Assembly: GCF_026625045.1 (NCBI RefSeq)
Contig: NZ_CP113089.1
Coordinates: 186,001 to 250,000, forward strand
Length of the DNA: 64,000 nucleotides
Reading direction: 5' to 3'
From: Microcella daejeonensis
Lineage (GTDB): Bacteria > Actinomycetota > Actinomycetes > Actinomycetales > Microbacteriaceae
In this document: in pieces, positions 1-64,000 of the stretch
Layout of the letters: each line of letters starts with the position of its first letter
How positions within the stretch are numbered: the stretch's first letter is position 1
Notes under the pieces: generated by a model
The model's input: the letters and a program-made list of their open reading frames with translations, nothing else
Databases searched by the model: none
Told to the model about the DNA's origin: nothing
Translations under genes and position numbers: made by a program

Positions 1-40
1 CGTCGAGGTCGGGCGTGTGCAGGTCGGGGTGCGGGGTCAT
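1..40 (-). CDS. 5' end of a divergent gene, product unknown (partial)
   Basis: An ATG on the minus strand (complement of 38-40) opens a frame that runs off the left edge; only 13 codons are visible, beginning MTPHPDLHTPDLD. The product cannot be identified from so little. It is divergent from the M3 peptidase gene, and the 14-bp phased TGCA array begins just two bases upstream of its start codon. This arrangement is typical of a regulator gene that controls itself and its neighbour, so a winged-helix regulator is a reasonable guess, but that is inference only. Confidence 0.5.
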   Translation of the reverse strand, partial: MTPHPDLHTPDLD

Positions 41-42
41 GG

Positions 43-102
43 TGCAAAGATACCTCTGCAAAGACTTCTTTGCAACATGTTTTTTGCAAAGAAGTCTGTG
101 CA
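43..102. promoter_or_regulatory. Tandem operator array with 14-bp period between divergent genes
   Basis: TGCA occurs at 43, 57, 71, 85 and 99, exactly every 14 bases. The segments between form overlapping palindromes of the form TGCAAAGA-NN-TCTTTGCA: the copy at 57-74 has perfect arms, 85-102 has one mismatch, and 43-60 and 71-88 are more degenerate. The array covers the space between the divergent start at 40 and the -10 of the M3 peptidase (TAGGGT, 132-137). It looks like a cooperative operator for a dimeric helix-turn-helix protein. The regulator is not identified. Confidence 0.7.
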
Positions 103-143
103 CTCTCCGGTCCCGGGTCGGCAGCCCCGCCTAGGGTGGAGGG

Positions 144-2168
144 ATGAGCAACCCCTTCCTCTCCCCCAGCACCCTCCCGTACCAGCTGCCGCCCTTCGCC
201 GACATCGCCGTCGAGCACTACGCGCCCGCCATCACGCGGGGCATGGCCGAGCAGCGCGCCGAGATCGACGCCATCACCGCGCAACCCGACGAGGCGACCT
301 TCGAGAACACGATGGTGCCGCTCGAGCGCAGCGGTCAGACCCTCACCCGCGTGCTGCGGGTCTTCTTCAACCAGTCCTCGGCCGACTCGACCGACGAGGT
401 CGCCGCCATCGAGGAGGAGTTCGCGCCGCAGCTGGCCGCCCACGAGGACGCGATCGAGCTGGATGGCGCGCTGTACGCGCGCATCCGCCACGTCCACGAG
501 CGCCGCGACGCCCTCGACGACGAGCAGCGCTACCTGGTGGAGCGCCGCTTCACCCGCATGACGCTCGCCGGAGCCGGCCTGGACGCGGAGCAGAAGGCTC
601 GCCTCACCGAGCTCAACCAGCGGCTGTCGGTGCTGCAGACCAAGTTCGAGAAGAACCTGCTCGCCGACACGAACGACCTCGCCGTCGTCATCGATTCGGT
701 CGACGAGCTCGACGGCCTCAGCGAGGGCGAGATCTCGGCCGCCGCCCAGGCGGCATCCGACCGCGGGCTCGAGGGCAAGCACCTCATCACGCTCGTGCTG
801 CCCACCGGGCACCCCGTGCTGGAGAGCCTGACGAACCGGGAGGTGCGCGAGCGCATCATGCGGGCATCCCGTCAGCGGGCGGCGCGCGGCAACCAGCACG
901 ACAACAGCGCCGTGCTGCTCGAGATCGTGCGGCTGCGGGCGCGCCGGGCCGAGCTGCTCGGCTTCGCGAGCCACGCCGACTTCATCACCGCCGACCAGAC
1001 CGCGAAGACGCCGCAGCGCGTCGCCGCGATGCTCGAGCCGCTCGCGCAGGCCGCCGCCCGCAACGCTCGCGCCGAGAAGCCGAAGCTCGAGCAGCTGGCC
1101 GGCCACCCCATCGAGGCGCACGATTGGGCCTTCTACAGCGAGAAGGTGCGCAAGGCCGAGTTCGACGTCGACACGAGCGAGCTCAAGCCCTACTTCGAGG
1201 CCGAGCGGGTGCTGCAGCAGGGCGTCTTCGCCGCCGCGACGAAGGTGTACGGCATCACGTTCAGCGAGCGCCACGACCTGCAGGGCTACACCGAGGGCGT
1301 GCGCGTGTTCGAGGTGCGCAACGAGGACGGCTCCGAGCTCGGCCTCTACCTGCTCGACCTGTACACGCGCGACACCAAGCGCGGCGGCGCGTGGATGAAC
1401 GAGCTCATCGGCCAGAACGAGCTGCTCGACCACCCGACGATCGTCGTCAACAACCTCAACGTCTCGAAGCCCGCCGCGGGCGAGCCGACCCTGCTGACCT
1501 TCGACGAGGTCAACACCTTCTTCCACGAGTTCGGCCACGCCCTGCACGGCCTCTTCGCGCACGTCGTCTACCCGAGCTTCACGGGCACGAACGTGTACCG
1601 CGACTTCGTCGAGTTCCCCAGCCAGGTCAACGAGATGTGGATGCTCTGGCCCGAGATCGTGAACGACTACGCCGTGCACCACCAGACCGGGGAGCCCATT
1701 GACGCGGGCATCATCGACCGCATCCGGGCCTCCCAGACCTGGGGCGAGGGCTTCGCGACGAGCGAGTACCTCGCCGCGGCGCTGCTCGACCAGGCCTGGC
1801 ACCGGCTCTCGTCGGCCGAGGCGGACGCGGTGACCGACGTCGCCGCCTTCGAGCGCGAGGCCCTCGCGGCCGTCGGGCTCGACGACCCGGCGGTGCCGAC
1901 CCGGTACTCCAGCTGCTACTTCGCCCACACGTTCTCGGGCGGCTACTCGGCCGGCTACTACTCGTACATCTGGAGCGAGGTGCTCGACGCCGACACCGTG
2001 CAGTGGTTCGAGCAGAACGGCGGTCTCACGCGCGCGAACGGCGACCGGTTCCGGCAGTACGTGCTCGGCATCGGCGGCAAGCAGGATCCGCTCGAGGCCT
2101 ACCGCGCGTTCCGCGGGCGCGACGCCGTGATCGAGCCGCTGCTCGAGCGTCGCGGCCTCGCGGCCTGA
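144..2168 (+). CDS. dcp: M3 family zinc metallopeptidase, peptidyl-dipeptidase Dcp type
   Basis: This is a 674-aa cytosolic oligopeptidase of the thimet family, expected to remove dipeptides from peptide C-termini during peptide turnover. The zinc site is FHEFGHALHGLF with HEFGH at residues 461-465, and the third ligand is Glu490 in EFPSQVNEMW, 29 residues downstream as in E. coli Dcp. The length matches Dcp (about 680 aa), and GTNVYRDFVEFPSQ fits Dcp better than PrlC. No signal peptide is seen. The ATG lies six bases after a TAGGGT -10 box (132-137), and GGAGGG in the gap could also act as a ribosome site. The phased TGCA array just upstream suggests regulated expression. It ends at a strong terminator shared with the convergent acetyltransferase gene. 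Confidence 0.93.
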   Translation: MSNPFLSPSTLPYQLPPFADIAVEHYAPAITRGMAEQRAEIDAITAQPDEATFENTMVPLERSGQTLTRVLRVFFNQSSADSTDEVAAIEEEFAPQLAAHEDAIELDGALYARIRHVHERRDALDDEQRYLVERRFTRMTLAGAGLDAEQKARLTELNQRLSVLQTKFEKNLLADTNDLAVVIDSVDELDGLSEGEISAAAQAASDRGLEGKHLITLVLPTGHPVLESLTNREVRERIMRASRQRAARGNQHDNSAVLLEIVRLRARRAELLGFASHADFITADQTAKTPQRVAAMLEPLAQAAARNARAEKPKLEQLAGHPIEAHDWAFYSEKVRKAEFDVDTSELKPYFEAERVLQQGVFAAATKVYGITFSERHDLQGYTEGVRVFEVRNEDGSELGLYLLDLYTRDTKRGGAWMNELIGQNELLDHPTIVVNNLNVSKPAAGEPTLLTFDEVNTFFHEFGHALHGLFAHVVYPSFTGTNVYRDFVEFPSQVNEMWMLWPEIVNDYAVHHQTGEPIDAGIIDRIRASQTWGEGFATSEYLAAALLDQAWHRLSSAEADAVTDVAAFEREALAAVGLDDPAVPTRYSSCYFAHTFSGGYSAGYYSYIWSEVLDADTVQWFEQNGGLTRANGDRFRQYVLGIGGKQDPLEAYRAFRGRDAVIEPLLERRGLAA

Positions 2169-2180
2169 GCCGGGCGCGGC

Positions 2181-2216
2181 GGGCCGGCGTCGGGGGCGCT
2201 CCCCCGGCGCCGGCCC
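2181..2216. terminator. Bidirectional terminator between dcp and the Eis-type gene
   Basis: A 16-bp stem pairs 2181-2196 with 2201-2216, containing one T-G wobble, around a CGCT loop. It lies between the convergent stop codons at 2168 and 2226. There is no U-tract, as is common for GC-rich actinobacterial terminators, and the symmetry suggests it serves both genes. Confidence 0.8.
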
Positions 2217-2225
2217 GGCGCGCGT

Positions 2226-3524
2226 CTAGAACCAGAAGCTGAGGCGCGGGGGCACGGGCGTCACGGCGAGGGCGTGCAGGCGCTCGAGCGCCTCCTGACC
2301 GCCCGAGGCGCGCCCGGCGGCGGCGAGCGTCAGCGGGCTCGTGCCGCCGAGGTGCACGGCGGCGAGGGCGCCCGCGTCGAGGGTGACCTCGGCGGGAGCA
2401 TCCGTCGTCATCACGGTCGCGCGCCCCGCCTCGTCGACGGCCAGCGAGAAGCGGCCCGCGGCGAAGCCGAGCGGGTCGGTCACCTCGAGCACGATCGCGC
2501 CCGCGGTCTGCCAGCGGCGGCCCTCGAGGGCGACGGCGACGTCGAGGATGCGCGTCCACAGGTGATCGGAGTGCGCCCGGGTGCGCACGGCCCGCGGGTC
2601 GGCGACCATCCAGCGCAGGGGCTCGTCGACGCTGCGCAGGTCGACCGTGATCTCGTGCACGAGGTCGAGCTCGAGCAGGTACCGCCACAGGCCCGCGTAG
2701 GCGTCGGTCGTGGCGGCGACGAGGTCGACGACCTCGACCGGATGCCGCGAGAAGTCGGCGCCGGCGTCCTTCACCCGGTAGACGACGAAGCCCTGCGGCT
2801 CGCCGTGCTCGTCGTCGTAGCGCACCGCCCGCAGGTCGGCCGCCTTCTTCGCGAGCGAGGCGCGCAGGCCCAGCAGACGATCCCAGTAGCCCGGCCAGCG
2901 GTCGACGTCGCCGGCGACGCGGGCGCGCTGCTGGATGCCCGGGGCGATCGTGCGCAGGGCATCCCGCTGCACGAAATGCACCCGGCCCTTCGCCTGCGGT
3001 CCCGTCCACGCCGCGCGCCGGGTGTCGATCACGAGGTCGACGGCCGAGGCCACGGGGGCGAAGCCGAAGCGGCCGTAGATCGTCGCCTCCGAGACGGTGA
3101 GCGCGGCGATCGGCAGGCGCAGGGCGCGCGCCGTGCGCAGCTCGCCCTCCAGCAGGGCGCGGGCGATGCCGCGGCGGCGATGGGTCGGGGCGACCGTGAC
3201 GCCGCTGATCGCCCAGGCCGGGAGCGAGCCGCCTCCGGGCATCGTCAGCGGGGTCGGCCAGCTGTCGACCGTGGCGACCGGGGTCTCGGGCTCGGCCGCG
3301 GAGTCGTCCCAGACCGCGGTCGTGCGGCGGTCGTCGTACGCCTCGCGCGCCTCGTAGAGCTCCTCGGCCTCGGCGATGGAGCTGTAGAAGCCGCGGCTGA
3401 CCGCCTGCGAGAAGGCGTCGCGCTCGTCGGGGTCGGCGCCGACGAGACCGTAGCGCAGACCTCCCGCGGCGAGGACGTCGGTCGAGGCGGCGTCGGCGGG
3501 CAGGGTGCGGAAGAGCTCGTCCAT
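2226..3524 (-). CDS. Eis-family GNAT N-acetyltransferase
   Basis: This is a 432-aa protein with the Eis layout: an N-terminal GNAT domain, a second GNAT-like domain and a sterol-carrier-like C-terminus ending in SFWF. The acetyl-CoA loop is THRRRGIARALL, and GRFGFAPVASAVDL is the usual strand after it. Family members acetylate amino groups on diverse substrates, including aminoglycosides; the natural substrate here is unknown. The start is set at 3524 (MDELFRTLP) because a TAGCCT -10 (complement of 3532-3537) lies seven bases upstream, which makes a leaderless mRNA. A further in-frame start at 3560 lies inside the 3' end of benE. The benE stop is only ten bases away, so read-through is also likely. 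Confidence 0.88.
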   Translation of the reverse strand: MDELFRTLPADAASTDVLAAGGLRYGLVGADPDERDAFSQAVSRGFYSSIAEAEELYEAREAYDDRRTTAVWDDSAAEPETPVATVDSWPTPLTMPGGGSLPAWAISGVTVAPTHRRRGIARALLEGELRTARALRLPIAALTVSEATIYGRFGFAPVASAVDLVIDTRRAAWTGPQAKGRVHFVQRDALRTIAPGIQQRARVAGDVDRWPGYWDRLLGLRASLAKKAADLRAVRYDDEHGEPQGFVVYRVKDAGADFSRHPVEVVDLVAATTDAYAGLWRYLLELDLVHEITVDLRSVDEPLRWMVADPRAVRTRAHSDHLWTRILDVAVALEGRRWQTAGAIVLEVTDPLGFAAGRFSLAVDEAGRATVMTTDAPAEVTLDAGALAAVHLGGTSPLTLAAAGRASGGQEALERLHALAVTPVPPRLSFWF

Positions 3525-3534
3525 GCGGCTCAGG

Positions 3535-4710
3535 CTATCGAGGAGCGGCCCGTCGAGCACGGGTCACCAGCAGCACGACGGCCCCGACGAGCAGGCCCCA
3601 GAAGGCGCTGCCGATGCCCGCGACGACGACCCCCGAGGCCACGACGACGAGCGTGACGGCCGCGGTGAGCCGCGTCTCCGGCGCCTCGAAGGCCGCGACG
3701 AGGCCCGTCGTGAAGGCGCCGAGCAGGGCGAGCCCCGCGACGGCGATGATGAGAACGGGCGGCGCGGCCGTGACCAGGGCGGTCGCGGCACCCGCGCTCA
3801 GCCCGAGCAGCACGTAGACGACGCCGCCGGCGACGGGCGCGATCCAGCGGCGATCGCGGTCGGGATGCGCGTCAGGCCCCGCCATGAGGGCCGCCGTGAG
3901 CGCCGCCAGGTTGACGGCGAACCCGCCGAGCGGGGCTCCGATCGCGGTGACGAGACCGCTCGAGACGAGCACCGCCCGCGCGGGGGCGGGCGGGTACCCG
4001 AGCGTCGTGAGCACCGCGAAGCCGGGGACGTTCTGGCCCGCCATCGTCACGATGAAGAGCGGCAGCCCGAGCGAGGCGATGACGAGCGGGTCGAGGGTCG
4101 GCAGCGTGAGGGTGAGCACGGGGGCCAGGGATGCGGTGGGCATCCCATCGCCGCTCGCCGGCGCCCCGCCCGCCTGGATGACGATGCCGATGGCGGCGAC
4201 GAGCATGGCGGCGGGCACCGCCCAGCGCGGCGCGAGGCGCACGAGCAGCAACCAGACCAGCACGACGGGCACGGCGAGCAGGGGCTGCTCGACGACGGCG
4301 GTGACGGGGGCGATGCAGAGGGGCAGCAGGATCCCGGCGAGCATCGCGCCGGCGAGCGGCATCGGGATGCGCGTCATCGCGCGGCCGAGCGGGCGGATGA
4401 GGCCCGTGACGACGATGAGCAGACCGCAGATTATGAAGGCGCCGATCGCGGCCCGGTAGTCGCCCACCGCGCCCTCGGCGGCGACGAGCAGCGCCGCGCC
4501 GGGCGTCGACCAGGCGAAGGAGAGCGGCAGGCGGAAGGCGGCGCTCAACGCGATCGCGAGGCCGGCCTGGCCGAGGCACAGCACGAGCAGGCCCGAGGCG
4601 GCCTCGGCGGGCGTCGCGCCGACCGCGAGGAGGCCCGCGATGACGATCGCGAAGGAGCTGGCGAAGCCGGTGAGCGCCCCGACGATGCCGGCGACGATGG
4701 GCTGCAGCAT
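3535..4710 (-). CDS. benE: BenE-type benzoate/H+ symporter
   Basis: This is a 391-aa inner membrane protein with about 12 hydrophobic segments. It shows BenE family features, including the N-terminal GFASSFAIVIAGLLAVGA stretch and the FAWSTPGAALL motif. The family imports benzoate and related aromatic acids with protons. No aromatic degradation genes are present in the window, so the substrate remains open. The ATG at 4710 lies six bases downstream of a TAGGCT -10 (complement of 4717-4722), predicting a leaderless transcript. The stop is ten bases before the Eis-type gene, and the two may be cotranscribed. Confidence 0.87.
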   Translation of the reverse strand: MLQPIVAGIVGALTGFASSFAIVIAGLLAVGATPAEAASGLLVLCLGQAGLAIALSAAFRLPLSFAWSTPGAALLVAAEGAVGDYRAAIGAFIICGLLIVVTGLIRPLGRAMTRIPMPLAGAMLAGILLPLCIAPVTAVVEQPLLAVPVVLVWLLLVRLAPRWAVPAAMLVAAIGIVIQAGGAPASGDGMPTASLAPVLTLTLPTLDPLVIASLGLPLFIVTMAGQNVPGFAVLTTLGYPPAPARAVLVSSGLVTAIGAPLGGFAVNLAALTAALMAGPDAHPDRDRRWIAPVAGGVVYVLLGLSAGAATALVTAAPPVLIIAVAGLALLGAFTTGLVAAFEAPETRLTAAVTLVVVASGVVVAGIGSAFWGLLVGAVVLLVTRARRAAPR

Positions 4711-4751
4711 GAGGCGAGCCTAGAGCGCGGCCCGGCCCCCGCCGGTGCGAC

Positions 4752-6170
4752 TCAGCGCGAGGCGGGAGCGGCTCCCTCGTGGGTGGCGGCGTAGGCCCGG
4801 CGCGACCACATCGCGACGTGGTGGTGCAGCTCGGGGATGAGCGGCTCGTGCTCGGGCTTCATGAGCACGCTGCGCATGATGCGGGCGTGGTCGGCGTCGC
4901 GCTCGAGCTCGATGCCGCGGGCGGCGAGGGGCTCGGGACCGACGACGTAGGTGGCGAGGTGGGTCTGCTGCGGGCGGGTGGTGTCGGCTGCCATCTCGAA
5001 GATGGCGTGACTGACGCGGTCGAGCTCGCTCATGCTGCGCACCCGCGGCAGGTACGTGATGATGTCGAGCTCGGGGCGCTGGTACGGCTGCAGGATGTCG
5101 CAGTCGGCGAGCAGGCCGTACCAGGTCTGGGCGGCCCGGTAGCCGGGCAGCACGATGCCGCCGAGGCCCTGCTCGGTGAGCGGGAAGACCTTGAGCGTCG
5201 CCCACAGCGCGGCGGCCGAGGCTCCCGCGCGCGAGCACTCGAGCTGGATCTCGCCGAAGTGCCGCTCGGTGCTCGCGAAGTACGTGTACGGCGATTCGTG
5301 GTGGTAGTACCGCAGGATCGACTGGTCGTTGAAGAGCACGGCGCCGCAGCCGTAGGGCTGCAGGCCGTGCTTGTGCGGGTCGACGACGACGGAGTCGGCG
5401 TCGCGGATGGCCCGGAAGTGCCGCGCCGTCTCGGGGTCGAGGTGGTCGGCGATGATCGAGAAGAACCCGCCGTAGGCCGTGTCGACGTGCACCCGCGCTC
5501 CGTACCGGCGGGCGAGCGGCACGATGTCGGCGAGCGGATCGACGGCGCCGAGGCCCGTGGTGCCGAGCGTGGCGACGACGACGCCCGCGGTGCCGCGCTG
5601 CAGTTCGCGCTCGAGGGCGTCGAGGTCCATCCGCCCGCGGGCGTCGGTCGGGATGCCCACCGTCGGCATGCCGAGCACCTCGCCCATGCGGGAGTGCGTG
5701 TAGTGGGCATCCGCGCTGTGCAGGATGCTGCTGCCGGGCCGGATCTCACGGCTCACCCAGAGCGCCTCGAGGTTCGCGGTGGTGCCGCTCCAGGTGAGGT
5801 GCCCCATGTAGTCATCGGGGTACCCGAACATGGCGGCGAGCTGGTCGAGCACCTCGTGCTCCATGGCGGTGGTCGCGCGGCTCGCGTCGATGGAGTGGTT
5901 GTTGGGGTTCAGCTGCATCGTGGCGAGGTAGGCGGCCATCGCGACGGGGTGCGGCGGCTTGAGCATCTGCCCCGCGTACTGCGGGTGGAAGTAGGGGTAG
6001 TTGTCGTCGAGGCGCTCGACGAGCTCGGAGAGCACGGCCTGCACCTGATCGGGGTCGGCGTGGGTGGATTTGTGCACCGGCCACTCGCCGTACGTGGCCT
6101 TCAGGTCGCCGATGCCGGTCATCACCGTCGGCAGGAGCTCCTGCAGATCGATGGCACGCTTCGCACTCAC
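4752..6170 (-). CDS. Group II PLP-dependent decarboxylase (aromatic/glutamate decarboxylase fold)
   Basis: This 472-aa type I fold PLP enzyme belongs to the family of DOPA, tyrosine and glutamate decarboxylases. The PLP lysine is Lys267 in VDPHKHGLQPYG; the upstream HVDTAYGGF holds the PLP-binding Asp, and LNPNNHSIDASRATTAMEHE resembles the N-terminal cofactor region. Which amino acid is decarboxylated cannot be read from the sequence. The start is a GTG at 6170, preceded at about eight bases by GAAGGAG. A TAGACT -10 (complement of 6240-6245) with a 16-bp palindrome over the -35 region implies an inducible or repressed promoter with a leader of about 60 bases. Confidence 0.85.
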   Translation of the reverse strand: MSAKRAIDLQELLPTVMTGIGDLKATYGEWPVHKSTHADPDQVQAVLSELVERLDDNYPYFHPQYAGQMLKPPHPVAMAAYLATMQLNPNNHSIDASRATTAMEHEVLDQLAAMFGYPDDYMGHLTWSGTTANLEALWVSREIRPGSSILHSADAHYTHSRMGEVLGMPTVGIPTDARGRMDLDALERELQRGTAGVVVATLGTTGLGAVDPLADIVPLARRYGARVHVDTAYGGFFSIIADHLDPETARHFRAIRDADSVVVDPHKHGLQPYGCGAVLFNDQSILRYYHHESPYTYFASTERHFGEIQLECSRAGASAAALWATLKVFPLTEQGLGGIVLPGYRAAQTWYGLLADCDILQPYQRPELDIITYLPRVRSMSELDRVSHAIFEMAADTTRPQQTHLATYVVGPEPLAARGIELERDADHARIMRSVLMKPEHEPLIPELHHHVAMWSRRAYAATHEGAAPASR

Positions 6171-6239
6171 AGCCGCACTCCTTCGTGGGGGTGGTCGCCG
6201 ACGGGCGCGGGATGTGCGGCGACGGCGATGTCGAGGGTG

Positions 6240-6270
6240 AGTCTACGCAGTTTCCGTTCGTGCACGAACG
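6240..6270 (-). promoter_or_regulatory. Promoter of the PLP decarboxylase with palindromic operator
   Basis: On the minus strand a -10 TAGACT lies at 6245-6240. Just upstream, 6255-6270 is a perfect 16-bp palindrome, CGTTCGTGCACGAACG, covering the expected -35 position. Perfect dyads of this length and content are typical TetR-type operators, and binding here would block RNA polymerase. The regulator gene is not in the immediate neighbourhood. Confidence 0.6.
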
Positions 6271-6411
6271 AATGGATGCGCGGGGCGGGTTCTCCGTCGC
6301 CGGGGCGGGTTGTTGGTTCCCGGCGCGCTGCAAGGCGGGGGCGTCGAGGTGCGGGCGCGAGGCGCGGGGCGCGGGCTGGGGTCGCGGGATCCGCTCACGA
6401 TCCGTGCGCGC

Positions 6412-6468
6412 CTTCCACTCTGCAGGCATTCAGCGAGGATGCATCACGAAAGTCCTGCAGAGTGGAAG
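6412..6468. repeat. 57-bp dispersed hairpin element, copy 1
   Basis: The 15-base arms CTTCCACTCTGCAGG and CCTGCAGAGTGGAAG are perfect inverted repeats around a 27-base loop. The reverse complement of the loop starts ACTTTCGTGA and ends TGAATG, like the loop of copy 2 at 18877-18933, so this copy is in the opposite orientation. Function is unknown; it could be a REP-like DNA element or a transcribed hairpin. Confidence 0.85.
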
Positions 6469-6526
6469 CTGCCGAGGGGCGAATGCGCTGCCTTCGTCCC
6501 CGTCACCACCGGCGCGGAGCCGACCG

Positions 6527-6568
6527 TGCGCTCGGCAGGAATCAACCCTGCGACCACGAGATGAGAAG
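6527..6568 (-). pseudogene. Degenerate tRNA-Arg 3'-half copy A
   Basis: This stretch matches the 3' part of the intact tRNA-Arg (6664-6706) from the acceptor end to near the anticodon stem, with a few changes (TGCGCTCGG for TGCCCTCGG, and ATCAACCCTG in the T-arm). The 5' half is absent. It is followed by a short GC-rich spacer that recurs after copy B, so the copies form a tandem unit of 62-75 bases. Confidence 0.75.
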
Positions 6569-6588
6569 CACCGCGAGATGCGCTCCGG

Positions 6589-6631
6589 TGCCCTCGGCAG
6601 GAATCGAACCTGCGACCACGAGATGAGAGGC
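6589..6631 (-). pseudogene. Degenerate tRNA-Arg 3'-half copy B
   Basis: The acceptor and T-arm are identical to the intact gene (TGCCCTCGGCAGGAATCGAA on the plus strand). Similarity fades after the variable loop, at AGATGAGAGG versus AGATTAGAAGG. It lies 75 bases from the functional gene and 62 from copy A. Such 3' duplications are the usual scar of site-specific integration at a tRNA gene, although no integrase is present here. Confidence 0.78.
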
Positions 6632-6663
6632 ACCGCGAGGTGCGCTCCGATCGAGCCGGACGG

Positions 6664-6736
6664 TGCCCTCGGCAGGAATCGAACCTGCGACCAAGAGATT
6701 AGAAGGCTCCTGCTCTATCCGCTGAGCTACGAGGGC
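6664..6736 (-). tRNA. tRNA-Arg (anticodon TCT)
   Basis: Read on the minus strand from 6736, this folds as a full cloverleaf: acceptor GCCCTCG paired with CGAGGGC, D-arm GCTCAGCGGATAGAGC, anticodon loop CTTCTAA with anticodon TCT, and T-arm GCAGGTTCGATTCCTGC. The anticodon stem has one C-U opposition at its loop end. CCA is not encoded. It reads AGA codons, which are rare in this GC-rich DNA. A TACCCT -10 (complement of 6748-6753) lies 11 bases upstream. Confidence 0.93.
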
Positions 6737-6761
6737 AGCTGCTGCCCAGGGTACCGGAGCG

Positions 6762-7025
6762 CTACCCCTTCGCCTCGGCGAGCGCCGTCAGCAGTCGGGG
6801 CAGGGTCGGCACGCCCTCCGCGGTGACGAGGATGGAGTCGTCGGCCCGGCGCACGACGATCGTCGGCGTCGAGGTGACGCCGTGGGCGAGGGCGCGCTCC
6901 TGGTGGGCGGCCACGTCGAGCTCCTCGACGACGAGCTCGGGCACGAGGCGCTGCGCCTCCGCGACGACCTCGCGCGCTCGATGGCAGGGGTCGCAGAAGG
7001 CCGAGGTGAAGAGTTCGATGCGCAC
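6762..7025 (-). CDS. Small thioredoxin/glutaredoxin-like protein
   Basis: This 87-aa protein is a single thioredoxin-fold domain with an N-terminal redox motif FCDPCHRA (CxxC near residues 11-14) and the cis-Pro loop TSTPTIVV. It probably acts as a cytosolic thiol-disulfide exchange protein, but its partner is unknown. The GTG start at 7025 lies six bases after a TAGCCT -10 (complement of 7032-7037), so the mRNA is leaderless. It is divergent from orn and lies just upstream of tRNA-Arg. Confidence 0.82.
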   Translation of the reverse strand: MRIELFTSAFCDPCHRAREVVAEAQRLVPELVVEELDVAAHQERALAHGVTSTPTIVVRRADDSILVTAEGVPTLPRLLTALAEAKG

Positions 7026-7137
7026 CGCCCCAGGCTACGCGCGCCGCCTGCGCGCTCGCCGCCCCCGCGCGCCGACCACCCGCGCCGACGCTGCCGGCCC
7101 GCCCGGGGCCGTCGGGGGCGCCGGATAGGGTGGGGGC

Positions 7138-7758
7138 GTGAGTTCAACGACCGAGCGCCTCGTCTGGATCGACTGCGAGATGACGGGGCTCGACCTGACG
7201 AGGGACGAGCTCGTCGAGGTCGCGGTCGTCATCACCGACTACGAGCTCGAGCCCGTGCATCCCGGGTTCTCGATCGTCATCGCGCCCAGCGCCGCCGCCC
7301 TCGAGGGCATGGGCGACTTCGTGCGCGACATGCACACCTCGAGCGGACTGCTCGACGAGCTCGCCGACGGCGTGAGCCTCGCCGACGCTGAGCAGGCGGT
7401 GCTCGACTACATCGCCGAGCACGTGCCCACCGCGGGCCAGGCGCCCCTCGCCGGCAACACCATCGGCACCGACCGCTCCTTCATCGCCCGCGACATGCCC
7501 CGGGTGGATGCCCATCTGCACTACCGCTCCGTCGACGTCTCCTCGATCAAGGAGCTCGTGCGCCGCTGGTTCCCCCGCGTGTACTTCAACGCCCCGGCCA
7601 AGAACGGCGGGCACCGGGCCCTGGCCGACATCCTCGAGTCGATCCGCGAGCTCGAGTACTACCGCCGCATCGGCTTCACGGCCGAACCCGGACCGACGAG
7701 CGAGGCCGCTCAGGCGGTCGCCGCCGAGGTCGTGGAGAAGTGGAGCCCGCGTCTGTAA
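7138..7758 (+). CDS. orn: Oligoribonuclease
   Basis: This 206-aa DEDDh exonuclease degrades 2-5 nt RNA fragments, including pGpG from c-di-GMP turnover, to mononucleotides. The first Exo motif is WIDCEMTGLDL near the N-terminus, and later motifs include RSVDVSSIKELVRRW and GGHRALADILESIRELEYYR (the final H and D). Length matches the family (about 180-210 aa). The GTG start is six bases after a TAGGGT -10 (7126-7131), so it is leaderless. A small hairpin and tRNA-His follow. Confidence 0.96.
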   Translation: MSSTTERLVWIDCEMTGLDLTRDELVEVAVVITDYELEPVHPGFSIVIAPSAAALEGMGDFVRDMHTSSGLLDELADGVSLADAEQAVLDYIAEHVPTAGQAPLAGNTIGTDRSFIARDMPRVDAHLHYRSVDVSSIKELVRRWFPRVYFNAPAKNGGHRALADILESIRELEYYRRIGFTAEPGPTSEAAQAVAAEVVEKWSPRL

Positions 7759-7773
7759 TAGACTTCTCGGGTT

Positions 7774-7788
7774 CCGCTGCTTCAGCGG
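7774..7788 (+). terminator. Short hairpin after orn
   Basis: CCGCTG and CAGCGG form a 6-bp perfect stem with a CTT loop, 15 bases after the orn stop. It could end the orn transcript before tRNA-His or act in processing. There is no U-tract, so the call is tentative. Confidence 0.4.
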
Positions 7789-7793
7789 CGCAT

Positions 7794-7867
7794 GGTGGGT
7801 ATAGCTCAGTCGGTAGAGCACCTGGTTGTGGTCCAGGGGGCCGCGGGTTCAAGTCCCGTTACTCACC
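7794..7867 (+). tRNA. tRNA-His (anticodon GTG)
   Basis: The cloverleaf is complete: an acceptor stem from G7795 paired with bases to 7866, D-arm GCTCAGTCGGTAGAGC, anticodon arm CTGGTTGTGGTCCAG with anticodon GTG, and T-arm GCGGGTTCAAGTCCCGT. The extra G at 7794 opposite C7867 is the G-1 identity base typical of tRNA-His. CCA is not encoded. Confidence 0.95.
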
Positions 7868-7906
7868 CGTATTGCCGGTTCGTCGCACGAGTGGGACGAA
7901 CCGGGT

Positions 7907-7932
7907 GAAGGCCCCGCTCCGGCGGGGTCTTC
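7907..7932 (+). terminator. Terminator after tRNA-His
   Basis: An 11-bp stem (GAAGGCCCCGC paired with GCGGGGTCTTC, one wobble) surrounds a TCCG loop, about 40 bases past the tRNA. It is a strong GC hairpin followed by a mild T-rich stretch, and it separates the tRNA from the clpS operon. Confidence 0.75.
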
Positions 7933-7984
7933 GTCGTTCCCGGCCCCGCATCGCGCGCTCGGCGAGCGGTGGGAGAATAGGTGG

Positions 7985-8287
7985 ATGGTCGCCCTCCCCG
8001 CCGTCCCCCTCCTCGACGAGGAGACGGACGTGCGCCCGCTGCACGCCTCGGAGGTTCCGTGGCAGACCATCGTGTGGAACGACCCGGTCAATCTCATGAG
8101 CTACGTGGCGTGGGTGTTCCGCCGGCACTTCGGCATGGGCGAGACCGAGGCGGAGAGGGCGATGATGGCCGTGCACACCGAGGGCCGCGCCGTCGTGGCG
8201 CAGGGCAATCGCGAGGCCATGGAGCGCCACGTCGAGGCCATGCACGAGTACGGGCTGTGGGCCACGCTCGAGAAGGCCCCGCGATGA
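7985..8287 (+). CDS. clpS: ATP-dependent Clp protease adaptor ClpS
   Basis: This 100-aa adaptor delivers N-degron substrates to ClpC/ClpA-ClpP. The family core is clear: PWQTIVWNDPVNLMSYVAWV, then VHTEGRAVVAQG and EAMHEYGLWATLE, carrying the residues that bind N-terminal destabilising amino acids. The ATG at 7985 was chosen because ClpS proteins begin about 20-30 residues before this core; a weak -10-like AATAGG lies just upstream. The stop overlaps the next start (ATGA at 8284-8287), so it is translationally coupled with the DUF2017 gene. Confidence 0.94.
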   Translation: MVALPAVPLLDEETDVRPLHASEVPWQTIVWNDPVNLMSYVAWVFRRHFGMGETEAERAMMAVHTEGRAVVAQGNREAMERHVEAMHEYGLWATLEKAPR

Positions 8288-8793
8288 GGCGCTTCGAGCC
8301 CGCCGCGGCGCCCGGCGCGGTCGAGGCGCTCGTCGATCAGGACGAGGCGCGGGTGCTTCGCTCCCTCGCCGAGCAGCTCGCCGGCCTGCTGACCGAGGCG
8401 GGCGAGACCGAGACGAGCCGCGATGCCGCCGTCGACCGGGTGCTGCCCGACGCCTACCGCGACGACGACGAGGCCGCCGAGGAGTGGCGCCGGCTCAGCC
8501 GCCGCGCCCTCGCCGATCGCAAGGCGACCTTCGCCCAGCGCATGGTCGACGACCTCGAGCGGGCCGCGACGAACCCGGGCATCCACACGATCGCCCTCGA
8601 CACCGCCGGCGCCCTCGACTGGGTGCGCGCCGTCGCCGATCTGCGCCTGGTGCTCGCCGAGCGGATGGGGATCCGCGAGGAGGGCGACGAGCCGAGCGGC
8701 GCGCTCGAGGGCGGCGCCGAGCTCTACGACTGGCTCGCCTGGATGCAGGACGACCTCGTGCGGGTGCTGACGCTGCTGGAGGAGACCCCGTGA
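8284..8793 (+). CDS. DUF2017 family protein
   Basis: This 169-aa acidic cytosolic protein belongs to a family that follows clpS in actinobacteria; no function is established. The sequence is mostly helical in appearance, with no catalytic motif visible. Its ATG overlaps the clpS stop, and its own stop overlaps the next GTG start (GTGA at 8790-8793). The constant linkage with ClpS suggests a role in protein turnover, but that is context only. Confidence 0.85.
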   Translation: MRRFEPAAAPGAVEALVDQDEARVLRSLAEQLAGLLTEAGETETSRDAAVDRVLPDAYRDDDEAAEEWRRLSRRALADRKATFAQRMVDDLERAATNPGIHTIALDTAGALDWVRAVADLRLVLAERMGIREEGDEPSGALEGGAELYDWLAWMQDDLVRVLTLLEETP

Positions 8794-9212
8794 GCGAGGA
8801 GACGGCGGAGGGGCATCCCGAACCGCACGATCACCCGCACGATCACCCGCCCGCAGCGCCGGAGCGCCTCGACGCCGAGGCCTTCGAGGCTCTCGTCATC
8901 GCCGAGCTCGACGAGCTGCCCGACGAGATGGTCGAGGGGCTCGACAACGTCGTCTTCGTCGTCGAGGACCGCCCCGAGGACGGCTCGCTCGACCTGCTCG
9001 GGCTCTACGAGGGCACCGCCGTTACCGACCGCGGCCAGTACGGCTTCGGCGAGCTGCCCGACCGCATCATCCTCTACCGCGAGCCGCTGCTCGCCACCGC
9101 CGAGGGCGACCGGCAGGAGCTGCTCGACCAGATCCACGTCACGCTCGTGCACGAGATCGCCCACCACTACGGGATCGACGACGCCGAGCTGCACCGCCTC
9201 GGCTGGGGCTGA
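8790..9212 (+). CDS. Small zincin-like metallopeptidase family protein
   Basis: This 140-aa protein carries the short zinc motif HEIAHHYGIDD near its C-terminus, characteristic of the minimal metallopeptidases found beside clpS and DUF2017 in actinobacteria. The N-terminus is His and Asp rich (HDHPHDHP), which could bind metal. An acidic middle segment precedes the catalytic helix. The GTG start overlaps the DUF2017 stop. Substrate and activity are unproven. Confidence 0.87.
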   Translation: MSEETAEGHPEPHDHPHDHPPAAPERLDAEAFEALVIAELDELPDEMVEGLDNVVFVVEDRPEDGSLDLLGLYEGTAVTDRGQYGFGELPDRIILYREPLLATAEGDRQELLDQIHVTLVHEIAHHYGIDDAELHRLGWG

Positions 9213-9260
9213 CGGCGCGGCAGCCCCGCGCGCGCAGCCTCGCCGCCTAGCATCGCTCGC

Positions 9261-10487
9261 ATGCGACGGGGGCAGCGGGTGAGGAAGACCATCAGCGGGA
9301 TGCTCGCCCTCGCCGTCGTACTCGTCACCGTCTGGGCGGCCGGCGCGCTGCTGAGCCCCGTGCCCGTGCTCGAGGCCGTCGAGCAGCCGCCCGCGCTCGA
9401 CGCCGTGGGCGTGGATCCCGCCGCCCTCGCCCTGCCCGCCACGGGCTCGAGCGCCGTGATCGCGGGCTCGGGCGACCCCGTCGCCGGGGGCGAGACCACC
9501 GCCCGGCCGATCGCGGGGCTCGCCAAGGTCGTGCTCGCCCACGTCGTGCTCGACCGCGCCCCGCTCGAGGTCGGGTCGCTCGGGCCGACGACGGCGATCG
9601 ACGCCGACGACGTGCAGCGGCTGCGCGCCCTGCAGGCCTCCTCGGTGCGCACGGTCCCGGTGGTCGCCGGCCAGGCCTGGACTCAGTACGACCTGCTCGC
9701 CGCCTCGATCATCGGCTCGGGCAACAACATCGCCGAGGTGCTCGCGGCCTCGGTCTTCGGCACGGTCGACGGGTACCTCATCGCCGCCGCCGAGTGGCTC
9801 GCCGAGAACGGGCTCGACGACACCGTGATCGTCGACCCGACGGGCATCGGCAGCGGCAACGTCGCCACGGCAGCCGATATGGCGCGGCTCGCGCAGCTCA
9901 CCGTCGCCGATCCGGTACTGCTCGACCTGCTGATCTCGCGTCCCACCGCCTCCGCCTCGGTCGGCAGCTGGAGCGACAACGCCGCCTTCCCCGGCGGAAC
10001 GGGAGCCCTCGGCGCCGCGACCACCTACACCGATGCGGCGGGGGTCTGCACGCTGCTCATCGTCCCCGTGGGCGAGAACTACGCGGGCGTCGCCCTGCTC
10101 GGCCAGCCCGACTACCCCACCGCCGAGGCGGCCGTCGCAGGACTGCTGCCGGGGCTCGCGACCGCTCTGCAGCCGGTGACCATCATCGAGGCGGGCGACG
10201 CGGTGGGCGAGCTCGTGGCCGACTGGGGTCAGCGCACCGATCTCATCGCGACCGAGGCGGTGACGATCGTGGCGCTCGACACCACGGGGGTGGAGCTCGG
10301 CTACGAGCTCGACGAGCGCCGCACCGCGCTGCGCGGCACGACGATCGGTCGTCTGACGGTCACGACGCCGACGAGCGAGCAGACGGTGCGACTCGAGACG
10401 GCGACGACCATCACCGAGCCGGGCGTCGCCTGGCGCTTCGCCGACCCGTTCACGGTTCTCGACCGCTGGCTCGCCGAGCAGGGCTGA
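9261..10487 (+). CDS. D,D-carboxypeptidase-like protein with degenerate active site
   Basis: This 408-aa protein has an N-terminal membrane anchor or signal (residues about 12-31) and a penicillin-binding-protein-type body. The family needs SxxK, SxN and KTG. Here the SxN motif is kept (SGNN, Ser153-Asn155), but the nucleophile position reads PIAGLAK with Gly86 in place of Ser, and KTG reads GGTG with Gly246 in place of Lys. It is therefore probably not an active carboxypeptidase; a binding or regulatory role in the cell wall is possible. The ATG lies seven bases after a TAGCAT -10 (9248-9253). Confidence 0.82.
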   Translation: MRRGQRVRKTISGMLALAVVLVTVWAAGALLSPVPVLEAVEQPPALDAVGVDPAALALPATGSSAVIAGSGDPVAGGETTARPIAGLAKVVLAHVVLDRAPLEVGSLGPTTAIDADDVQRLRALQASSVRTVPVVAGQAWTQYDLLAASIIGSGNNIAEVLAASVFGTVDGYLIAAAEWLAENGLDDTVIVDPTGIGSGNVATAADMARLAQLTVADPVLLDLLISRPTASASVGSWSDNAAFPGGTGALGAATTYTDAAGVCTLLIVPVGENYAGVALLGQPDYPTAEAAVAGLLPGLATALQPVTIIEAGDAVGELVADWGQRTDLIATEAVTIVALDTTGVELGYELDERRTALRGTTIGRLTVTTPTSEQTVRLETATTITEPGVAWRFADPFTVLDRWLAEQG

Positions 10488-10503
10488 TCCGGCGGGATCA
10501 GCC
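10482..10503. terminator. Hairpin terminator overlapping both convergent stop codons
   Basis: GGCTGATCC and GGATCAGCC form a perfect 9-bp stem with a GGCG loop. The stem contains the TGA of the carboxypeptidase homologue (10485-10487) and, on the other strand, the stop of the kinase-like gene (10498-10500). It can act in both directions. Confidence 0.75.
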
Positions 10504-11052
10504 GAGCACCGCCCCGTCGACGACCTCGTCGGCCCAGGCGCGCGGGGCGTGCAGGGCCGCGTGCTGCTCCTCCTGCGCCGCCCAGCGCTCCCAGTGCGGG
10601 CGGAAGGCCTCGCCGTCGCGGGCGAGGGCGCGCTCCCGACGCCGGACGTCGTCGAGCTCGACCCAGACGCCGCGATGGGCGAGGGCCCGGGCGGCGGCGC
10701 TGAGCGCGCCGCATCCCTCGATGATGAGCGGGCGGCGGACATCCACCTCGACCCAGTCGGCCGGCTGCTCGGCCGTCCAATCCCAGCGCCGGTACCGCGC
10801 CGGCCGCCCCGCGGCGAGAGGGCGCAGCACGTGCTCGAGCACGTGGGCCTCGGCCGCCTCGAGGCCGTCCCAGCCGGGGTAGACCTCGTCGAGGCTCAGC
10901 AGCGTCGCGCCCTCCGCGGCCGCGCGCGCGGTGGCCCAGGTCGTCTTGCCCGAGCCCGAGCGGCCGTCGACGAGGGTGACGCGCGGGCGATCCGGGCCGG
11001 TCGACGCGGGCGCTGCGGCGGGATGCCCGGCCGGCGCCTCAGCGCAGCGCAC
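10498..11052 (-). CDS. P-loop kinase-like protein (uridine kinase-like fold)
   Basis: This 184-aa protein has a Walker A motif VDGRSGSGKTTW near the N-terminus, a SLDEVYPGWDG segment and a second conserved region PLIIEGCGALS, the layout of small nucleoside or sugar kinases. The substrate is not known. The GTG at 11052 overlaps the end of the ECF transporter gene by 14 bases, so it is cotranscribed and probably coupled with the thiamine/HMP transporter. This makes a role in handling the imported vitamin precursor possible but unproven. Confidence 0.72.
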   Translation of the reverse strand: MRCAEAPAGHPAAAPASTGPDRPRVTLVDGRSGSGKTTWATARAAAEGATLLSLDEVYPGWDGLEAAEAHVLEHVLRPLAAGRPARYRRWDWTAEQPADWVEVDVRRPLIIEGCGALSAAARALAHRGVWVELDDVRRRERALARDGEAFRPHWERWAAQEEQHAALHAPRAWADEVVDGAVLG

Positions 11053-13411
11053 CGGTGAACTCCCCCGTGAGAACGGCCGCGGTGATCGCGAGGGCCGAGA
11101 CGAGCATCCCGACGACGACGACCGCGGAGTCGGTGCGCGTCCACCGCGACGGCCTCGTCCACGTGCGCGGGGCGTCGGCGCCGAAGCCGCGCGCCTCCAT
11201 GCCGATGGCGAGGGCCGAGCCGCGGCGCAGGGAGAGCACGAGCAGCGAGAACACGAGCCCGGCGGCGCGGCGCAGCCGGCGGCGGTCGCCGATGCCGCGC
11301 GCGCGACGGGCGCGCTGCAGGGTGCGGGCGTCGGAGCGCAGCAGGCCGATGAGCCGCAGCGCCGCGACGGCCCCGAGCACGAAGCGCGCCGGCAGGCGCA
11401 GGTTCTGCCCCAGGGCGTCGCCGAGCCGCGTCGCATCGGGGCGCGAGAACAGCGCGATGGCGGGCAGCCCGATGGCGAGCACGCGCAGCAGGGTGGCGAG
11501 CGCGAGCTCGATGGAGCCGTCGCTGATGCGCACGAGGAGGAACTCGGCGTGCACCGTGCCCGAGACCTGGCCGTAGAGCAGGATCGTCAGCGCCGTCAGG
11601 GGCGCCGCGACGAGCACGGGGATGAACCGCAGCAGCAGCGTGCGCGCGGGCACCCCGAGCAGCGGCATGAGCAGCAGCTGCAGCACGAGCGCGGTGCCCG
11701 CCGAGACGACGTCGATCGTGCTGACCAGCACGAGGGCGGGCAGCAGGGCCGCGGCGAGCCCGGCGGCGGGGTTGAGCCGATCGGCGAGGGCGGCGCGCCG
11801 GGCGGGCGCGGTGCCGGTCGCCGGCTGGGCGGTGCCGGTCGCCGGCGCGGGATGCCCGCCCACGGGCTCCTCGATCGGCTCCGGCCGGGGCAGGCGCACC
11901 TCGCGGGCGCCGAGCGCCGTGATGAGCGCGCGGTCGTGCGTGGCCATGACGACCGCTCCCCCGCCGTCGCGGTGCGCGGCGAGCAGCGCGGCGAGCTCGG
12001 CCCAGGTGCGGGAGTCCTGCCCGAAGCTCGGCTCGTCGAGCAGCAGCACCGGCGGCGCGGTCGCGAGGGCGGTCGCGACGGAGAGCCGCCGCTGCTCGCC
12101 GCCGCTGAGCGTGAACGGACTCGCGGGGGCGAGGTGCCGCAGCCGCAGGGGGTCGAGCAGCGCGTCGACGTCGTCGGCGACGCGCTGCGGCTCGCGGCCG
12201 AGGGCGACGGGGCCCACGGCGAGCTCCTCGCGCACGGTCGGCGCGACGAACTGGTGCTCGGGGTTCTGGAAGACGACGCCGATGCGCGCGACGAGCTCGG
12301 CCGAGCGCCAGGCGGCGGGGTCGGACCCGGTCGGCTGCTCGCCGCCTGCGTCGTCCGGGATCGTCGCGACCACCGAGCCCTCCGCGGCGGGCAGCAGCCC
12401 GGCGAGCGTGAGCAGCAGCGTGCTCTTGCCCGCGCCGTTCGGCCCGGTGAGCGCGACGACCTCGCCCGCGCGCACCTCGAGGTCGAGGCCGCGGGCGACG
12501 ACCGCGCCCCCCGCCGGGCGCACGGCGAGGTCGCGGGCCGTGAGCAGGGCATCCCCCGCAGGTGTCGATGCGGCGACGGGATGCGCGGGCGCCCGCCCGG
12601 GAACCCACACGCCGCGCGCCGCCAGCGCCGCGCCCTGCGCCTCGAGCACCTCGCCGGTCGGGCCGTCGGCGACGACCCGACCGCCCTCCAGCACCACGAC
12701 CCGGTCGACGAGCGGCGCCCAGACGTCGACGCGGTGCTCGACGACGAGGAGCGTCATCGAGCGGTCGGCGACGAGCGCGGCGACGGCCCCCGCCACCTCG
12801 CGCACGCCGTCGGGGTCGAGCTGCGCCGTCGGCTCGTCGAGCAGCAGCGCACCGGGGTGCATGGCCATGACGCCCGCGAGGGCGAGACGCTGCTTCTGCC
12901 CGCCGGAGAGCCGGGAGGTGTCGTGGTCGAGGGCGAGGCCGCTGAGGCCGACCGCGGCGAGCGCCGCCGGCACCCGGCGCGCGATCTCCTCCGCCGGCAC
13001 CCCGAGGTTCTCGGGGCCGAAAGCGACGTCGTCGCCCGCCCGGGCGAGCACGAGCTGGGCGTCGGGATCCTGCAGCAGCAGCCCGACCCGGCCGCGCGCG
13101 GCCCCGGGCTCGACGCCGTCGACGGTGAGGGCTCCGGCCTGGACGCCCTCGTCGTCACCGCCCAGCACCCCGGCCCACGCCTGCAGCAGGGTCGACTTGC
13201 CGCTGCCCGAGGCGCCGAGCAGCAGCACGCGCTCGCCGGGCCGCACCCGCAGGTCGACGCCATCGAGCACGGGGGCATCACGGCCCGCGGGGGTCCAGCT
13301 CCAGGCCTCGGCGGCGAGGGACGCCGCACCGCGGCCGGAGCCGGGTGCGGCATCCCTCATGCCCGCCGGGAGCGGGTCGTGGTGCAGCCCCGCCGGGTCA
13401 GGACTCGGCAC
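11039..13411 (-). CDS. ECF transporter: two ATPase domains fused to the T component (YkoD-YkoC type)
   Basis: This 790-aa protein joins three parts of an energy-coupling factor transporter. ATPase 1 has Walker A GASGSGKST at 66-74, signature LSGGQ at 168-172 and Walker B LLLDEPTAQ. ATPase 2 has GPNGAGKST at 323-331, LSGGEQ at 435-440 and LLLDEPSFGQ. From about residue 540 a membrane T domain follows, with several hydrophobic segments and the ARG-type coupling motifs (RARRARGIG, EARGFG). In Bacillus the T protein YkoC is separate. The GTG start overlaps the ykoE stop by 14 bases. Together with YkoE and the TPP riboswitch it should import a thiamine precursor such as hydroxymethylpyrimidine, or thiamine. 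Confidence 0.9.
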   Translation of the reverse strand: MPSPDPAGLHHDPLPAGMRDAAPGSGRGAASLAAEAWSWTPAGRDAPVLDGVDLRVRPGERVLLLGASGSGKSTLLQAWAGVLGGDDEGVQAGALTVDGVEPGAARGRVGLLLQDPDAQLVLARAGDDVAFGPENLGVPAEEIARRVPAALAAVGLSGLALDHDTSRLSGGQKQRLALAGVMAMHPGALLLDEPTAQLDPDGVREVAGAVAALVADRSMTLLVVEHRVDVWAPLVDRVVVLEGGRVVADGPTGEVLEAQGAALAARGVWVPGRAPAHPVAASTPAGDALLTARDLAVRPAGGAVVARGLDLEVRAGEVVALTGPNGAGKSTLLLTLAGLLPAAEGSVVATIPDDAGGEQPTGSDPAAWRSAELVARIGVVFQNPEHQFVAPTVREELAVGPVALGREPQRVADDVDALLDPLRLRHLAPASPFTLSGGEQRRLSVATALATAPPVLLLDEPSFGQDSRTWAELAALLAAHRDGGGAVVMATHDRALITALGAREVRLPRPEPIEEPVGGHPAPATGTAQPATGTAPARRAALADRLNPAAGLAAALLPALVLVSTIDVVSAGTALVLQLLLMPLLGVPARTLLLRFIPVLVAAPLTALTILLYGQVSGTVHAEFLLVRISDGSIELALATLLRVLAIGLPAIALFSRPDATRLGDALGQNLRLPARFVLGAVAALRLIGLLRSDARTLQRARRARGIGDRRRLRRAAGLVFSLLVLSLRRGSALAIGMEARGFGADAPRTWTRPSRWTRTDSAVVVVGMLVSALAITAAVLTGEFTGALR

Positions 13412-14033
13412 GCGACCGCAGCTCGCGCCCCGCGGCGAACCGGCTGAGCGCCCCCGTGCGGGCGAGCCCGCGCATGAGGAGCCACGAGCCGAGCCCGGCG
13501 AACAGCGCGCCCGAGATGATGCCGCAGACCGCGTAGACGGTGGCGAAGAGCGGCGCGGCTCCGACGTACCAGACGGTCAGATCGAGCACGACCATCGCGA
13601 CGCCCGCGCCGGCACCGGCGAGCAGGGCCGGGATGAGGCCCCAGGCCCGGTAGAGGAGGAAGGCGAGCACGAGCTCGGCGCCGAGACCCTGGATGAGGCC
13701 GGAGAGCAGCGTGAGCGGACCCCACTCGGTGCCGATGAGCGCCGAGACGGATGCCGCGACGATCTCGCCGTAGAGCGCGGCCCCCGGCTTGCGCACGACG
13801 AGCGCGACGAGCACGCCCGGGAACAGCCAGACGCCGTGGAACAGCGCCTGCAGGCCGGGCAGCGCCGCCTCGAAGGGGCTCGTGATGACGCTGTAGCCGA
13901 CGGAGTTCCACAGGACGAAGACGAGACCGCCGGCGACGGCGAGCACGCTCGCCACGACGATGTCGACGACGCGCCAGCGCAGGTTCGGGCGGCGCGGGGC
14001 GGTGGAGGTGGACGGTGATGCGGTGGTGACCAT
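13398..14033 (-). CDS. ykoE: ECF substrate-specific component YkoE (thiamine/HMP)
   Basis: This 211-aa membrane protein with about five to six hydrophobic segments matches the YkoE S-component family; WRVVDIVVASVLAVAGGLVF and FHGVWLFPGVLVALVVRKPG are typical. It binds hydroxymethylpyrimidine or thiamine for the ECF module encoded next. The ATG at 14033 was chosen over one at 14060 because GAAAGG lies ten bases upstream of it. The gene sits directly downstream of a TPP riboswitch, which fixes its pathway. Confidence 0.9.
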   Translation of the reverse strand: MVTTASPSTSTAPRRPNLRWRVVDIVVASVLAVAGGLVFVLWNSVGYSVITSPFEAALPGLQALFHGVWLFPGVLVALVVRKPGAALYGEIVAASVSALIGTEWGPLTLLSGLIQGLGAELVLAFLLYRAWGLIPALLAGAGAGVAMVVLDLTVWYVGAAPLFATVYAVCGIISGALFAGLGSWLLMRGLARTGALSRFAAGRELRSRAES

Positions 14034-14105
14034 GATGCGCGTGCCTTTCGGTCGATGCACGCCGCGGATCGGCGTGCGACTGGGTCGGCACGGGTGCGAG
14101 AAGTC

Positions 14106-14190
14106 CTCCCTGCGCCGGCATGATCCGGATCAGGTTCGACGGTCGGAGCTTGGAGCAGCTCCCTCTCAGCCCGGCTCACCGGACTCCCGT
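14106..14190 (-). promoter_or_regulatory. TPP riboswitch (THI element)
   Basis: On the minus strand the conserved blocks appear in order: ACGGGAGTCC, then GGGCTGAGAGGGAG (the CUGAGA box), then GAACCTGATCCGGATCATGC and CGGCGCAGGGAG. The outer ends pair as P1. It controls ykoE and the fused ECF gene: thiamine pyrophosphate binding should shut off expression, probably by blocking translation or terminating early. Confidence 0.95.
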
Positions 14191-14248
14191 GTACGTCAGC
14201 GAGTGTACGCCCCCGCGCCCGAAGGGTCGCGCCCGTAGGGTGGAGCGC

Positions 14249-15055
14249 ATGCTCGACGTCTCCGACACCCGCCGCGCGTTCTCCGCCTACCTCGACCGCC
14301 TCATCGACGGGCTGACCGCACGGCCCGACGTCACGGGCCTCGTGCTCGCCGGCAGCACCGCCGACCGGGCCCGCGTCGACGAGTGGAGCGACCACGACTT
14401 CCTCGTCACCACCGTCAGCGAGCAGGCCGCCGAGACGATGCGCACCAACCTCGCCTGGCTGCCCGACGCCGAGACCCTCGTCATCGCCGTGCGCGAGGGG
14501 CCGCACGGGCTCAAGTGCGTGTACGAGAACGGCGCCGTGCTCGAGTTCGCCGTCTTCGCCCCCGGTGAGCTGCTGCTCGCCCACGCGAACGACTTCGAGG
14601 TCGCGCTCGACCGCGGCGGTATCGGCGCCGCCATGCGCGAGGTCGCCGCGAAGCCCAAGCCGCTCGGCAGCACCTCCCCCGAGGCGCACGCGCAGCTCTT
14701 CCTCGCCCACCTGCTCATCGGGGTCGGCCGGGCGCGGCGCGGCGAGCTGCTCAGCGCGGGCCAGTCGGTGCGATCCCACGCGCTCGGCAGCCTGCTGGCG
14801 CTGCACCGCAGCGTCGTGGTGGGCGGGGCGGATGCCCGGCTCGACGACCTCGACGCCTACCGGCGGCTCGAGACGGTGCATCCCGAGTTCGCCGCTCTTC
14901 TCGAACGCGCCCTCGAGCGCGACCCCGAGCGCGCGGCCCGGAGCCTGCTCTACCTCGCCGTCACGCACGGCGTCACCGCGTGGCGCGGCTGGCCCGTGGC
15001 GGCGGAGCGCGCCGTGCGCGAGCGGCTCGGCTGGCCGATGGACTCCCCTCAGTAG
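14249..15055 (+). CDS. Nucleotidyltransferase-domain protein, possibly aminoglycoside adenylyltransferase-like
   Basis: This 268-aa cytosolic protein has the pol-beta nucleotidyltransferase signature: VLAGSTADR (Gly35-Ser36) followed by WSDHDFLV with Asp48 and Asp50 as metal ligands, and a likely third acid in VLEFAVF. The C-terminal half is helical. Family members adenylate aminoglycosides or unknown targets; resistance should not be assumed. The ATG is seven bases after a TAGGGT -10 (14236-14241), so the transcript is leaderless. It is divergent from the thiamine transporter operon. Confidence 0.8.
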   Translation: MLDVSDTRRAFSAYLDRLIDGLTARPDVTGLVLAGSTADRARVDEWSDHDFLVTTVSEQAAETMRTNLAWLPDAETLVIAVREGPHGLKCVYENGAVLEFAVFAPGELLLAHANDFEVALDRGGIGAAMREVAAKPKPLGSTSPEAHAQLFLAHLLIGVGRARRGELLSAGQSVRSHALGSLLALHRSVVVGGADARLDDLDAYRRLETVHPEFAALLERALERDPERAARSLLYLAVTHGVTAWRGWPVAAERAVRERLGWPMDSPQ

Positions 15056-15085
15056 CGCGCGGGAGCACGTCGCTAGGATCAGCCC

Positions 15086-15910
15086 ATGGACATCGTCTTC
15101 ACCCCGGAGCTGCTGGTCGCCTTCGGCACCCTGCTCGTGCTCGAGATCGTGCTCGGCATCGACAACGTCGTCTTCATCTCGATCCTCGCCGGCAAGCTGC
15201 CGCCCGAGCAGCAGAACAAGGCGCGGGTGCTGGGCCTGAGCCTCGCGATGTTCCTGCGCATCGGCCTCCTCTTCGCCGCCAGCTGGGTGATCACGCTCAC
15301 CGCCGACGTGTTCGAGCTCTTCGGCATGGGCTTCTCGGGCAAGGACATGATCCTCATCGCCGGTGGGCTCTTCCTGCTGTACAAGGCCGTCACCGAGATC
15401 CACGAGCGCCTCGAGGGCGAGGAGCACCACGAGGGCGGCGCCGGCAAGAAGGCGGCCACCTTCGGCGGGGTCATCGTGCAGATCCTGCTCATCGACCTCG
15501 TGTTCTCGATCGACTCGGTCATCACCGCCGTCGGCATGGTCGACGAGCTCTGGGTGATGGTCGCCGCGGTCGTCATCGCCGTGCTCATCATGCTGTTCAC
15601 CGCCAAGGCCGTGAGCGACTTCGTGAACCGCCACCCCACCGTCAAGATGCTCGCGCTCGCCTTCCTCGTGCTCATCGGCGTCATGCTCATCGCCGAGGGC
15701 TTCGAGTACAAGATCGACAAGGCGCTCATCTACGGCCCGATCGCCTTCGCCATCGGCGTCGAGGTGCTCAACCTCATCGCGCGCGGGCGGGCTGCGAAGA
15801 AGCGCGCCACGCACAGCGAGCCGCTGCACCTGCGCCAGGGCACGATGAAGGTGGAGGACGGCGACGTCGTCGCCTCGACCCCCTCGGGCGCCGGCGACCA
15901 CTCGATCTGA
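15086..15910 (+). CDS. TerC family integral membrane protein
   Basis: This 274-aa protein has about seven membrane segments and the acidic intramembrane motifs of the TerC/Alx family: EIVLGIDNVVFISILAGKLP near the N-terminus and LIDLVFSIDSVITAVGMV in the middle. The family is linked to tellurite resistance and to manganese export during metalation of secreted proteins. The ATG lies six bases after a TAGGAT -10 (15074-15079). The stop is five bases before the histidine kinase gene, so the two are likely cotranscribed. Confidence 0.92.
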   Translation: MDIVFTPELLVAFGTLLVLEIVLGIDNVVFISILAGKLPPEQQNKARVLGLSLAMFLRIGLLFAASWVITLTADVFELFGMGFSGKDMILIAGGLFLLYKAVTEIHERLEGEEHHEGGAGKKAATFGGVIVQILLIDLVFSIDSVITAVGMVDELWVMVAAVVIAVLIMLFTAKAVSDFVNRHPTVKMLALAFLVLIGVMLIAEGFEYKIDKALIYGPIAFAIGVEVLNLIARGRAAKKRATHSEPLHLRQGTMKVEDGDVVASTPSGAGDHSI

Positions 15911-15915
15911 CGGGG

Positions 15916-17454
15916 ATGCCCGACACCTCCGCCCTCATCGCGCGGATCCTCGAGCGCGCGGGCTCGCCCGAGGCCGGGCGGGCGCGGCTCGCGCTGCTGC
16001 TGTCGGCCTCGCAGACGGTCACGCGCGACCTCGACCTGACGAGCGCGCTGCAGCACATCGTCGAGGTCGCCCGCGAGCTCGTCGGAGCCCGCTACGGGGC
16101 GCTCGGCGTCATCTCGCCCGACGGACGGCTCGAGCGCTTCGTGCACGCCGGGCTGCCCGAGGAGGAGGCCGCGCGCATCGGCCACCTGCCGACGGGGCGG
16201 GGCGTGCTCGGCGCCGTGATCACCGAGGGCGCCTCCATCCGCCTGGACCGTCTCGACGACGATCCGCGGTCGGTCGGGTTCCCCGCGCACCATCCGCCGA
16301 TGCACGCCTTCCTCGGGGTGCCCGTGCTCGTCGGCGACACCGCCTACGGCAACCTCTACCTCACCGAGCGCGAGGGCGGCGAGCCCTTCGACGACCTCGA
16401 CCAGGCGATCATCGGCAGCCTCGCCTCCATGGCCGGCACCGCTCTCGCCAACTCGCGGCTCTACGAGCAGGCCCGCGCGGAGCGCCGCTGGCTGGAGGCC
16501 TCCGAGCGCCTCAGCCGGCGCCTGCTCTCGGGGGCGCTCTCGCCCGACGCCCTCGACGAGGTCGCCGAGACCGCGCTCGCGGTCTCCGAGGCGGCGGGCG
16601 TGGAGGTCACCCTCGGCGCCGGGCCCGGCGCGATCAGCGTGCGGGCCGGGCGGTGCGACGAGGAGCCGCAGCGCCGCATGACGGTTCCGCTGATCGGCGC
16701 GGACGACACCGAGGCGGGAACGCTGACGATCGTGCGGGGGGCGGCGGGGCATCCCTTCACCGAGGCCGACCGCGAGACGGCCGCGCGCTTCGCCCGCTCG
16801 ACGACGATCGCGCGCGAGCTCTCGGCCTCGCGCCTCGACGAGCAGCGCCTGGCGCTCGCCGACGAGCGCGACCGCATCGCCCGCGACCTGCACGACCACG
16901 TCATCCAGAGCCTGTTCGCGATCGGGCTCAGCCTGCAGAGCGTCGTCGGCGACCCGACGACGCCGACGGGGGCCCGGCTGGCGGCGCAGGTCGACGCGAT
17001 CGACGCGACGATCCGGCAGATCCGGCAGGCGATCTACCGGCTGTCGGTGCCGCCCTCGGCCGACAGCTACTCGCTGCGCGCGCGCATCAACACCCTCGTG
17101 CGGCAGACGCTCGAGGGCGAGGGCCTCGACTCGCGCCTCGAGTTCAGCGGACCGGTCGACACCCTCGTCGACACCTCGCTCGGCGATGAGGTGGCGGCGG
17201 TCATCCGCGAGGCCCTCTCGAACGCGGTGCGGCACGCCCGGGCGCGCTTCGTGGCGGTGAGCGTCGCCGTGCGGGGCGCCCAGGTCGTGCTGACGGTGAC
17301 CGACGACGGCATCGGCATGCCCGCGGCCGTGCGGCGCAGCGGCCTCGAGAACCTGCGGGCCCGCGCCGTCGAGCTCGGCGGCACCTTCGCCGTCGGCGCC
17401 GCGGCGCCGCGCGGCACGCAGCTGCGCTGGGTCGTTCCGTGGAAGGCCGAGTAG
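15916..17454 (+). CDS. GAF-domain sensor histidine kinase (DevS/DosS-like)
   Basis: This 512-aa soluble kinase has a GAF domain at about residues 25-195, a second degenerate GAF-like region at 200-300, a HisKA_3 dimerisation domain with the phosphoacceptor His326 in DLHDHVIQSLFAIG, and an ATPase domain with EALSNAVRHARA and DDGIGMPAAV. The order resembles mycobacterial DevS/DosS, which sense gases through a haem in the first GAF; haem binding here is not proven. It follows TerC after five bases and precedes its response regulator by about 100 bases. Confidence 0.9.
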   Translation: MPDTSALIARILERAGSPEAGRARLALLLSASQTVTRDLDLTSALQHIVEVARELVGARYGALGVISPDGRLERFVHAGLPEEEAARIGHLPTGRGVLGAVITEGASIRLDRLDDDPRSVGFPAHHPPMHAFLGVPVLVGDTAYGNLYLTEREGGEPFDDLDQAIIGSLASMAGTALANSRLYEQARAERRWLEASERLSRRLLSGALSPDALDEVAETALAVSEAAGVEVTLGAGPGAISVRAGRCDEEPQRRMTVPLIGADDTEAGTLTIVRGAAGHPFTEADRETAARFARSTTIARELSASRLDEQRLALADERDRIARDLHDHVIQSLFAIGLSLQSVVGDPTTPTGARLAAQVDAIDATIRQIRQAIYRLSVPPSADSYSLRARINTLVRQTLEGEGLDSRLEFSGPVDTLVDTSLGDEVAAVIREALSNAVRHARARFVAVSVAVRGAQVVLTVTDDGIGMPAAVRRSGLENLRARAVELGGTFAVGAAAPRGTQLRWVVPWKAE

Positions 17455-17556
17455 CGGCTCCCGTCGGAGGCTGGACGCCCGCTCCGCGAGCGATGGTCGT
17501 TTCGCGAACGTCGGCTCGGCGGCGTCACGGCCCGCGACCGTACGATGGCGCTCGAC

Positions 17557-18216
17557 ATGTCCGAGAGCATCCGCGTCTTCCTCCTCGATGACCACGAGAT
17601 CGTTCGGCGTGGCCTGGCGGATCTGCTGGCCGAGGAGCCGGGCATCGTCGTCGTGGGCGAAGCCGGCGAGGTCGCCGGCTCAGCGGCGGCGATCGTCGCG
17701 ACGGGGACCACGGTCGCCGTGCTCGACGGTCGACTGCCCGACGGCAGCGGCATCGACGTGTGCCGGGACGTGAAGTCGGCGGCGCCGTCGATCGGCTGCG
17801 TGATCCTGACCTCGTACGACGACGACGAGGCGGTGCTCGCCGCCGTGCTGGCGGGAGCCGACGGCTACCTGCTGAAGGAGGTGCGCGCCACGCGGCTCGT
17901 GGAGGGCATCCGGCGCGTCGCCGCGGGCGAGTCGCTGCTGGAGCCCGCCGTCGTCGAGCGCGTCATGAGCCGGATGCGCGGCGAGCCCTCCCCCGACTCC
18001 CCGCTGTTCGGGCTCACCCCGCGCGAGCGCGAGATCCTCTCCCTCATCGCCGAGGGGCTGTCGAACCGCGAGATCGGCGCGCGCCTGTTCCTCGCCGAGA
18101 AGACGGTGAAGAACTACGTCAGCGGGATCCTCTCCAAGCTCGGCATGCAACGGCGCACGCAGGCCGCGGTGCTCGCGGCGGAGTGGTTGCCGAAGGATGG
18201 TCGCGCGGCCCGCTAG
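17557..18216 (+). CDS. NarL/LuxR-family response regulator
   Basis: This 219-aa protein has a receiver domain with acidic pocket LLDDHE and phosphoacceptor Asp57 in VLDGRLPDG, and a C-terminal LuxR helix-turn-helix, LTPREREILSLIAEGLSN to KTVKNYVSGILSKLGM. It is the expected partner of the kinase just upstream. The start at 17557 (MSESIRVFLLDD) is preferred to an ATG at 17545 that overlaps the TACGAT -10 (17541-17546); the -10 suggests its own promoter. Its stop shares a CTAG with the stop of the convergent AbiEi-like gene. Confidence 0.92.
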   Translation: MSESIRVFLLDDHEIVRRGLADLLAEEPGIVVVGEAGEVAGSAAAIVATGTTVAVLDGRLPDGSGIDVCRDVKSAAPSIGCVILTSYDDDEAVLAAVLAGADGYLLKEVRATRLVEGIRRVAAGESLLEPAVVERVMSRMRGEPSPDSPLFGLTPREREILSLIAEGLSNREIGARLFLAEKTVKNYVSGILSKLGMQRRTQAAVLAAEWLPKDGRAAR

Positions 18217-18674
18217 TCGTCCGCGGATGACGCGCGCCGCCTGCAGTGCCGGGCCTGCCGCACGGCGGTCCTCGCGTCGACGCCCCTGCGCGTGCCGGAC
18301 CCGTAGTCGGCCGTGCTCCAGTGCGCGACGACGCGCAGCTCGCGGCCGCGCAGCGGTACTATCCGCGGGATGCGCGAGGCGGAGCGCGGCATGCAGATGT
18401 GGAGCTCGTCGGGCACTCGGGTCGTCGGAGCCCGGCTGGCGAGGGCGAGGAGGCTGACGCAGGCGAGGACCCCGCCGGCGTCCCACGCTGCGGTGACCTC
18501 CTCGGGTAGGTCGCGCAGGGCGTACCAGCCGCGCCGCAGGCGCCGGCTGCGCCGCCCATCGCCCCAGAGCCGCAGCGCGTCACGCGTGTACCCGAGGTCG
18601 AGCAGCTCGGCGGCGGAGGCGATGCCGCCGAGCGCTCGGATGTCGGCATCGAGGTGGATCGGGCTGCGCGTCAT
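18213..18674 (-). CDS. AbiEi-like antitoxin-domain protein, apparently C-terminally truncated
   Basis: This 153-aa protein begins MTRSPIHLDADIRALGG and has the winged-helix AbiEi-type domain (SAAELLDLGYTRDALRLW, then RLRRGWYAL). After HWSTADYGSGTRRGVD the sequence ends within 20 residues, whereas related actinobacterial proteins usually continue into a nuclease-like domain of another 100-150 residues. The truncation coincides with the response regulator gene, whose stop overlaps it at CTAG. It is probably a remnant, or a solo DNA-binding domain. A perfect 14-bp palindrome touches the ATG. Confidence 0.7.
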   Translation of the reverse strand: MTRSPIHLDADIRALGGIASAAELLDLGYTRDALRLWGDGRRSRRLRRGWYALRDLPEEVTAAWDAGGVLACVSLLALASRAPTTRVPDELHICMPRSASRIPRIVPLRGRELRVVAHWSTADYGSGTRRGVDARTAVRQARHCRRRASSADD

Positions 18675-18705
18675 CGCATCATGATGCGGGGGTCCGCACC
18701 CCCGC
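18675..18705 (-). promoter_or_regulatory. Palindrome and hairpin abutting the AbiEi-like start
   Basis: CGCATCATGATGCG (18675-18688) is a perfect 14-bp palindrome touching the start codon. Overlapping it, GCGGGGGT-CCGC-ACCCCCGC (18686-18705) is a perfect 8-bp stem hairpin. AbiEi-type proteins bind inverted repeats at their own promoter, so the palindrome may be an autoregulatory site. The hairpin could be a terminator or hide the ribosome site. Confidence 0.45.
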
Positions 18706-19020
18706 CCCTTGCCCGCCGTCGGTCTCGTGGCCCGCGGTGGCCTGTCGTGCGCTGGGGAGGACGCGTGCCGATTCGGCGGATGCGCCCGACCACCGAACGC
18801 CGGACGCGCCGCTTCGGAGCCGAACAGCGACGCTTCCGCGCTCGGAACGCGGGGTGCGGGATTCGCGTCCACGTTCCTTCCACTCTGCAGGACTTTCGTG
18901 ACGAATGATCGTTGAATTCCTGCAGAGTGGAAGGAGCTCAGCCGTGAAATCCGAACCCTGCGAAGCAGCACCCCGCGCGGGGCCAGGGGGCGGGTCGAAG
19001 CCCGCGCGGCGAGAGAGGGC
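18706..19020. other. Non-coding spacer with a hairpin element
   Basis: No coding region is supported here. The only recognisable structure is copy 2 of the 57-bp hairpin element at 18877-18933. Short open frames crossing the spacer have no start signals and no recognisable product. Confidence 0.55.
18877..18933. repeat. 57-bp dispersed hairpin element, copy 2
   Basis: The arms CTTCCACTCTGCAGG and CCTGCAGAGTGGAAG are identical to copy 1, and pairing extends two more bases outward on each side (TCCTTCC and GGAAGGA). The 27-base loop starts ACTTTCGTGA and ends TTGAATT. It lies between the truncated AbiEi-like gene and a GNAT gene. Confidence 0.87.
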
Positions 19021-19548
19021 TCAGACGGGGGCGGCGAGGAGCTGCACCGTCACCGTGCCGCCCTTGGTCGGCTGGCTGCCGACCGGCACGAAGCCGAGGC
19101 GGGCGTGGAAGGCGAGGCTTCCGGGATTCGGCGGGTCGAGGTTCACCTCGCAGGTCACTTCGCGACGACCCTGCTCGCGGGCGAGCGAGAAGACGCGGTC
19201 GTACAGCACGGGGCCGAGCCCGCGGCCGCGCTGCGACTCCGCGATCACGATGCGGTCGACGTAGAGGCTGTCGACCCCGCGCTGCTCGAAGAAGCGGAAG
19301 TTCTCGCTGTCGTAGGCGGCCCCCGGCGCCAGCGCCAGGACGAAGCCGACCAGCTCGCCCTCGGTCGACTCGATGCCGAGCGGCAGGGCGGCGAGGCCCA
19401 CGAGCGCGGCCAGGTCATCGGGCGACGTGATCGGCACCGCCGGGTAGGCCGCGTCGTTCAGCGGGGCGATGCGGGCAGCATCCTGCGCCGTCAGCGGGAC
19501 GAGGCGCAGATCGTCGGGCAGAACGGCGGGGGCGGGCGGGGAGGACAC
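19021..19548 (-). CDS. GNAT family N-acetyltransferase
   Basis: This 175-aa protein has a single GNAT domain. The acetyl-CoA loop is IAESQRGRGLGPVLYDRVF, followed by EVNLDPPNPGSLAFHARLGF, the usual last strands and helix. Substrate is unknown. The GTG at 19548 is chosen as the start (SSPPAPAVLPDDLRLVPL follows) because the domain begins soon after and TGGAG lies just upstream; a slightly later start is possible. It is divergent from the FAD oxidoreductase, 91 bases away. Confidence 0.82.
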   Translation of the reverse strand: MSSPPAPAVLPDDLRLVPLTAQDAARIAPLNDAAYPAVPITSPDDLAALVGLAALPLGIESTEGELVGFVLALAPGAAYDSENFRFFEQRGVDSLYVDRIVIAESQRGRGLGPVLYDRVFSLAREQGRREVTCEVNLDPPNPGSLAFHARLGFVPVGSQPTKGGTVTVQLLAAPV

Positions 19549-19639
19549 GCGGCGGCTCCAGGTGGGTGAGGGGTGGGCGGGAGGGGCGAGTCCCCCGGTC
19601 CGCAGGCTAGCAAGACCCGTGCGCCGATACGCTCGGCCC

Positions 19640-21088
19640 ATGACGAGAATCGCCGACCTGCCCGACACCGTCGACATGCTCATCATCGGCGCCGGCACCG
19701 CGGGGCTCGTCGCGGCGAAGACCGCGGCCGGGTTCGGGGCGACCACCGTGCTCGTCGAGGCGCACCGCATGGGCGGCGACTGCCTCTGGACGGGCTGCGT
19801 GCCGTCGAAGTCGCTCATCGCCGCCGCCGAGATCGCGCAGAGCGCCCGCGACGGCGGACACCTCGGCGTGCATGTGGACGGCGTGCGCGTCGACTTCGCC
19901 GCCGTCATGGGGCACGTGCACGATGCCATGCGCACCATCGAGCCCGTCGACTCGATCGAGACCATTGAGCAGTCCGGCGCCCTCGTCGTCATGGGCCGCG
20001 CGCGCTTCACCGGTCCGCGCAGCGCCGAGATCGACGGCCGCCCGATCGCGTTCCGCCAGGCGATCATCGCCACCGGCTCCGCCCCGACCCTGCCCGACGC
20101 GCCCGGCATGGACGGCGTCGCCGTGCTGACGAGCGACGACGTCTGGGATCTCACGACCCTGCCCGAGCGCCTCGTCGTCATCGGCGGCGGCGCCATCGGC
20201 TGCGAGCTGGGGCAGGCGTTCGCCCGGCTCGGCTCGCACGTCGCCCTCGTGCAGCGCGGCCCCCGGCTGCTGCCGAAGGAGGACGAGAGCGCCTCGCGGC
20301 TCGTGACCGCGGCGCTCGAGGACGACGGCGTCGACGTGCGGCTCGGCACGCAGGTCGTGCGGGTCGAGGCGGGCGAGGACGGCGAGAGCGGCATCCTGCA
20401 CCTGGACGACGGCACCGCCCTGCCCTTCGACCGCCTGCTCGCGGCACTCGGCCGGGCTCCCCGCACCGACGACGCGCTCGGGCTCGCCGCCGCGGGGGTC
20501 GACACCGACGAGCGCGGCCACGTCGTCATCGATGCGACGCTGCGCACCAGCAACCCGCGCATCCGCGCCGCGGGCGACGTCAGCGGCCTGCCGCAGTTCA
20601 CCCACACCGCCGGCGTCAACGGCAGCGTCGCCGCCACCAACGCGGTGCTCGGGCTGCGCCGCACCGTCAGCGAGGTCGTGCCCCGCGTCACCTTCACGCA
20701 CCCCGAGGTTGCCGCCGTCGGGCTGCAGCCCTCCGAGGCAGAGGCCAACGGATGCTCGGTGCAGACCGTCGACCACCACCACGTCGACCGTGCCATCGCC
20801 GACGACCGCACGACCGGATTCACCTCGCTCGTGATCGACGGCTCGGGCCGGCTGCGCGGAGCCCTCATCGTCGGCCCGCGCGCCGGCGAGTCCCTCGGCG
20901 AAGCGTCCCTCGCCGTGACGCAGAAGCTCAAGACGAGCGCGATCGCCGGCTCCACCCACGCCTACCCGACCTACAGCGACGCGTTCTGGAACGCCGCCGT
21001 CGCCGACGTGCGCGGCCGCCTGCGCACGGGCGCCGTCGGGGCCGCCGTGCGAGTGCTCGCGCGATTCCGCGCCGCCGTCGTGCGCTGA
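19640..21088 (+). CDS. NAD(P)/FAD-dependent disulfide oxidoreductase (mercuric/dihydrolipoyl reductase family)
   Basis: This 482-aa class I flavoprotein disulfide reductase has an FAD motif IIGAGTAGLVAAKTA, the redox-active pair in GGDCLWTGCVPSKS, an NAD(P) motif VIGGGAIGCELGQAFARLGS, the second FAD motif in IRAAGDVSG and a C-terminal dimerisation domain. Lipoamide dehydrogenase and mercuric reductase share this layout. The N-terminal metal-binding domain and C-terminal Cys pair of MerA are missing, and the usual HPT of lipoamide dehydrogenase reads HAYPTYSD, so the substrate is uncertain. The ATG follows a TACGCT -10 (19628-19633) by six bases. Confidence 0.88.
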   Translation: MTRIADLPDTVDMLIIGAGTAGLVAAKTAAGFGATTVLVEAHRMGGDCLWTGCVPSKSLIAAAEIAQSARDGGHLGVHVDGVRVDFAAVMGHVHDAMRTIEPVDSIETIEQSGALVVMGRARFTGPRSAEIDGRPIAFRQAIIATGSAPTLPDAPGMDGVAVLTSDDVWDLTTLPERLVVIGGGAIGCELGQAFARLGSHVALVQRGPRLLPKEDESASRLVTAALEDDGVDVRLGTQVVRVEAGEDGESGILHLDDGTALPFDRLLAALGRAPRTDDALGLAAAGVDTDERGHVVIDATLRTSNPRIRAAGDVSGLPQFTHTAGVNGSVAATNAVLGLRRTVSEVVPRVTFTHPEVAAVGLQPSEAEANGCSVQTVDHHHVDRAIADDRTTGFTSLVIDGSGRLRGALIVGPRAGESLGEASLAVTQKLKTSAIAGSTHAYPTYSDAFWNAAVADVRGRLRTGAVGAAVRVLARFRAAVVR

Positions 21089-21097
21089 GAGGCCCGG

Positions 21098-22345
21098 CTA
21101 CACTCCGAGCGCGAGCAGCACGAGCAGCGTCACGTTGAGCGCCACGAGCAGCCCCGCGGCGACGATCGCGAGCGCGGTCGTCAGCCGGCTGTTGACGGCC
21201 GAGCCCATGAGGCCGCGATCGGCGGTCAGCCGCACGAGCGGGATGAGCGCGAAGGGGATGCCGAAGCTCAGCACGACCTGGCTCAGCACGAGGGCGAGCG
21301 TCGGGTCGACGCCGACCGCGAGCAGCAGCAGGGCCGGCGCGATCGTCACGGCGCGGCGCACGAGCAGCGGGATGCGCACCCGCAGCAGCCCCTTCATGAT
21401 CTCGGCGCCCGCGTAGGCGCCGACGCTCGTCGAGGCGAGACCGCTCGCGAGCAGGCCGATGGCGAAGAGCAGCGCGATCGGCTCGCCGAGCGCCGAGCCG
21501 AGCGCGGCGTGGGCGCCTTCGAGCGTGTCGGTGCCCTCGACGCCCTGCAGGTTGGCCGCGGCGAGCAGCAGGATGACGACGTTGACGCTGCCCGCGATGG
21601 CGAGCGCGACGGTGACGTCGACCTTCGTGGCGCGCAGCACGCGCGTGCGCTCGACGCCCGCCGCGACGAGCCCGAAGCGGTCGCGGGTGAGCGCGGAGTG
21701 CGCGTAGATGGCGTGCGGCATGACGGTGGCGCCCAGGATGCTCGCCGCGAGCAGCACGGACTCGGTGCCCTCGAACATCGGCACGAGGCCGCCCACGGTC
21801 TGCGCGGCATCGGGCGGCCCGACGACGAGCCCGGCGCAGAACCCGATCGCGATCACGAGCATGAGCCCCGTGACGATGCGCTCGAAGGGCTTCGCCCCGT
21901 GGCGGGACTGCACGACGAGCAGCAGCATTGACACCGTGCCCGTGATGATGCCGCCGAGCAGCAGCGGCAGGTCGAACAGCAGGTACAGCGCCACGGCACC
22001 GCCGATGACCTCGGCGACGTCGGTGGCCATCGCCACGAGCTCGGCCTGCCCCCAGTAGCCGAGCCGCGCCCCGCGGCGGCGGAACCGCCGACCGAGCGCC
22101 TCGGGCAGGCTCAGGCCCGTGACGAGCCCGAGCTTGGCGGAGAGGTACTGGATGAGCCACGCCATGACGTTTCCCGTGACGACCACCCAGACGAGCAGGT
22201 AGCCGAAGAGGGCTCCCGCGGTCATGTTGGCGGCGACGTTGCCCGGGTCGAGGTAGGCGACGCCCGCCACGAGCGCCGGCCCGAGCAGGGGCGCGACGAG
22301 GAGCGCGCGGCGCGCGGGAGGAGCATCCAGCAGATTTTTCGGCAC
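21098..22345 (-). CDS. mntH: Nramp family Mn2+/Fe2+ transporter MntH
   Basis: This 415-aa protein with about 11 membrane segments imports divalent metals with protons. The metal site motifs are present: DPGN in VAYLDPGNVAAN (helix 1) and MPHAIYAHSAL (helix 6), with the conserved Asp in MATDVAEVIGGA. It is the last gene of the murI-rph-rdgB-mntR-mntH run. The GTG start is six bases after a TAATAT -10 that overlaps the mntR stop codon, and a palindrome covers the start, so it has its own metal-controlled leaderless promoter. Confidence 0.95.
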   Translation of the reverse strand: MPKNLLDAPPARRALLVAPLLGPALVAGVAYLDPGNVAANMTAGALFGYLLVWVVVTGNVMAWLIQYLSAKLGLVTGLSLPEALGRRFRRRGARLGYWGQAELVAMATDVAEVIGGAVALYLLFDLPLLLGGIITGTVSMLLLVVQSRHGAKPFERIVTGLMLVIAIGFCAGLVVGPPDAAQTVGGLVPMFEGTESVLLAASILGATVMPHAIYAHSALTRDRFGLVAAGVERTRVLRATKVDVTVALAIAGSVNVVILLLAAANLQGVEGTDTLEGAHAALGSALGEPIALLFAIGLLASGLASTSVGAYAGAEIMKGLLRVRIPLLVRRAVTIAPALLLLAVGVDPTLALVLSQVVLSFGIPFALIPLVRLTADRGLMGSAVNSRLTTALAIVAAGLLVALNVTLLVLLALGV

Positions 22346-22357
22346 GCCGAAATATTA
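22337..22357 (-). promoter_or_regulatory. mntH promoter with MntR-type operator
   Basis: TAATAT (complement of 22352-22357) is the -10; its TAA is also the mntR stop codon. The inverted repeat TTTCGGC-AC-GCCGAAA (22337-22352) runs from the -10 across the GTG start of mntH. Its half-sites resemble DtxR/MntR family boxes, and the adjacent repressor gene supports that reading. Manganese-loaded MntR bound here would block initiation. Confidence 0.8.
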
Positions 22358-23062
22358 GACGGAAAGCTCCACGGTGATCCAGACCGCCGCGGCGAGCGAC
22401 GCGGGCAGGGCGGGCAGAGCGGCGGCGCCGAGCGCGGCGGCGCGCACCACGACGCCCTCGGACGAGCTCGCCGTCACCTCGAGCTCGGCGTCGAGGGCGA
22501 TGCCGAGCCGCTCGAGCTCGCGCAGGCCCGCCGGATCGCGGTCGCTGAGCCGCACCACCCGGCCCCGTGCGCCGGCGGCGGCGAGGTCGAGCCGCACCGC
22601 GGCGGGCCGCTCGATCGTTCCGTCGGGACCGGGGATGAGGTCGCCGTGCGGATCGCGGCGTGGATGCCCGAGCTGCACGTCGATCGCCGCGAGCAGCCGA
22701 TCGCTGAGGGCGTGCTCGAGCACCTCGGCCTCGTCGTGCACCTCGTCCCAGCCGTAGCCGTGCACCGCGACGAGCCAGGTCTCGATGAGCCGGTGCCGGC
22801 GCAGCATCGCCAGCGCCCGCTGCTCCCCCGCGGCCGTCAGCCGGATGGCCGCGTACGGCCGGTGGTCGACGAGCCCCGCCGCGCCGAGCTTCTTGACCAT
22901 CTCGGTGACGCTCGAGGGCGCGAGCCCGAGCCGCACCGCGAGCTCCCCGGGCGTGATGGGCTTCGGCTGCCACTCGGTGTGCGAGTAGATCGTCTTCAGG
23001 TAGTCGTCGGCCGCCGTCGAGGCGGCGCCGCTCGACTCGGCCCGCACCCCCGACTCGACCAC
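22355..23062 (-). CDS. mntR: DtxR-family metal-dependent repressor, probably MntR
   Basis: This 235-aa repressor has an N-terminal winged helix (DDYLKTIYSH, then ITPGELAVRLGLAPSSVTEM), a metal-binding dimerisation domain with HRLIETWLV and HDEAEVLEHALSDRL, and a C-terminal SH3-like domain (residues about 150-235). The immediately following mntH gene and the palindrome on its start identify the role as manganese (or iron) sensing. The start is taken as the GTG at 23062, four bases after the rdgB stop; a later GTG is possible. Confidence 0.88.
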   Translation of the reverse strand: MVESGVRAESSGAASTAADDYLKTIYSHTEWQPKPITPGELAVRLGLAPSSVTEMVKKLGAAGLVDHRPYAAIRLTAAGEQRALAMLRRHRLIETWLVAVHGYGWDEVHDEAEVLEHALSDRLLAAIDVQLGHPRRDPHGDLIPGPDGTIERPAAVRLDLAAAGARGRVVRLSDRDPAGLRELERLGIALDAELEVTASSSEGVVVRAAALGAAALPALPASLAAAVWITVELSV

Positions 23063-23066
23063 GGGC

Positions 23067-23675
23067 TCAGCCCTCGGCGCGCGCGCGCAGCACCGCGGCG
23101 AGCGCCGCGAAGGCGCGTGCGCGGTGACTCGTGGCGTTCTTCGCCTCGGCCGAGATCTCGGCGGCGGTGACCTCCAGGCCCTCGGGCACGAAGACCGGGT
23201 CGTAGCCGAAGCCCCCTCCCCCGGCGGCCTCCGCCGCGACGGAGCCCGGCCAGATGCCGAGCTCGACCGTCTCGAACGGTGCGCCGTCGACGATCTCGCC
23301 CGGGTCGACGAGCGCGGCGGCGCAGGTGAACTGCGCAGCGCGGTCGGCTCCCTCGCCCCGCGCGGCGAGCTGCTCGAGCAGGTGCCGCACGTTGGCGGCG
23401 TCGTCGCGGTGACCCGAGTAGTAGGCCGAGTGGATGCCCGGCGCCCCGCCGAGCGCATCGACCGAGATGCCCGAGTCATCGGCGATGGCCGGCAGTCCCG
23501 TATGCTTCGCGGCCGCGCGGGCCTTGATGAGGGCGTTGGCGGCGAAGGTGTCGCCGTCCTCCTCCGGCGCGGGCCCGTCGTAGGTGACGAGCTCGAGCTC
23601 GGGAACGGCGGCGCCGAGGATGCGCTGCAGCTCGGCGACCTTGTGGGCGTTGTGCGTCGCGACGACGACCCTCAT
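23067..23675 (-). CDS. rdgB: RdgB/HAM1 non-canonical purine NTP pyrophosphatase
   Basis: This 202-aa housecleaning enzyme hydrolyses dITP, ITP and XTP to keep deaminated purines out of DNA and RNA. Family motifs are [17 protein letters not shown] at the N-terminus, [27 protein letters not shown] and [10 protein letters not shown] at the end. Its ATG overlaps the rph stop (ATGA), a pairing seen in many bacteria. Confidence 0.95.
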
Positions 23676-24421
23676 CGCCCGAGCGCCTCGCGCTGGAGGT
23701 GGCTGAGCGAGAGGCAGCCGCCGAGGGCCAGGTCGAGCAGGGCATCCAGCTCGGCGCGGTCGAAGGGGGCGGCCTCGGCGGTGCCCTGCACCTCGACGAA
23801 CTTGCCGCTCCCGGTGACGACGACGTTCATGTCGGTCTCGGCGCGGCTGTCCTCCTCGTAGGGCAGGTCGAGCATGGGCACGCCGTCGACGATGCCGACG
23901 CTCACCGCGGCGAGCGAGTCGGTGAGGGCGGTGGCCTTCTTGCCGATGAAGCCCTTCTCGCGGCCCCACTCCACGGCGTCGGCGAGCGCGACGTAGGCGC
24001 CCGTGATCGAGGCGGTGCGCGTGCCGCCGTCGGCCTGCAGAACGTCGCAGTCGATCTTGATGGTGTTCTCGCCGAGCGCCTTCGTGTCGATGACGGCGCG
24101 CAGGGCGCGGCCGATGAGGCGCGAGATCTCGTGCGTGCGGCCGCCGACGCGGCCCTTCACGCTCTCGCGGTCCATGCGCTCGTTGGTCGAGCGGGGCAGC
24201 ATGCCGTACTCGGCGGTGACCCACCCGCTGCCCTTGCCGACGAGCCAGCGCGGCACACCGTTGGTGAAGCTCGCGGTGCAGAGCACGCGGGTTCCGCCGA
24301 CGGTGATGAGGGCGCTGCCCTCGGCCTGGGCGCTCCAGCCTCGCTCGATCGTGACGGGGCGCAGCTGGTCGGGGGTGCGGCCGTCGGCGCGCAGGCCGGC
24401 GGATTCGGCGATCGTGGTCAT
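23672..24421 (-). CDS. rph: Ribonuclease PH
   Basis: This 249-aa phosphorolytic 3' exoribonuclease trims tRNA 3' ends. Characteristic segments are [43 protein letters not shown], the Arg-rich [15 protein letters not shown] and [17 protein letters not shown]. Length is typical (about 240-250 aa). The ATG overlaps the murI stop, and its own stop overlaps rdgB. Confidence 0.96.
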
Positions 24422-25257
24422 GGGGTGCCTTTCGGGAGGGGGATGGCGCCGGTCGGGAACGACTCGACGCGGGTGACCTCGGGGCCGAGGAACCGCGCGG
24501 CGAGCTGCCGGAAGCGGTCGGTGTCGGAACCCGTGGCCTCGAAGACGTGGTGGGGGGCATCCTGCCGGTCGCTCAGCAGGGAGTGCGCGACCAGGCGGCC
24601 GTACACGTCGTACGCCGTCTGCTCGGCGCTCGAGACGAGGGAGACCTCGGGGCCGACGACGTACTGGATGGCGCCGGCGAGCAGCGGGTAGTGGGTGCAG
24701 CCGAGCACGAGGGTGTCGATGTCGGCGGCGATGAGCGGGGCGAGGTACTGCTCGGCCGCGGCGAAGAGCTCCGGGCCGCTCGTGACGCCCGCCTCGACGA
24801 ACTCGACGAAGCGGGGGGCGGCGGCCTGCGTCAGCACGATGCTCGGATCGGCGACGAAGGCGTCGGCGTAGGCGCGCGAGTTGATCGTGCCCTCGGTGCC
24901 GATGACGCCGATGCGCTTGGTGCGCGTGCGCCGCACGGCCTGGCGAACGGCGGGCTGGATGACCTCGACCACGGGGATGCCGTGGCCCTGCTCGAACCGC
25001 TCGCGGGCATCCCGGAACATGGCGGCGCTCGCGGTGTTGCAGGCGATGACGAGCATCTTCACGCCCTGGTCGACGAGCTCGTCCATGACGGCGAGGGCGT
25101 GCTCGCGCACCTGCGCGATCGGCCGGGGGCCGTAGGGGCCGTTCGCCGTGTCGCCGAGGTAGAGGATCTGCTCGCGCGGCAGCTGATCGATGATCGCGCG
25201 GGCCACGGTGAGGCCGCCGACGCCGGAATCGAAGACTCCGATCGGTGCGCTGCTCAC
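24418..25257 (-). CDS. murI: Glutamate racemase
   Basis: This 279-aa enzyme makes D-glutamate for peptidoglycan. The two catalytic cysteines are Cys73 in [10 protein letters not shown] and the one in LGCTHYPLL; the N-terminal [17 protein letters not shown] and [11 protein letters not shown] are family marks. The GTG at 25257 is seven bases after a TAGACT -10 (complement of 25265-25270). It heads the operon murI-rph-rdgB-mntR-mntH. Confidence 0.96.
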
Positions 25258-25329
25258 GCCCGACAGTCTAGGTGCGGGGCACGGCGGCCCGGGCGGCGGG
25301 CGGCTCGCGCGGGGTCGGCTCGCGCGCGC

Positions 25330-26811
25330 TCAGTACGCCGTGCGGGCGCGCTCCTGCGCGACGACCTCCTCGCGGTCGGCCAGGCGGCGCAGCCCCGCGA
25401 GCGGCTGCGCCATGCGGTGATTGCCCCGGATGACCGGCTCGACCCGGTCGAGGAACGCCCAGTACCCCGCCGTGAACGGGCAGGCGCTCTCGCCCAGGCG
25501 CTTCTTCGGATCGAAGCGGCACCCGCCGCAGAAGTCGCTCATGCGGTCGATGTACGCCCCGCCCGAGGCGTAGGGCTTCGTCGCGACGAGCCCTGCGTCG
25601 GCGAACTGGCTCATGCCGACGACGTTCGCGGGCATGACCCACGGGGTGCCGTCGACGAAGGCGCCCTGGAACCAGGCGGTCAGCTCAGCGGGGTCGTAGC
25701 CGCGCTGCAGCGCGAAGTTGCCGAGGATCATGAGCCGCTGGATGTGGTGAGCGTAGCCGGTGCGGCCGACGCCCTCGAGCACGTGGCTGAGGCAGCGCGC
25801 CTGCACGGCCTCGCCGTCGAGCTGCCACCACTCCTCGGGCAGCGGCGTCGTCGCCCGCAGGTGGTTGCTGCGCTCGACGTAGTCCTCGCCGAGGTGCCAG
25901 TACAGGTGCCAGACCCAGTCGCGCCAGCCGATGAGCTGCCGCACGATGCCCTCGACGCTCGGCAGCGGGGCGCGGCCCGCGTCGTGCTCCGCGACGACGC
26001 GGGAGACGATCTCGAGCGGGTGCAGCAGTCCGAGGTTGAGCGCCACGCTGAGGCGGCTGTGCGCCATCGTGTCGTCGCCCGCCAGCGAGGCGTCCTCGTA
26101 GGGCCCGAAGTCGCCGAGCCGGGACTCGATGAACTCGTCGAGGGAGGCGAGGGCCTCGTCGCGCGTGACGGGGAACGCGCGCGGGGCATCCCGCCCCAGG
26201 AACCGCACGCCGTCGGCCTCGAGCGCGTCGAGGGTCTCGCGCACGCTCGCGTCGATGTCGTCCTCGACGGGCGCCCAGGGCTCGGGAAGGCCGAGCGACA
26301 CCGCGTCCTTCGGGGGCTTCTCGCGGTTGTCGTGGTCGTACGAGAACTGCCCGCCGACGGGCTCGCCGCCCTCCATGAGGATGCCCGTGCGGGTGCGCAC
26401 CTGCCGGTAGTAGCGATCCATGAGCAGCTGGGTCGCCGTCTTGCCCTCGGCCCAGCGGGCGAACTCCTCGCGCTCGGTGACGAAGCCCCGATCGGGCAGG
26501 ATGCTCGCCCCGAGCCGCTCGACGAGCCGCCGCTGCGCCCACGAGGTCGCGCCGACCACCTCGAGCGCGCCGCCCGTCATGCCCCGCTCCTCCAGCGCCG
26601 CCCGGTAGGAGCCGCTCACGACGAGCTCGCCGCGGTCGCCCAGCTCGCGCGCCCGATGCCGCAGCGCGCTGAGGTACAGGTGCGCCTTGAGCCGGTGGGT
26701 CGGGCGACGCCGGAACACCTCGTGGTTCTCGATGAGCACGATCGGGCCGCCGTCGTCGAAGTGGGGGCCGAGCTGCTCGGCGGTCAGCCAGCGGGTGGCG
26801 GCATCGGTCAT
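25330..26811 (-). CDS. FeS-type cryptochrome/photolyase (PhrB/CryB-like, probable 6-4 photolyase)
   Basis: This 493-aa flavoprotein matches the iron-sulfur bacterial cryptochrome/photolyase class. The N-terminal antenna domain is followed by a helical FAD domain with WRDWVWHLYWHLG and GYAHHIQRLMILGNFALQ. Cysteines suited to the 4Fe-4S cluster are in QARCLSHV, DFCGGCRF and ESACPFT. Studied members repair 6-4 photoproducts using light. Length is close to Agrobacterium PhrB. The ATG lies six bases after a TAGGCT -10 (complement of 26818-26823) and is divergent from pncB. Confidence 0.93.
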   Translation of the reverse strand: MTDAATRWLTAEQLGPHFDDGGPIVLIENHEVFRRRPTHRLKAHLYLSALRHRARELGDRGELVVSGSYRAALEERGMTGGALEVVGATSWAQRRLVERLGASILPDRGFVTEREEFARWAEGKTATQLLMDRYYRQVRTRTGILMEGGEPVGGQFSYDHDNREKPPKDAVSLGLPEPWAPVEDDIDASVRETLDALEADGVRFLGRDAPRAFPVTRDEALASLDEFIESRLGDFGPYEDASLAGDDTMAHSRLSVALNLGLLHPLEIVSRVVAEHDAGRAPLPSVEGIVRQLIGWRDWVWHLYWHLGEDYVERSNHLRATTPLPEEWWQLDGEAVQARCLSHVLEGVGRTGYAHHIQRLMILGNFALQRGYDPAELTAWFQGAFVDGTPWVMPANVVGMSQFADAGLVATKPYASGGAYIDRMSDFCGGCRFDPKKRLGESACPFTAGYWAFLDRVEPVIRGNHRMAQPLAGLRRLADREEVVAQERARTAY

Positions 26812-26817
26812 GCCGCG

Positions 26818-26835
26818 AGCCTAGGCATTTAGGCT
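26818..26835. promoter_or_regulatory. Back-to-back leaderless promoters of the photolyase and pncB
   Basis: Two TAGGCT -10 boxes face opposite ways: complement of 26818-26823 for the photolyase, and 26830-26835 for pncB. Only six bases lie between them, and each start codon is six bases beyond its -10. The -35 of each promoter would lie inside the other gene, so the polymerases should exclude each other. Confidence 0.7.
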
Positions 26836-26841
26836 GAGCGC

Positions 26842-28185
26842 GTGACGACCGCGCAGCCCACCGACCGCACGTCCCTGCTCACCGATCGGTACGAGCTGAC
26901 GATGATCGAGGCGGCCCTGCGCTCGGGCCGCGCGCACCGCGAGTGCGTCTTCGAGGTGTTCGGCCGCCGCCTGCCGGGCGATCGCCGCTACGGCGTGCTC
27001 GCCGGCACGGGCCGGGTGCTGGAGGCCATCGGGCGCTTCCGGTTCGGCGCCGCCGAGCTCGACTGGCTCTCGCAGCAGCGCGTGGTCGACGACGCGACCC
27101 TCGCCTTTCTCGCCGACTACCGGTTCACCGGCTCCATCGAGGGCTACCGCGAGGGCGAGCTGTACTTCCCCGGCTCGCCCCTCATGACCGTGCGCGGCTC
27201 CTTCGCCGAGGCGGTCGTGCTCGAGACCGTCATCCTCAGCATTCTCAACGCCGACTCGGCGGTCGCCACGGCGGCGGCCCGCATGGTCTCGGCGGCCGAC
27301 TGCCGCAGCATCGCCGAGATGGGGTCGCGCCGCACGGGCGAGGCCTCGGCCGTGTCGTCGGCCCGCGCGGCCTACATCGCGGGATTCAGCGCGACCTCGA
27401 ACCTCGAGGCGGGGCGTCGGTGGGGCATCCCGACGATGGGAACGGCCGCGCACGCCTTCACGCTGCTGCACGACTCGGAGGAGGAGGCGTTCCGCGCGCA
27501 GGTCGACTCGCTCGGCCCGGGCACCACCCTGCTCGTCGACACCTACGACGTGCGCCGCGGCGTCGAGACCGCCGTGCGCGTCGCCGGCCCCGAGCTCGGA
27601 GCGGTGCGGCTCGACTCGGGCGACCTGCCCACGCTCGTGCGCGAGGTGCGCGCGCAGCTCGACGAGCTCGGAGCGACGCAGACCCGCATCACCGTCACCA
27701 ACGATCTCGACGAGCACTCGATCGCGGCGCTCCGCGGCGCCCCCGTCGACTCCTTCGGGGTCGGCACCGCCGTCGTCACCGGCGCGGGCGCCCCCGCCGC
27801 CGGCTTCGTCTACAAGCTCGTCGCCCGGCGCGAGCAGGGCTCCTCCGGCGACTGGACGCCCGTCGCCAAGGCCTCGAGCGGCAAGGTCGGGCGCGGCGGC
27901 ACCAAGCGCGGTGCCCGCCTCATCGGCGCCGACGGCATCGCGCGGGCCGAGCACGTCATCATCGACGACGATCACGACGGGATGCCCGAGGCGGGCTTCA
28001 CCGGCATCGAGCCGCGCGCCCTCACCGTGCCGCTCATGATCGACGGAGAGCCCGACCCCGCCGCCCTCGGCGCCGCGGGCGTGCGCGCGGCGCGGGAGCA
28101 CCGCGCGTCGGCGATCGCCGAGCTGCCTCCCGAGGCCTTCCGGCTCGGGCGCGGAGAGCCCGTGCTGCCGACCGTCTACCGGTAG
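26842..28185 (+). CDS. pncB: Nicotinate phosphoribosyltransferase
   Basis: This 447-aa enzyme of NAD salvage converts nicotinate and PRPP to nicotinate mononucleotide. Recognisable parts are LLTDRYELTMIEAALRSG at the N-terminus, the FEVFGRRLP segment, a catalytic region around AEMGSRRTG, GTAAHAFTLLH, LLVDTYDV and VRLDSGDL. Length matches actinobacterial PncB. The GTG is six bases after the TAGGCT -10 at 26830-26835. Confidence 0.95.
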   Translation: MTTAQPTDRTSLLTDRYELTMIEAALRSGRAHRECVFEVFGRRLPGDRRYGVLAGTGRVLEAIGRFRFGAAELDWLSQQRVVDDATLAFLADYRFTGSIEGYREGELYFPGSPLMTVRGSFAEAVVLETVILSILNADSAVATAAARMVSAADCRSIAEMGSRRTGEASAVSSARAAYIAGFSATSNLEAGRRWGIPTMGTAAHAFTLLHDSEEEAFRAQVDSLGPGTTLLVDTYDVRRGVETAVRVAGPELGAVRLDSGDLPTLVREVRAQLDELGATQTRITVTNDLDEHSIAALRGAPVDSFGVGTAVVTGAGAPAAGFVYKLVARREQGSSGDWTPVAKASSGKVGRGGTKRGARLIGADGIARAEHVIIDDDHDGMPEAGFTGIEPRALTVPLMIDGEPDPAALGAAGVRAAREHRASAIAELPPEAFRLGRGEPVLPTVYR

Positions 28186-28224
28186 GCCCGCGGGCCGCGC
28201 GGCTCAGCCGGGCCGGGCCCAGCA

Positions 28225-28249
28225 TGAGACGGCCCTCATCGCCGTCTCA
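28225..28249 (+). terminator. Hairpin between pncB and the glycosyltransferase gene
   Basis: TGAGACGG and CCGTCTCA form a perfect 8-bp stem with a 9-base loop, 40 bases past the pncB stop and 35 before the next start. It may end the pncB transcript; alternatively the dyad could be an operator for the glycosyltransferase gene, which lacks an obvious TANNNT box. Confidence 0.5.
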
Positions 28250-28284
28250 CGCTCCGATCACGCGCCGCGTCGACGATCGCTGAC

Positions 28285-30105
28285 ATGACCGCTCCCGCTC
28301 CCGTCATCCGCCCCGACTCCACCTCGGCCGCGCGCTCCGTGATCGTCGAGGCCCCGCTGCCCTGGTGGACGTCGATCGCCGTGCTCGGCGCGGCGATCGC
28401 CCTCGTCTCCGTGCCGCTCGCGGCCGTCCTGCTGCTGACCGAGACCGGTCCCGCACCCGATCCGTTCGTCGCGGCGATCGGCGTCGCGCTCCACGTCCCC
28501 TGGGCGCTCATCATCGTCTTCCTGCTCGCGGGCCTCGTCGAGCGCGTCGGGGCGGTGTTCCTCGCCGATCGCCGGGGCGCACCGGCAGCACCGCGCATCG
28601 ACCCGGAGGATCCCGACGCGCCGCGCGTACTGGTGCAGCTGCCGTTCTTCAACGAGCCGGCCGTCGCGCGACGGGCGATCCTCGCCGCCGCGGCCCTGGA
28701 GTGGCCCCGCGACCGCCTCGTCATCCAGGTGCTCGACGACTCCACCGATCCGGTCGCCCGCATGATCGTCGACGAGGCATGCGCGATCGCCCGCGGGCAG
28801 GGCGCGACGGTCGAGCTGCGCAGGCGGGAGGAGCGCGCCGGCTACAAGGCCGGTGCCCTCGAGGAGGGCCGTCGCGCGAGCGATGCCGAGTTCATCGCCA
28901 TCCTCGACGCCGACTTCCTGCCGCCGCGCGACTTCCTGCTGCGGGCCGTCGCCGGCTTCCGCGACGAGCACGGCGTCGACGACGAGGGGCTCGCGGTCGT
29001 GCAGGCGCGCTGGGGGCACCTCAACGCGGACGAGTCGTGGCTCACCTCCGCGCAGTCGCTCTGGGTCGACGACCATCACGTGCTGCAGATGTCGTGGCGG
29101 TCACGGGCGTGGGAGTTCGTGAACTTCACGGGCACCGCGGGAGTGTGGCGGGCATCCGCTATCGAGGCGATCGGCGGGTGGCGGGCCGCCAGCCTCGTCG
29201 AGGACTGCGAGCTCAGCGTGCGCGCGCTGCTGCACGGCTACCGCACCCGGTTCCTGCCCGATCTCGTCGCGCCCGCCGAGCTGCCCGCCTCGCTTCCGGC
29301 GTACCGGGCGCAGCAGCGGCGCTGGACCCGGGGCTGGGTGCAGCTGCAGCGCCTGCACCTCGGGAGCCTGCTGCGCCTGCCCGGCGCGCCGTTGCGTCGA
29401 CTGCACGTGCTCTACCACGTGCTCATCCCCTGGCAGTGGGCGCTCTGGGGCGCCTGGATGCTCATCCTGCCGCCCCTCGTCGCGATGGGCGCCTGGGCCG
29501 GCGCCGTGGGGCCGGGCGTCGGTGTCGCCGTCTACCTCGCGCCCCCGCTCACCTGGCTGCTCGTCTCCACCGTGCTGAGCGCCGTCGAGACCGCCCGCCG
29601 CGACGACGATCGCCTCACGGTGCGCGGCGTCGGCCGGCGCGTCCTGCGGGCCGGTCCGCAGGCGGTGCTCACGACCGGGATGCTCCCGCACCAGTTCATG
29701 GCCGCGCTCGAGGGCCTCATCGGCGAGCTGCACGCCGAGTTCGAGCGCACACCCAAGGCCGGCGGCTCCCCCGCCCGCACCCGGAGCACCGCCGGGGCCC
29801 TGCCCACCGCCTCCACCGCCCGAGCGGGCGGTCGCGATGCGACCGCCGAGCGCTACGCCGCCGCCGACCTCTTCGCGGTGCTGTACCAGGCCTTCTGGGC
29901 CGTCGTGTTCCTCGCCGAGGGCCTCGCCTGGAGCGGGCTCGCCGCAGCCGCCGTCGCGGTCTGCGTCGCCGTCGTCGGCGGCGTGCCGCGCCGGGCGCGC
30001 GAGAGCTGGATGCACCGACCGGGGGCACGACGGCGCCGAGCCGTGCGGCGCGTCCTCGCCGAGCGACGCGCGGCGACAGCCGCGGCGGCCCGGACAACGG
30101 CATGA
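28285..30105 (+). CDS. Family 2 membrane glycosyltransferase (cellulose synthase-like)
   Basis: This 606-aa processive-type GT2 enzyme has two N-terminal membrane segments (about 27-50 and 63-90), a cytosolic GT-A domain and three or more C-terminal membrane segments. The catalytic signature is complete: VLDDSTD, ILDADFLPP, the acceptor-site LVEDCELSVRAL and QQRRW. Sugar and acceptor are unknown; beta-mannan or glucan synthesis is typical of relatives. A long linker rich in Ala, Gly and Arg separates the last membrane segments. It stands alone without partner polysaccharide genes. Confidence 0.86.
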   Translation: MTAPAPVIRPDSTSAARSVIVEAPLPWWTSIAVLGAAIALVSVPLAAVLLLTETGPAPDPFVAAIGVALHVPWALIIVFLLAGLVERVGAVFLADRRGAPAAPRIDPEDPDAPRVLVQLPFFNEPAVARRAILAAAALEWPRDRLVIQVLDDSTDPVARMIVDEACAIARGQGATVELRRREERAGYKAGALEEGRRASDAEFIAILDADFLPPRDFLLRAVAGFRDEHGVDDEGLAVVQARWGHLNADESWLTSAQSLWVDDHHVLQMSWRSRAWEFVNFTGTAGVWRASAIEAIGGWRAASLVEDCELSVRALLHGYRTRFLPDLVAPAELPASLPAYRAQQRRWTRGWVQLQRLHLGSLLRLPGAPLRRLHVLYHVLIPWQWALWGAWMLILPPLVAMGAWAGAVGPGVGVAVYLAPPLTWLLVSTVLSAVETARRDDDRLTVRGVGRRVLRAGPQAVLTTGMLPHQFMAALEGLIGELHAEFERTPKAGGSPARTRSTAGALPTASTARAGGRDATAERYAAADLFAVLYQAFWAVVFLAEGLAWSGLAAAAVAVCVAVVGGVPRRARESWMHRPGARRRRAVRRVLAERRAATAAAARTTA

Positions 30106-30155
30106 GAGGAGCAGGACGAGGGCGCGACACCGGTCGCTGACTCGACGGCAGGGCC

Positions 30156-33100
30156 TCAGCCCGCGACGGCCTCCGCCTCGGGCGCCTGCACCCGCTGCCC
30201 GACGACGGCGCTCACGCCGTCCTGCCGCATGCTCACGCCGTAGAGCGCGTCGGCGATCTCCATCGTGCGCTTCTGGTGGGTGATGATGATGAGCTGGCTG
30301 CTCTCGCGCAGGTCGCGGAAGATCGTCAGCAGGCGGCCGAGGTTGGCGTCGTCGAGCGCTGCCTCGACCTCGTCCATGATGTAGAACGGGCTCGGCCGGG
30401 CCTTGAAGATCGCGATGAGCAGCGCGACCGCCGCGAGGGAGCGCTCACCGCCCGAGAGCAGGCTGAGCCGCTCGATCTTCTTGCCCGCGGGCTTCACCGT
30501 CACCTCGATGCCCGTCGTGAGCATGTTCTCGGGGTCGGTCAGCAGCAGCTGGCCCGTGCCGCCCGGGAACAGCACGGGGAACACCCGGTCGAAGGCGTCC
30601 TTCGTGTCAGCGAAGGCGGCGGCGAAGATGTGCTGCATCGTCTCGTCGAGCTCGTCGATGATCGTCAGCAGGTCGCGCCGGGTGTCGGCGAGGTCGGTGA
30701 GCTGCTCGCTGAGGAACTTGTGGCGCTGCTCGAGCGCGGCGAACTCCTCGAGCGCGAGCGGGTTGACGCGGCCGAGCTGGCTGAGCTTGCGCTCGGCCTT
30801 CGCCAGCCGGGCCTGCTGCTCGCTGCGCACGAAGGGCCGGCCGGCCACGAGGGGCTCGACCGGGGGCATCCCCTCGCCCTGCCCCGCGCCCTCGGCGTCG
30901 CGCGCCGCGTGCGGGGCCGACTGGGCGACGAGCGCGGCGACGCGCGCCGACTCCTCGTCGCTCGTGACGTCGAGCAGGGGCGCGTCGGGGTCGGGGTCGA
31001 CGCGGGATGCCGCTTCCGCGGCCACGGCGTCGGCGACGGCCCGCGCGGCGGCCGTCAGCGCGTCGTCGTCGGGAACGGGCGACTCGGGGCCGTACTCGGC
31101 CACCAGAACCTCCTCGTCGAGCCCGAGCTCATCGGCCGCGCGCTCGAGCAGCTGCGAGAGGTGGAGCTTCTTCTCGTAGATCTGCAGCTCGAGGCCGTGC
31201 ACGTTCTCGGTGATGGCGTGCAGGCGCTCGCGCAGCTGCGATTCGCTGCGGCGCAGCTCGACGAGCTCCTCGTTCTGGGCGGCGCGCTCGGTCTCGGCCC
31301 GGTGCAGCTCGACCCGGGCCTCGGCGACGGAGCGGTCGACGGCGGTCAGCACGGCGGGCAGCGAGTCGGCGACGGTGCGGGCCCGCTCGACCTGGCGCTG
31401 GCGCAGCACGGCGCGCCGCGCGGCCTCCTCGGCGGCCGAGCGCTCGGCCTCGCGGCGGCGCTCGAGCTGCATGGCGCCCTCGCGCGCGGCGCGCACGCGC
31501 TCGCGAGCGGTCTCGAGCGCGATGCGGTGCTCGGTCTCGGCGGCGCGCACGGCGTCGAGCTCGACGACGAGGCCGTCGCGGGCGCTCGCGTCGAGCATGG
31601 GGCGCGGACGGGCGGCGAAGTCGTCGTGCGCGGCCACGGCGCGCTCGACGCCGCTCTCGGCCTCGCGCACGACCTCGGCCGCGCGCTCCCCGGCGCCGGC
31701 GAGGCGCTCGGCCTCGGCCTCGGCGGCCTCGACCTGCGCGCGGGCGCGGCTGAGCTGCTCGCTGCGGGCGGCGCGCTGGGCGTCGTGATCGCGCACGGCG
31801 GCGAGCGCCGCGGTGGCGGCGGCCTTCGCCTCGGCGAGCTCGGCGCGCGAGCCGTCGAGCGCGAAGCGGGCGCGCTCGATGCCCGTCGCGACGTCGGCGA
31901 GGCGCTCGGCGGCGGCATCGCGCTCGGCGGCGAGCTCGAGCCGGCTGCGGCCCGCGCCCGATCCGCCGCGCAGCACGCTGCGGGTGAGCACGTCGCCCTC
32001 GCGGGTCACGACCGTGACGCTGCCGGCGGCCTCGCCGAGCTGCTCGATCGCGGGCCAGGCGGCGCGCGCGGCCCCGAGATCGTCGGCGATGAGCGTGCGG
32101 GTCAGCAGGGCGAGCACGCCCGCGGGGGCGGTGACAACGCTCGCGGCGGCGGTGAGGCCGGGAACGGCGGCGGGCCCGGCCGGCGCGGGGCTCCCGAGCT
32201 CGGCGAGGACGACCTCGACGCGGCCGGCCTCGGCCGCGCGGGCCCGGTCGAGCGCGGCGAACCCGGCGTCGGCGTCGTCCACGAGCACGGCCTCGGCGAG
32301 GCTCCCGAGGGCGGCGGCGACGGCCGCCTCGAAGCCCGGGGTGACCTGCACGTGGTCGGCCACGAGTCCGCGCACACCGCTCGAGCCGAGCAGGCCCGAG
32401 GCGCCGTCGCCCGAGTCGATGGCCTGCGAGAGGGCGCTGACGCGGGCGGCGAGGGCGTCGCGCTCGCGCTCGAGGCCGTGCAGGGCATCCCGTTCGCCGT
32501 CGAGGCGGCCCTGGATGGCGGCGACCCGCTCGTCGGCCTCGCGAAGCGCGGTGTCGAGCTCGGCGTCGGCGCCCTCGGCCTGCTCGAGCGCGGGCAGCGC
32601 GGCGAGCTCAGCGCGCGTCGACTCCTGGCGGGCGAGCGCGGCCTCGAGGGCGTTCTGCTGGCGCAGCTGCTCGCCGCGCGCGGCGGCGAGGGTCGAGCGG
32701 GCGACCTCGACGCGGCTCGCGAGGCCCGCGAGCTCGAGGTCGTGCTGCGAGACGAGCGCCGACTGCGCCGCGATCTCCTCGTCGAGCGAGTCGAGGGCCG
32801 CGCGGGCGGTCGCGGTGCGGGCGGCGGCCTCGCCGACGGCGCGCTCGGCCTCGGCGACACCGGAGGTCAGCTGCTCGGCCTCGGCACGGGCCTCGTCGAC
32901 CATCGACTGGGTGACGGTCGACTGCATGCCCGGCAGCTCCGACTGCTGGCTCAGCAGGGTGAGCTTCTGCTGCGTGAGGGTGCTGAGCGACCGCAGGCGA
33001 TCCTGCACCTTCTCCAGCTCGAAGGCCGTGCCGCGCGCGCGGTCGACGGCGTCGCCGACCATCTGCGCCTCGATGCGTTGCACCCGCAGCCGGGCCTGGT

Positions 33101-33887
33101 CGAGCTGGCTCTGCACGACGAGGCGCTCGCTCGTGCGCTCGCTCTCGGTGCGGTGGTGGTCGGCGAGGGCGGTGCGCAGGGCGACGACCTCGTCGGCCAG
33201 CAGGCGGGAACGGGCATCCCGCACGATCGCGGCGATCGTCTGGGCCTCGCGCGCGATCTCGGCCTGCCGCCCCAGCGGGGTCAGCTGCCGCCGGATCTCG
33301 CCGGCGAGATCGCTCAGCCGCGTGAGGTTCGATTGCATGGCCTCGAGCTTGCGCACCGTCTTCTCCTTGCGACGGCGGTGCTTGAGGATGCCCGCGGCCT
33401 CCTCGATGAAGCCGCGGCGCTCCTCGGGGCTCGCGTGCAGCACCGAGTCGAGCCGGCCCTGCCCGACGATGACGTGCATCTCGCGCCCGAGCCCGGAGTC
33501 GCTCAGCAGCTCCTGCACGTCGAGCAGCCGGCACGAGGCGCCGTTGATGGCGTACTCGCTGCCGCCGTTGCGGAACAGCGTGCGCGAGATCGTCACCTCG
33601 CTGTACTCGATCGGCAGGGCGCCGTCGCTGTTGTCGATGGTGAGCTGCACCTCGGCGCGGCCGAGCGGGCCGCGCGTGGCGGTGCCGGCGAAGATGACGT
33701 CGCTCATCGTGCCGCCGCGCAGCGTCTTCGCCCCCTGCTCGCCCATCACCCAGGCGAGCGCGTCGACGACGTTCGACTTGCCCGAGCCGTTGGGGCCGAC
33801 GACGCAGGTGACCCCGGTCTCGAACTGGAAGGTGGTCGGCTGCGCGAACGACTTGAAGCCCTTGATCGTCAGGCTCTTCAGGTGCAC
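30156..33887 (-). CDS. smc: Chromosome segregation ATPase SMC
   Basis: This 1243-aa condensin subunit has the full plan: an N-terminal head with Walker A GPNGSGKSN and the LTIKGFKSFAQP start, a long coiled coil, a hinge around residues 510-650 with Gly-rich turns, a second coil, and a C-terminal head with signature LLSGGERSLAAVALL and Walker B FYIMDEVEAALDD. It organises and segregates the chromosome with ScpA and ScpB, which are not in the window. The GTG start is supported by GAGGAG seven bases upstream, and a TACGGT -10 lies at the complement of 33942-33947. Length is slightly above the usual 1180-1200. Confidence 0.96.
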   Translation of the reverse strand: MHLKSLTIKGFKSFAQPTTFQFETGVTCVVGPNGSGKSNVVDALAWVMGEQGAKTLRGGTMSDVIFAGTATRGPLGRAEVQLTIDNSDGALPIEYSEVTISRTLFRNGGSEYAINGASCRLLDVQELLSDSGLGREMHVIVGQGRLDSVLHASPEERRGFIEEAAGILKHRRRKEKTVRKLEAMQSNLTRLSDLAGEIRRQLTPLGRQAEIAREAQTIAAIVRDARSRLLADEVVALRTALADHHRTESERTSERLVVQSQLDQARLRVQRIEAQMVGDAVDRARGTAFELEKVQDRLRSLSTLTQQKLTLLSQQSELPGMQSTVTQSMVDEARAEAEQLTSGVAEAERAVGEAAARTATARAALDSLDEEIAAQSALVSQHDLELAGLASRVEVARSTLAAARGEQLRQQNALEAALARQESTRAELAALPALEQAEGADAELDTALREADERVAAIQGRLDGERDALHGLERERDALAARVSALSQAIDSGDGASGLLGSSGVRGLVADHVQVTPGFEAAVAAALGSLAEAVLVDDADAGFAALDRARAAEAGRVEVVLAELGSPAPAGPAAVPGLTAAASVVTAPAGVLALLTRTLIADDLGAARAAWPAIEQLGEAAGSVTVVTREGDVLTRSVLRGGSGAGRSRLELAAERDAAAERLADVATGIERARFALDGSRAELAEAKAAATAALAAVRDHDAQRAARSEQLSRARAQVEAAEAEAERLAGAGERAAEVVREAESGVERAVAAHDDFAARPRPMLDASARDGLVVELDAVRAAETEHRIALETARERVRAAREGAMQLERRREAERSAAEEAARRAVLRQRQVERARTVADSLPAVLTAVDRSVAEARVELHRAETERAAQNEELVELRRSESQLRERLHAITENVHGLELQIYEKKLHLSQLLERAADELGLDEEVLVAEYGPESPVPDDDALTAAARAVADAVAAEAASRVDPDPDAPLLDVTSDEESARVAALVAQSAPHAARDAEGAGQGEGMPPVEPLVAGRPFVRSEQQARLAKAERKLSQLGRVNPLALEEFAALEQRHKFLSEQLTDLADTRRDLLTIIDELDETMQHIFAAAFADTKDAFDRVFPVLFPGGTGQLLLTDPENMLTTGIEVTVKPAGKKIERLSLLSGGERSLAAVALLIAIFKARPSPFYIMDEVEAALDDANLGRLLTIFRDLRESSQLIIITHQKRTMEIADALYGVSMRQDGVSAVVGQRVQAPEAEAVAG

Positions 33888-34025
33888 GCGGCGGCTCCTC
33901 GCGATGACGGGCGGACGGGACGATCGGATCGATCGAGGCCTACCGTACCGGCTCGCGCGCCAGTATCCTGGCGGGCTGGCCGCACGGCGGGCCCGCCGGC
34001 GGCGGTGCGACGAGAAGGGTTCGGC

Positions 34026-35102
34026 ATGAGCGACATCACGATCACCGAGGTCGTCATCCCGGCGAGCCTCGACGCCGACGACGCGGCCGAGTTCCTCGCC
34101 TGCGTCGAGGTGCGCAACGCCGCGAACCGGCACGACTCCGGCGGCACCGACCTCGACTACAGCGCCGAGGAGCTGCTGCCCGGCTGGCAGAAGACCACCT
34201 TCGAGCCGAAGAGGATGCTCGCCGCGCGTCTCGACGGCCGCCTCGTCGCCCGGGGCGTCTACGAGACCCGCACCGACGAGGCCGCCGACACCGTCTGGCT
34301 CTTCATGGAGGTGCTGCCGGAGGCGCGCGGGCACGGCGTCGGCGCCGCCCTCGGGCGCCGCATGGAGGAGATGGCGCGCGCCGAGGGCAAGACGCGGGCG
34401 ATCGCCTACGCGCCCTCCTGGAAGCAGGGCGGCATCCGCATCCCCTCCCCCACGGGCTTCGGCTCGGTTCCGGCGGGCACCCCCGAGGTGCGCCTGCTGC
34501 AGAGCTTCGGGTACACGCTCGAGCAGGTCGAGCGCGGCAGTCGCCTGCCGCTGCCGCTCGAGCCCGGCCGGCTCGAGGCCGTGCGCGACGAGGCCCGGCG
34601 GCGCGCCCCCGAATCGGAGTACCGCGTGCACACCTGGATCGACGCGACCCCCGTCGAGTGGCGCGAGGACATCGCGCACCTGCTGACCCGCATGAGCACC
34701 GACGCGCCCACCGCCGGGCTGGAGGAGCCCGAGGACGTCTGGACGGTCGAGCGCCTCGTCGAGGACGAGCGCTTCGAGCAGGACAGCCCGCGCACCTCGC
34801 TCACCGCCGCCGTCGAGCACGTCGCGAGCGGCCGGCTCGTGGGCTTCACCGAGATGACGGCCCCCGCCGAGCGCGACCGTCCGGCCTCGCAGGAGGACAC
34901 CCTCGTGCTGCGGGAGCACCGCGGGCACCGCCTGGGCACGCTGCTGAAGGCCGAGAACCTGCTGTTCCTCGAGCGGGTGCGGCCGGGGCATCCCGCGGTC
35001 ATCACGTACAACGCCGAGGAGAACCGGCACATGCTCGACGTCAACGAGGCCCTCGGCTTCGTGCCCTTCGCCTACGAGGGGGCGTGGCGCAAGACCCTCT
35101 AG
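34026..35102 (+). CDS. Tandem GNAT-domain acetyltransferase
   Basis: This 358-aa protein has two GNAT-type halves. The first has VLPEARGHGVGAALGRRMEE; the second is more degenerate, with LREHRGHRLGTLLKAENLLF and NAEENRHMLDVNEALGFVP. Mycothiol synthase and several resistance enzymes share this tandem plan, but the protein is not close enough by eye to name. The ATG has GAGAAGGG seven bases upstream. It interrupts the usual smc-mutM-rnc neighbourhood, being divergent from smc and convergent with the next gene, and it shares a CTAG at the stops. Confidence 0.82.
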   Translation: MSDITITEVVIPASLDADDAAEFLACVEVRNAANRHDSGGTDLDYSAEELLPGWQKTTFEPKRMLAARLDGRLVARGVYETRTDEAADTVWLFMEVLPEARGHGVGAALGRRMEEMARAEGKTRAIAYAPSWKQGGIRIPSPTGFGSVPAGTPEVRLLQSFGYTLEQVERGSRLPLPLEPGRLEAVRDEARRRAPESEYRVHTWIDATPVEWREDIAHLLTRMSTDAPTAGLEEPEDVWTVERLVEDERFEQDSPRTSLTAAVEHVASGRLVGFTEMTAPAERDRPASQEDTLVLREHRGHRLGTLLKAENLLFLERVRPGHPAVITYNAEENRHMLDVNEALGFVPFAYEGAWRKTL

Positions 35103-35764
35103 GCCGTCGCCTCGGCCGCGGCGAGGTCGGCCATGACGCGCTGCAGGTCGAAGCGCTCCGACCCGAGCTCCCGTCGCACGCGCTCGAGCTGCACCGGGAC
35201 GTGCCCGGCCTCCGTCTTGCGGGTCGACGGCAGGGCGGCGAACGCGCGCTCGCCCTCCTCGAGCGACGCCCGCGCGCCCTCGGCGTCACCCGAGGCGGCG
35301 AGGGCCGCCGCGCGGTAGGGCAGGAGCACGGCGAAGAACGTCTCGGCTCCCCGACGGCCCCGCAGCCGCTCGACCGCCGAGGTCAGGATGCGGGTCGCCC
35401 CCGGCGCGTCGCCCTTCTCCAGACGGCTGATCGCTCGGGCGCTCGACGCGAGCGCGAGTACGCCGCGCCCGCCCATCGCCCGCAGATCGCTGAGCCCCTC
35501 CTGGTTCTCGGCGCGCCACTCGCGCAGCGCGGCGCGGCGGGCGCGGGTCATCACGGCGATGCGCCGGGTCGCGATGCCGCCCGCGAGCAGCGCGACGACG
35601 CCGAGGATGATGCCGGGCACCGGATCCTCGCCGAGGAGGAACACGACGGCGAGCGGCGTGAGCACGACGGCGAAGACGAGGGAGATGATCAGCACGGGAG
35701 CCTCCGGGGCGCGGGTGGACCGGCGGCCCGATGCCGGGCGCAGACGAGGAGCGCGATCGGTCAC
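35099..35764 (-). CDS. Membrane-anchored protein with helical repeats, unknown function
   Basis: This 221-aa protein has two adjacent N-terminal membrane helices (about residues 23-65, with LIISLVFAVVLTPLAVVFLL) and a cytosolic region with helical repeat character resembling tetratricopeptide units (SARAISRLEKGDAPGATRIL, then AALAASGDAEGARASLEEGE). No enzyme motif is visible. The GTG at 35764 lacks a clear ribosome site. It lies downstream of mutM in the same direction and could be the last gene of that operon. Confidence 0.72.
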   Translation of the reverse strand: MTDRAPRLRPASGRRSTRAPEAPVLIISLVFAVVLTPLAVVFLLGEDPVPGIILGVVALLAGGIATRRIAVMTRARRAALREWRAENQEGLSDLRAMGGRGVLALASSARAISRLEKGDAPGATRILTSAVERLRGRRGAETFFAVLLPYRAAALAASGDAEGARASLEEGERAFAALPSTRKTEAGHVPVQLERVRRELGSERFDLQRVMADLAAAEATA

Positions 35765-35819
35765 GAGAGAGTCTCGCGAACCGCTCGTCGAGCCTATCGA
35801 CCGCGGCGGGATGCCCGGC

Positions 35820-36767
35820 TCAGGCCGCGCGCAGCCGCTGGCAGCCCGGGCAGAAGTGCGAGCCGCGGTTCATGAACTGCTCGCGCACGATGAGGCGGCC
35901 GCAGCGCTCGCAGGGCATGCCCTGCTGGCCGTAGGCGCGCAGGGAGTGGCTGAAGTAGCCGGAGGCGCCGTTGACGTTGACGTACTGCGCGTCGAAGGAG
36001 GTGCCGCCCTCGTCGAGGGCGCGGCGCAGCACCGTGCGCACCTCGCTCAGCAGCTCGCGCGCCTTGCGGGTCGAGATCGAGCTCGTCGGCTGGTCGTAGT
36101 GCAGGCGCGCGGCCCACAGCGACTCGTCGGCGTAGATGTTGCCGATGCCGCTCACGAGGGTCTGGTCGAGCAGCGCGCGCTTGATGCCGGTGCGCCGGGA
36201 GCGCAGGGCGCTGAGGAAGCGCGCCTCGTCGAAGGCCGGGTCGAGCGGGTCGCGGGCGATGTGCGCCACCTGGCCGGGCACGAGGGGCAGGGGGCTGCCG
36301 TGGCCGCCGGCAGCGGCATCCGGCGTCGCCTGCAGCGGGTCGATCGCCATGGAGCCGAAGATGCGCTGATCGACGAAGTCGACGCGCAGGGCTCCGTGCT
36401 CAGGGTGGTGCACGTCGAACACCAGGCGCGTGAGCGGCGCGACCTCGGCGTCGCGGGCGCGCAGCAGCACCTGGCCGCTCATGCCCAGGTGCACGACGAG
36501 CGCCTCGACGGGCTCGCCGAACGCGCCGGATTCAGGCGTGCTCGAGGCGAATGCGCTGCCGATCGCGAGCGGCATCCACAGGAACTTGCCGCGCCGCACC
36601 GCCGCCGCGACGTGCGCGCCGGCGAGCCGCTCGACGAAGTCCTCGGCCGGGCCGTCATGGCGCTTGAGCGACCGGGCGTCGAGCACGATCACCCGCTCGA
36701 TGCGGGCACCGGTGACGGCGGGGGCCAGTCCGTGGCGGACGACCTCGACCTCGGGCAGTTCGGGCAT
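35820..36767 (-). CDS. mutM: Formamidopyrimidine-DNA glycosylase
   Basis: This 315-aa base-excision enzyme removes 8-oxoguanine and nicks the strand. The catalytic N-terminus is MPELPEVEVVRHGL (Pro2, Glu3), and the catalytic lysine is in RRGKFLW. The H2TH region includes LVSGIGNIYADESLW, and the zinc finger is CERCGRLIV with HFCPGCQ. It is slightly longer than usual because of a Ser/Thr-rich insert after PLAIGSAF. It sits 18 bases after rnc in the same operon. Confidence 0.96.
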   Translation of the reverse strand: MPELPEVEVVRHGLAPAVTGARIERVIVLDARSLKRHDGPAEDFVERLAGAHVAAAVRRGKFLWMPLAIGSAFASSTPESGAFGEPVEALVVHLGMSGQVLLRARDAEVAPLTRLVFDVHHPEHGALRVDFVDQRIFGSMAIDPLQATPDAAAGGHGSPLPLVPGQVAHIARDPLDPAFDEARFLSALRSRRTGIKRALLDQTLVSGIGNIYADESLWAARLHYDQPTSSISTRKARELLSEVRTVLRRALDEGGTSFDAQYVNVNGASGYFSHSLRAYGQQGMPCERCGRLIVREQFMNRGSHFCPGCQRLRAA

Positions 36768-36785
36768 GGCGGCGGGATGCCCTGC

Positions 36786-37508
36786 TCAGGCCGAGGGCGT
36801 GCTCGGGCGGCGCGCGCTCAGCACCGTCCACGCTTCGAGCGCGGCGGCCATCTCGGCCTGCTTCTTGCTCGTGCCCTCGCCCGAGGCGATCGACTCGCCG
36901 CCGAGCACCACGGTGGCGGTGAACCGCTTCGAGTGGTCGGGACCGGTGTCGCTGAGCTCGTAGATCGGAACGCCGTGACCGCGGCGGGCCGCGAGCTCCT
37001 GCAGCGAGGTCTTCGGATCCATCGCCGCACCGAACCGGTCGGGGTCGGCCAGCAGCGGGGCGATGAGGTGCAGCACGAGCGTCGTCGCGGCTTCGCCTCC
37101 GAGATCGATGTACGTGGCGCCGATGATCGCCTCGACCGTGTCGGCGAGGATCGACGACTTGTCGCGACCGCCCGTGAGCTCCTCGCCCTTGCCGAGCTTG
37201 AGGTGCGCGCCGAGGCCGATGCCCCGGGCGACCTCCGACAGGGCGACCGCCGAGACGAGGGATGCGCGCCGCTTGGCGAGGTCGCCCTCATCGAGGTGCG
37301 GGTACGAGGTGTACAGCATGACCGTGACGGCCTGGCCGAGGATCGAGTCGCCGAGGAACTCGAGCCGCTCGTTGTTGGCGACGCCGCCGTGCTCGTAGGC
37401 CCACGACCGGTGGGTGAGCGCGAGCTCCAGCAGTTCCGGCGCGATGGATACGCCGAGCGCGCCCGTGAGAGCGGTGCGATCGGGCTCGGGGCCGGATGCC
37501 GCTCTCAC
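36786..37508 (-). CDS. rnc: Ribonuclease III
   Basis: This 240-aa double-strand-specific endonuclease processes rRNA. The catalytic signature is NNERLEFLGDSILG, with the second acidic site DTVEAIIGATYID, and a C-terminal double-stranded RNA binding domain starts at about residue 165 (DPKTSLQELAARRG to SKKQAEMAAALEA). The GTG at 37508 is used. It lies 36 bases after rpmF. Confidence 0.96.
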   Translation of the reverse strand: MRAASGPEPDRTALTGALGVSIAPELLELALTHRSWAYEHGGVANNERLEFLGDSILGQAVTVMLYTSYPHLDEGDLAKRRASLVSAVALSEVARGIGLGAHLKLGKGEELTGGRDKSSILADTVEAIIGATYIDLGGEAATTLVLHLIAPLLADPDRFGAAMDPKTSLQELAARRGHGVPIYELSDTGPDHSKRFTATVVLGGESIASGEGTSKKQAEMAAALEAWTVLSARRPSTPSA

Positions 37509-37544
37509 GGGCGTCGTGCGCTGCGTCGACAGGGTGCGGACGAC

Positions 37545-37748
37545 TTAGACGTCGGCGACCTTGCGGCCCTTGTACTCGAGGAACAGCGGGGTGCCCGCGG
37601 AGTCCTCGACGACCTTGGCGCGGTGCGGAAGGCTGTAGACGACCTTGCCGTTCTCGATGGTCTTGACCAGCGTGGGGACCTCCGCCTTCCACTGCGAACG
37701 GCGCGCGTGGGTGTTGGCGCGGGACTTCTTCCGCTTCGGAACAGCCAT
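37545..37748 (-). CDS. rpmF: 50S ribosomal protein L32
   Basis: This 67-aa protein has the typical basic start [16 protein letters not shown]. It lacks the CxxC zinc motifs of some L32 forms, so it is the zinc-free type. A purine-rich AGAGAGAAGAAG precedes the ATG. It follows yceD after 48 bases, the usual order in bacteria. Confidence 0.97.
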
Positions 37749-37796
37749 GGTCTTCTTCTCTCTCTCACACGGGCGCGCATGCGCGCCGACGTTGTC

Positions 37797-38372
37797 TCAG
37801 TCTGCGGTCTCGGGGGTGGTGCGGGTCGTGGGGGTGTCGCTGGCGCCGGTCTCGGTCTCACCGGTACCGAAGCCCTGCAGCGCGGCCCAGCGCGGGTCGA
37901 TCACCTCGCGCGGCTCGCGCCGCGGCTGGTCGGCCAGACGCTCACCGGTCTCGGGATCGAGTCCGGGGCAATCGGGGCGGCACACCGGTTGGAACGGCAG
38001 CGCCAGCACGACCGCGTCCCTGACCACGGGTTCACAATCCACGTGATCATCGTGAACCGTGTAGTCGAAGGCGTCGTCAGGAGAATACGCGAAAAGCTCC
38101 TGGAATTCGACTTCGAGCGGCAGGGCGACGGGGTCGAGGCAGCGCACGCACTCGCCGCGGGCGGTCGCGCCGATCGTGCCGCTCACGAGGATGCCCTCGT
38201 GCAGGCCCTCGAGCCGAAGGTCGAGCGTCATGGGCGCGCCGGCGGGCACGACGACCGCGGCGGCGCCGAGCTGCTCGGGCAGATCGAACGCCAGGGCGAC
38301 CTCGCGCATCTCTCCCGGGCGGTGCACGAGATCGCGCACGCGGACGAGGTAGGGGCTTCTGGCGGCAGGCAT
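37797..38372 (-). CDS. YceD/DUF177 family protein
   Basis: This 191-aa protein belongs to the family found upstream of rpmF and linked to 23S rRNA or L32 maturation. It has paired cysteines GECVRCLDP and CRPDCPG, a likely metal site, and an acidic linker between them. The C-terminal tail is Thr-rich and low in complexity. The ATG at 38372 has a TAGGAT -10 eight bases upstream (complement of 38381-38386), so this is the likely operon promoter for yceD-rpmF-rnc-mutM. Confidence 0.92.
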   Translation of the reverse strand: MPAARSPYLVRVRDLVHRPGEMREVALAFDLPEQLGAAAVVVPAGAPMTLDLRLEGLHEGILVSGTIGATARGECVRCLDPVALPLEVEFQELFAYSPDDAFDYTVHDDHVDCEPVVRDAVVLALPFQPVCRPDCPGLDPETGERLADQPRREPREVIDPRWAALQGFGTGETETGASDTPTTRTTPETAD

Positions 38373-38445
38373 AACGCTCCATCCTACGCCCTGGCGAGCC
38401 GGGCATCCATCACGCGGTGGATGCCCGGCGCGCGCCGGCGTCGGC

Positions 38446-39846
38446 TCAGCCCGCGGCGACCGCCGTGAAGGCCTCGTCGTAGGCGACGAGCGCCCGCTCG
38501 ACCTCGGCCGGCGTGACGATGCACGGCGGCACGACGTGGATGCGGTTGTCGGCGGCGAAGGGCAGCACATGCCGGGCCATCAGCTCGGCCTTGAGGCGGC
38601 CGATGACGTCGGCGCCGACGGGTGCGCGGGTGCCGCGATCGGTGACGAGGTCGAGCGCCCAGAAGACGCCCATGCCGCGGACCTCGCCGATCATCGGGTG
38701 CTTCTCGGCGAGCGCGCGCAGGCCCGGGCCGAGGTGCTTCTCGCCGATCGTCTTCGCGTTCTCGACGATGCCCTCCTCGGTCATCGCGTCGAGCGCGGCG
38801 ACGATGGAGGCCATCGCGAGGGGGTGGCCGGAGTAGGTCAGCCCGCCCGGGAACACGCGCTCGTCGAAGGCCGCCGCGATCGCGGGGCTGATGACGACGC
38901 CGCCCGCGGGCACGTAGCCCGAGTTGACGCCCTTCGCGAAGGCGATGAGGTCGGGGGTGGCGCGCGAGGGGTTGATGTCGGCGCCCTGCCAGGCGAACCA
39001 CTCCCCCGTGCGGCCGAAGCCGGCCATGACCTCGTCGGCGATCCAGACGATGCCGTACCGGTCGCAGATCTCGCGCACGCCCTCGAGGTAGCCGACGGGC
39101 GGGGTCAGCACGCCCGCGGTGCCGGGCACCGACTCGAGCAGGATGGCGGCGATCGTGTCGGCGCCCTCGGCCTGGATGGTGCGCTCGAGGCTCCTCAGCG
39201 CGCGCTCGCACTCCTGCTCCGCCGTCTCGCTGTGGAACTCGCTGCGGTACAGGAACGGACCGAAGACGTGCACGTGCCCGAAGGCGTACTCGTTCGGGAT
39301 GCGCCGCCAGTCGCCGGTCGAGGCGATCGCCGCGCCCGTGTTGCCGTGGTAGCTGCGGTACGTCGAGATGACCTTGTGGCGGCGCGTGGTGAGGCGGGCC
39401 ATGCGGATGGCGTTCTCGATCGCGTCGGCGCCGCCGTTGGTGAAGAAGACCTTCGCGAAACCGGGGCCGGCCTTCTCGACGATGCGCTGCGCGGCCTCGC
39501 CGCGGGCGAGGTTGGCGTGCGAGGGCGCGACCGTGGCGAGCTCGGCGGCCTGCTTCTGGATGGCCGCGACGACCGTCGGGTGCGAGTGGCCGATGTTGGT
39601 GTTGACGAGCTGGCTCGAGAAGTCGAGGTAGCGCTCGCCGTCGTAGTTCCAGACCTCGCAGCCCGCGGCGCCGGCGACGACGAAGGGCTTCAGGGCGCCC
39701 TGCGCGCTCCAGGAGTGGAAGACGAACTCGCGATCGAGGGCGTAGGCGCGCTCGCCGTCGGCGGGGTCCAGCGCCGCGTGCGCCGCGGTGACGGGGGCCG
39801 CGGGAGCGGCGGGGGCGGGGTGCGACCGGTTCAGCGTGTCGGTCAT
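38446..39846 (-). CDS. Class III aminotransferase (aspartate aminotransferase family)
   Basis: This 466-aa omega-type PLP transaminase has the family signature around IVWIADEVMAGFGRTG and the PLP lysine in IAFAKGVNSGY; FFTNGGADAIENAIRMAR binds the cofactor phosphate. Relatives use beta-alanine, gamma-aminobutyrate or related amines with pyruvate or 2-oxoglutarate. The nearby dihydropyrimidinase and ureidopropionase-like genes make beta-alanine (or 3-aminoisobutyrate) the best candidate donor. AAGGA lies nine bases before the ATG, and GATAAT (complement of 39888-39893) is a plausible -10. Confidence 0.87.
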   Translation of the reverse strand: MTDTLNRSHPAPAAPAAPVTAAHAALDPADGERAYALDREFVFHSWSAQGALKPFVVAGAAGCEVWNYDGERYLDFSSQLVNTNIGHSHPTVVAAIQKQAAELATVAPSHANLARGEAAQRIVEKAGPGFAKVFFTNGGADAIENAIRMARLTTRRHKVISTYRSYHGNTGAAIASTGDWRRIPNEYAFGHVHVFGPFLYRSEFHSETAEQECERALRSLERTIQAEGADTIAAILLESVPGTAGVLTPPVGYLEGVREICDRYGIVWIADEVMAGFGRTGEWFAWQGADINPSRATPDLIAFAKGVNSGYVPAGGVVISPAIAAAFDERVFPGGLTYSGHPLAMASIVAALDAMTEEGIVENAKTIGEKHLGPGLRALAEKHPMIGEVRGMGVFWALDLVTDRGTRAPVGADVIGRLKAELMARHVLPFAADNRIHVVPPCIVTPAEVERALVAYDEAFTAVAAG

Positions 39847-39957
39847 CGGTATCGGTCCTTGGTGTCGAGGAAGACGGGGTCGTGGCCATTATCGCCGTCC
39901 ACGGCCGTTCCGCGAGAGGTCGCACCGAGGTTCCTCGCGCGCAGACGCGCAGGACGG

Positions 39958-39974
39958 CATCACGCGTCGTGATG
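39958..39974. promoter_or_regulatory. Inverted repeat between the aminotransferase and a small membrane gene
   Basis: CATCACG-CGT-CGTGATG is a perfect 7-3-7 inverted repeat in the 181-base divergent spacer. It lies about 65 bases upstream of the GATAAT box for the aminotransferase and about 40 bases upstream of the TACCGT -10 of the small gene (40016-40021). It may be an operator; no regulator is encoded nearby. Confidence 0.35.
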
Positions 39975-40027
39975 AATTCTCGATGAACGGAGGTCGCGCG
40001 CCTCGCGTCCGCGACTACCGTGAGCCC

Positions 40028-40243
40028 ATGGTGCCCCTCGAGGTTCAGATCGCCGTTCTCGGACTCCTGCTGCTCGCCCTCGTCACGGCGGCGACGATCG
40101 CCCTCATCCGCCGCGCGACGAGACGTCGCCAGCAGGTGCGCGACGACACCCTCCGGGTCGGCGTCGAGCCCTCGCCCGATCCCGGGCAGGCCGCTGGTCG
40201 CGCCCAGGGCAAGGCCGCCTGGACGCTGCTGCCCGGTCCCTGA
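40028..40243 (+). CDS. Small single-pass membrane protein
   Basis: This 71-aa protein has one hydrophobic helix (about residues 6-26, QIAVLGLLLLALVTAATIAL) followed by a basic RRATRRRQQ stretch and a polar tail, so the C-terminus should be cytosolic. Function is unknown. Its reality is supported by a TACCGT -10 (40016-40021) exactly six bases before the ATG, the same pattern as the leaderless genes around it. Confidence 0.65.
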   Translation: MVPLEVQIAVLGLLLLALVTAATIALIRRATRRRQQVRDDTLRVGVEPSPDPGQAAGRAQGKAAWTLLPGP

Positions 40244-40298
40244 GACCCCGGCGCGGCACGACGATCGTGCGCGGCGCAGGCCCGCGCCCGTCCGTGCG

Positions 40299-41516
40299 CT
40301 ATGACCCGTGCGCGCCGATTCCCTGAGCGCGCAGAAGTTGCGGGATGCGCTCGCGGAACGGGAAGAAGCCGCGCGTGGCGTGCGGCCAGGCTCGGGCATC
40401 CCACTCGCGGTGCAGGGGGACGAGGGGCAGGCCCTCCGGCGCGAGCTCGGCGGCCGCCCGGTCGAGCGCCGTGCGCGCGGCGCCGACGGGCGCGAGCGGC
40501 ATGACGATCGCGTCGAGCTCGTGCCGCGCGGCCCAGGCCGCGATGGCGGGCGCCGTGAGGTCGTCGAGGCTCTCGGCGGGGGCGGCGTGGATGCTGGATG
40601 CGCGGTCGAGGCCGTCGGCGAGGGCATCCCGCTGGAAGTCGGCGACCATCGCGGCGGTGCCCTGCGCGGTGCGCTCCCGCCCGCGCGCCGGGGCCGCGAC
40701 GGCCGCGATGCGCTCGACGCCCGGCAGCGTCTCGGGCGCGAGGTCGTCGTCGTGCAGCAGCAGCCCGAGCCGCCCGAGCGGCGCGGCGGCGGCCGGAGCG
40801 AGGGGCGCCGGGGTCGGCACCGGCTCGTCCTCCTCGAGCGCGGGCGCGACGGTCGCGAGGCCGCGAGGCCGGAAGCGGCCCTCGGTGTAGCGGGCGATGT
40901 TATCGGCGGTGGCGAGGTAGGTCTTGCCGCGCGTCTGCAGTCCGGCGACCCAGCGCCAGCTGAGCGTGTTGGAGGCGGGATCGCCGTCGAGCAGGTGGCG
41001 CAGGAAGAACTCGGCGCCGAGCTGCCAGGGCAGTCGCAGCGTGAAGATCCAGATGCTCGCGAACCACATGCGGGCGTGGTTGTGCAGGTACCCGGTGTCG
41101 ACGAGCTCGCGGGCCCAGTCGTCGAAGCCCTCGATGCCGGCGCGGCCCTCCACGGCGGCGGCGAGCAGGGCCTCACCCTCCTCCCCCAACGATTCGCGGG
41201 CGGCGAGGGCGCCGTGCTCGTAGCGGGTGAAGACGCTCGGGCGCTGCTCGAGCCAGCCCTTCCAGTAGGTGCGCCAGTAGACCTCCTGCACGAACTTGTC
41301 CGCCGCCTGCAGGGAGTGCGTCGCGAGCACGTGCCGCACGACCTCCTCCTCGGTGACGAGGCGGTGGCGCAGGTACGGCGAGAGCTGCGAGACGGCGGGC
41401 TGCTCGTGCGGGCCTCGGTCGTGGTTGCGGTCGGCGGCGTAGCGGCGCCCGGCGAGCGGCGCGAATTCGTCGAGGCGGGCCAGACCGGCCGCGCGGGTGG
41501 CGGGGGCGAACGTCAT
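40299..41516 (-). CDS. Photolyase/cryptochrome-like protein with FAD domain first
   Basis: This 405-aa protein begins with a photolyase FAD-binding domain (residues about 30-220): QLSPYLRHRL, KFVQEVYWRTYWKGW, DTGYLHNHARMWFASIWIF and LLDGDPASNTLSWRWVAG are the expected cofactor and substrate helices. Ordinary photolyases carry an N-terminal antenna domain before this. Here an alpha/beta-like region follows instead (about 240-405: LGRLGLLLHDDDLAPETLPG to LDAIVMPLAPVG). The order is therefore swapped. DNA repair activity is not assured. It lies between the aminotransferase and the ABC transporter operon. Confidence 0.82.
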   Translation of the reverse strand: MTFAPATRAAGLARLDEFAPLAGRRYAADRNHDRGPHEQPAVSQLSPYLRHRLVTEEEVVRHVLATHSLQAADKFVQEVYWRTYWKGWLEQRPSVFTRYEHGALAARESLGEEGEALLAAAVEGRAGIEGFDDWARELVDTGYLHNHARMWFASIWIFTLRLPWQLGAEFFLRHLLDGDPASNTLSWRWVAGLQTRGKTYLATADNIARYTEGRFRPRGLATVAPALEEDEPVPTPAPLAPAAAAPLGRLGLLLHDDDLAPETLPGVERIAAVAAPARGRERTAQGTAAMVADFQRDALADGLDRASSIHAAPAESLDDLTAPAIAAWAARHELDAIVMPLAPVGAARTALDRAAAELAPEGLPLVPLHREWDARAWPHATRGFFPFRERIPQLLRAQGIGAHGS

Positions 41517-41557
41517 GCCCCCAGCCTGCGCGGCCGGCCTGGGAGAACCCGCGGCGG

Positions 41558-42703
41558 CTAGTTGCCGCCCTCCAGCAGCTCGACGTCGATGGGCGCGAAG
41601 CTCTCGCCGTAGATGTCGACGCCCTCCTCCTCGAGCTCGGCGAGCGCCTGCTCGATGTACTCGTTGGTCCACGCGCTCGCCGGCGGCTCCTCGGTGATGA
41701 GGCGGGCGCCGGTCTCGTTCGTCGCGCTCAGCGCCGCGTCGACCGTGTTCTGGTACGCCGTCTCATCGATGAAGCCGATGCCGTTCGGGGCCGGCCAGAT
41801 GAGCTTGTTCGTCTCGTTGACCATCCACAGCTCGTGGCTCGGGCCCCAGCCGCTGCCGGCGTCGATCGTGATCTGCGAGGCCTCCTCCGGGTTCTCGGCC
41901 GCGTAGACCCAGCCCTTGATGACGGCCTTGAGGAACGCGACCGTGGTCTCCTGGTACGCCTCGTCGCTCTCGAGCCGCTCGGTGTCGGCCCAGATCGCGT
42001 CCTGCAGCATGGCGCCGACGGTCTCCTCGTAGCTGATGACGTTCAGGTCCTCCTCGGTGTACAGCTCGCCCGTGTCGGGGTTCGTCGTCTCGAGCACCTG
42101 GGCGAACTCGTTGTAGGTCATCGCCTGCGCGGCGTCGATGTCGCCGCTGAGGAACGCGTTCATGTTGAAGTCCTGCGTGATGATCTCGACGCTCGTGGAG
42201 TCAAGGCCCTCCTCGGCCATGGCCGCGAAGATCTCCCACTCGTTGCCGAAGCCCCACGAGCCGATCTTCTTGCCCTCGAAGTCGGCGACCGACTCGATGC
42301 CGCTGTCGGCCCACGCCACCTGCAGCGTGCCGGAGCGCTGGAAGATCTGCGCGATGTTGGTGACGTTCGCGCCGGCCTCGATCGAGCCGAGCACCTTCGG
42401 CACCCAGGCGATCGCGTAGTCGACGTCGCCGTTCGAGAGGGCGTCCTGCGGCACGATGTCGCCGCCCGAGGGGATGATCTCCACGTCCAGGCCGGCCTCC
42501 TCGAAGTAGCCCTGCTCGGCGGCCGCGAAGTATCCGGCGAACTGGCCCTGCGGCAGCCACTGCAGCTGCAGCGAGACGGGCGTGAGCTCGTCGTCGCCGC
42601 CGGCCTCGCCGGGGGAACCGCTCGCGCAGGCGGTGAGGGCGAGCGCGGCGGTGAGACCGAGCGCGCTGAACGTCGCCAGGCGACGGGGGGTGCTGTGCTT
42701 CAT
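41558..42703 (-). CDS. NMT1/THI5-like ABC transporter substrate-binding lipoprotein
   Basis: This 381-aa lipoprotein has a signal peptide ending in the lipobox LTAC and a type II periplasmic binding fold starting PVSLQLQWLPQGQFAGYFAA, typical of NMT1/ThiY-like proteins that bind pyrimidines, sulfonates or riboflavin-like rings. The operon context with dihydropyrimidinase suggests a pyrimidine, dihydropyrimidine or hydantoin ligand. MKHSTP at 42703 is chosen as the start because GAGAGG lies eight bases upstream. The very acidic mature protein fits an exported solute binder. Confidence 0.88.
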   Translation of the reverse strand: MKHSTPRRLATFSALGLTAALALTACASGSPGEAGGDDELTPVSLQLQWLPQGQFAGYFAAAEQGYFEEAGLDVEIIPSGGDIVPQDALSNGDVDYAIAWVPKVLGSIEAGANVTNIAQIFQRSGTLQVAWADSGIESVADFEGKKIGSWGFGNEWEIFAAMAEEGLDSTSVEIITQDFNMNAFLSGDIDAAQAMTYNEFAQVLETTNPDTGELYTEEDLNVISYEETVGAMLQDAIWADTERLESDEAYQETTVAFLKAVIKGWVYAAENPEEASQITIDAGSGWGPSHELWMVNETNKLIWPAPNGIGFIDETAYQNTVDAALSATNETGARLITEEPPASAWTNEYIEQALAELEEEGVDIYGESFAPIDVELLEGGN

Positions 42704-42790
42704 GGCTGTCCTCTCGTGGATCACGGTGGTGCGGGATGCGGTGCGAAGGGATGGAGCGGTGATGCAGCGGTGCGGGAGGGGGTCGGTGGG

Positions 42791-43579
42791 TCAGCGGCGC
42801 CGCGAGACGGCGGTCTCGAGCGCGAGGGTGACGAGGTAGAAGGCGAGGCCGAGCAGGATCGCCGCGACGACGTAGGCCCAGGCGCGCGGGTACGCGCTCG
42901 AGGCGGCCGAGGTCGAGATGAGCCCGCCGAGCCCGCCGCGCGGACCGCCGAAGTACTCGGCGACGAGCGCCGAGATGACGGCGAGCGACGAGGCGAGGCG
43001 GATGCCCGTGAACGTGTACGGCGCCGCCGTGCGCAGCGTGATCGTGCGCATGATCTGCCAACGGCTCGCCGCGTAGGTGCGCAGGAGGTCGCGGTGCACG
43101 GGCTGGGTCTGCCGCAGGCCGCGCGCCGTCGTGATGAAGACCGGCACGAAGGCGGCGAGCCCCGCGATCAACTGGCGGCCGACCTGCGAGTCGGCGCCGA
43201 ACATCGTGTTGAGCACGGGGGCGAGGGCGACGATCGGGATGACCGCGAGCGCCGCGACGACGGGCGCGAGCATGCCGTCCACCGGCCGGGCGCTCGATGC
43301 GGCGAGGGCGGCGAGAACGCCGAGCAGGGATCCGAGCACGAGGCCGAGCAGCGCGTTGAGGCCCGTGATGCCCGCCGCGCTCAGCATGGTCGGGGCGAAC
43401 TCGACGATCTGCTCGCCGATCGCGGCCGGGCTCGGCAGCAGGTAGGCCTCGACGAGGCCCGAGCCGGCGAGCAGCTGCCAGACGCCGATCACCACGACGC
43501 CGAGCACGACGGGCGCGAGCACCCGCTGCGCGGCGTTCGGCGGGGCATCCCGCATCGGAGCGGCGGTCGCGGCGGTCAT
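42791..43579 (-). CDS. ABC transporter permease (NMT1-type system)
   Basis: This 262-aa inner membrane protein with about six helices has the EAA loop expected for contact with the ATPase (ASRWQIMRTITLRTAAPYTF). It belongs to the SsuC/ThiX-like permease group. Its ATG overlaps the ATPase stop by four bases, and it is followed after 87 bases by the lipoprotein gene. It pairs with the second permease at 44415 in what seems to be a heterodimeric importer. Confidence 0.88.
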   Translation of the reverse strand: MTAATAAPMRDAPPNAAQRVLAPVVLGVVVIGVWQLLAGSGLVEAYLLPSPAAIGEQIVEFAPTMLSAAGITGLNALLGLVLGSLLGVLAALAASSARPVDGMLAPVVAALAVIPIVALAPVLNTMFGADSQVGRQLIAGLAAFVPVFITTARGLRQTQPVHRDLLRTYAASRWQIMRTITLRTAAPYTFTGIRLASSLAVISALVAEYFGGPRGGLGGLISTSAASSAYPRAWAYVVAAILLGLAFYLVTLALETAVSRRR

Positions 43580-44418
43580 CGCGTCTCCACGCCGCGCGCC
43601 CCCGAGACCGGGGTGCCGTGCAGGGCCTCGCGCACCGCCGTGATCATCTCGAAGAAGGCGCCGTCCTCGCGCAGGTCGTCGGCGCGGTCGGCGGTGCGGC
43701 CGAGATTCATGGTCACGATGTCGGCGATGCGACCCGGGCGGGGCGACATGACGACGACGCGGTCGCTGAGGTAGACCGCCTCGGGGATGGAGTGCGTGAC
43801 GAAGACGACGGCGGCACCCGTGTCGGCCGCGATGCGCAGCAGCTCGGTCTGCATGTACTCGCGCGTCATCTCGTCGAGAGCGCCGAAGGGCTCGTCCATG
43901 AGCAGCAGGGCGGGCTTCTTCGCGAGCGCGCGGGCGATCGCCACGCGCTGCTGCATGCCGCCCGAGAGCTGATCGGGGAACCGGTCGGCGAAGTCGCCGA
44001 GGCCCACGAGGGCGACGAGCTCGTCGACCCGGGCCGCGCGCTCGGCCGAGGGCGCCCCGGCGAGCTCGAGCGGCAGCGCGATGTTGCCGGCGACCGTGCG
44101 CCAGGGCAGCAGGCCCGCCTGCTGGAAGGCGATGCCGTACTTCTGATCGAGGCGCGCCCGGTGCGCGGAGGTGCCGAAGACCTCGACGGTTCCCGTGCTC
44201 GGGGCATCGAGATCGGCGATGAGCCGCAGCAGGGTCGACTTGCCGCAGCCGGAGGGGCCGATGAGCGAGACGAACTCGCCCGGCGCGACGGCGAGGTCGA
44301 TGCCCGTGAGCGCCGTCACCTCGCCGGCCTTCGTGGAGAAGACCTTGTCGACGGCGGTGACGGAGACGGCGGGGGCGACGGTGCTGGTGGCGGATGTCGC
44401 GGGAGTGGTGGAGGTCAT
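43576..44418 (-). CDS. ABC transporter ATP-binding protein (NMT1-type system)
   Basis: This 280-aa nitrate/sulfonate/taurine-type ATPase has Walker A IGPSGCGKSTLL, a Q-loop in GIAFQQAGLLPW, signature LSGGMQQRVAIARAL, Walker B LLLMDEPFGALDEMTRE and the switch His in VFVTHSIPEA. It powers the importer formed with the flanking permeases. Both ends overlap the neighbouring genes by four bases, so the three are translationally coupled. Confidence 0.93.
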   Translation of the reverse strand: MTSTTPATSATSTVAPAVSVTAVDKVFSTKAGEVTALTGIDLAVAPGEFVSLIGPSGCGKSTLLRLIADLDAPSTGTVEVFGTSAHRARLDQKYGIAFQQAGLLPWRTVAGNIALPLELAGAPSAERAARVDELVALVGLGDFADRFPDQLSGGMQQRVAIARALAKKPALLLMDEPFGALDEMTREYMQTELLRIAADTGAAVVFVTHSIPEAVYLSDRVVVMSPRPGRIADIVTMNLGRTADRADDLREDGAFFEMITAVREALHGTPVSGARGVETR

Positions 44419-45338
44419 GCCTGCTCCTCGGATCGTCGGTAGGTGCGGAGGATGATGCCGAGCAGCGCGACCGAGCCGGCCGCGATGAGCCCGAGGGCGA
44501 CGGCGCCCGCGATGGGCGCCCAGGCCTTCGCCGGGTCGCCCGAGGCCTGCCCGGCGTACTGGATGACGAGGCGGCCGATGCCGCCCTGCAGGCCCGTCGA
44601 CACCTCGGCGACGACGGCGCCGACGACGGCGTTCGCGGCGGCGAGGCGCAGGGCCGGCAGCAGGTAGGGCACGGCGGCGGGGAACCGCAGGCGCGTGAGC
44701 GTCTGCCACCAGCCGACCGAGTAGGTGTGCATGAGCTCGAGATGGATGCGATCGGGCGCCTGCAGCCCGCGCAGGGCGCCGACGGCGACGGGGAAGAAGG
44801 CCAGGTAGCTCGCGATGACCGCGACCGACATCCAGTCCTGCCACTCGAGCGCACCGATCTCGATGCGGGACCCCCAGCTGCGCACGAGCGGTGCGAAGGC
44901 GATGAGCGGCACCGTCTGGCTCAGCACGATCCACGGCAGGAGCGCCGACTCGGCGATGCGCCACCGCTGCATGACGACGGCGAGGGCGACGCCCACGACG
45001 ACTCCGACCACCCAGCCCGCGGCCGCGATGCCCAGGGTCAGCGAGGCCGCGAGCACGATCTCGAGCCAGAGCGGGTTGGCGCCCTCGGCGCGCGTCACCG
45101 GCTCGAGCATCCTGCCCGCCATCTCCCACAGGTGCGGCATGGCGAGATCGCTGGTGCGCGGCAGCACGCGGATGCCCGCCACGACCACCCCGTCGGCGGG
45201 GCCGAGCGCCTTGTACGCCTCCCACAGGATGCCCAGCGCGAAGAGCCCCGCGAGCCCCCATCCCCACACCCGCAGTCGGGCGCCGCGATCGCGCGCGCGC
45301 CGACGAGGCGGAACGAGCGCGATCGCGGCCTCCGTCAT
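44415..45338 (-). CDS. ABC transporter permease (NMT1-type system), second subunit
   Basis: This 307-aa permease has about six membrane helices after a basic N-terminal tail (RRRARDRGARLR). The EAA loop is YSVGWWQTLTRLRFPAAVPY. It overlaps the ATPase start by four bases and begins four bases inside the LLM oxidoreductase stop, so transport and catabolism are encoded in one coupled unit. Confidence 0.88.
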   Translation of the reverse strand: MTEAAIALVPPRRRARDRGARLRVWGWGLAGLFALGILWEAYKALGPADGVVVAGIRVLPRTSDLAMPHLWEMAGRMLEPVTRAEGANPLWLEIVLAASLTLGIAAAGWVVGVVVGVALAVVMQRWRIAESALLPWIVLSQTVPLIAFAPLVRSWGSRIEIGALEWQDWMSVAVIASYLAFFPVAVGALRGLQAPDRIHLELMHTYSVGWWQTLTRLRFPAAVPYLLPALRLAAANAVVGAVVAEVSTGLQGGIGRLVIQYAGQASGDPAKAWAPIAGAVALGLIAAGSVALLGIILRTYRRSEEQA

Positions 45339-46351
45339 GCCTTCGCCCGCTTGGGAGCGTTGATCGCGGGGATGATGCGCTCGCCGTACACGCGGAGGGT
45401 CTCCTCCTTGTTGTCGTGCTGCAGGTACCCGGCGAACTGGTCGACGCCGAGCTCGCGCAGGGCCTCGAGCTTCTCGATGTGCTGCTCGGCGGAGCCGAGC
45501 ACGCAGAACCGGTCGACGATCTCGTCGGGCACGAAGTCGACGTGGTCGTTGCCCGCCTTGCCGTGACTGTTGTAGTCGTAGCCCTCGCGCCCGGCGATGT
45601 AGTCCGTGAGCGCCGACGGCACCTCGCTGCCGGCGCCGTGCTTGGCGACGATGTCGGCGACGTGGTTGCCGACCATGCCGCCGAACCAGCGGCACTGGTT
45701 GCGCATGTGATCCCAGTCGGTGCCGACGTACATCGGCGCCGCCACGCAGAACTTCACGGCCATCGGATCGCGCCCGGCGTTGTCGGCCGCCGTGCGCACG
45801 GTCTCGATCATCCACTTGGCGATGTCGAGGTCGGCCAGCTGCAGGATGAAGCCGTCGCCGACCTCCCCGGTGAGCTTGAGCGCGAGCGGGCCGTAGGCGG
45901 CCACCCACATCTCGAGCTCGCTGCCCGTGCTCCACGGCAGTTGCAGCGTCGCCCCGTGGTACTCGACGGCGCGGGAGTTCGCGAGCTCGCGGATCACGTG
46001 GATCGACTCGCGCAGCTCGGCGAGGGTCGTCGGCTTGCCGTTGGTGACGCGCACCGCCGAGTCGCCGCGGCCGATGCCGCAGACGGTGCGGTTGCCGTAC
46101 ATCTCGTTGAGCGTGGCGAAGGTGCTCGCCGTCACCGTCCAGTCGCGCGTGGCGGGGTTGGTGACGAAGGGGCCGACCTTCACCCGGTGGGTCTCGGCGA
46201 GGATCGCCGAGTAGATGACGTAGGGCTCCTGCCAGAGGATGTGCGAGTCGAAAGTCCACACGTGGCTGAAGCCGTGCTGCTCGGCGAGCTTGGCGAGGTG
46301 CACCGTGCGCGACGCCGGCGGGTTGGTCTGGATGACTGCTCCGAAGTCCAT
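45335..46351 (-). CDS. LLM-class F420-dependent oxidoreductase (TIGR03842-like)
   Basis: This 338-aa TIM-barrel enzyme of the luciferase-like family starts MDFGAVIQTNPPASRTVHLA and shows family segments HGFSHVWTFDSHILW, GIGRGDSAVRV and MWVAAYGPLALKLTGEVGDG. From memory, this subgroup (TIGR03842) is predicted to use coenzyme F420 and to occur beside dihydropyrimidinase genes; both statements should be checked. It sits 15 bases after hydA and overlaps the permease gene. A role in reducing or oxidising the pyrimidine ring is inferred from context. Confidence 0.85.
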   Translation of the reverse strand: MDFGAVIQTNPPASRTVHLAKLAEQHGFSHVWTFDSHILWQEPYVIYSAILAETHRVKVGPFVTNPATRDWTVTASTFATLNEMYGNRTVCGIGRGDSAVRVTNGKPTTLAELRESIHVIRELANSRAVEYHGATLQLPWSTGSELEMWVAAYGPLALKLTGEVGDGFILQLADLDIAKWMIETVRTAADNAGRDPMAVKFCVAAPMYVGTDWDHMRNQCRWFGGMVGNHVADIVAKHGAGSEVPSALTDYIAGREGYDYNSHGKAGNDHVDFVPDEIVDRFCVLGSAEQHIEKLEALRELGVDQFAGYLQHDNKEETLRVYGERIIPAINAPKRAKA

Positions 46352-46366
46352 GGCTGCTCCTCTCCT

Positions 46367-47827
46367 CTACCCCAGGTACTGCGACAGGCCGCGGCGCAGG
46401 TACTGCCCGTGGCCGGCGCGGCCGTGGAAGGCGTCGTCGCGGATGACGATCGAGCCGCGGCTGATGACCGTGTCGACCTTGCCGTCGATCTCGAAGCCCT
46501 CCCAGGCCGCGTGATCCATGTTCATGTGGTGCTTCTTGCCGGTCGGCCGGCCCTCGGCGTCGACGGGCATGCCGATGCTCGTGTGGCCGTTCGGGTCGTA
46601 GATGACGACGTCGGCGTCGGCGCCCGGGGCGATCACGCCCTTGCGGCCGTAGAGGCCGAACATGCGCGCCGGGGTCGTGCTCGTGAGCTCGACCCAGCGC
46701 TCGAGGGTGATCTCGCCCGTGACGACGCCCTGGTACATGAGATCCATGCGGTGCTCGACCGAGCCGATGCCGTTCGGGATCTTCGAGAAGTCGCCGAGCC
46801 CGAGCTCCTTCTGGCCCTTCATGCAGAAAGGGCAGTGGTCGGTCGAGACCATCTGGATGTCGTTGGTGCGGAGGCTCCGCCACATGTGGTGCTGGTGGCC
46901 CTCCTGCTTCGACCGCAGGGGCGTCGAGCAGACCCACTTGGCGCCCTCGAAGGCCCCGAACTCCTCACTGGATGCTCCGAGCTGGTCCTCGAGCGAGAGG
47001 TACAGGTACTGCGGGCACGTCTCGCCGAACACGTTCTGCCCGACGTCGCGCGCGGCCGCGAGCTGCTCGACCGCCTGCTTGGCGCTCACGTGCACGACGT
47101 AGAGCGGGGCGCCGGTGAGGTTGGCGAGCATGATCGCGCGGTGCGTCGCCTCCTCCTCCATCTGCCAGGCGCGAGCGACCCCGTGGTAGTAGGGGTCGGT
47201 CTTGCCCTGGGCGAGCAGCTGCTCGACGAGCACGTCGATGGCGGGGCCGTTCTCGGCGTGCATCATCGTCATGAGCCCGGTGTCCGCGGCGACCTGCATG
47301 GCGCGCAGGATCTGCGCGTCGTCGCTGTAGAAGACGCCCGGGTAGGCCATGAAGAGCTTGTAGCTCGTGATGCCCTCGTCGATGAGCTTCGGCAGCGCGG
47401 CGAGCGAGTCGGCGTCGACGCCGCCCACGATCTGGTGGAAGCCGTAGTCGACGGCCGCGTTGCCCGCCGCCTTCTCGTGCCAGGCGGCGAGCCCGTCGAA
47501 CACCTTCTGCCCCGCGGTCTGCACCGCGAAGTCGATGATGCTCGTCGTGCCGCCCCAGGCGGCCGCGATCGTGCCGGTCTCGAAGGTGTCGATCGCCGCG
47601 GTGCCGCCGAAGGGCAGCTCCATGTGGGTGTGCGCATCGATCCCGCCCGGGATGACGTACTTGCCCGTCGCGTCGATGACGGTGTCGACGCTCGCGGTCA
47701 GATCGTGCCCGAGCAGGGTCGAGCCCGGCTCGAGCACGGCGACGATGCGCTCGCCGTCGATGAGGACGTCGGCGGCCGTGCGCCCGGTGGCGCCCACGAC
47801 CGTTCCGCCCGTGATGAGGATGGTCAT
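46367..47827 (-). CDS. hydA: Dihydropyrimidinase / D-hydantoinase
   Basis: This 486-aa cyclic amidohydrolase opens the ring of dihydrouracil, dihydrothymine or 5-substituted hydantoins. The binuclear metal site is visible: GGIDAHTHMELPF with His66 and His68, the carboxylated lysine Lys157 in TSYKLFMAYPG, MHAENG, and later VVHVSAKQAV and STDHCPF. Length is typical. The next gene downstream is the F420 oxidoreductase; the gene upstream encodes a ureidopropionase-like hydrolase, which would act on its product. Confidence 0.95.
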   Translation of the reverse strand: MTILITGGTVVGATGRTAADVLIDGERIVAVLEPGSTLLGHDLTASVDTVIDATGKYVIPGGIDAHTHMELPFGGTAAIDTFETGTIAAAWGGTTSIIDFAVQTAGQKVFDGLAAWHEKAAGNAAVDYGFHQIVGGVDADSLAALPKLIDEGITSYKLFMAYPGVFYSDDAQILRAMQVAADTGLMTMMHAENGPAIDVLVEQLLAQGKTDPYYHGVARAWQMEEEATHRAIMLANLTGAPLYVVHVSAKQAVEQLAAARDVGQNVFGETCPQYLYLSLEDQLGASSEEFGAFEGAKWVCSTPLRSKQEGHQHHMWRSLRTNDIQMVSTDHCPFCMKGQKELGLGDFSKIPNGIGSVEHRMDLMYQGVVTGEITLERWVELTSTTPARMFGLYGRKGVIAPGADADVVIYDPNGHTSIGMPVDAEGRPTGKKHHMNMDHAAWEGFEIDGKVDTVISRGSIVIRDDAFHGRAGHGQYLRRGLSQYLG

Positions 47828-47855
47828 CGCAGTTCTCCTGGAGTCGTCGGTCGGG

Positions 47856-48704
47856 CTACGGGCGCGTGGTCGCGGTGTAGGAGTCGGGTCGACGATCCCG
47901 GTAGAACTGCCAGTTGTTGCGCACCTCGCGGATGAGGTCGAGGTCGAGATCGCGCGTGACGGTCTCGGTCTGATCCTGGCTCGCGACCTCGCCGACGTAG
48001 TTGCCGCGCGGGTCGACGAAGTAGCTCGAGCCGTAGAAGGTGACCGCGAGGTCGCCGAACTCGTCGCTCTCGGTGCCGATGCGGTTGTTGGCGCCGATGT
48101 AGTACTGGTTCGCAGCCGCGGCGGCGGGCTGCTCGAGCTCCCACAGGCGGTTGGATAGACCGGGCTTGGTGGCGCTCGGGTTGAAGACGATCTCGGCGCC
48201 GTTCAGGCCCAGCTCGCGCCATCCCTCGGGGAAGTGCCGGTCGTAGCAGATGTAGACGCCGACCTTGCCGACGGCGGTGTCGAAGACGGGGTAGCCGAGG
48301 TTGCCGGGGCGGAAGTAGAACTTCTCCCAGAAGCGGTCGAGGTTGGGGATGTGGTGCTTGCGGTACTTGCCGAGGATGGTGCCGTCGGCATCCACGACCA
48401 CGGCGGTGTTGTAGTAGACGCCGGGCATGTCCTCCTCGTAGATGGGGAGGACGATGACCATCTTCAGCTCCTTCGCGAGGGCGGCGAAGCGCTGCACGAT
48501 GGGCCCGTCAGCGGGTTCCGCGTAGTCGTAGTACTTCGCATCCTCGATGATGCCGAAGTACGGCCCGTAGAAGAGCTCCTGGAAGCAGATGATCTGCGCC
48601 CCGTCGGCCGCGGCATCGCGGGCCAGCTGCTCGTGCTTGTCGAGCATCGACTCCTTGTCGCCCGTCCAGGTGGTCTGAGTGATCGCGGCGCGAACCGTGG
48701 TCAT
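47856..48704 (-). CDS. Nitrilase-superfamily N-carbamoyl amidohydrolase (beta-ureidopropionase-like)
   Basis: This 282-aa enzyme has the catalytic triad Glu43 (FQELFYG), Lys116 (YRKHHIP) and Cys153 (YICYDRHFPE). The family hydrolyses N-carbamoyl-beta-alanine or N-carbamoyl amino acids to the amino acid, CO2 and ammonia. It is the first gene of the operon and should act after HydA. The ATG at 48704 is preferred to one at 48710 because AAGGGG is nine bases upstream of it and only three from the other. Confidence 0.9.
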   Translation of the reverse strand: MTTVRAAITQTTWTGDKESMLDKHEQLARDAAADGAQIICFQELFYGPYFGIIEDAKYYDYAEPADGPIVQRFAALAKELKMVIVLPIYEEDMPGVYYNTAVVVDADGTILGKYRKHHIPNLDRFWEKFYFRPGNLGYPVFDTAVGKVGVYICYDRHFPEGWRELGLNGAEIVFNPSATKPGLSNRLWELEQPAAAAANQYYIGANNRIGTESDEFGDLAVTFYGSSYFVDPRGNYVGEVASQDQTETVTRDLDLDLIREVRNNWQFYRDRRPDSYTATTRP

Positions 48705-48710
48705 GTGCAT

Positions 48711-48866
48711 GTTCCCCTTTTCATCGTTGAACTGGGGCCAGTGTGCGAGAGCGCCGTTTCCGGCTCGTTTCGCCCAATGACGCGTGGGTAAAACCTAGGC
48801 CTCATCTGCGCATTCGGACAGGACGGCCCACATATGAGCGCTCGCCGCGGCGGCTAGCGTGGAGGC
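48711..48866. other. Divergent promoter region of the hyd operon and cofD
   Basis: This 156-base spacer holds a clear leaderless promoter for cofD (-10 TAGCGT at 48855-48860). For the minus-strand hyd operon a TAGGTT lies at the complement of 48799-48804 with no good -35, and AAGGGG sits before the first gene. No convincing operator was found. Confidence 0.5.
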
Positions 48867-49880
48867 ATGAGGATCGTGGTGCTCGCAGGCGGGGTCGGAG
48901 GCGCGCGGTTCGTGCGCGGAGTGCGCGAGGCGGTGCGGCGCGCGGCCCCCGGAGCGCCCCTCGCCGGCGCCGCGATCGACGTCATCGTCAACACGGGCGA
49001 CGACTGGTGGCTCGCGGGCCTGCGCATCACCCCCGACCTCGATTCGATGCTCTACACGCTCAGCGGCCAGAACGACGAGGTGCGCGGCTGGGGCCGGGTC
49101 GGCGAGAGCGAGCGCGTCTCGGCCGAGCTGCAGGCCTACGGCGTCACCCCGCCGTGGTTCACGCTCGGCGACCTCGACCTCGGCACGCACATCGCCCGCA
49201 CGGCGTGGCTGCGCGCGGGCGAGACGCCCTCCGAGGTGGTCCGACGTCTGCAGCAGCGCTGGGAGCTCGGCGTGACCCTGCACCCGGCGACCGACGACGA
49301 GGTCGACACGCACGTCGTCATCGCGGGCGACAGCGGTGCGGCATCCCCCGCGCGCGAGCTGCACTTCCAGGAGTGGTGGACCCGCTACCGCGCCTCGCTG
49401 CCGGCGGCCCGCTTCGTGCAGCACGGCATCGAGAGCGCGGCGCCCTCCCCTGGTGCGCTGGATGCCCTGCTCGACGCCGACCTGGTGCTCGTCGCCCCCT
49501 CCAACCCCGTCGTGTCGATCGGCACGGTGCTCGCCGTGCCCGGCATGCTCGACGCGATCGCCGCCGAGCGCGCCCCGATCGTCGGCGTCTCGCCGATCAT
49601 CGCCGGCGCCGCCGTGCGGGGCATGGCCGATGCCTGCCTCAACGCGATCGGGGTCGCCACCGACGCGGGCGCCGTCGCCCGGCACTACGGGCTGCGCCGC
49701 GACGGCGGGCTGCTCGATGGCTGGCTCGTCGCCGAGGAGGACGCCGCGCTCGTCGCTCCGCTCGACGACGAGGGCTTCGCCGTGCGGGCGGTGCCGCTGT
49801 GGATGAACGACCTCGACACCGCCGCGGCGCTCGCCGAGCAGGCCGTCGCGCTCGGGCTCGAGCTGCGCGACGAGGACTGA
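48867..49880 (+). CDS. cofD: 2-phospho-L-lactate transferase CofD/FbiA
   Basis: This 337-aa enzyme transfers the phospholactate (or phosphoenolpyruvate in actinobacteria) moiety to Fo to make F420-0 or its dehydro form. Signatures are MRIVVLAGGVGGARFVRGV at the N-terminus, VNTGDDWWLAGLRITPDLDS, and VGVSPIIAGAAVRGMADACL near the C-terminus. The ATG is six bases after a TAGCGT -10 (48855-48860). It lies 229 bases upstream of fbiC in the same direction. Confidence 0.95.
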   Translation: MRIVVLAGGVGGARFVRGVREAVRRAAPGAPLAGAAIDVIVNTGDDWWLAGLRITPDLDSMLYTLSGQNDEVRGWGRVGESERVSAELQAYGVTPPWFTLGDLDLGTHIARTAWLRAGETPSEVVRRLQQRWELGVTLHPATDDEVDTHVVIAGDSGAASPARELHFQEWWTRYRASLPAARFVQHGIESAAPSPGALDALLDADLVLVAPSNPVVSIGTVLAVPGMLDAIAAERAPIVGVSPIIAGAAVRGMADACLNAIGVATDAGAVARHYGLRRDGGLLDGWLVAEEDAALVAPLDDEGFAVRAVPLWMNDLDTAAALAEQAVALGLELRDED

Positions 49881-49968
49881 GCGGCGCGGGAGGCCCCGGC
49901 CCGCGGCGTCGGCTCGGGCGGCTCGGATGAGCGCTCCGGCCCGAAACGCGCCCGACTCATGACGCGGG

Positions 49969-50035
49969 TAGGGTGACGACATCGACGCGGCGCACCCGGC
50001 ATTGGGGGCGCCCCGGCCCGGCTTCTGCCCGGGCC
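49969..50035 (+). promoter_or_regulatory. fbiC promoter and GC-rich leader
   Basis: A TAGGGT box at 49969-49974 is the best -10 in the spacer and would start transcription near 49981, giving a leader of about 130 bases, unlike most neighbours. The leader contains a 7-bp GC stem (GGCCCGG 50015-50021 with CCGGGCC 50029-50035). No known riboswitch pattern was recognised. Confidence 0.45.
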
Positions 50036-50109
50036 ACTCCCCGCGGGTCGCGCGCGCCCGCATCCCTCTCGGTCGCCCGCGGGCGCCCGCAGCCGACCAC
50101 GGAGCCCTC

Positions 50110-52740
50110 GTGACCGACGCCGCCGCCTTCATCCCCACCGCCTCCGCCCTCTCGCGCGCGCTCAAGCGCGCCGAGTCGGGCGTGACCCTCGACGCCACCG
50201 AGGCCGAGACGCTGCTGCACGCGCGGCACGACGACCTCGGTCGGCTGCTCGCCGTCGCGAGCCGCGTGCGGGATGCCGGACTCGAGCGCGCCGGACGCCC
50301 CGGCGTCATCACGTACTCCCGCAAGGTGTTCATCCCCCTCACGCACCTGTGCCGCGACCGCTGCCACTACTGCGTCTTCGTGAAGACCCCGAACCAGCTC
50401 GAGAAGGAGGGCAAGGCGCCGTTCCTCAGCCCCGACGAGGTTCTCGAGGTCGCCCGCCAGGGCGCGGCGATGGGGTGCAAGGAGGCGCTGTTCACGCTCG
50501 GCGACCGCCCGGAGGACCGCTGGCCGGCGGCGCGCGAGTGGCTCGACGCGCACGGCTACGACTCGACGATCGACTACCTGCGGGCGATGTCGATCCGCAT
50601 CCTCGAGGAGACCGGGCTGCTGCCGCACCTCAACCCCGGCGTCATGACGTGGGAGGAGATCCAGCGCCTCAAGCCGGTCGCGCCGAGCATGGGCATGATG
50701 CTCGAGACGACCTCGCGCCGGCTCTTCGAGACGCGCGGGCTCGCCCACTTCGGCAGCCCCGACAAGGATCCGGCGCTGCGGCTGCGGGTGCTCGAGGACG
50801 CCGGGCGCAGCAACGTGCCCTTCACCTCCGGCCTGCTGCTGGGCATCGGCGAGACCTATGCCGAGCGCGTCGACGGGATGTTCGCCCTGCGCGCCGTGGC
50901 CCGCCGCCACGGTTCGCTGCAGGAGGTCATCATCCAGAACTTCCGCGCGAAGCCGCGCACCGCGATGCGGGGCGCCGACGACCTGGAGCTGCAGGAGTAC
51001 ATCGCCTCGGTCGCCGTCGCGAAGCTCGTGATGGGCCCGGGTGCGCGCATCCAGGCCCCGCCGAACCTCACCGACGCCGAGGAGCTCGGCCTGCTGATCC
51101 GGGCCGGCATCGACGACTGGGGCGGCGTGAGCCCGCTGACCCCCGACCACGTGAACCCCGAGCGGCCGTGGCCGCAGATCGACGAGCTGGCGCGCCTGAC
51201 CGCGCTCTCGGGCTTCGCGCTGCGCGAGCGCCTCACCGCGCACCCGCACTTCGTGCGCGCCGAGGAGCCGTGGATCGACCCGCGCGTGCTGCCCCACGTG
51301 CGCGCGCTCGCCGGGCCCGACGGCCTGGCCGACGAGTCGGCGATGCCGGTGGGCCTGCCGTGGCAGGAGCCCGACCCCGACTGGGCGGCCATCGGCGGCA
51401 CCGGCCGCACCGACCTGCACGTCGAGATCGACACCGTCGGCCGCACGACGCAGACCCGCGGCGACTTCGAGGACGTCTACGGAGACTGGGCCGAGCTGCG
51501 CGAGACCGTCGGCGATACGCGCCGGTCGGCGTCGGGCTTCGCGGTGAGCGCTGGCGTGCGCGCGGTGCTGCGGCGCGCTGAGGATGCCCCTGCCGGGCTC
51601 TCCGACGCCGACTACCTGACCCTGCTCGACGCCGACGGGGCCGACCTCGACGCCCTCGCGGGTCTGGCCGACGCCGTGCGGCGCGACACGGTCGGAGACC
51701 GCGTCGGCTTCGTCGTGAACCGCAACATCAACTTCACCAACGTCTGCTACACCGGCTGCCGCTTCTGCGCCTTCGCGCAGCGGCGCACCGACGCCGACGC
51801 CTTCACGCTCTCGATGAAGCAGGTCGGCGACCGCGTCGACGAGGCGTGGAACCTGGGCGCGACGGAGATCTGCATGCAGGGCGGCATCCACCCGGATCTG
51901 CCGGGGACCGCGTACTTCGACCTCGCGCGCGAGGTCAAGAGGCGTCAGCCGGGCATCCACCTGCACGCCTTCAGCCCGATGGAGATCGTCAACGGCGCGA
52001 CCCGCACGGGGCTGTCGTTCGAGGAGTTCCTGCGCGAGGCGCAGAGCGCCGGGCTCGACACGATCCCCGGAACGGCGGCCGAGATCCTCGACGACGAGGT
52101 GCGCTGGGTGCTCACGAAGGGCAAGCTGCCGGCGGCGACCTGGCTCGACATCGTGGGCACGGCGCACCGGCTGGGCATCCGCTCGTCGTCGACGATGATG
52201 TACGGCCACGTCGACAATCCCGCGCACTGGGTGGGCCACCTGCGCACGCTGTCGGCGCTGCAGGATTCCACCGGCGGGTTCACCGAGTTCGTGCTGCTGC
52301 CGTTCGTGCACGCGAACTCGCCCGTGTACCTCGCGGGCGTCGCGCGGCCGGGGCCGACGGCGCAGGAGAACCGGGCCGTGCACGCGGTCGCGCGGTTGAT
52401 GCTGCACGGGCGCATCGACCACATCCAGACCTCGTGGGTGAAGCTCGGCACCGAGGGCACGCAGATGATGCTGCGCGGCGGGGCCGACGACGTGGGCGGC
52501 ACCCTCATGGAGGAGACGATCAGCCGCATGGCCGGCGCCGACAACGGCTCGGAGAAGACCGTCGCCGAGCTCGAGGAGCTCGTCGGCGCGATCGGCCGCA
52601 CCGCCTGGCAGCGCACGACGACCTACGGCGAGCCCTCCTCCGAGCGCATCGCCGCCGCGCAGGCGCACCGCACCTCGGGGTACGCGGCGACCGGCCGGCG
52701 GCTCGCGCTGTCGATCGCCGAGGTGCGCGCGGGGGCCTGA
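50110..52740 (+). CDS. fbiC: FbiC, two-domain Fo synthase (CofG-CofH)
   Basis: This 876-aa enzyme makes the deazaflavin Fo from tyrosine and the riboflavin precursor diaminouracil. It fuses two radical SAM domains: the CofG-like half has the cluster motif CRDRCHYC (Cys81, 85, 88) and the CofH-like half CYTGCRFC (Cys546, 550, 553), each followed by TIM-barrel segments such as [13 protein letters not shown] and [14 protein letters not shown]. Length agrees with mycobacterial FbiC (about 856). The GTG at 50110 is used, because the first conserved region begins soon after; the frame stays open further upstream. Confidence 0.96.
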
Positions 52741-53053
52741 GCGGGGGCGGGCGGGGAGAGTGCGCGGCTCGTGCGTGGGCGCCGCGCAGTGCGGCCCCGG
52801 TGGCGTGCGGCTGAACGGCTCGGTGTCTGCGCGGCGGGGTGGCGCGAGGCTGACGCATGCCGCGGAGCGATGGGCGCGCGCGGACCTCGGGTGGTTGCCG
52901 GGGGCTGTCCGCGCTGATTCGACGCGGCCGGCGCGGGACTGCGTGCCCTCCAGCACGTCGGGCGCCGCACGATCGGCTCGAGGCCTCAGGTGCGCCGGAT
53001 CCGCGGAGCGCCCCGCCGCCGCCTGATGATCGTCGCGAGCGACGTGGACGATG

Positions 53054-53125
53054 CGGACGGCACGGACGACACGGGGGGCACGGACGGCACGGACGGCACG
53101 GACGGCACGGACGGCACGGACGGAG
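53054..53125. repeat. 9-bp tandem repeat (GGCACGGAC)
   Basis: About seven copies of a 9-base unit run through this stretch, the last five nearly perfect and the first ones diverged (GACGACACGG). The unit length is a multiple of three, so reading frames stay open through it, but there is no sign that it is translated. Confidence 0.8.
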
Positions 53126-53142
53126 CATTCGCCCCCGCGCTC

Positions 53143-53199
53143 CTTCCACTGTGCAGGACTTACTCGAGGTTCTATCGCGAAGTTCCTGCACAGTGGAAG
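53143..53199. repeat. 57-bp dispersed hairpin element, copy 3
   Basis: The arms are CTTCCACTGTGCAGG and CCTGCACAGTGGAAG. Relative to copies 1 and 2 one base differs in the left arm (C to G) and its partner differs in the right arm (G to C), so pairing is kept. The 27-base loop begins ACTTACTCGA and ends GCGAAGTT. Pairing extends two bases outward. Confidence 0.87.
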
Positions 53200-53317
53200 G
53201 ACCATGAGATGGCGTGCCACCCGCCGCGCCGGCGGGACATGAGGTCGGCAGCGCGGGAGGGCCGAGTCGAGAGGCCCTAGCGGCGAGGCGGGAGGGGACG
53301 AGGCCGAGGCCGAGCGG

Positions 53318-53386
53318 GACGAGAGAGACGAGAGAGACGAGAGAGACGAGAGAGACGAGAGAGACGAGAGAGACGAGAGAGACGAC
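53318..53386. repeat. 9-bp tandem repeat (GACGAGAGA), seven perfect units
   Basis: Seven identical GACGAGAGA units occupy 53318-53380, followed by a partial unit GACGAC. Strand composition is strongly purine-rich, unusual for this window. Identity between the units implies recent expansion by slippage. Confidence 0.9.
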
Positions 53387-53563
53387 GTTACGGGGCGGTC
53401 CGCACCTCGGACGGCTCGCCGGCGGATCGGGTGCAGTCGGATAGCGCGCCGACGGATGCGGCGCCGACGGATGCAGCGACGCCGGATAAGGCACCGGCGG
53501 GTGGGACGCGGCGGGCGCCTCGCCGGAAGGCGGGGCGACATCGGACGGGGGCGCCGTCGGCTC

Positions 53564-53723
53564 GGACACGACGTAGCGCGGGGTCGACTGAGCGCGGACA
53601 CGACGTAGCGCGGGGTCGACTGAGCGCGGGGCCGACTGAGTGCGGGGCCGACGGAGCGCGGGGCCGACGGAGCGCGGGGCCGACTGAGTGCGGGGCCGAC
53701 TGAGTGCGGCGCCGACGGAGCGC
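53564..53723. repeat. 16-bp tandem repeat, ten units
   Basis: Ten consecutive 16-base units fill this segment, with variants GGACACGACGTAGCGC, GGGGTCGACTGAGCGC, GGGGCCGACTGAGTGC and GGGGCCGACGGAGCGC. The period is not a multiple of three, which argues against coding. The array ends about 30 bases before the -10 of the VOC gene. Confidence 0.9.
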
Positions 53724-53767
53724 GCGCGGGGCTGCGCCGGCGGGCCGACCGGCGTACGGTGTGCCGC

Positions 53768-54181
53768 ATGCTGAAGATCTTCGTCAATCTGCCGGTGGCC
53801 GACGTGGGCCGCTCCCGGGCCTTCTACGAGGCCCTCGGCTTCACCATCAACGAGGCCTTCTCGGGCGAGAGCTCCGCCTGCGTCGTCATGAGCGACACCA
53901 TCTACGCGATGGTCATGGAGCCGGACGACTTCGCCGCCTTCACCGATCTGCCCGTCGCCGACGCGCGCACCGCGACCGCGGCGATGTACGCACTCAGCGC
54001 CGACCGCCGCGACGAGGTGGATGCCCTCCTCGCGCGCGCCGTCGCCGCAGGCGGCACGGCCGCCCGCCCTCCCCGCGACCTCGGCTTCATGTACAGCGCC
54101 GACGTGCGCGACCCCGACGGCCACCACTGGGAGTTCTTCTGGATGGACCCGGTCGCCGCAGAGCAGGGGCCGCCCTCCTAG
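53768..54181 (+). CDS. VOC (glyoxalase-fold) family protein
   Basis: This 137-aa protein has paired beta-alpha-beta-beta-beta modules with MLKIFVNLPVADVGRSRAFY at the N-terminus and the C-terminal DVRDPDGHHWEFFWMDP, where His and Glu are likely metal ligands. Similar proteins are annotated as extradiol-dioxygenase or glyoxalase-like; the reaction is unknown. The ATG at 53768 is seven bases after a TACGGT -10 (53755-53760), better than the upstream frame start at 53759. Confidence 0.88.
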   Translation: MLKIFVNLPVADVGRSRAFYEALGFTINEAFSGESSACVVMSDTIYAMVMEPDDFAAFTDLPVADARTATAAMYALSADRRDEVDALLARAVAAGGTAARPPRDLGFMYSADVRDPDGHHWEFFWMDPVAAEQGPPS

Positions 54182-54255
54182 CCGTCGCGATCGAAGCGCG
54201 GCGTACGGCGCCCGGCCCGCGACTCAGCGCTCGGCTGCGCGCGCCGGCGCCCTCC

Positions 54256-54870
54256 TCAGCCGTCGGCGAGCGCCGCGGTCGTGCGGGCTCCGAGGCCGAG
54301 CGCTCGTGCGGCCTCGAGATCGTCGAGCGTGTCGACGTCGCGGCGCAGGGTGGTGAGGGTGAGCGGCGGGCCGGCGAGTCCGGCCGTGAGGTTGACGTAG
54401 CCCGCCTCGGCGTGCGCCTCGGCGGAGCCCGGCCCGAACCGCAGCGAGTGCGGCAGGCCCGCCGCGGCGACGACGAGCGCCGTTCCCGAGCCCTCGGCGT
54501 CGGGCACGAAGGCCCAGCTGTGCTCGCTCGCCGCGAGCAGCGCGGACTCGAGGTCGGCGGGGTGCAGCGCCGGCAGGTCGCCCAGCAGCACGGCGGTGGG
54601 GGCATCCGCGTCGCAGATCGCCAGCCCCGCGCCGATCGCGACGAGGAGGCCGAAGCCGGGATCGGGCACGATGCGCACGCCGGCGACGGGCTCGGGCAGG
54701 GCCCCGACGACGATGAGCTCGCCCACCGCGGCGCAGGCCCGCGCGGCGAGGACGGTGTCGAGCGCGATCGCCTCGGCGATGCGCGCCCGGCGCTCCTCGG
54801 CGACGGCGAGGCGCGACTTGCCCTGGCCCCCGCCGCGCACGGGGATGACGAGGGAGACGGGACGGGCCAT
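54256..54870 (-). CDS. cofC: 2-phospho-L-lactate/PEP guanylyltransferase CofC/FbiD
   Basis: This 204-aa nucleotidyltransferase activates phosphoenolpyruvate or phospholactate with GTP to supply CofD. It has the small GT-A fold: an N-terminal LVIPVRGGGQGKSRLA, VLLGDLPALHPADLESAL with the metal Asp, and DVDTLDDLEAARALGLG at the end, like other FbiD proteins. The ATG follows a TAGGCT -10 (complement of 54877-54882) by six bases. It provides the missing piece of the F420 set in this window. Confidence 0.93.
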   Translation of the reverse strand: MARPVSLVIPVRGGGQGKSRLAVAEERRARIAEAIALDTVLAARACAAVGELIVVGALPEPVAGVRIVPDPGFGLLVAIGAGLAICDADAPTAVLLGDLPALHPADLESALLAASEHSWAFVPDAEGSGTALVVAAAGLPHSLRFGPGSAEAHAEAGYVNLTAGLAGPPLTLTTLRRDVDTLDDLEAARALGLGARTTAALADG

Positions 54871-54879
54871 CGTTCGAGC

Positions 54880-57186
54880 CTAGGCCGCGGCCGGCTCGAG
54901 CAGCGCGTCGTCGGCGCGCGTCAGCAGGGAGACCGGGGCGACGCGCGCGAGCATCCGGCGCCACCAGGGCGACTGCCGGCGGAGCGCGGCGAGCACGCCG
55001 TCGATGACCGGCGGATCGACGGCCGACCGCTCGGCACCGAAGGCGCGCGCCTCGGCGGCGAGCAGCACGCGCTCGAGGTCGGCCCGCACCGCGGCATCGC
55101 CGGCGCCCCAGCGATCGGCGAGCGCGCGGGGCGTGAGCGTGAGCGCGGCGGGCAGACCGAGATCGCGCGCGGTGTCGCGCACCTCGCGCCAGCGGTCGAG
55201 CGCATCGGACGAGCGGCGGCGGCGGGAGCGGCGGAGCGCGCGGACGACGCCGGGGGCCGCGAGCCCCGCGAGCAGGAGAACCACCGCGAGCGCCGCGACG
55301 GCCGCCGGATCGGGACGGAAGCCGGCGACGGCCCCCGCCTCGGCCCCGTCACCGCCCGCGCCGGGGGCGTCGCTCGGCACGAGCGGATCCGCGCCATCGG
55401 GGCCCGGCGTCGTGGCGCTCGGATCGGGCGCGTCGCTCGGCGTCGCCGGGTCGGGCGTGGGGCTGGGGGTCGCGCCCGGCTCGGCGGGAGCATCCGTCGC
55501 CGGCACGTCGTCGGTCGCGTAGGCGGGGGTCGTGCCGCGCGAGGGCGTCGGCTCGAAGCGCACCCAGCCCAGGTCGTCGAAGTGCAGCTCGGGCCAGGCG
55601 TGCAGGTCGTCGCTGCTCACCGCGAACTCGCTCGGCGCGTCGGGGTCGCGGGTTCCCGGCAGCAGGCCGACGGCGATGCGGGCGGGGATCCCGAGGGTGC
55701 GCGCCATGAGCGTCATCGCCGAGGCGTAGTGCACGCAGTAGCCGCTGCGGGCCTCGAGGAACCGCGCGACGATCTCGGCGCCCGTTCCGTCGTAGCCGCC
55801 CTCGACGGGCGCCTGCTCGGAGTACTCGAAGGCGCCGTCGGTGAAGAACCGCTGCAGCGCGAGGGCCTGCTCGTAGGGGGCGGCGAGGTCGCCGACGACG
55901 GTGCGCGCGGTCTGCGCGACGATCGGCTCGGTCTCGTCGGGCACCGCGCGATAGCGATCGAGCCCGGGGGCGGTCACGCCCGCCGCCCGCAGCTGCTCGG
56001 GCGTCGGCTCGGCGACGAGGCTGTCGACCGTGTACGAGCCGGCGCGCAACGGCCCCGCCGGCGATCGCATCGTCAGCCCGTCGCGGTCGACGATCCAGGA
56101 GCCGTCGAGGTCGGTGACCCGAGCGGGCGAGCTCGGCAGCGGCACCCACCGCGAGCGCAGGTTGACGAGCGTGATGTCGGTGGTCGCCTCGCTGCGCGCC
56201 ACCTCCTCGCCGAACCAGGCGGGCGGGCCGACGTCGTCCGTGGGCTCAGCCGGGGCGTCGCGCACGACCGGCTGCACCTCCTGCCCCTCGAAATCGGCCA
56301 GGTGCGAGAGCGTCAGGTAGAGCCCGCCCTCGGCCGTCGTCGAGTACCGCAGCACGGTCACCGGCGCACCGCGCCGCAGGTCGTCGCCGAGCGAGATCAC
56401 CGGGTTCACGCCCGAGGTGACGGCCGCGACGCCCGCGCCCGTCGGCCGGTCGCCGACGACCACCGCGGGCAGCAGCAGCGGGGCGATGACGGCGACCGCG
56501 ACGACGGCCGCGGCGATGCCGACCGCCCGCCCCGCCGCCGCCCCGCCGCCGCTCGCTGCCGGACGGTGCACGGCGAGCACGAGCAGGAACGCCACCGCGG
56601 TCGCGAGCACCGAGAGGAGCGGCAGCTCCCCCGGGACGAGCACGACGGGCACGGCGAGCACCGCGAGCAGCGGCACCGCGGCGAGCGCCGGGCGTCGCAG
56701 CGCCGAGGCCGCGACGTCGGCGAGCAGCACGAGCGCCCCGATGCCGGCGGCGAGGAAGAAGCGGATGCCGTCCTCGGCGATCGCCGGGATGCCCTGCTCG
56801 GCGATGCCCGACTCCCCCTCGAGCACGAGCTCGCCGATGCGGCGCACGACGCCCTCGAACAGCAGGTCGTCTCCGACCGGCACGAGCGCGTCGAGCGCGA
56901 ACATCGCGATGAGCGTGATCGGCAGGGCGAGCACTCCCGCGACGACCGACCACAGGCGCGCCCAGGCCGGCGCGGTGCGGCGCACGATGAGCCCGGCCGC
57001 GAGCACGATCGCGGCGACGACGAGCGTCGAGGCGAACCACGGGCCCTCCGGCTCGAGCAGAACGGTGAAGCCCGAGAGCGCGGCGCCGGTCGCGAGCAGC
57101 AGGGCGAGGCCGACGGCGGGCGAGCCCGGCCCCGTGAGGCCGGGGGCGGGGGCGGATGCCCGCGCGCGCGTCGCCCGCTCAGCCAC
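54880..57186 (-). CDS. Membrane transglutaminase-like protein (DUF3488 + transglutaminase core)
   Basis: This 768-aa protein has about six N-terminal membrane helices, an extracellular transglutaminase-like domain with catalytic Cys in RSGYCVHYASAM, His in LHAWPELHF and Asp in DLGWVRFEP, a Pro/Ser/Thr/Asp-rich linker, another membrane helix and a C-terminal cytosolic DUF4129-like part. The GTG overlaps the end of the DUF58 gene by eight bases. The MoxR-DUF58-transglutaminase trio is a common conserved unit, possibly for cell envelope protein maturation. Confidence 0.92.
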   Translation of the reverse strand: MAERATRARASAPAPGLTGPGSPAVGLALLLATGAALSGFTVLLEPEGPWFASTLVVAAIVLAAGLIVRRTAPAWARLWSVVAGVLALPITLIAMFALDALVPVGDDLLFEGVVRRIGELVLEGESGIAEQGIPAIAEDGIRFFLAAGIGALVLLADVAASALRRPALAAVPLLAVLAVPVVLVPGELPLLSVLATAVAFLLVLAVHRPAASGGGAAAGRAVGIAAAVVAVAVIAPLLLPAVVVGDRPTGAGVAAVTSGVNPVISLGDDLRRGAPVTVLRYSTTAEGGLYLTLSHLADFEGQEVQPVVRDAPAEPTDDVGPPAWFGEEVARSEATTDITLVNLRSRWVPLPSSPARVTDLDGSWIVDRDGLTMRSPAGPLRAGSYTVDSLVAEPTPEQLRAAGVTAPGLDRYRAVPDETEPIVAQTARTVVGDLAAPYEQALALQRFFTDGAFEYSEQAPVEGGYDGTGAEIVARFLEARSGYCVHYASAMTLMARTLGIPARIAVGLLPGTRDPDAPSEFAVSSDDLHAWPELHFDDLGWVRFEPTPSRGTTPAYATDDVPATDAPAEPGATPSPTPDPATPSDAPDPSATTPGPDGADPLVPSDAPGAGGDGAEAGAVAGFRPDPAAVAALAVVLLLAGLAAPGVVRALRRSRRRRSSDALDRWREVRDTARDLGLPAALTLTPRALADRWGAGDAAVRADLERVLLAAEARAFGAERSAVDPPVIDGVLAALRRQSPWWRRMLARVAPVSLLTRADDALLEPAAA

Positions 57187-58429
57187 GGCGCGCCCCCTCG
57201 CGCAGCAGGGCCTCGGCGGGCGTGCGCTCCTCGGCGCGCCCGAGCAGCGACCACCAGGCGTCCGCGAGCGGCGCCGTCGGCTCGACGACGGCCGTGAGCC
57301 AGCCGGCCCGGCGGAAGGCGTCCTCCGCCTCGCGGCCCGCCGGGCCGTCGGCGACCGGGCCGGAGGGGGCGACGAGCAGGGCGACGGCGACCGATCCGGG
57401 GGCGCGCTGGGCGAGCATCCACCGCACGGTGCCGGCGTCGGGGCGGCACGCCACCGCGACGAGGGGAACGGACGCGGCGGTGCCTGGGACGCCGTCGAGC
57501 GGAGCGGCCGGCGAGAGGGCGAGCACGGCGAGCTGCCCGAGCACGCGGCCGACCGGGCCGTCGGCGGAGGGCGCCTCGTCGGAGCGCGGCGAGGGTGTGA
57601 CGAGGTCGACGGCGTAGCCCCGTTCGGCGAGGTGCGCGGCGGCGGAGGCGGCCATGCGCACGACCCACTCGAAGGAGGGCGAGGCGGGCTCGCGGCGCGG
57701 CCGGTGATCGGGGTAGGAGGGGAGCTGGTCGTCGACGAGCAGGCGCGCGCGGGGGCCGGCCTGCGGCTCGTCCTGACGCACCATGAGCTCGCCCTGGCGT
57801 GCCGAGACGCGCCAGTGCACGCGCCTCATCGCGTCGCCGCTGCGGTACTCGCGGGTGATGACGTCGTCGTCGGCGCGCTCGCGCGAACGACTGCTGCGCG
57901 GCCCGCTCTCGGCGCTGGGGTCGGGCACCGGTCCGGCGGGCAGCGGCTCGACGGCGGGCAGCACGAGCTGGGTCGTGACGGCGACCGTGCTGGTGACCCG
58001 CACCGCGAGCGCGAAGGGGTCGCGCTCCTCGACGAGCAGCGGGCCGACCGAGGCGAGGCCGCGGCGCTCGGGCCAGTAGCGGTAGCCGAGGGAGCGCGGA
58101 CGCCGCGCGCGCACCTCCTCGAGGCGGCCGGGGCCCGCGTAGCCGGGCGGCATGGGCACGCGCTCGATCCACTCGGCCGCGCGGGCGCGCCCCGAGACGA
58201 GCACCTCGACGCGCACGGGCTCGTCGACGGTCGCGACGACGGGCTGCAGATGCCGTGCGACGGCGAGCCGGGGGCGGGAGGCCGCGACGACGAGGAATCC
58301 CACGATCGGCGCTGCGGCGGCGACCACCGCGAGGGGCAGGATCTCGGGGCGCTCGAGCCCGTAGGCGAGGGCGGCGAGATTGGCGGCGACGACGAGGAAC
58401 GCCCAGCCCCTGCCGGTCAATCGCGGCAC
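57179..58429 (-). CDS. DUF58 domain protein
   Basis: This 416-aa protein has two N-terminal membrane helices (AFLVVAANLAALAYGL, then LAVVAAAAPIVGFLVVAAS) and a cytosolic DUF58 domain with the family mark EYRSGDAMRRVHWRVSAR followed by LMVRQDEP. It works with MoxR ATPases in an unknown assembly or activation process. The GTG at 58429 has GAGGGG six bases upstream and lies eight bases after the moxR stop. Confidence 0.9.
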   Translation of the reverse strand: MPRLTGRGWAFLVVAANLAALAYGLERPEILPLAVVAAAAPIVGFLVVAASRPRLAVARHLQPVVATVDEPVRVEVLVSGRARAAEWIERVPMPPGYAGPGRLEEVRARRPRSLGYRYWPERRGLASVGPLLVEERDPFALAVRVTSTVAVTTQLVLPAVEPLPAGPVPDPSAESGPRSSRSRERADDDVITREYRSGDAMRRVHWRVSARQGELMVRQDEPQAGPRARLLVDDQLPSYPDHRPRREPASPSFEWVVRMAASAAAHLAERGYAVDLVTPSPRSDEAPSADGPVGRVLGQLAVLALSPAAPLDGVPGTAASVPLVAVACRPDAGTVRWMLAQRAPGSVAVALLVAPSGPVADGPAGREAEDAFRRAGWLTAVVEPTAPLADAWWSLLGRAEERTPAEALLREGARRG

Positions 58430-58437
58430 GGCGCCCC

Positions 58438-59505
58438 TCAGTGCCGGGCGCCGGGCACCGGCACGGGGGTCGCGGCGATGATGCGGTGCACGACGTCGTC
58501 GACGCCCCGCACGGGCGATCCATCGGGATGCTGGGCGCGGGGAACGAGGATCATGCGGTGCGAGAGCACCGTGGTGGCGAGCGCGTCGATGTCGTCGGGC
58601 AGCACGAAGTCGCGGCCGTCGAGGGCCGCGCGGGCGCGGGCGGCGCGCACGAGCTGCAGCGTGGAGCGCGGGCTCGCGCCGAGCCGCAGCGCCGAGTCGT
58701 CGCGCGTGGCCTGCACGATCGCGACCGCGTACTGCTCGACGGCGGGGCTCACGAAGACCTCGCGCACGGTCGCGATCATGCGGCGCAGCCCGGCGACGTC
58801 GACGAGGGGCTGCAGGCGGTCGAGCGGCGAGCCGTGCTCCCGATCGCGCAGCATCTGCTGCTCGCTGGCCGCGTCGGGGTAGCCGATCGAGATGCGCGCC
58901 ATGAAGCGATCGCGCTGCGCCTCGGGCAGGGCGTAGGTGCCCTCCATCTCGACGGGGTTCTGCGTCGCGACGACGAGGAACGGAGACTCGAGGCGGTGGG
59001 TGTGCCCGTCGACGGTGACCTGGCCCTCCTCCATGCACTCCAGCAGGGCGCTCTGGGTCTTCGGGCTCGCGCGGTTGATCTCGTCGCCGATGACGATGTG
59101 CGCGAAGACCGGGCCGGGGGTGAACTCGAACACGCCCTGCTGCTGCCGGTAGACGCTCACGCCCGTGATGTCGGCGGGCAGCAGATCGGGGGTGAACTGG
59201 ATGCGGCTGACGGTGCCGGCGATGCACGTGGCGAGCGCGCGGGCAAGCACGGTCTTGCCCACGCCCGGAACGTCCTCGATCAGCAGGTGCCCCTCGGCGA
59301 GCAGCACGGTGAGCGCCATGTCGACGGCTTCGGGCTTGCCGTCGAGCACCCCGTTCATCGCGTGCCGGATGGCGTCGCCGAGCTCGGCGAACCGCTCCAT
59401 CGAGATCGGGCCGGACTCCCCCTCGGCCGAGCCGGCGGCGGCTCCCGCGGTCGGGGGGTCGGCCGGGTGGTGGTCGGCAGTGCCGGGGCTCGTCGTCGTG
59501 CTCAC
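58438..59505 (-). CDS. MoxR-family AAA+ ATPase
   Basis: This 355-aa chaperone-like ATPase has Walker A DVPGVGKTVLARAL, a FTPDLLPADITG segment, Walker B IGDEINRASPKTQSALLE and sensor region VVATQNPVEMEGTY, ending in a helical lid domain. MoxR proteins remodel or insert metal into partners with the DUF58 protein, encoded next. The N-terminal 35 residues are a low-complexity extension (Ala, Pro, Gly). Confidence 0.93.
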   Translation of the reverse strand: MSTTTSPGTADHHPADPPTAGAAAGSAEGESGPISMERFAELGDAIRHAMNGVLDGKPEAVDMALTVLLAEGHLLIEDVPGVGKTVLARALATCIAGTVSRIQFTPDLLPADITGVSVYRQQQGVFEFTPGPVFAHIVIGDEINRASPKTQSALLECMEEGQVTVDGHTHRLESPFLVVATQNPVEMEGTYALPEAQRDRFMARISIGYPDAASEQQMLRDREHGSPLDRLQPLVDVAGLRRMIATVREVFVSPAVEQYAVAIVQATRDDSALRLGASPRSTLQLVRAARARAALDGRDFVLPDDIDALATTVLSHRMILVPRAQHPDGSPVRGVDDVVHRIIAATPVPVPGARH

Positions 59506-59559
59506 GTCGGCATCCTCGCACGTCGCGGTGACGAAAAGGCCGACGACCTCGCGGGAAGG

Positions 59560-60381
59560 TCAGGAATTCTCGGATGCTCCGGCCGCGGCCGCGCGGCCCG
59601 CCGCGAGCCCCTCGGCGTAGCCCGCCGCATGCCCCTCGGCGCGCGCCTCGCGGTGGCCGAGGTAGAACATGTCCTCCTCGGCGCGGCGCACGAGCTGCCG
59701 GCCGCCCGGGGCTGCGGCATCGAGCAGGCGCGCCATTCCGCGGATCACGGCGACGGGCATCCCGCTGGATTTGCCCTTCACGAGGTCGGCGGCCGCCGCG
59801 ATCTCGTCGCCCACGGCGGGGGCCGTGACCTCGAGCAGCTTGCCGCTCGCGTCGCGCCCGCCGCGCAGGTCGTCGAGCAGCCGCACGCCGCTCGCCCCGA
59901 TCGCGATGTCGGTCTGGCCCTCGCGCCAGGCGCGGCCGGCCGTGTCGGTGATGACGACGCCGACGGGGGCGCCGATCCGCGCCTCGACCGCCGCGCGGAT
60001 CGCCGCCGCGCTCGCATCGGGGTCGAGCGGCAGCAGCAGCACGGTGCCGTCGGCGGTATTGCTCGCGTCGACGCCGGCCGCGGCCATGACGAGCCCGAGG
60101 CGGTTCTCGACGATGCGGGTGACGCCTCCGGGGTGCTCGCGGGTCGCGACCACCCGCACGGTCTCGTCGGTGATCGCCTGCTCGCGGTCGGCCGCCGTGC
60201 GGATGCGCCCCTCGGCCTTGCTCACGATCTTGCTCGTCACCGCGAGGATGTCGCCGGGCCGCACGTCGCCCGCCTCCGCCGCCCGCGCGATGAGGTCGGG
60301 CAGGTCGTCGCCGGGCACGATCTCGCCGATGCCGGGCAGCACGAGCACGGTCAGGGCGGTGGGATGCTCGGGTGCGGTCAC
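59560..60381 (-). CDS. cofE: Coenzyme F420-0:L-glutamate ligase CofE
   Basis: This 273-aa GTP-dependent ligase adds glutamates to F420-0. Conserved segments are [65 protein letters not shown] and AVIRGMARL. It corresponds to the N-terminal half of mycobacterial FbiB; the nitroreductase-like C-terminal half is absent, so the dehydro-F420 reduction must be done by another protein. The last 25 residues form an Ala/Gly-rich tail. The GTG at 60381 has a GAGAAT box six bases upstream. Confidence 0.93.
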
Positions 60382-60417
60382 GCTGCCATTCTCGCAAGCG
60401 CGGCCGTGCGCCGACTC

Positions 60418-60795
60418 CTAGCGGGCGTCGTCGCGGCGGCGGCGCGCCTCGACCTCGGCCTCGAGGCGTCGGATGCGCGCATCGTTCTCGGCCTGCGCGA
60501 TCTCCGCCTTGAGCCGGGCGAGCTCTGCCTCGGTCGAGCTGAGCGGCGCGCTGCCCGCGGCGGCGACCAGGCGCTCCCAGCGGCGCGGGTCGCCGAACGG
60601 GACGGCCTCGGGACGCGGGCCGTAGTCGCGGCCGATCGTCCACCAGAGGATGGCTCCGACGAGCGGGATGAGGATCACGAGGATGATCCAGAAGGTCTTC
60701 GGCAGGTGGTTCACCTGGTGCTCGCCGCGCATGATGATGTCGGCGAGGGTCAGCACGGAGAGCAGGATCGGCAGCGCGGCCAGGATCAGGTACAC
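60418..60795 (-). CDS. PLDc_N-type membrane protein with coiled-coil tail
   Basis: This 125-aa protein has two hydrophobic segments (MYLILAALPILLSVLTLADI and FWIILVILIPLVGAILWWTI) ending in GRDYG, the pattern of the cardiolipin synthase N-terminal (PLDc_N) domain, followed by a charged coiled coil (AELARLKAEIAQAENDARIR). It has no catalytic phospholipase domain. The GTG lies six bases after a TAGGGT -10 (complement of 60802-60807). Function unknown. Confidence 0.85.
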   Translation of the reverse strand: MYLILAALPILLSVLTLADIIMRGEHQVNHLPKTFWIILVILIPLVGAILWWTIGRDYGPRPEAVPFGDPRRWERLVAAAGSAPLSSTEAELARLKAEIAQAENDARIRRLEAEVEARRRRDDAR

Positions 60796-60867
60796 GCGGT
60801 CACCCTAGTGAGGAAACCGCGTCTTGCGCCAGGGTCGGCGCGAGCATCCCGCCGTCGCCGTGCGCGA

Positions 60868-60940
60868 ATGCAGGACTTCCGAGCACGACTACGGCATGTC
60901 GCGGCCTACGGCGAGGGGACGCTCCGGGGACGTCCTGCAT
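60868..60940. repeat. Long-loop inverted repeat ATGCAGGAC
   Basis: ATGCAGGAC (60868-60876) and GTCCTGCAT (60932-60940) are perfect 9-bp inverted repeats around a 55-base loop, in a 215-base non-coding spacer. The arm core TGCAGGACTT recalls the inner end of the 57-bp element (TGCAGG followed by ACTT), so it may be a distant relative. Confidence 0.6.
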
Positions 60941-61010
60941 GTGCGCGCGCTCGCGGCCGGACGAGCGGTCCCCGGGCCCGGACCGGCATCCGTCGGACGG
61001 AGGGCGCGGG

Positions 61011-62018
61011 TCAGCGATGCAGCTTCGGCAGCACTTCGCGCCCGAAAACCTCGAGGAACTCCGCCTGGTTGCGCCCGACGTTGTGCAGGTAGACGCGGTC
61101 GAAGCCGAGGTCGAGGTAGCGCTGGATGGCCGCACGGTGCACCTCGGGGTCGGCGCTCACCAGCAACCGGTCGTCGAAGTCGTCGGGGCGCACGAGCTTG
61201 GCGATCTGCTCCAGGTCGTGCGGCGAGCGGATGTCGCTCTTCGCGAAGCGCATCCCGCCGTTGGGCCACTCGACGAGCGCGTTCGTCATCGCCTGCTCCT
61301 CGCTCGGCGCCCACGACAGGTGCAGCCGCAGCACGCGGCTCGTGCTCGCGAGGTCGCGGCCCGCCTCGCGGGCCCCGTCGGCGAAGCGCTGGAAGAGCAT
61401 CCCGATCTTCTCGATCGGCGCCGCCTCGATGATGAGGCCGTCGACGGTGCGCCCGGCCCGCTTCGCCGTGACGGGGCCGGCGGTGGCGATGAGGATGCGC
61501 GGCGCCTCGACCGGCATCGTCCACAGCCGCGACGTGCCGAGGCGGAAGAACTCGCCGTCGTGCCGGGTCTCCTTGCCGGCGAGGGATGCCGAGAACAGCT
61601 TGGTGATGATCGTCACGGCCTCGAACATGCGGTTGAGGCGCTCGGCGGGCTCGGGCCAGTACTGCCCCGTGACGTGCTCGCTGATGGCCTCGCCGCTGCC
61701 GATGCCGAGCCAGTGGCGCCCCGGGTAGAGCGCGGCGAGCGTCGCCGACGACTGGGCGACCGCGGCCGGATGAACGCGGAAGGTCGGCGTGACCGGACCG
61801 ACCCCGATGTCGCCCGCGGTCGCCGCGCCGAGCGCCCCGGCGACCGGCCAGACGGCGCTCGCCTGGCCCTGCTGCGGCGTGAAGGGGGCGAAGGCGTCGG
61901 CGGCCATCGTGCCGTGGAACCCGTGCTGCTCGGCGAGACGCGCGAGCGCGACGGCCTCGGCCGGCGGGTACTGCTCGAGCGCGGCGGCGTAGCCGATGAG
62001 CGGGGCGGCAGGGGTCAT
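61011..62018 (-). CDS. LLM-class F420-dependent oxidoreductase (TIGR03557/Fgd-like)
   Basis: This 335-aa TIM-barrel enzyme resembles F420-dependent glucose-6-phosphate dehydrogenase relatives. Segments include ARLAEQHGFHGTMAADAFAP, HWLGIGSGEAISEHVTGQYW, PRILIATAGPVTAKRAGRTV and GFDRVYLHNVGRNQAEFLEV. The substrate may be a sugar phosphate or alcohol; an F420-reducing role would supply F420H2 for other enzymes. The ATG at 62018 is six bases after CAGACT (complement of 62025-62030), a slightly weak -10. Confidence 0.88.
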   Translation of the reverse strand: MTPAAPLIGYAAALEQYPPAEAVALARLAEQHGFHGTMAADAFAPFTPQQGQASAVWPVAGALGAATAGDIGVGPVTPTFRVHPAAVAQSSATLAALYPGRHWLGIGSGEAISEHVTGQYWPEPAERLNRMFEAVTIITKLFSASLAGKETRHDGEFFRLGTSRLWTMPVEAPRILIATAGPVTAKRAGRTVDGLIIEAAPIEKIGMLFQRFADGAREAGRDLASTSRVLRLHLSWAPSEEQAMTNALVEWPNGGMRFAKSDIRSPHDLEQIAKLVRPDDFDDRLLVSADPEVHRAAIQRYLDLGFDRVYLHNVGRNQAEFLEVFGREVLPKLHR

Positions 62019-62086
62019 GGGGCTAGTCTGCCGCGCCCGGTGCGCGGCACGCGCCTCTTCGCCTCGCGAACCGCGTTCGCGCCCGG

Positions 62087-62251
62087 TCAGGCCTGCGAGC
62101 GGGCGAAGAGCTTCGCGAAGAATCCGGGCTCCGCCTCGTGGCCGGCGCATCGCTGGGCGCGCGGGACGCCGCGCATCACCTGATCGACATGCTGACCGCA
62201 GCCCGCCCAGGTGGTCTTGCCGCATCGGCGGCACGTGGTCTGCTGGCACAT
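62087..62251 (-). CDS. 54-aa Cys-rich protein, probably metal-binding
   Basis: The protein begins MCQQTTCRRCGKTTWAGCGQ and continues with HVDQV and RCAGHE, giving five cysteines and two histidines arranged as CxxC ... CGxH ... CxxH, suited to one zinc or copper ion. I recall similar short proteins with the TCRxCGKTTWAGCGxH core as conserved hypotheticals in many organisms, but cannot confirm this. GAGGAG lies six bases before the ATG. Its TATAAT promoter carries a copper-type palindrome. Confidence 0.75.
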   Translation of the reverse strand: MCQQTTCRRCGKTTWAGCGQHVDQVMRGVPRAQRCAGHEAEPGFFAKLFARSQA

Positions 62252-62276
62252 GGTGCGCTCCTCTCGTGGGGTCTCC

Positions 62277-62295
62277 ATTATACCCCCCGGGGTAT
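62277..62295 (-). promoter_or_regulatory. Promoter with CsoR-type copper operator
   Basis: ATACCCCCCGGGGTAT (62280-62295) is a palindrome with TACCCC half-sites, the pattern bound by CsoR/RicR-family copper sensors. On the minus strand it runs into a consensus -10 TATAAT (complement of 62277-62282). A repressor bound here would cover the promoter of the Cys-rich protein. No CsoR gene is in the window. Confidence 0.7.
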
Positions 62296-62359
62296 TTTCA
62301 GATCGACCCATCACACCGCTGCGTCCTTGAGGCGCCGCGCGACACGCCCGGGATTCCTC

Positions 62360-62389
62360 TTGCGCCGCCGGTCGCGCGCAGGGTAGGTT
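62360..62389 (+). promoter_or_regulatory. Promoter of the 26-codon ORF
   Basis: TTGCGC (62360-62365) and TAGGTT (62384-62389) are separated by 18 bases, a reasonable -35/-10 pair. Transcription would start near 62396, giving a leader of about 37 bases that ends with an AAAGGAGG ribosome site before 62433. Confidence 0.5.
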
Positions 62390-62432
62390 CCTCAGGCACT
62401 CACTCACCCACTACGCCGAAAGGAGGCCCGCA

Positions 62433-62513
62433 ATGTTCATGAACACCGCGATGTTCATCACTCTCGGAGGATTCCCCTCCACCGCCGGCTTCGTCGGCGT
62501 CCTCTCCGCCTGA
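62433..62513 (+). CDS. 26-aa hydrophobic peptide
   Basis: ATG at 62433 follows the near-perfect ribosome site GAAAGGAGG at six bases, the strongest in the window. The peptide starts MFMNTAMFITLGGFPSTAGF and ends VGVLSA before a TGA. It is hydrophobic with no charged residue. A hairpin follows 15 bases later. It could be a membrane peptide, a toxin-like peptide, or a leader peptide for the basic protein gene at 62779. No homologue is recognised. Confidence 0.6.
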   Translation: MFMNTAMFITLGGFPSTAGFVGVLSA

Positions 62514-62527
62514 CCGGGTAGCAGATT

Positions 62528-62552
62528 CCGCCACCCGCGCACGCGGTGGCGA
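62528..62552 (+). terminator. Hairpin after the 26-codon ORF
   Basis: GCCACCCGCG and CGCGGTGGC pair with a single bulged C around a two-base loop, starting about 16 bases past the stop codon. It may terminate the short transcript or act as an attenuator in front of the gene at 62779. Confidence 0.5.
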
Positions 62553-62778
62553 CGCTCTCGAAGCCCGATCCCCGGCTGACGCCTCCGCGTCCTTCGGCGG
62601 TCACGCCCCGTTCACGACCCCTCTCCCTTCCGCGGCCATCATGGCGTCGCCGATCGACGAGGGCGTCGATCCCCTTCCGCCGCCACGAGCGGCACCCTTC
62701 CGGTTCGGCATCCGCCGAGGCGCGCCACCGCGCGCCGACGATGGATGCTGCGCCACGCATCAGAGGAACGAACCCCGC

Positions 62779-63036
62779 ATGAGCACCGCGCTCGCAGCTC
62801 GACCGAGCCGACCGTCCATCGTCCATCCGCAGTCCGTGCCCGCGCGCCCGCGCCGGGTGAGCCTGCCCGACCGCATCGCCCTGCGCATCGGCATCGCCCT
62901 CGTGCAGTGGAGCCGTCGACCGCGCGTCATCGTCACGCGCGCGTCGATCATCCGACGCCGCGAGGCGCAGCACGACCGCCGCCGGCGCGAGCAGCAGTGG
63001 CAGCACGCCGCGCTGCTGATCCTTCCGCCGCGATGA
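62779..63036 (+). CDS. 85-aa basic protein, unknown function
   Basis: The protein begins MSTALAARPSRPSIVHPQSV, has a central amphipathic or weakly hydrophobic segment (LPDRIALRIGIALVQWSRRP) and ends in an Arg/Gln-rich tail with a hydrophobic tip (AALLILPPR). AGAGGA lies 11 bases before the ATG. I recall similar small basic proteins in Microbacteriaceae without known function. It may be cotranscribed with the 26-codon ORF if the hairpin between them is read through. Confidence 0.6.
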   Translation: MSTALAARPSRPSIVHPQSVPARPRRVSLPDRIALRIGIALVQWSRRPRVIVTRASIIRRREAQHDRRRREQQWQHAALLILPPR

Positions 63037-63108
63037 GCTCGTCATGAGCTCACGCCGCGGAGGAGCATCCGCACCACCGGCACCACCTGCAGCACCCGCA
63101 GCACCCGT

Positions 63109-63146
63109 GAAGGCCGTCGCCGAGGTTCGCCTGGGCGGCGGCCTTC
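63109..63146. terminator. Bidirectional terminator between the basic protein gene and coaD
   Basis: GAAGGCCGTCGCC (63109-63121) pairs with GGCGGCGGCCTTC (63134-63146) over 13 bp with one wobble, leaving a 12-base loop. It lies between the convergent stops at 63036 and 63163. Confidence 0.75.
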
Positions 63147-63162
63147 CGCCGTCGACGGGGGT

Positions 63163-63654
63163 CTAGTCCTCGGTCGGCGCCTGCAGGAACTCCGCCACCG
63201 CGCGCGGCACGTACGGCGCGACGTCGCCCCCGAGGGAGGCGACCTGGCGCACGAGCGAGCTCGAGACGTGCGCGTGCGCGGGGTCGGGCAGCATGAAGAT
63301 CGTCTCGACGCCGGCGAGGTTGCGGTTCACGATCGCCATCGGCGTCTCGTAGGCCACATCGATCTGCGAGCGGATGCCCTTGATGAGCACGGTCGCCCCC
63401 ACATCGGTGCAGTAGTCGACGAGCAGTCCGACGCTCCAGCTGGTGACGATGATCGAGCGCGGCAGAGCGCGATCGGCGACAGCCTGCTCGATGAGGGCGA
63501 CGCGCTGGGCGATCGGCAGCATGGCCGTCTTCGCGGGGTTGTGCACCACGACCACGTGCACCTCGTCGAAGATGCGGGCCGCCCGCTCGATGACATCGAG
63601 ATGCCCGAGCGTGATCGGGTCGAACGATCCGGGAACGACAGCGACTCTGCTCAC
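63163..63654 (-). CDS. coaD: Phosphopantetheine adenylyltransferase
   Basis: This 163-aa enzyme makes dephospho-CoA from 4'-phosphopantetheine and ATP. The nucleotidyltransferase motifs are [18 protein letters not shown] and the C-terminal [38 protein letters not shown] lies between. The GTG is six bases after a TAGGCT -10 (complement of 63661-63666). It is usually followed by yceD-rpmF-rnc; here those are about 25 kb away. Confidence 0.97.
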
Positions 63655-63731
63655 GGCTCCAGCCTAGCGAGGCCGTGTTTCCACGACGTGTCCGAGCACC
63701 GCACCGACGCCGCCGCCGCGCGAATGGCGCC

Positions 63732-64000
63732 TCAGGCGGCCGACTCCGCCGCCTCGGCGTACTGGGCCGTCACGAGGATGGGCAGGTGATCGCTCGCCCC
63801 TCGCGGCAGCGTCTGCACGCTGTCGATGAGCAGGTTGAACGAGGTGGCGAAGTCGAAGTGGCCGCGGAAGAACTTGTACCGCGTGTAGGTGCGGCGGTCG
63901 CTGAGCGAGAGCTCGTAGCCCGATTCCCGCACCTCTGCGGTGAGGAAGTCCTTGAACAGCGGGTAGTTGAAGTCGCCCACCATGAGCGTGGGCAGGCCGT
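63732..64000 (-). CDS. Endonuclease/exonuclease/phosphatase family protein (C-terminal part)
   Basis: Only the last 89 codons are in the window; the 5' part lies beyond the right edge. The visible part holds two family motifs: GLPTLMVGDFNYP, with the metal and nucleophile-orienting Asp and Asn, and GASDHLPILV, with the final catalytic Asp-His. The family cleaves phosphodiester or phosphomonoester bonds in nucleic acids, lipids or inositol phosphates; the substrate is unknown. Confidence 0.85.
   Translation of the reverse strand, partial: GLPTLMVGDFNYPLFKDFLTAEVRESGYELSLSDRRTYTRYKFFRGHFDFATSFNLLIDSVQTLPRGASDHLPILVTAQYAEAAESAA

Follow-up and report, generated by a model that had tools for sequence, protein, structure and literature searches.

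The reductive (Pyd) pathway of pyrimidine degradation begins with an NAD(P)H-linked FMN/Fe-S dihydropyrimidine dehydrogenase, PydA/PreTA, which works with HydA, a ureidopropionase-like hydrolase, a class III aminotransferase, MMSDH, and an importer. The electron carrier differs in a Clostridium variant, where the ferredoxin-dependent dihydropyrimidine dehydrogenase PydAc is a PydA homologue (available text of PMC7332683). In uric acid clusters of Chloroflexota, a putative F420 luciferase-family yanthine reductase replaces YgfK/UacX ahead of a cyclic amidohydrolase, and F420 use has been proposed for it (PMC12507026, seen in part). In mureidomycin, genetics and NMR showed that a putative F420/FMN oxidoreductase is responsible for reduction of the C5=C6 bond of the uracil moiety; according to the accessible part of that paper, no in vitro activity was obtained (PMC10714638).

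The window analyzed here is a 64,000-nucleotide stretch of the Microcella daejeonensis genome, which contains the following genes:

38446..39846, − strand: class III aminotransferase, candidate beta-alanine/beta-aminoisobutyrate transaminase (PF00202)
41558..42724, − strand: NMT1/THI5-like substrate-binding protein of the importer (PF09084, 135.6 bits)
42791..43579, − strand: ABC permease 2 (PF00528, 80.4 bits)
43576..44418, − strand: ABC ATPase (PF00005, 118 bits)
44415..45338, − strand: ABC permease 1 (PF00528, 67 bits)
45335..46351, − strand: LLM, luciferase-fold F420 oxidoreductase, proposed F420H2-dependent dihydropyrimidine dehydrogenase (TIGR03842)
46367..47827, − strand: dihydropyrimidinase/D-hydantoinase HydA, putative PydB role (TIGR02033, 519.6 bits; cut-off, 393.25)
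47856..48710, − strand: nitrilase-superfamily hydrolase, beta-ureidopropionase-like, putative PydC role (PF00795, 224.6 bits)
48867..49880, + strand: cofD (TIGR01819, 303.7 bits; cut-off, 257.45)
49972..52740, + strand: fbiC, cofG-cofH fusion, FO synthase (NF006687, 1448.6 bits; cut-off, 1018); coordinates are those of the open frame, the start codon not being fixed
54256..54870, − strand: cofC (TIGR03552, 114 bits; cut-off, 105)
59560..60381, − strand: cofE (TIGR01916, 225.7 bits; cut-off, 180.65)

HydA, the importer, and an MMSDH encoded in the genome (692 bits) are shared with the Pyd pathway, and the ureidopropionase-like hydrolase and class III aminotransferase are candidates for two further roles in it, whereas PydA/PreA is absent, and a TIGR03842 LLM is found instead, accompanied by F420 genes rather than an NAD(P)H-linked enzyme. 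We consider it likely that the cluster serves reductive pyrimidine degradation and that an unrelated TIM-barrel protein, a TIGR03842 member drawing hydride from F420H2, stands in for PydA/PreTA. PydAc is likewise a variant with a different electron carrier, but the LLM cluster differs in the enzyme family itself. The yanthine reductase is alike in placing an LLM before a cyclic amidohydrolase, but would act on a purine ring in another phylum, and the two are likened by description, TIGR03842 membership being unstated in the available text of PMC12507026. The mureidomycin enzyme is likened to the LLM by the reaction described (PMC10714638, in part), not by sequence.

All operon genes named in the sequence-only reading (hydrolase, HydA, LLM, and a full NMT1 importer) were found, each on the − strand. 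The hydrolase and HydA genes are separated by 28 bp and those of HydA and the LLM by 15 bp; each junction along LLM–permease 1–ATPase–permease 2 is a 4-bp overlap, and 87 bp separate permease 2 from the binding-protein gene when the inner ATG at 42703 is taken as its start. HydA scores above the TIGR02033 cut-off that marks the dihydropyrimidinase of the Pyd pathway; in the Protein Data Bank (PDB) it matches D-hydantoinase (E 2.3e-136). The hydrolase fits beta-ureidopropionase by superfamily and by PDB relatives (N-carbamoylputrescine amidase and beta-ureidopropionase), with no curated equivalog above its cut-off (TIGR03381, 255.6 bits; cut-off, 410.25). His66/His68, Lys157, His190, His246, and Asp330 of HydA and Glu45, the Lys of KYRK 115–118, and Cys155 of the hydrolase are present, which we take to be the expected catalytic residues. 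The nearest NCBIfam models of the ATPase are taurine/nitrate ABC ATPases, with scores below the cut-offs. The nearby class III aminotransferase of the earlier reading is also there, with a photolyase-like open reading frame between it and the operon; it matches NF004718, a family without a name (710.9 bits; cut-off, 472), and beta-alanine or beta-aminoisobutyrate is its candidate substrate.

The expectation of cofD, fbiC, cofC, and cofE near the operon was likewise borne out, each gene scoring above at least one curated cut-off (for NF009810, cofE reached 299.1, just under the cut-off of 304). The cofD gene is transcribed divergently, with 156 bp between it and the operon's first gene. No npdG gene scored above the cut-off in the M. 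daejeonensis genome (best, 56.6 versus 149.8 bits).

The LLM matches TIGR03842, a hypothetical equivalog, with 585.5 bits (cut-off, 295.45). Its predicted model is closest to F420 enzymes, with Mer (F420-dependent methylenetetrahydromethanopterin reductase) and other F420 enzymes topping the fold lists; fold and nearest relatives thus place it with F420-dependent luciferase-fold enzymes, and the use of F420H2 is putative, judging from sequence and model. The LLM has in common with Mer the fold, full-length sequence similarity, a GPxVTNP-like segment, and Asp96; it differs in having Val in place of Glu6 and in scoring below the cut-offs of both Mer models (139.8 versus 276 and 137.8 versus 348.7 bits). 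Among the LLM residues that are invariant across 23 sequences are Trp32, Asp35, Asn65, Asp97, Tyr258, and Asp259. We regard it as barely credible that the LLM is instead an FMNH2-dependent, RutA-like uracil monooxygenase: the protein had no RutA model match at E 0.001, the fold lists argue for F420 enzymes, the LLM gene follows cof-npdG genes in Alphaproteobacteria, and oxidative ring opening would leave HydA nothing to act on.

The absence of PydA/PreTA, first noted for the window, extends to the whole genome, where a canonical dihydropyrimidine dehydrogenase, the result named in advance as refuting, was searched for and not found. The PreA model NF006183 had no match in the M. daejeonensis genome at E 1e-60, and the only DHO_dh gene encodes the quinone-dependent PyrD, which together rule out a PydA elsewhere in the genome. 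PreA was found in 0/100 and 0/148 sampled genomes of the phylum and class samples, both of which include M. daejeonensis. The eight RutA matches in the genome were all weak and below the cut-off (best, 60.4 versus 498.3 bits), ruling out RutA and the Rut pathway.

The LLM could also act at a later step of a cluster importing already reduced pyrimidines or hydantoins; an F420-linked reductase or dehydrogenase of malonic semialdehyde would be one example. An alcohol dehydrogenase and sugar-phosphate dehydrogenases are among the known F420 LLMs, and PydE serves as a semialdehyde reductase in the Pyd pathway (available text of PMC7332683). However, this role would leave genomes without PreA lacking any first-step enzyme, and the semialdehyde is already covered by MMSDH in M. 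daejeonensis; since LLM and MMSDH genes adjoin in two related loci (L142 and L147), the two are not substitutes. We therefore hold a downstream role to be quite improbable.

The proposed check of LLM-hydA co-occurrence came out in favor of a partnership: hydA was present in 19/19 LLM-bearing genomes of the phylum sample and 37/38 of the class sample, in Fisher tests that treat genomes as independent and ignore shared ancestry. The distance between the two genes was ≤2.4 kb in all 37, and hydA stood beside the LLM in all 80 closest loci (78/80 under a stricter coverage filter). On these linkage counts over loci and genomes, we rejected chance proximity. The cofD gene was present in 19/19 LLM genomes versus 57/100 overall. 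Among the 80 related loci, permease 1 accompanies the LLM in 63 and a class III aminotransferase lies nearby in 66; MMSDH, like class III aminotransferases, lies near the LLM in many loci. Partner types interchange while roles are kept (nitrilase or M20 carbamoylase; NMT1 ABC importer or NCS1 symporter). The single LLM genome of the class sample without a hydA match (G119) has an efflux pump and an ABM-domain gene in the vicinity of its LLM.

Of the genomes with hydA, 11/30 in the phylum sample and 4/41 in the class sample have no LLM. In the 11 phylum-sample loci, tblastn with a fixed query set revealed no PreA, nitrilase, or M20 partner and weak LLM matches in two (L175 and L181). Different LLMs stand by hydA in L170, with npdG and NMT1 genes, and in L181, with two carbamoyltransferases. 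Such differing settings suit a reading that we consider unlikely: the LLM uses F420H2 to reduce the ring of some other imported N-heterocycle, and HydA opens the product. Candidates would be modified or thiamin-type pyrimidines, a purine-derived ring, and an unsaturated hydantoin. The HydA family names leave the substrate unfixed, hydantoins and other compounds are also handled by members of the HydA and NMT1 families, and the PDB matches of the binding protein include the formylaminopyrimidine-binding protein 3ix1. L181 also resembles the uric acid clusters (PMC12507026, in part). On the other side, uracil and thymine yield beta-alanine and beta-aminoisobutyrate, compounds to which the MMSDH and class III aminotransferase neighbors are suited, and one preTA cluster has aminotransferase and MMSDH partners too.

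The LLM-hydA partnership recurs in sampled genomes of the phylum; unrelated bacteria carry it on plasmids that also bear the F420 genes. The Pseudomonadota evidence comes from plasmids: a cofGHDCE-npdG-LLM run was present in 3/3 Alphaproteobacteria regions read, out of 11 matches, and hydA adjoins it in both Leisingera regions read (2 of 10 Leisingera matches). This evidence goes beyond that of the window, since F420 synthesis, NADPH-F420 reductase, and the LLM are joined in one gene run. Paracoccus alcaliphilus has the cof-npdG-LLM run and an NMT1 binding protein, with no annotated hydA in the surrounding 64 kb. On a Thalassospira plasmid, preTA is clustered with M20, aminotransferase, MMSDH, and nitrilase genes but with no hydA in the stretch examined; in a Mycetohabitans region with preTA, all of the partners are missing. 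A Rhodococcus plasmid match (32.7% identity) is unannotated.

The F420-linked pathway of the sequence-only reading is thus supported by the lack of a dihydropyrimidine dehydrogenase and by LLM-hydA co-occurrence; the reaction and the exact substrate, uracil/thymine or a related ring compound, we infer. The NMT1-type importer would take up the base, the LLM would reduce its C5=C6 bond with F420H2 (the neighboring F420 genes making the cofactor), HydA would open the dihydropyrimidine ring, and the nitrilase-type hydrolase would remove the carbamoyl group. The aminotransferase may then yield a semialdehyde, which the genomic MMSDH would convert to acetyl- or propionyl-CoA. Among the literature matches listed, no paper ties F420 to pyrimidine catabolism. 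A transcript table (PMC3897704, seen in part) lists three S. coelicolor genes that may form a homologous cluster; the case made here does not draw on them.

Overall, M. daejeonensis appears to degrade uracil and similar bases by means of a reductase powered by the rare cofactor F420 rather than the usual dihydropyrimidine dehydrogenase. In our judgment, the chances are about even that TIGR03842 serves generally as an F420H2-dependent dihydropyrimidine dehydrogenase, carrying out the standard initial reaction of pyrimidine catabolism in those Actinomycetota without PydA, and that a portable plasmid cof-npdG-LLM-hydA cassette is the main reason some Alphaproteobacteria make F420. This reading also suggests a rule in which luciferase-fold F420 enzymes reduce N-heterocycles directly before cyclic amidohydrolases act.

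The sequence-only reading had placed an operon and a nearby aminotransferase in a possible F420-linked route of pyrimidine (or hydantoin) catabolism. The gene families and their order on the minus strand were confirmed in the window, which is one stretch (positions 186001–250000) of a single-contig genome of 2.72 Mb with a completeness of 99.98%. The features considered here are as follows.

38446–39846, minus strand, class III aminotransferase
40299–41672, photolyase-like open reading frame between importer and aminotransferase (PF03441 only, a partial profile match)
41558–45338, minus strand, NMT1-type ABC importer
45335–46351, minus strand, TIGR03842 luciferase-fold oxidoreductase (LLM)
46367–47827, minus strand, dihydropyrimidinase HydA
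47856–48710, minus strand, nitrilase-type (beta-ureidopropionase-like) hydrolase
61011–62249, second F420-type LLM near cofE (TIGR03557, 235 bits; cut-off, 210.4)

The operon runs from the hydrolase through HydA, the LLM, a permease, an ATPase, and a second permease to the NMT1 binding protein. Its first two gaps measure 28 and 15 bp; three 4-bp overlaps follow, and the last gap is 87 bp. On the opposite strand, cofD starts 156 bp upstream of the operon. The best named relative of the LLM comes from Microcella flavibacter (98% identity). The TIGR03557 protein is a possible candidate for the F420-reducing dehydrogenase of the host.

A canonical dihydropyrimidine dehydrogenase elsewhere in the genome, which the sequence-only reading had named as evidence against its proposal, was looked for genome-wide and not found. 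PydA and PreA both carry a DHO_dh domain, and E. coli PreA scores on DHO_dh-type models. The whole host genome contains one DHO_dh gene at E 1e-3, the quinone-dependent PyrD (NF003648, 492.6 bits; cut-off, 433). The PreA model NF006183 had no match there at E 1e-60, in a search that does recover E. coli and Deinobacterium from a set of 14 controls. Nothing in the host genome scored over the cut-off for RutA of the Rut pathway, and MMSDH, the enzyme of the last step, is present (692 bits).

A scan of species genomes yielded at least 591 confirmed LLM relatives, and the best 80, that is, the closest, were analyzed; judged by their titles, nearly all come from actinobacteria of the kind of the host order. 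Among these 80 loci, hydA adjoins the LLM in every case (78 under stricter coverage), and the nitrilase is found in 77; in the other three (L025, L056, and L081), hydA reaches the beginning of the contig. The first permease is present in 63 and the aminotransferase in 66, some loci being shortened by contig ends, and none of the 80 has a PreA/PreT match at 1e-8. Median identity is highest for the LLM, by whose similarity the loci were picked (82%, against 79% for hydA and 78% for the nitrilase).

The association between LLM and hydA was also seen in broader samples, both including the host genome. In 100 genomes sampled evenly across the phylum (E limits 1e-60 for TIGR03842, 1e-100 for hydA as TIGR02033, and 1e-20 for cofD), the LLM was detected in 19, hydA in 30, cofD in 57, and PreA in none at E up to 1e-60. 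Every one of the 19 genomes with the LLM also carries hydA (Fisher 4e-13, uncorrected for ancestry) and cofD (Fisher 5e-6, likewise uncorrected); in 15 of them, going by coordinates, no more than 5 kb separates hydA from the LLM. In the remaining four, hydA is 12 kb away (one), 50 kb away (one), or on another contig (two), and each has at least one further gene of the set no more than 10 kb from the LLM: the NMT1 importer and MMSDH (L149), MMSDH (L151), the nitrilase and NMT1 importer (L148), or NCS1, M20, and aminotransferase genes (L140). In 148 genomes of the class (E limits 1e-90 for LLM and 1e-110 for hydA), the LLM was found in 38, hydA in 41, and PreA in none. Both genes occur in 37 genomes, always at most 2.4 kb apart and in 27 at most 500 bp apart (Fisher 3.5e-29, uncorrected for ancestry). 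The samples overlap, sharing LLM genomes G000 and G023; pooled, they hold 55 LLM genomes, 54 with hydA, over 17 families. The Fisher tests do not account for shared ancestry, but in each of five families (f1, f7, f13, f16, and f18) some genomes have both genes and others have neither.

The one LLM genome lacking any hydA match (G119, class sample; LLM at L168:12418-13434) has an EmrB-like efflux pump, an ABM-domain gene, and several genes named by no model as LLM neighbors, possibly a secondary metabolite setting. Conversely, four class-sample genomes (G049, G110, G120, and G218) have hydA without TIGR03842. In G218, hydA is accompanied by a TRZ/ATZ-type hydrolase, a nitrilase-family hydrolase, and an M20 amidase, with no recognized reductase in the region. 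In G110 (L170:7070-10230), a different, Mer-like LLM (TIGR03842 score 74.8 bits, far below cut-off) and npdG (198 bits; cut-off, 149.8) lie beside hydA, and tblastn places aminotransferase, nitrilase, and NMT1 importer genes nearby; this is a second, parallel F420 module with the same layout. Of the 30 phylum-sample genomes with hydA, 11 have no LLM; the HydA proteins there share 33 to 42% identity with the query proteins, and partners of the nitrilase, M20, or PreA type were not seen at these loci.

Eleven alphaproteobacterial plasmid matches to the LLM were obtained, and in all three regions read, the LLM ends a run of cofG-cofH-cofD-cofC-cofE-npdG. Both Leisingera species carry a divergent run of pntA-pntB-aminotransferase-M20 hydrolase-hydA-NCS1. 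Since NpdG yields F420H2 from NADPH and the transhydrogenase (pntA-pntB) makes NADPH, electrons probably flow toward the substrate. On the Paracoccus alcaliphilus plasmid, the LLM is followed by NMT1 binding protein, ATPase, and permease genes, as in the window operon; no hydA is annotated in 120000-184405, although the gene tables of the collection are incomplete. DUF1330 genes (L166:16287-16580 and L159:6083-6373) are annotated close to the F420/LLM cluster in Leisingera as well as in Paracoccus, and a branched-chain 2-oxoacid dehydrogenase complex (L160:14510-19410) follows the LLM operon on both Leisingera plasmids read.

In distant LLM clusters, an M20 enzyme can serve as the carbamoylase and an NCS1 symporter as the transporter, and MMSDH is part of the cluster; these partners fill roles of the Pyd pathway. 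Similar partners accompany preT-preA on a Thalassospira plasmid (M20 hydrolase, aminotransferase, MMSDH, and nitrilase, with 54, 70, 58, and 48% identity), with no hydA annotated in the 15 kb read. A preTA region of Mycetohabitans contains none of the LLM-cluster partners.

Among the open-access papers listed by literature searches, none assigns an F420-dependent enzyme to pyrimidine catabolism. Two studies come near it: in mureidomycin, reduction of the uracil C5=C6 bond is due to a putative F420/FMN oxidoreductase, for which no in vitro activity was obtained (PMC10714638), and for uric acid clusters of Chloroflexota an enzyme of the F420 luciferase family has been suggested (PMC12507026). 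A review of F420 counts its role in Proteobacteria among the unanswered questions and contains no word beginning with uracil or hydantoin (PMC8498797). One actinomycetal locus (L181:9108-14582), where hydA, an LLM gene, and two genes for carbamoyltransferases follow one another, resembles the suggested F420-type clusters of Chloroflexota.

Overall, the genes of the proposed route stand as read, and several lines of evidence support their interpretation as an F420-linked pyrimidine pathway, whose reduction step we infer. The cluster is a variant of a known pathway rather than a new kind of system.
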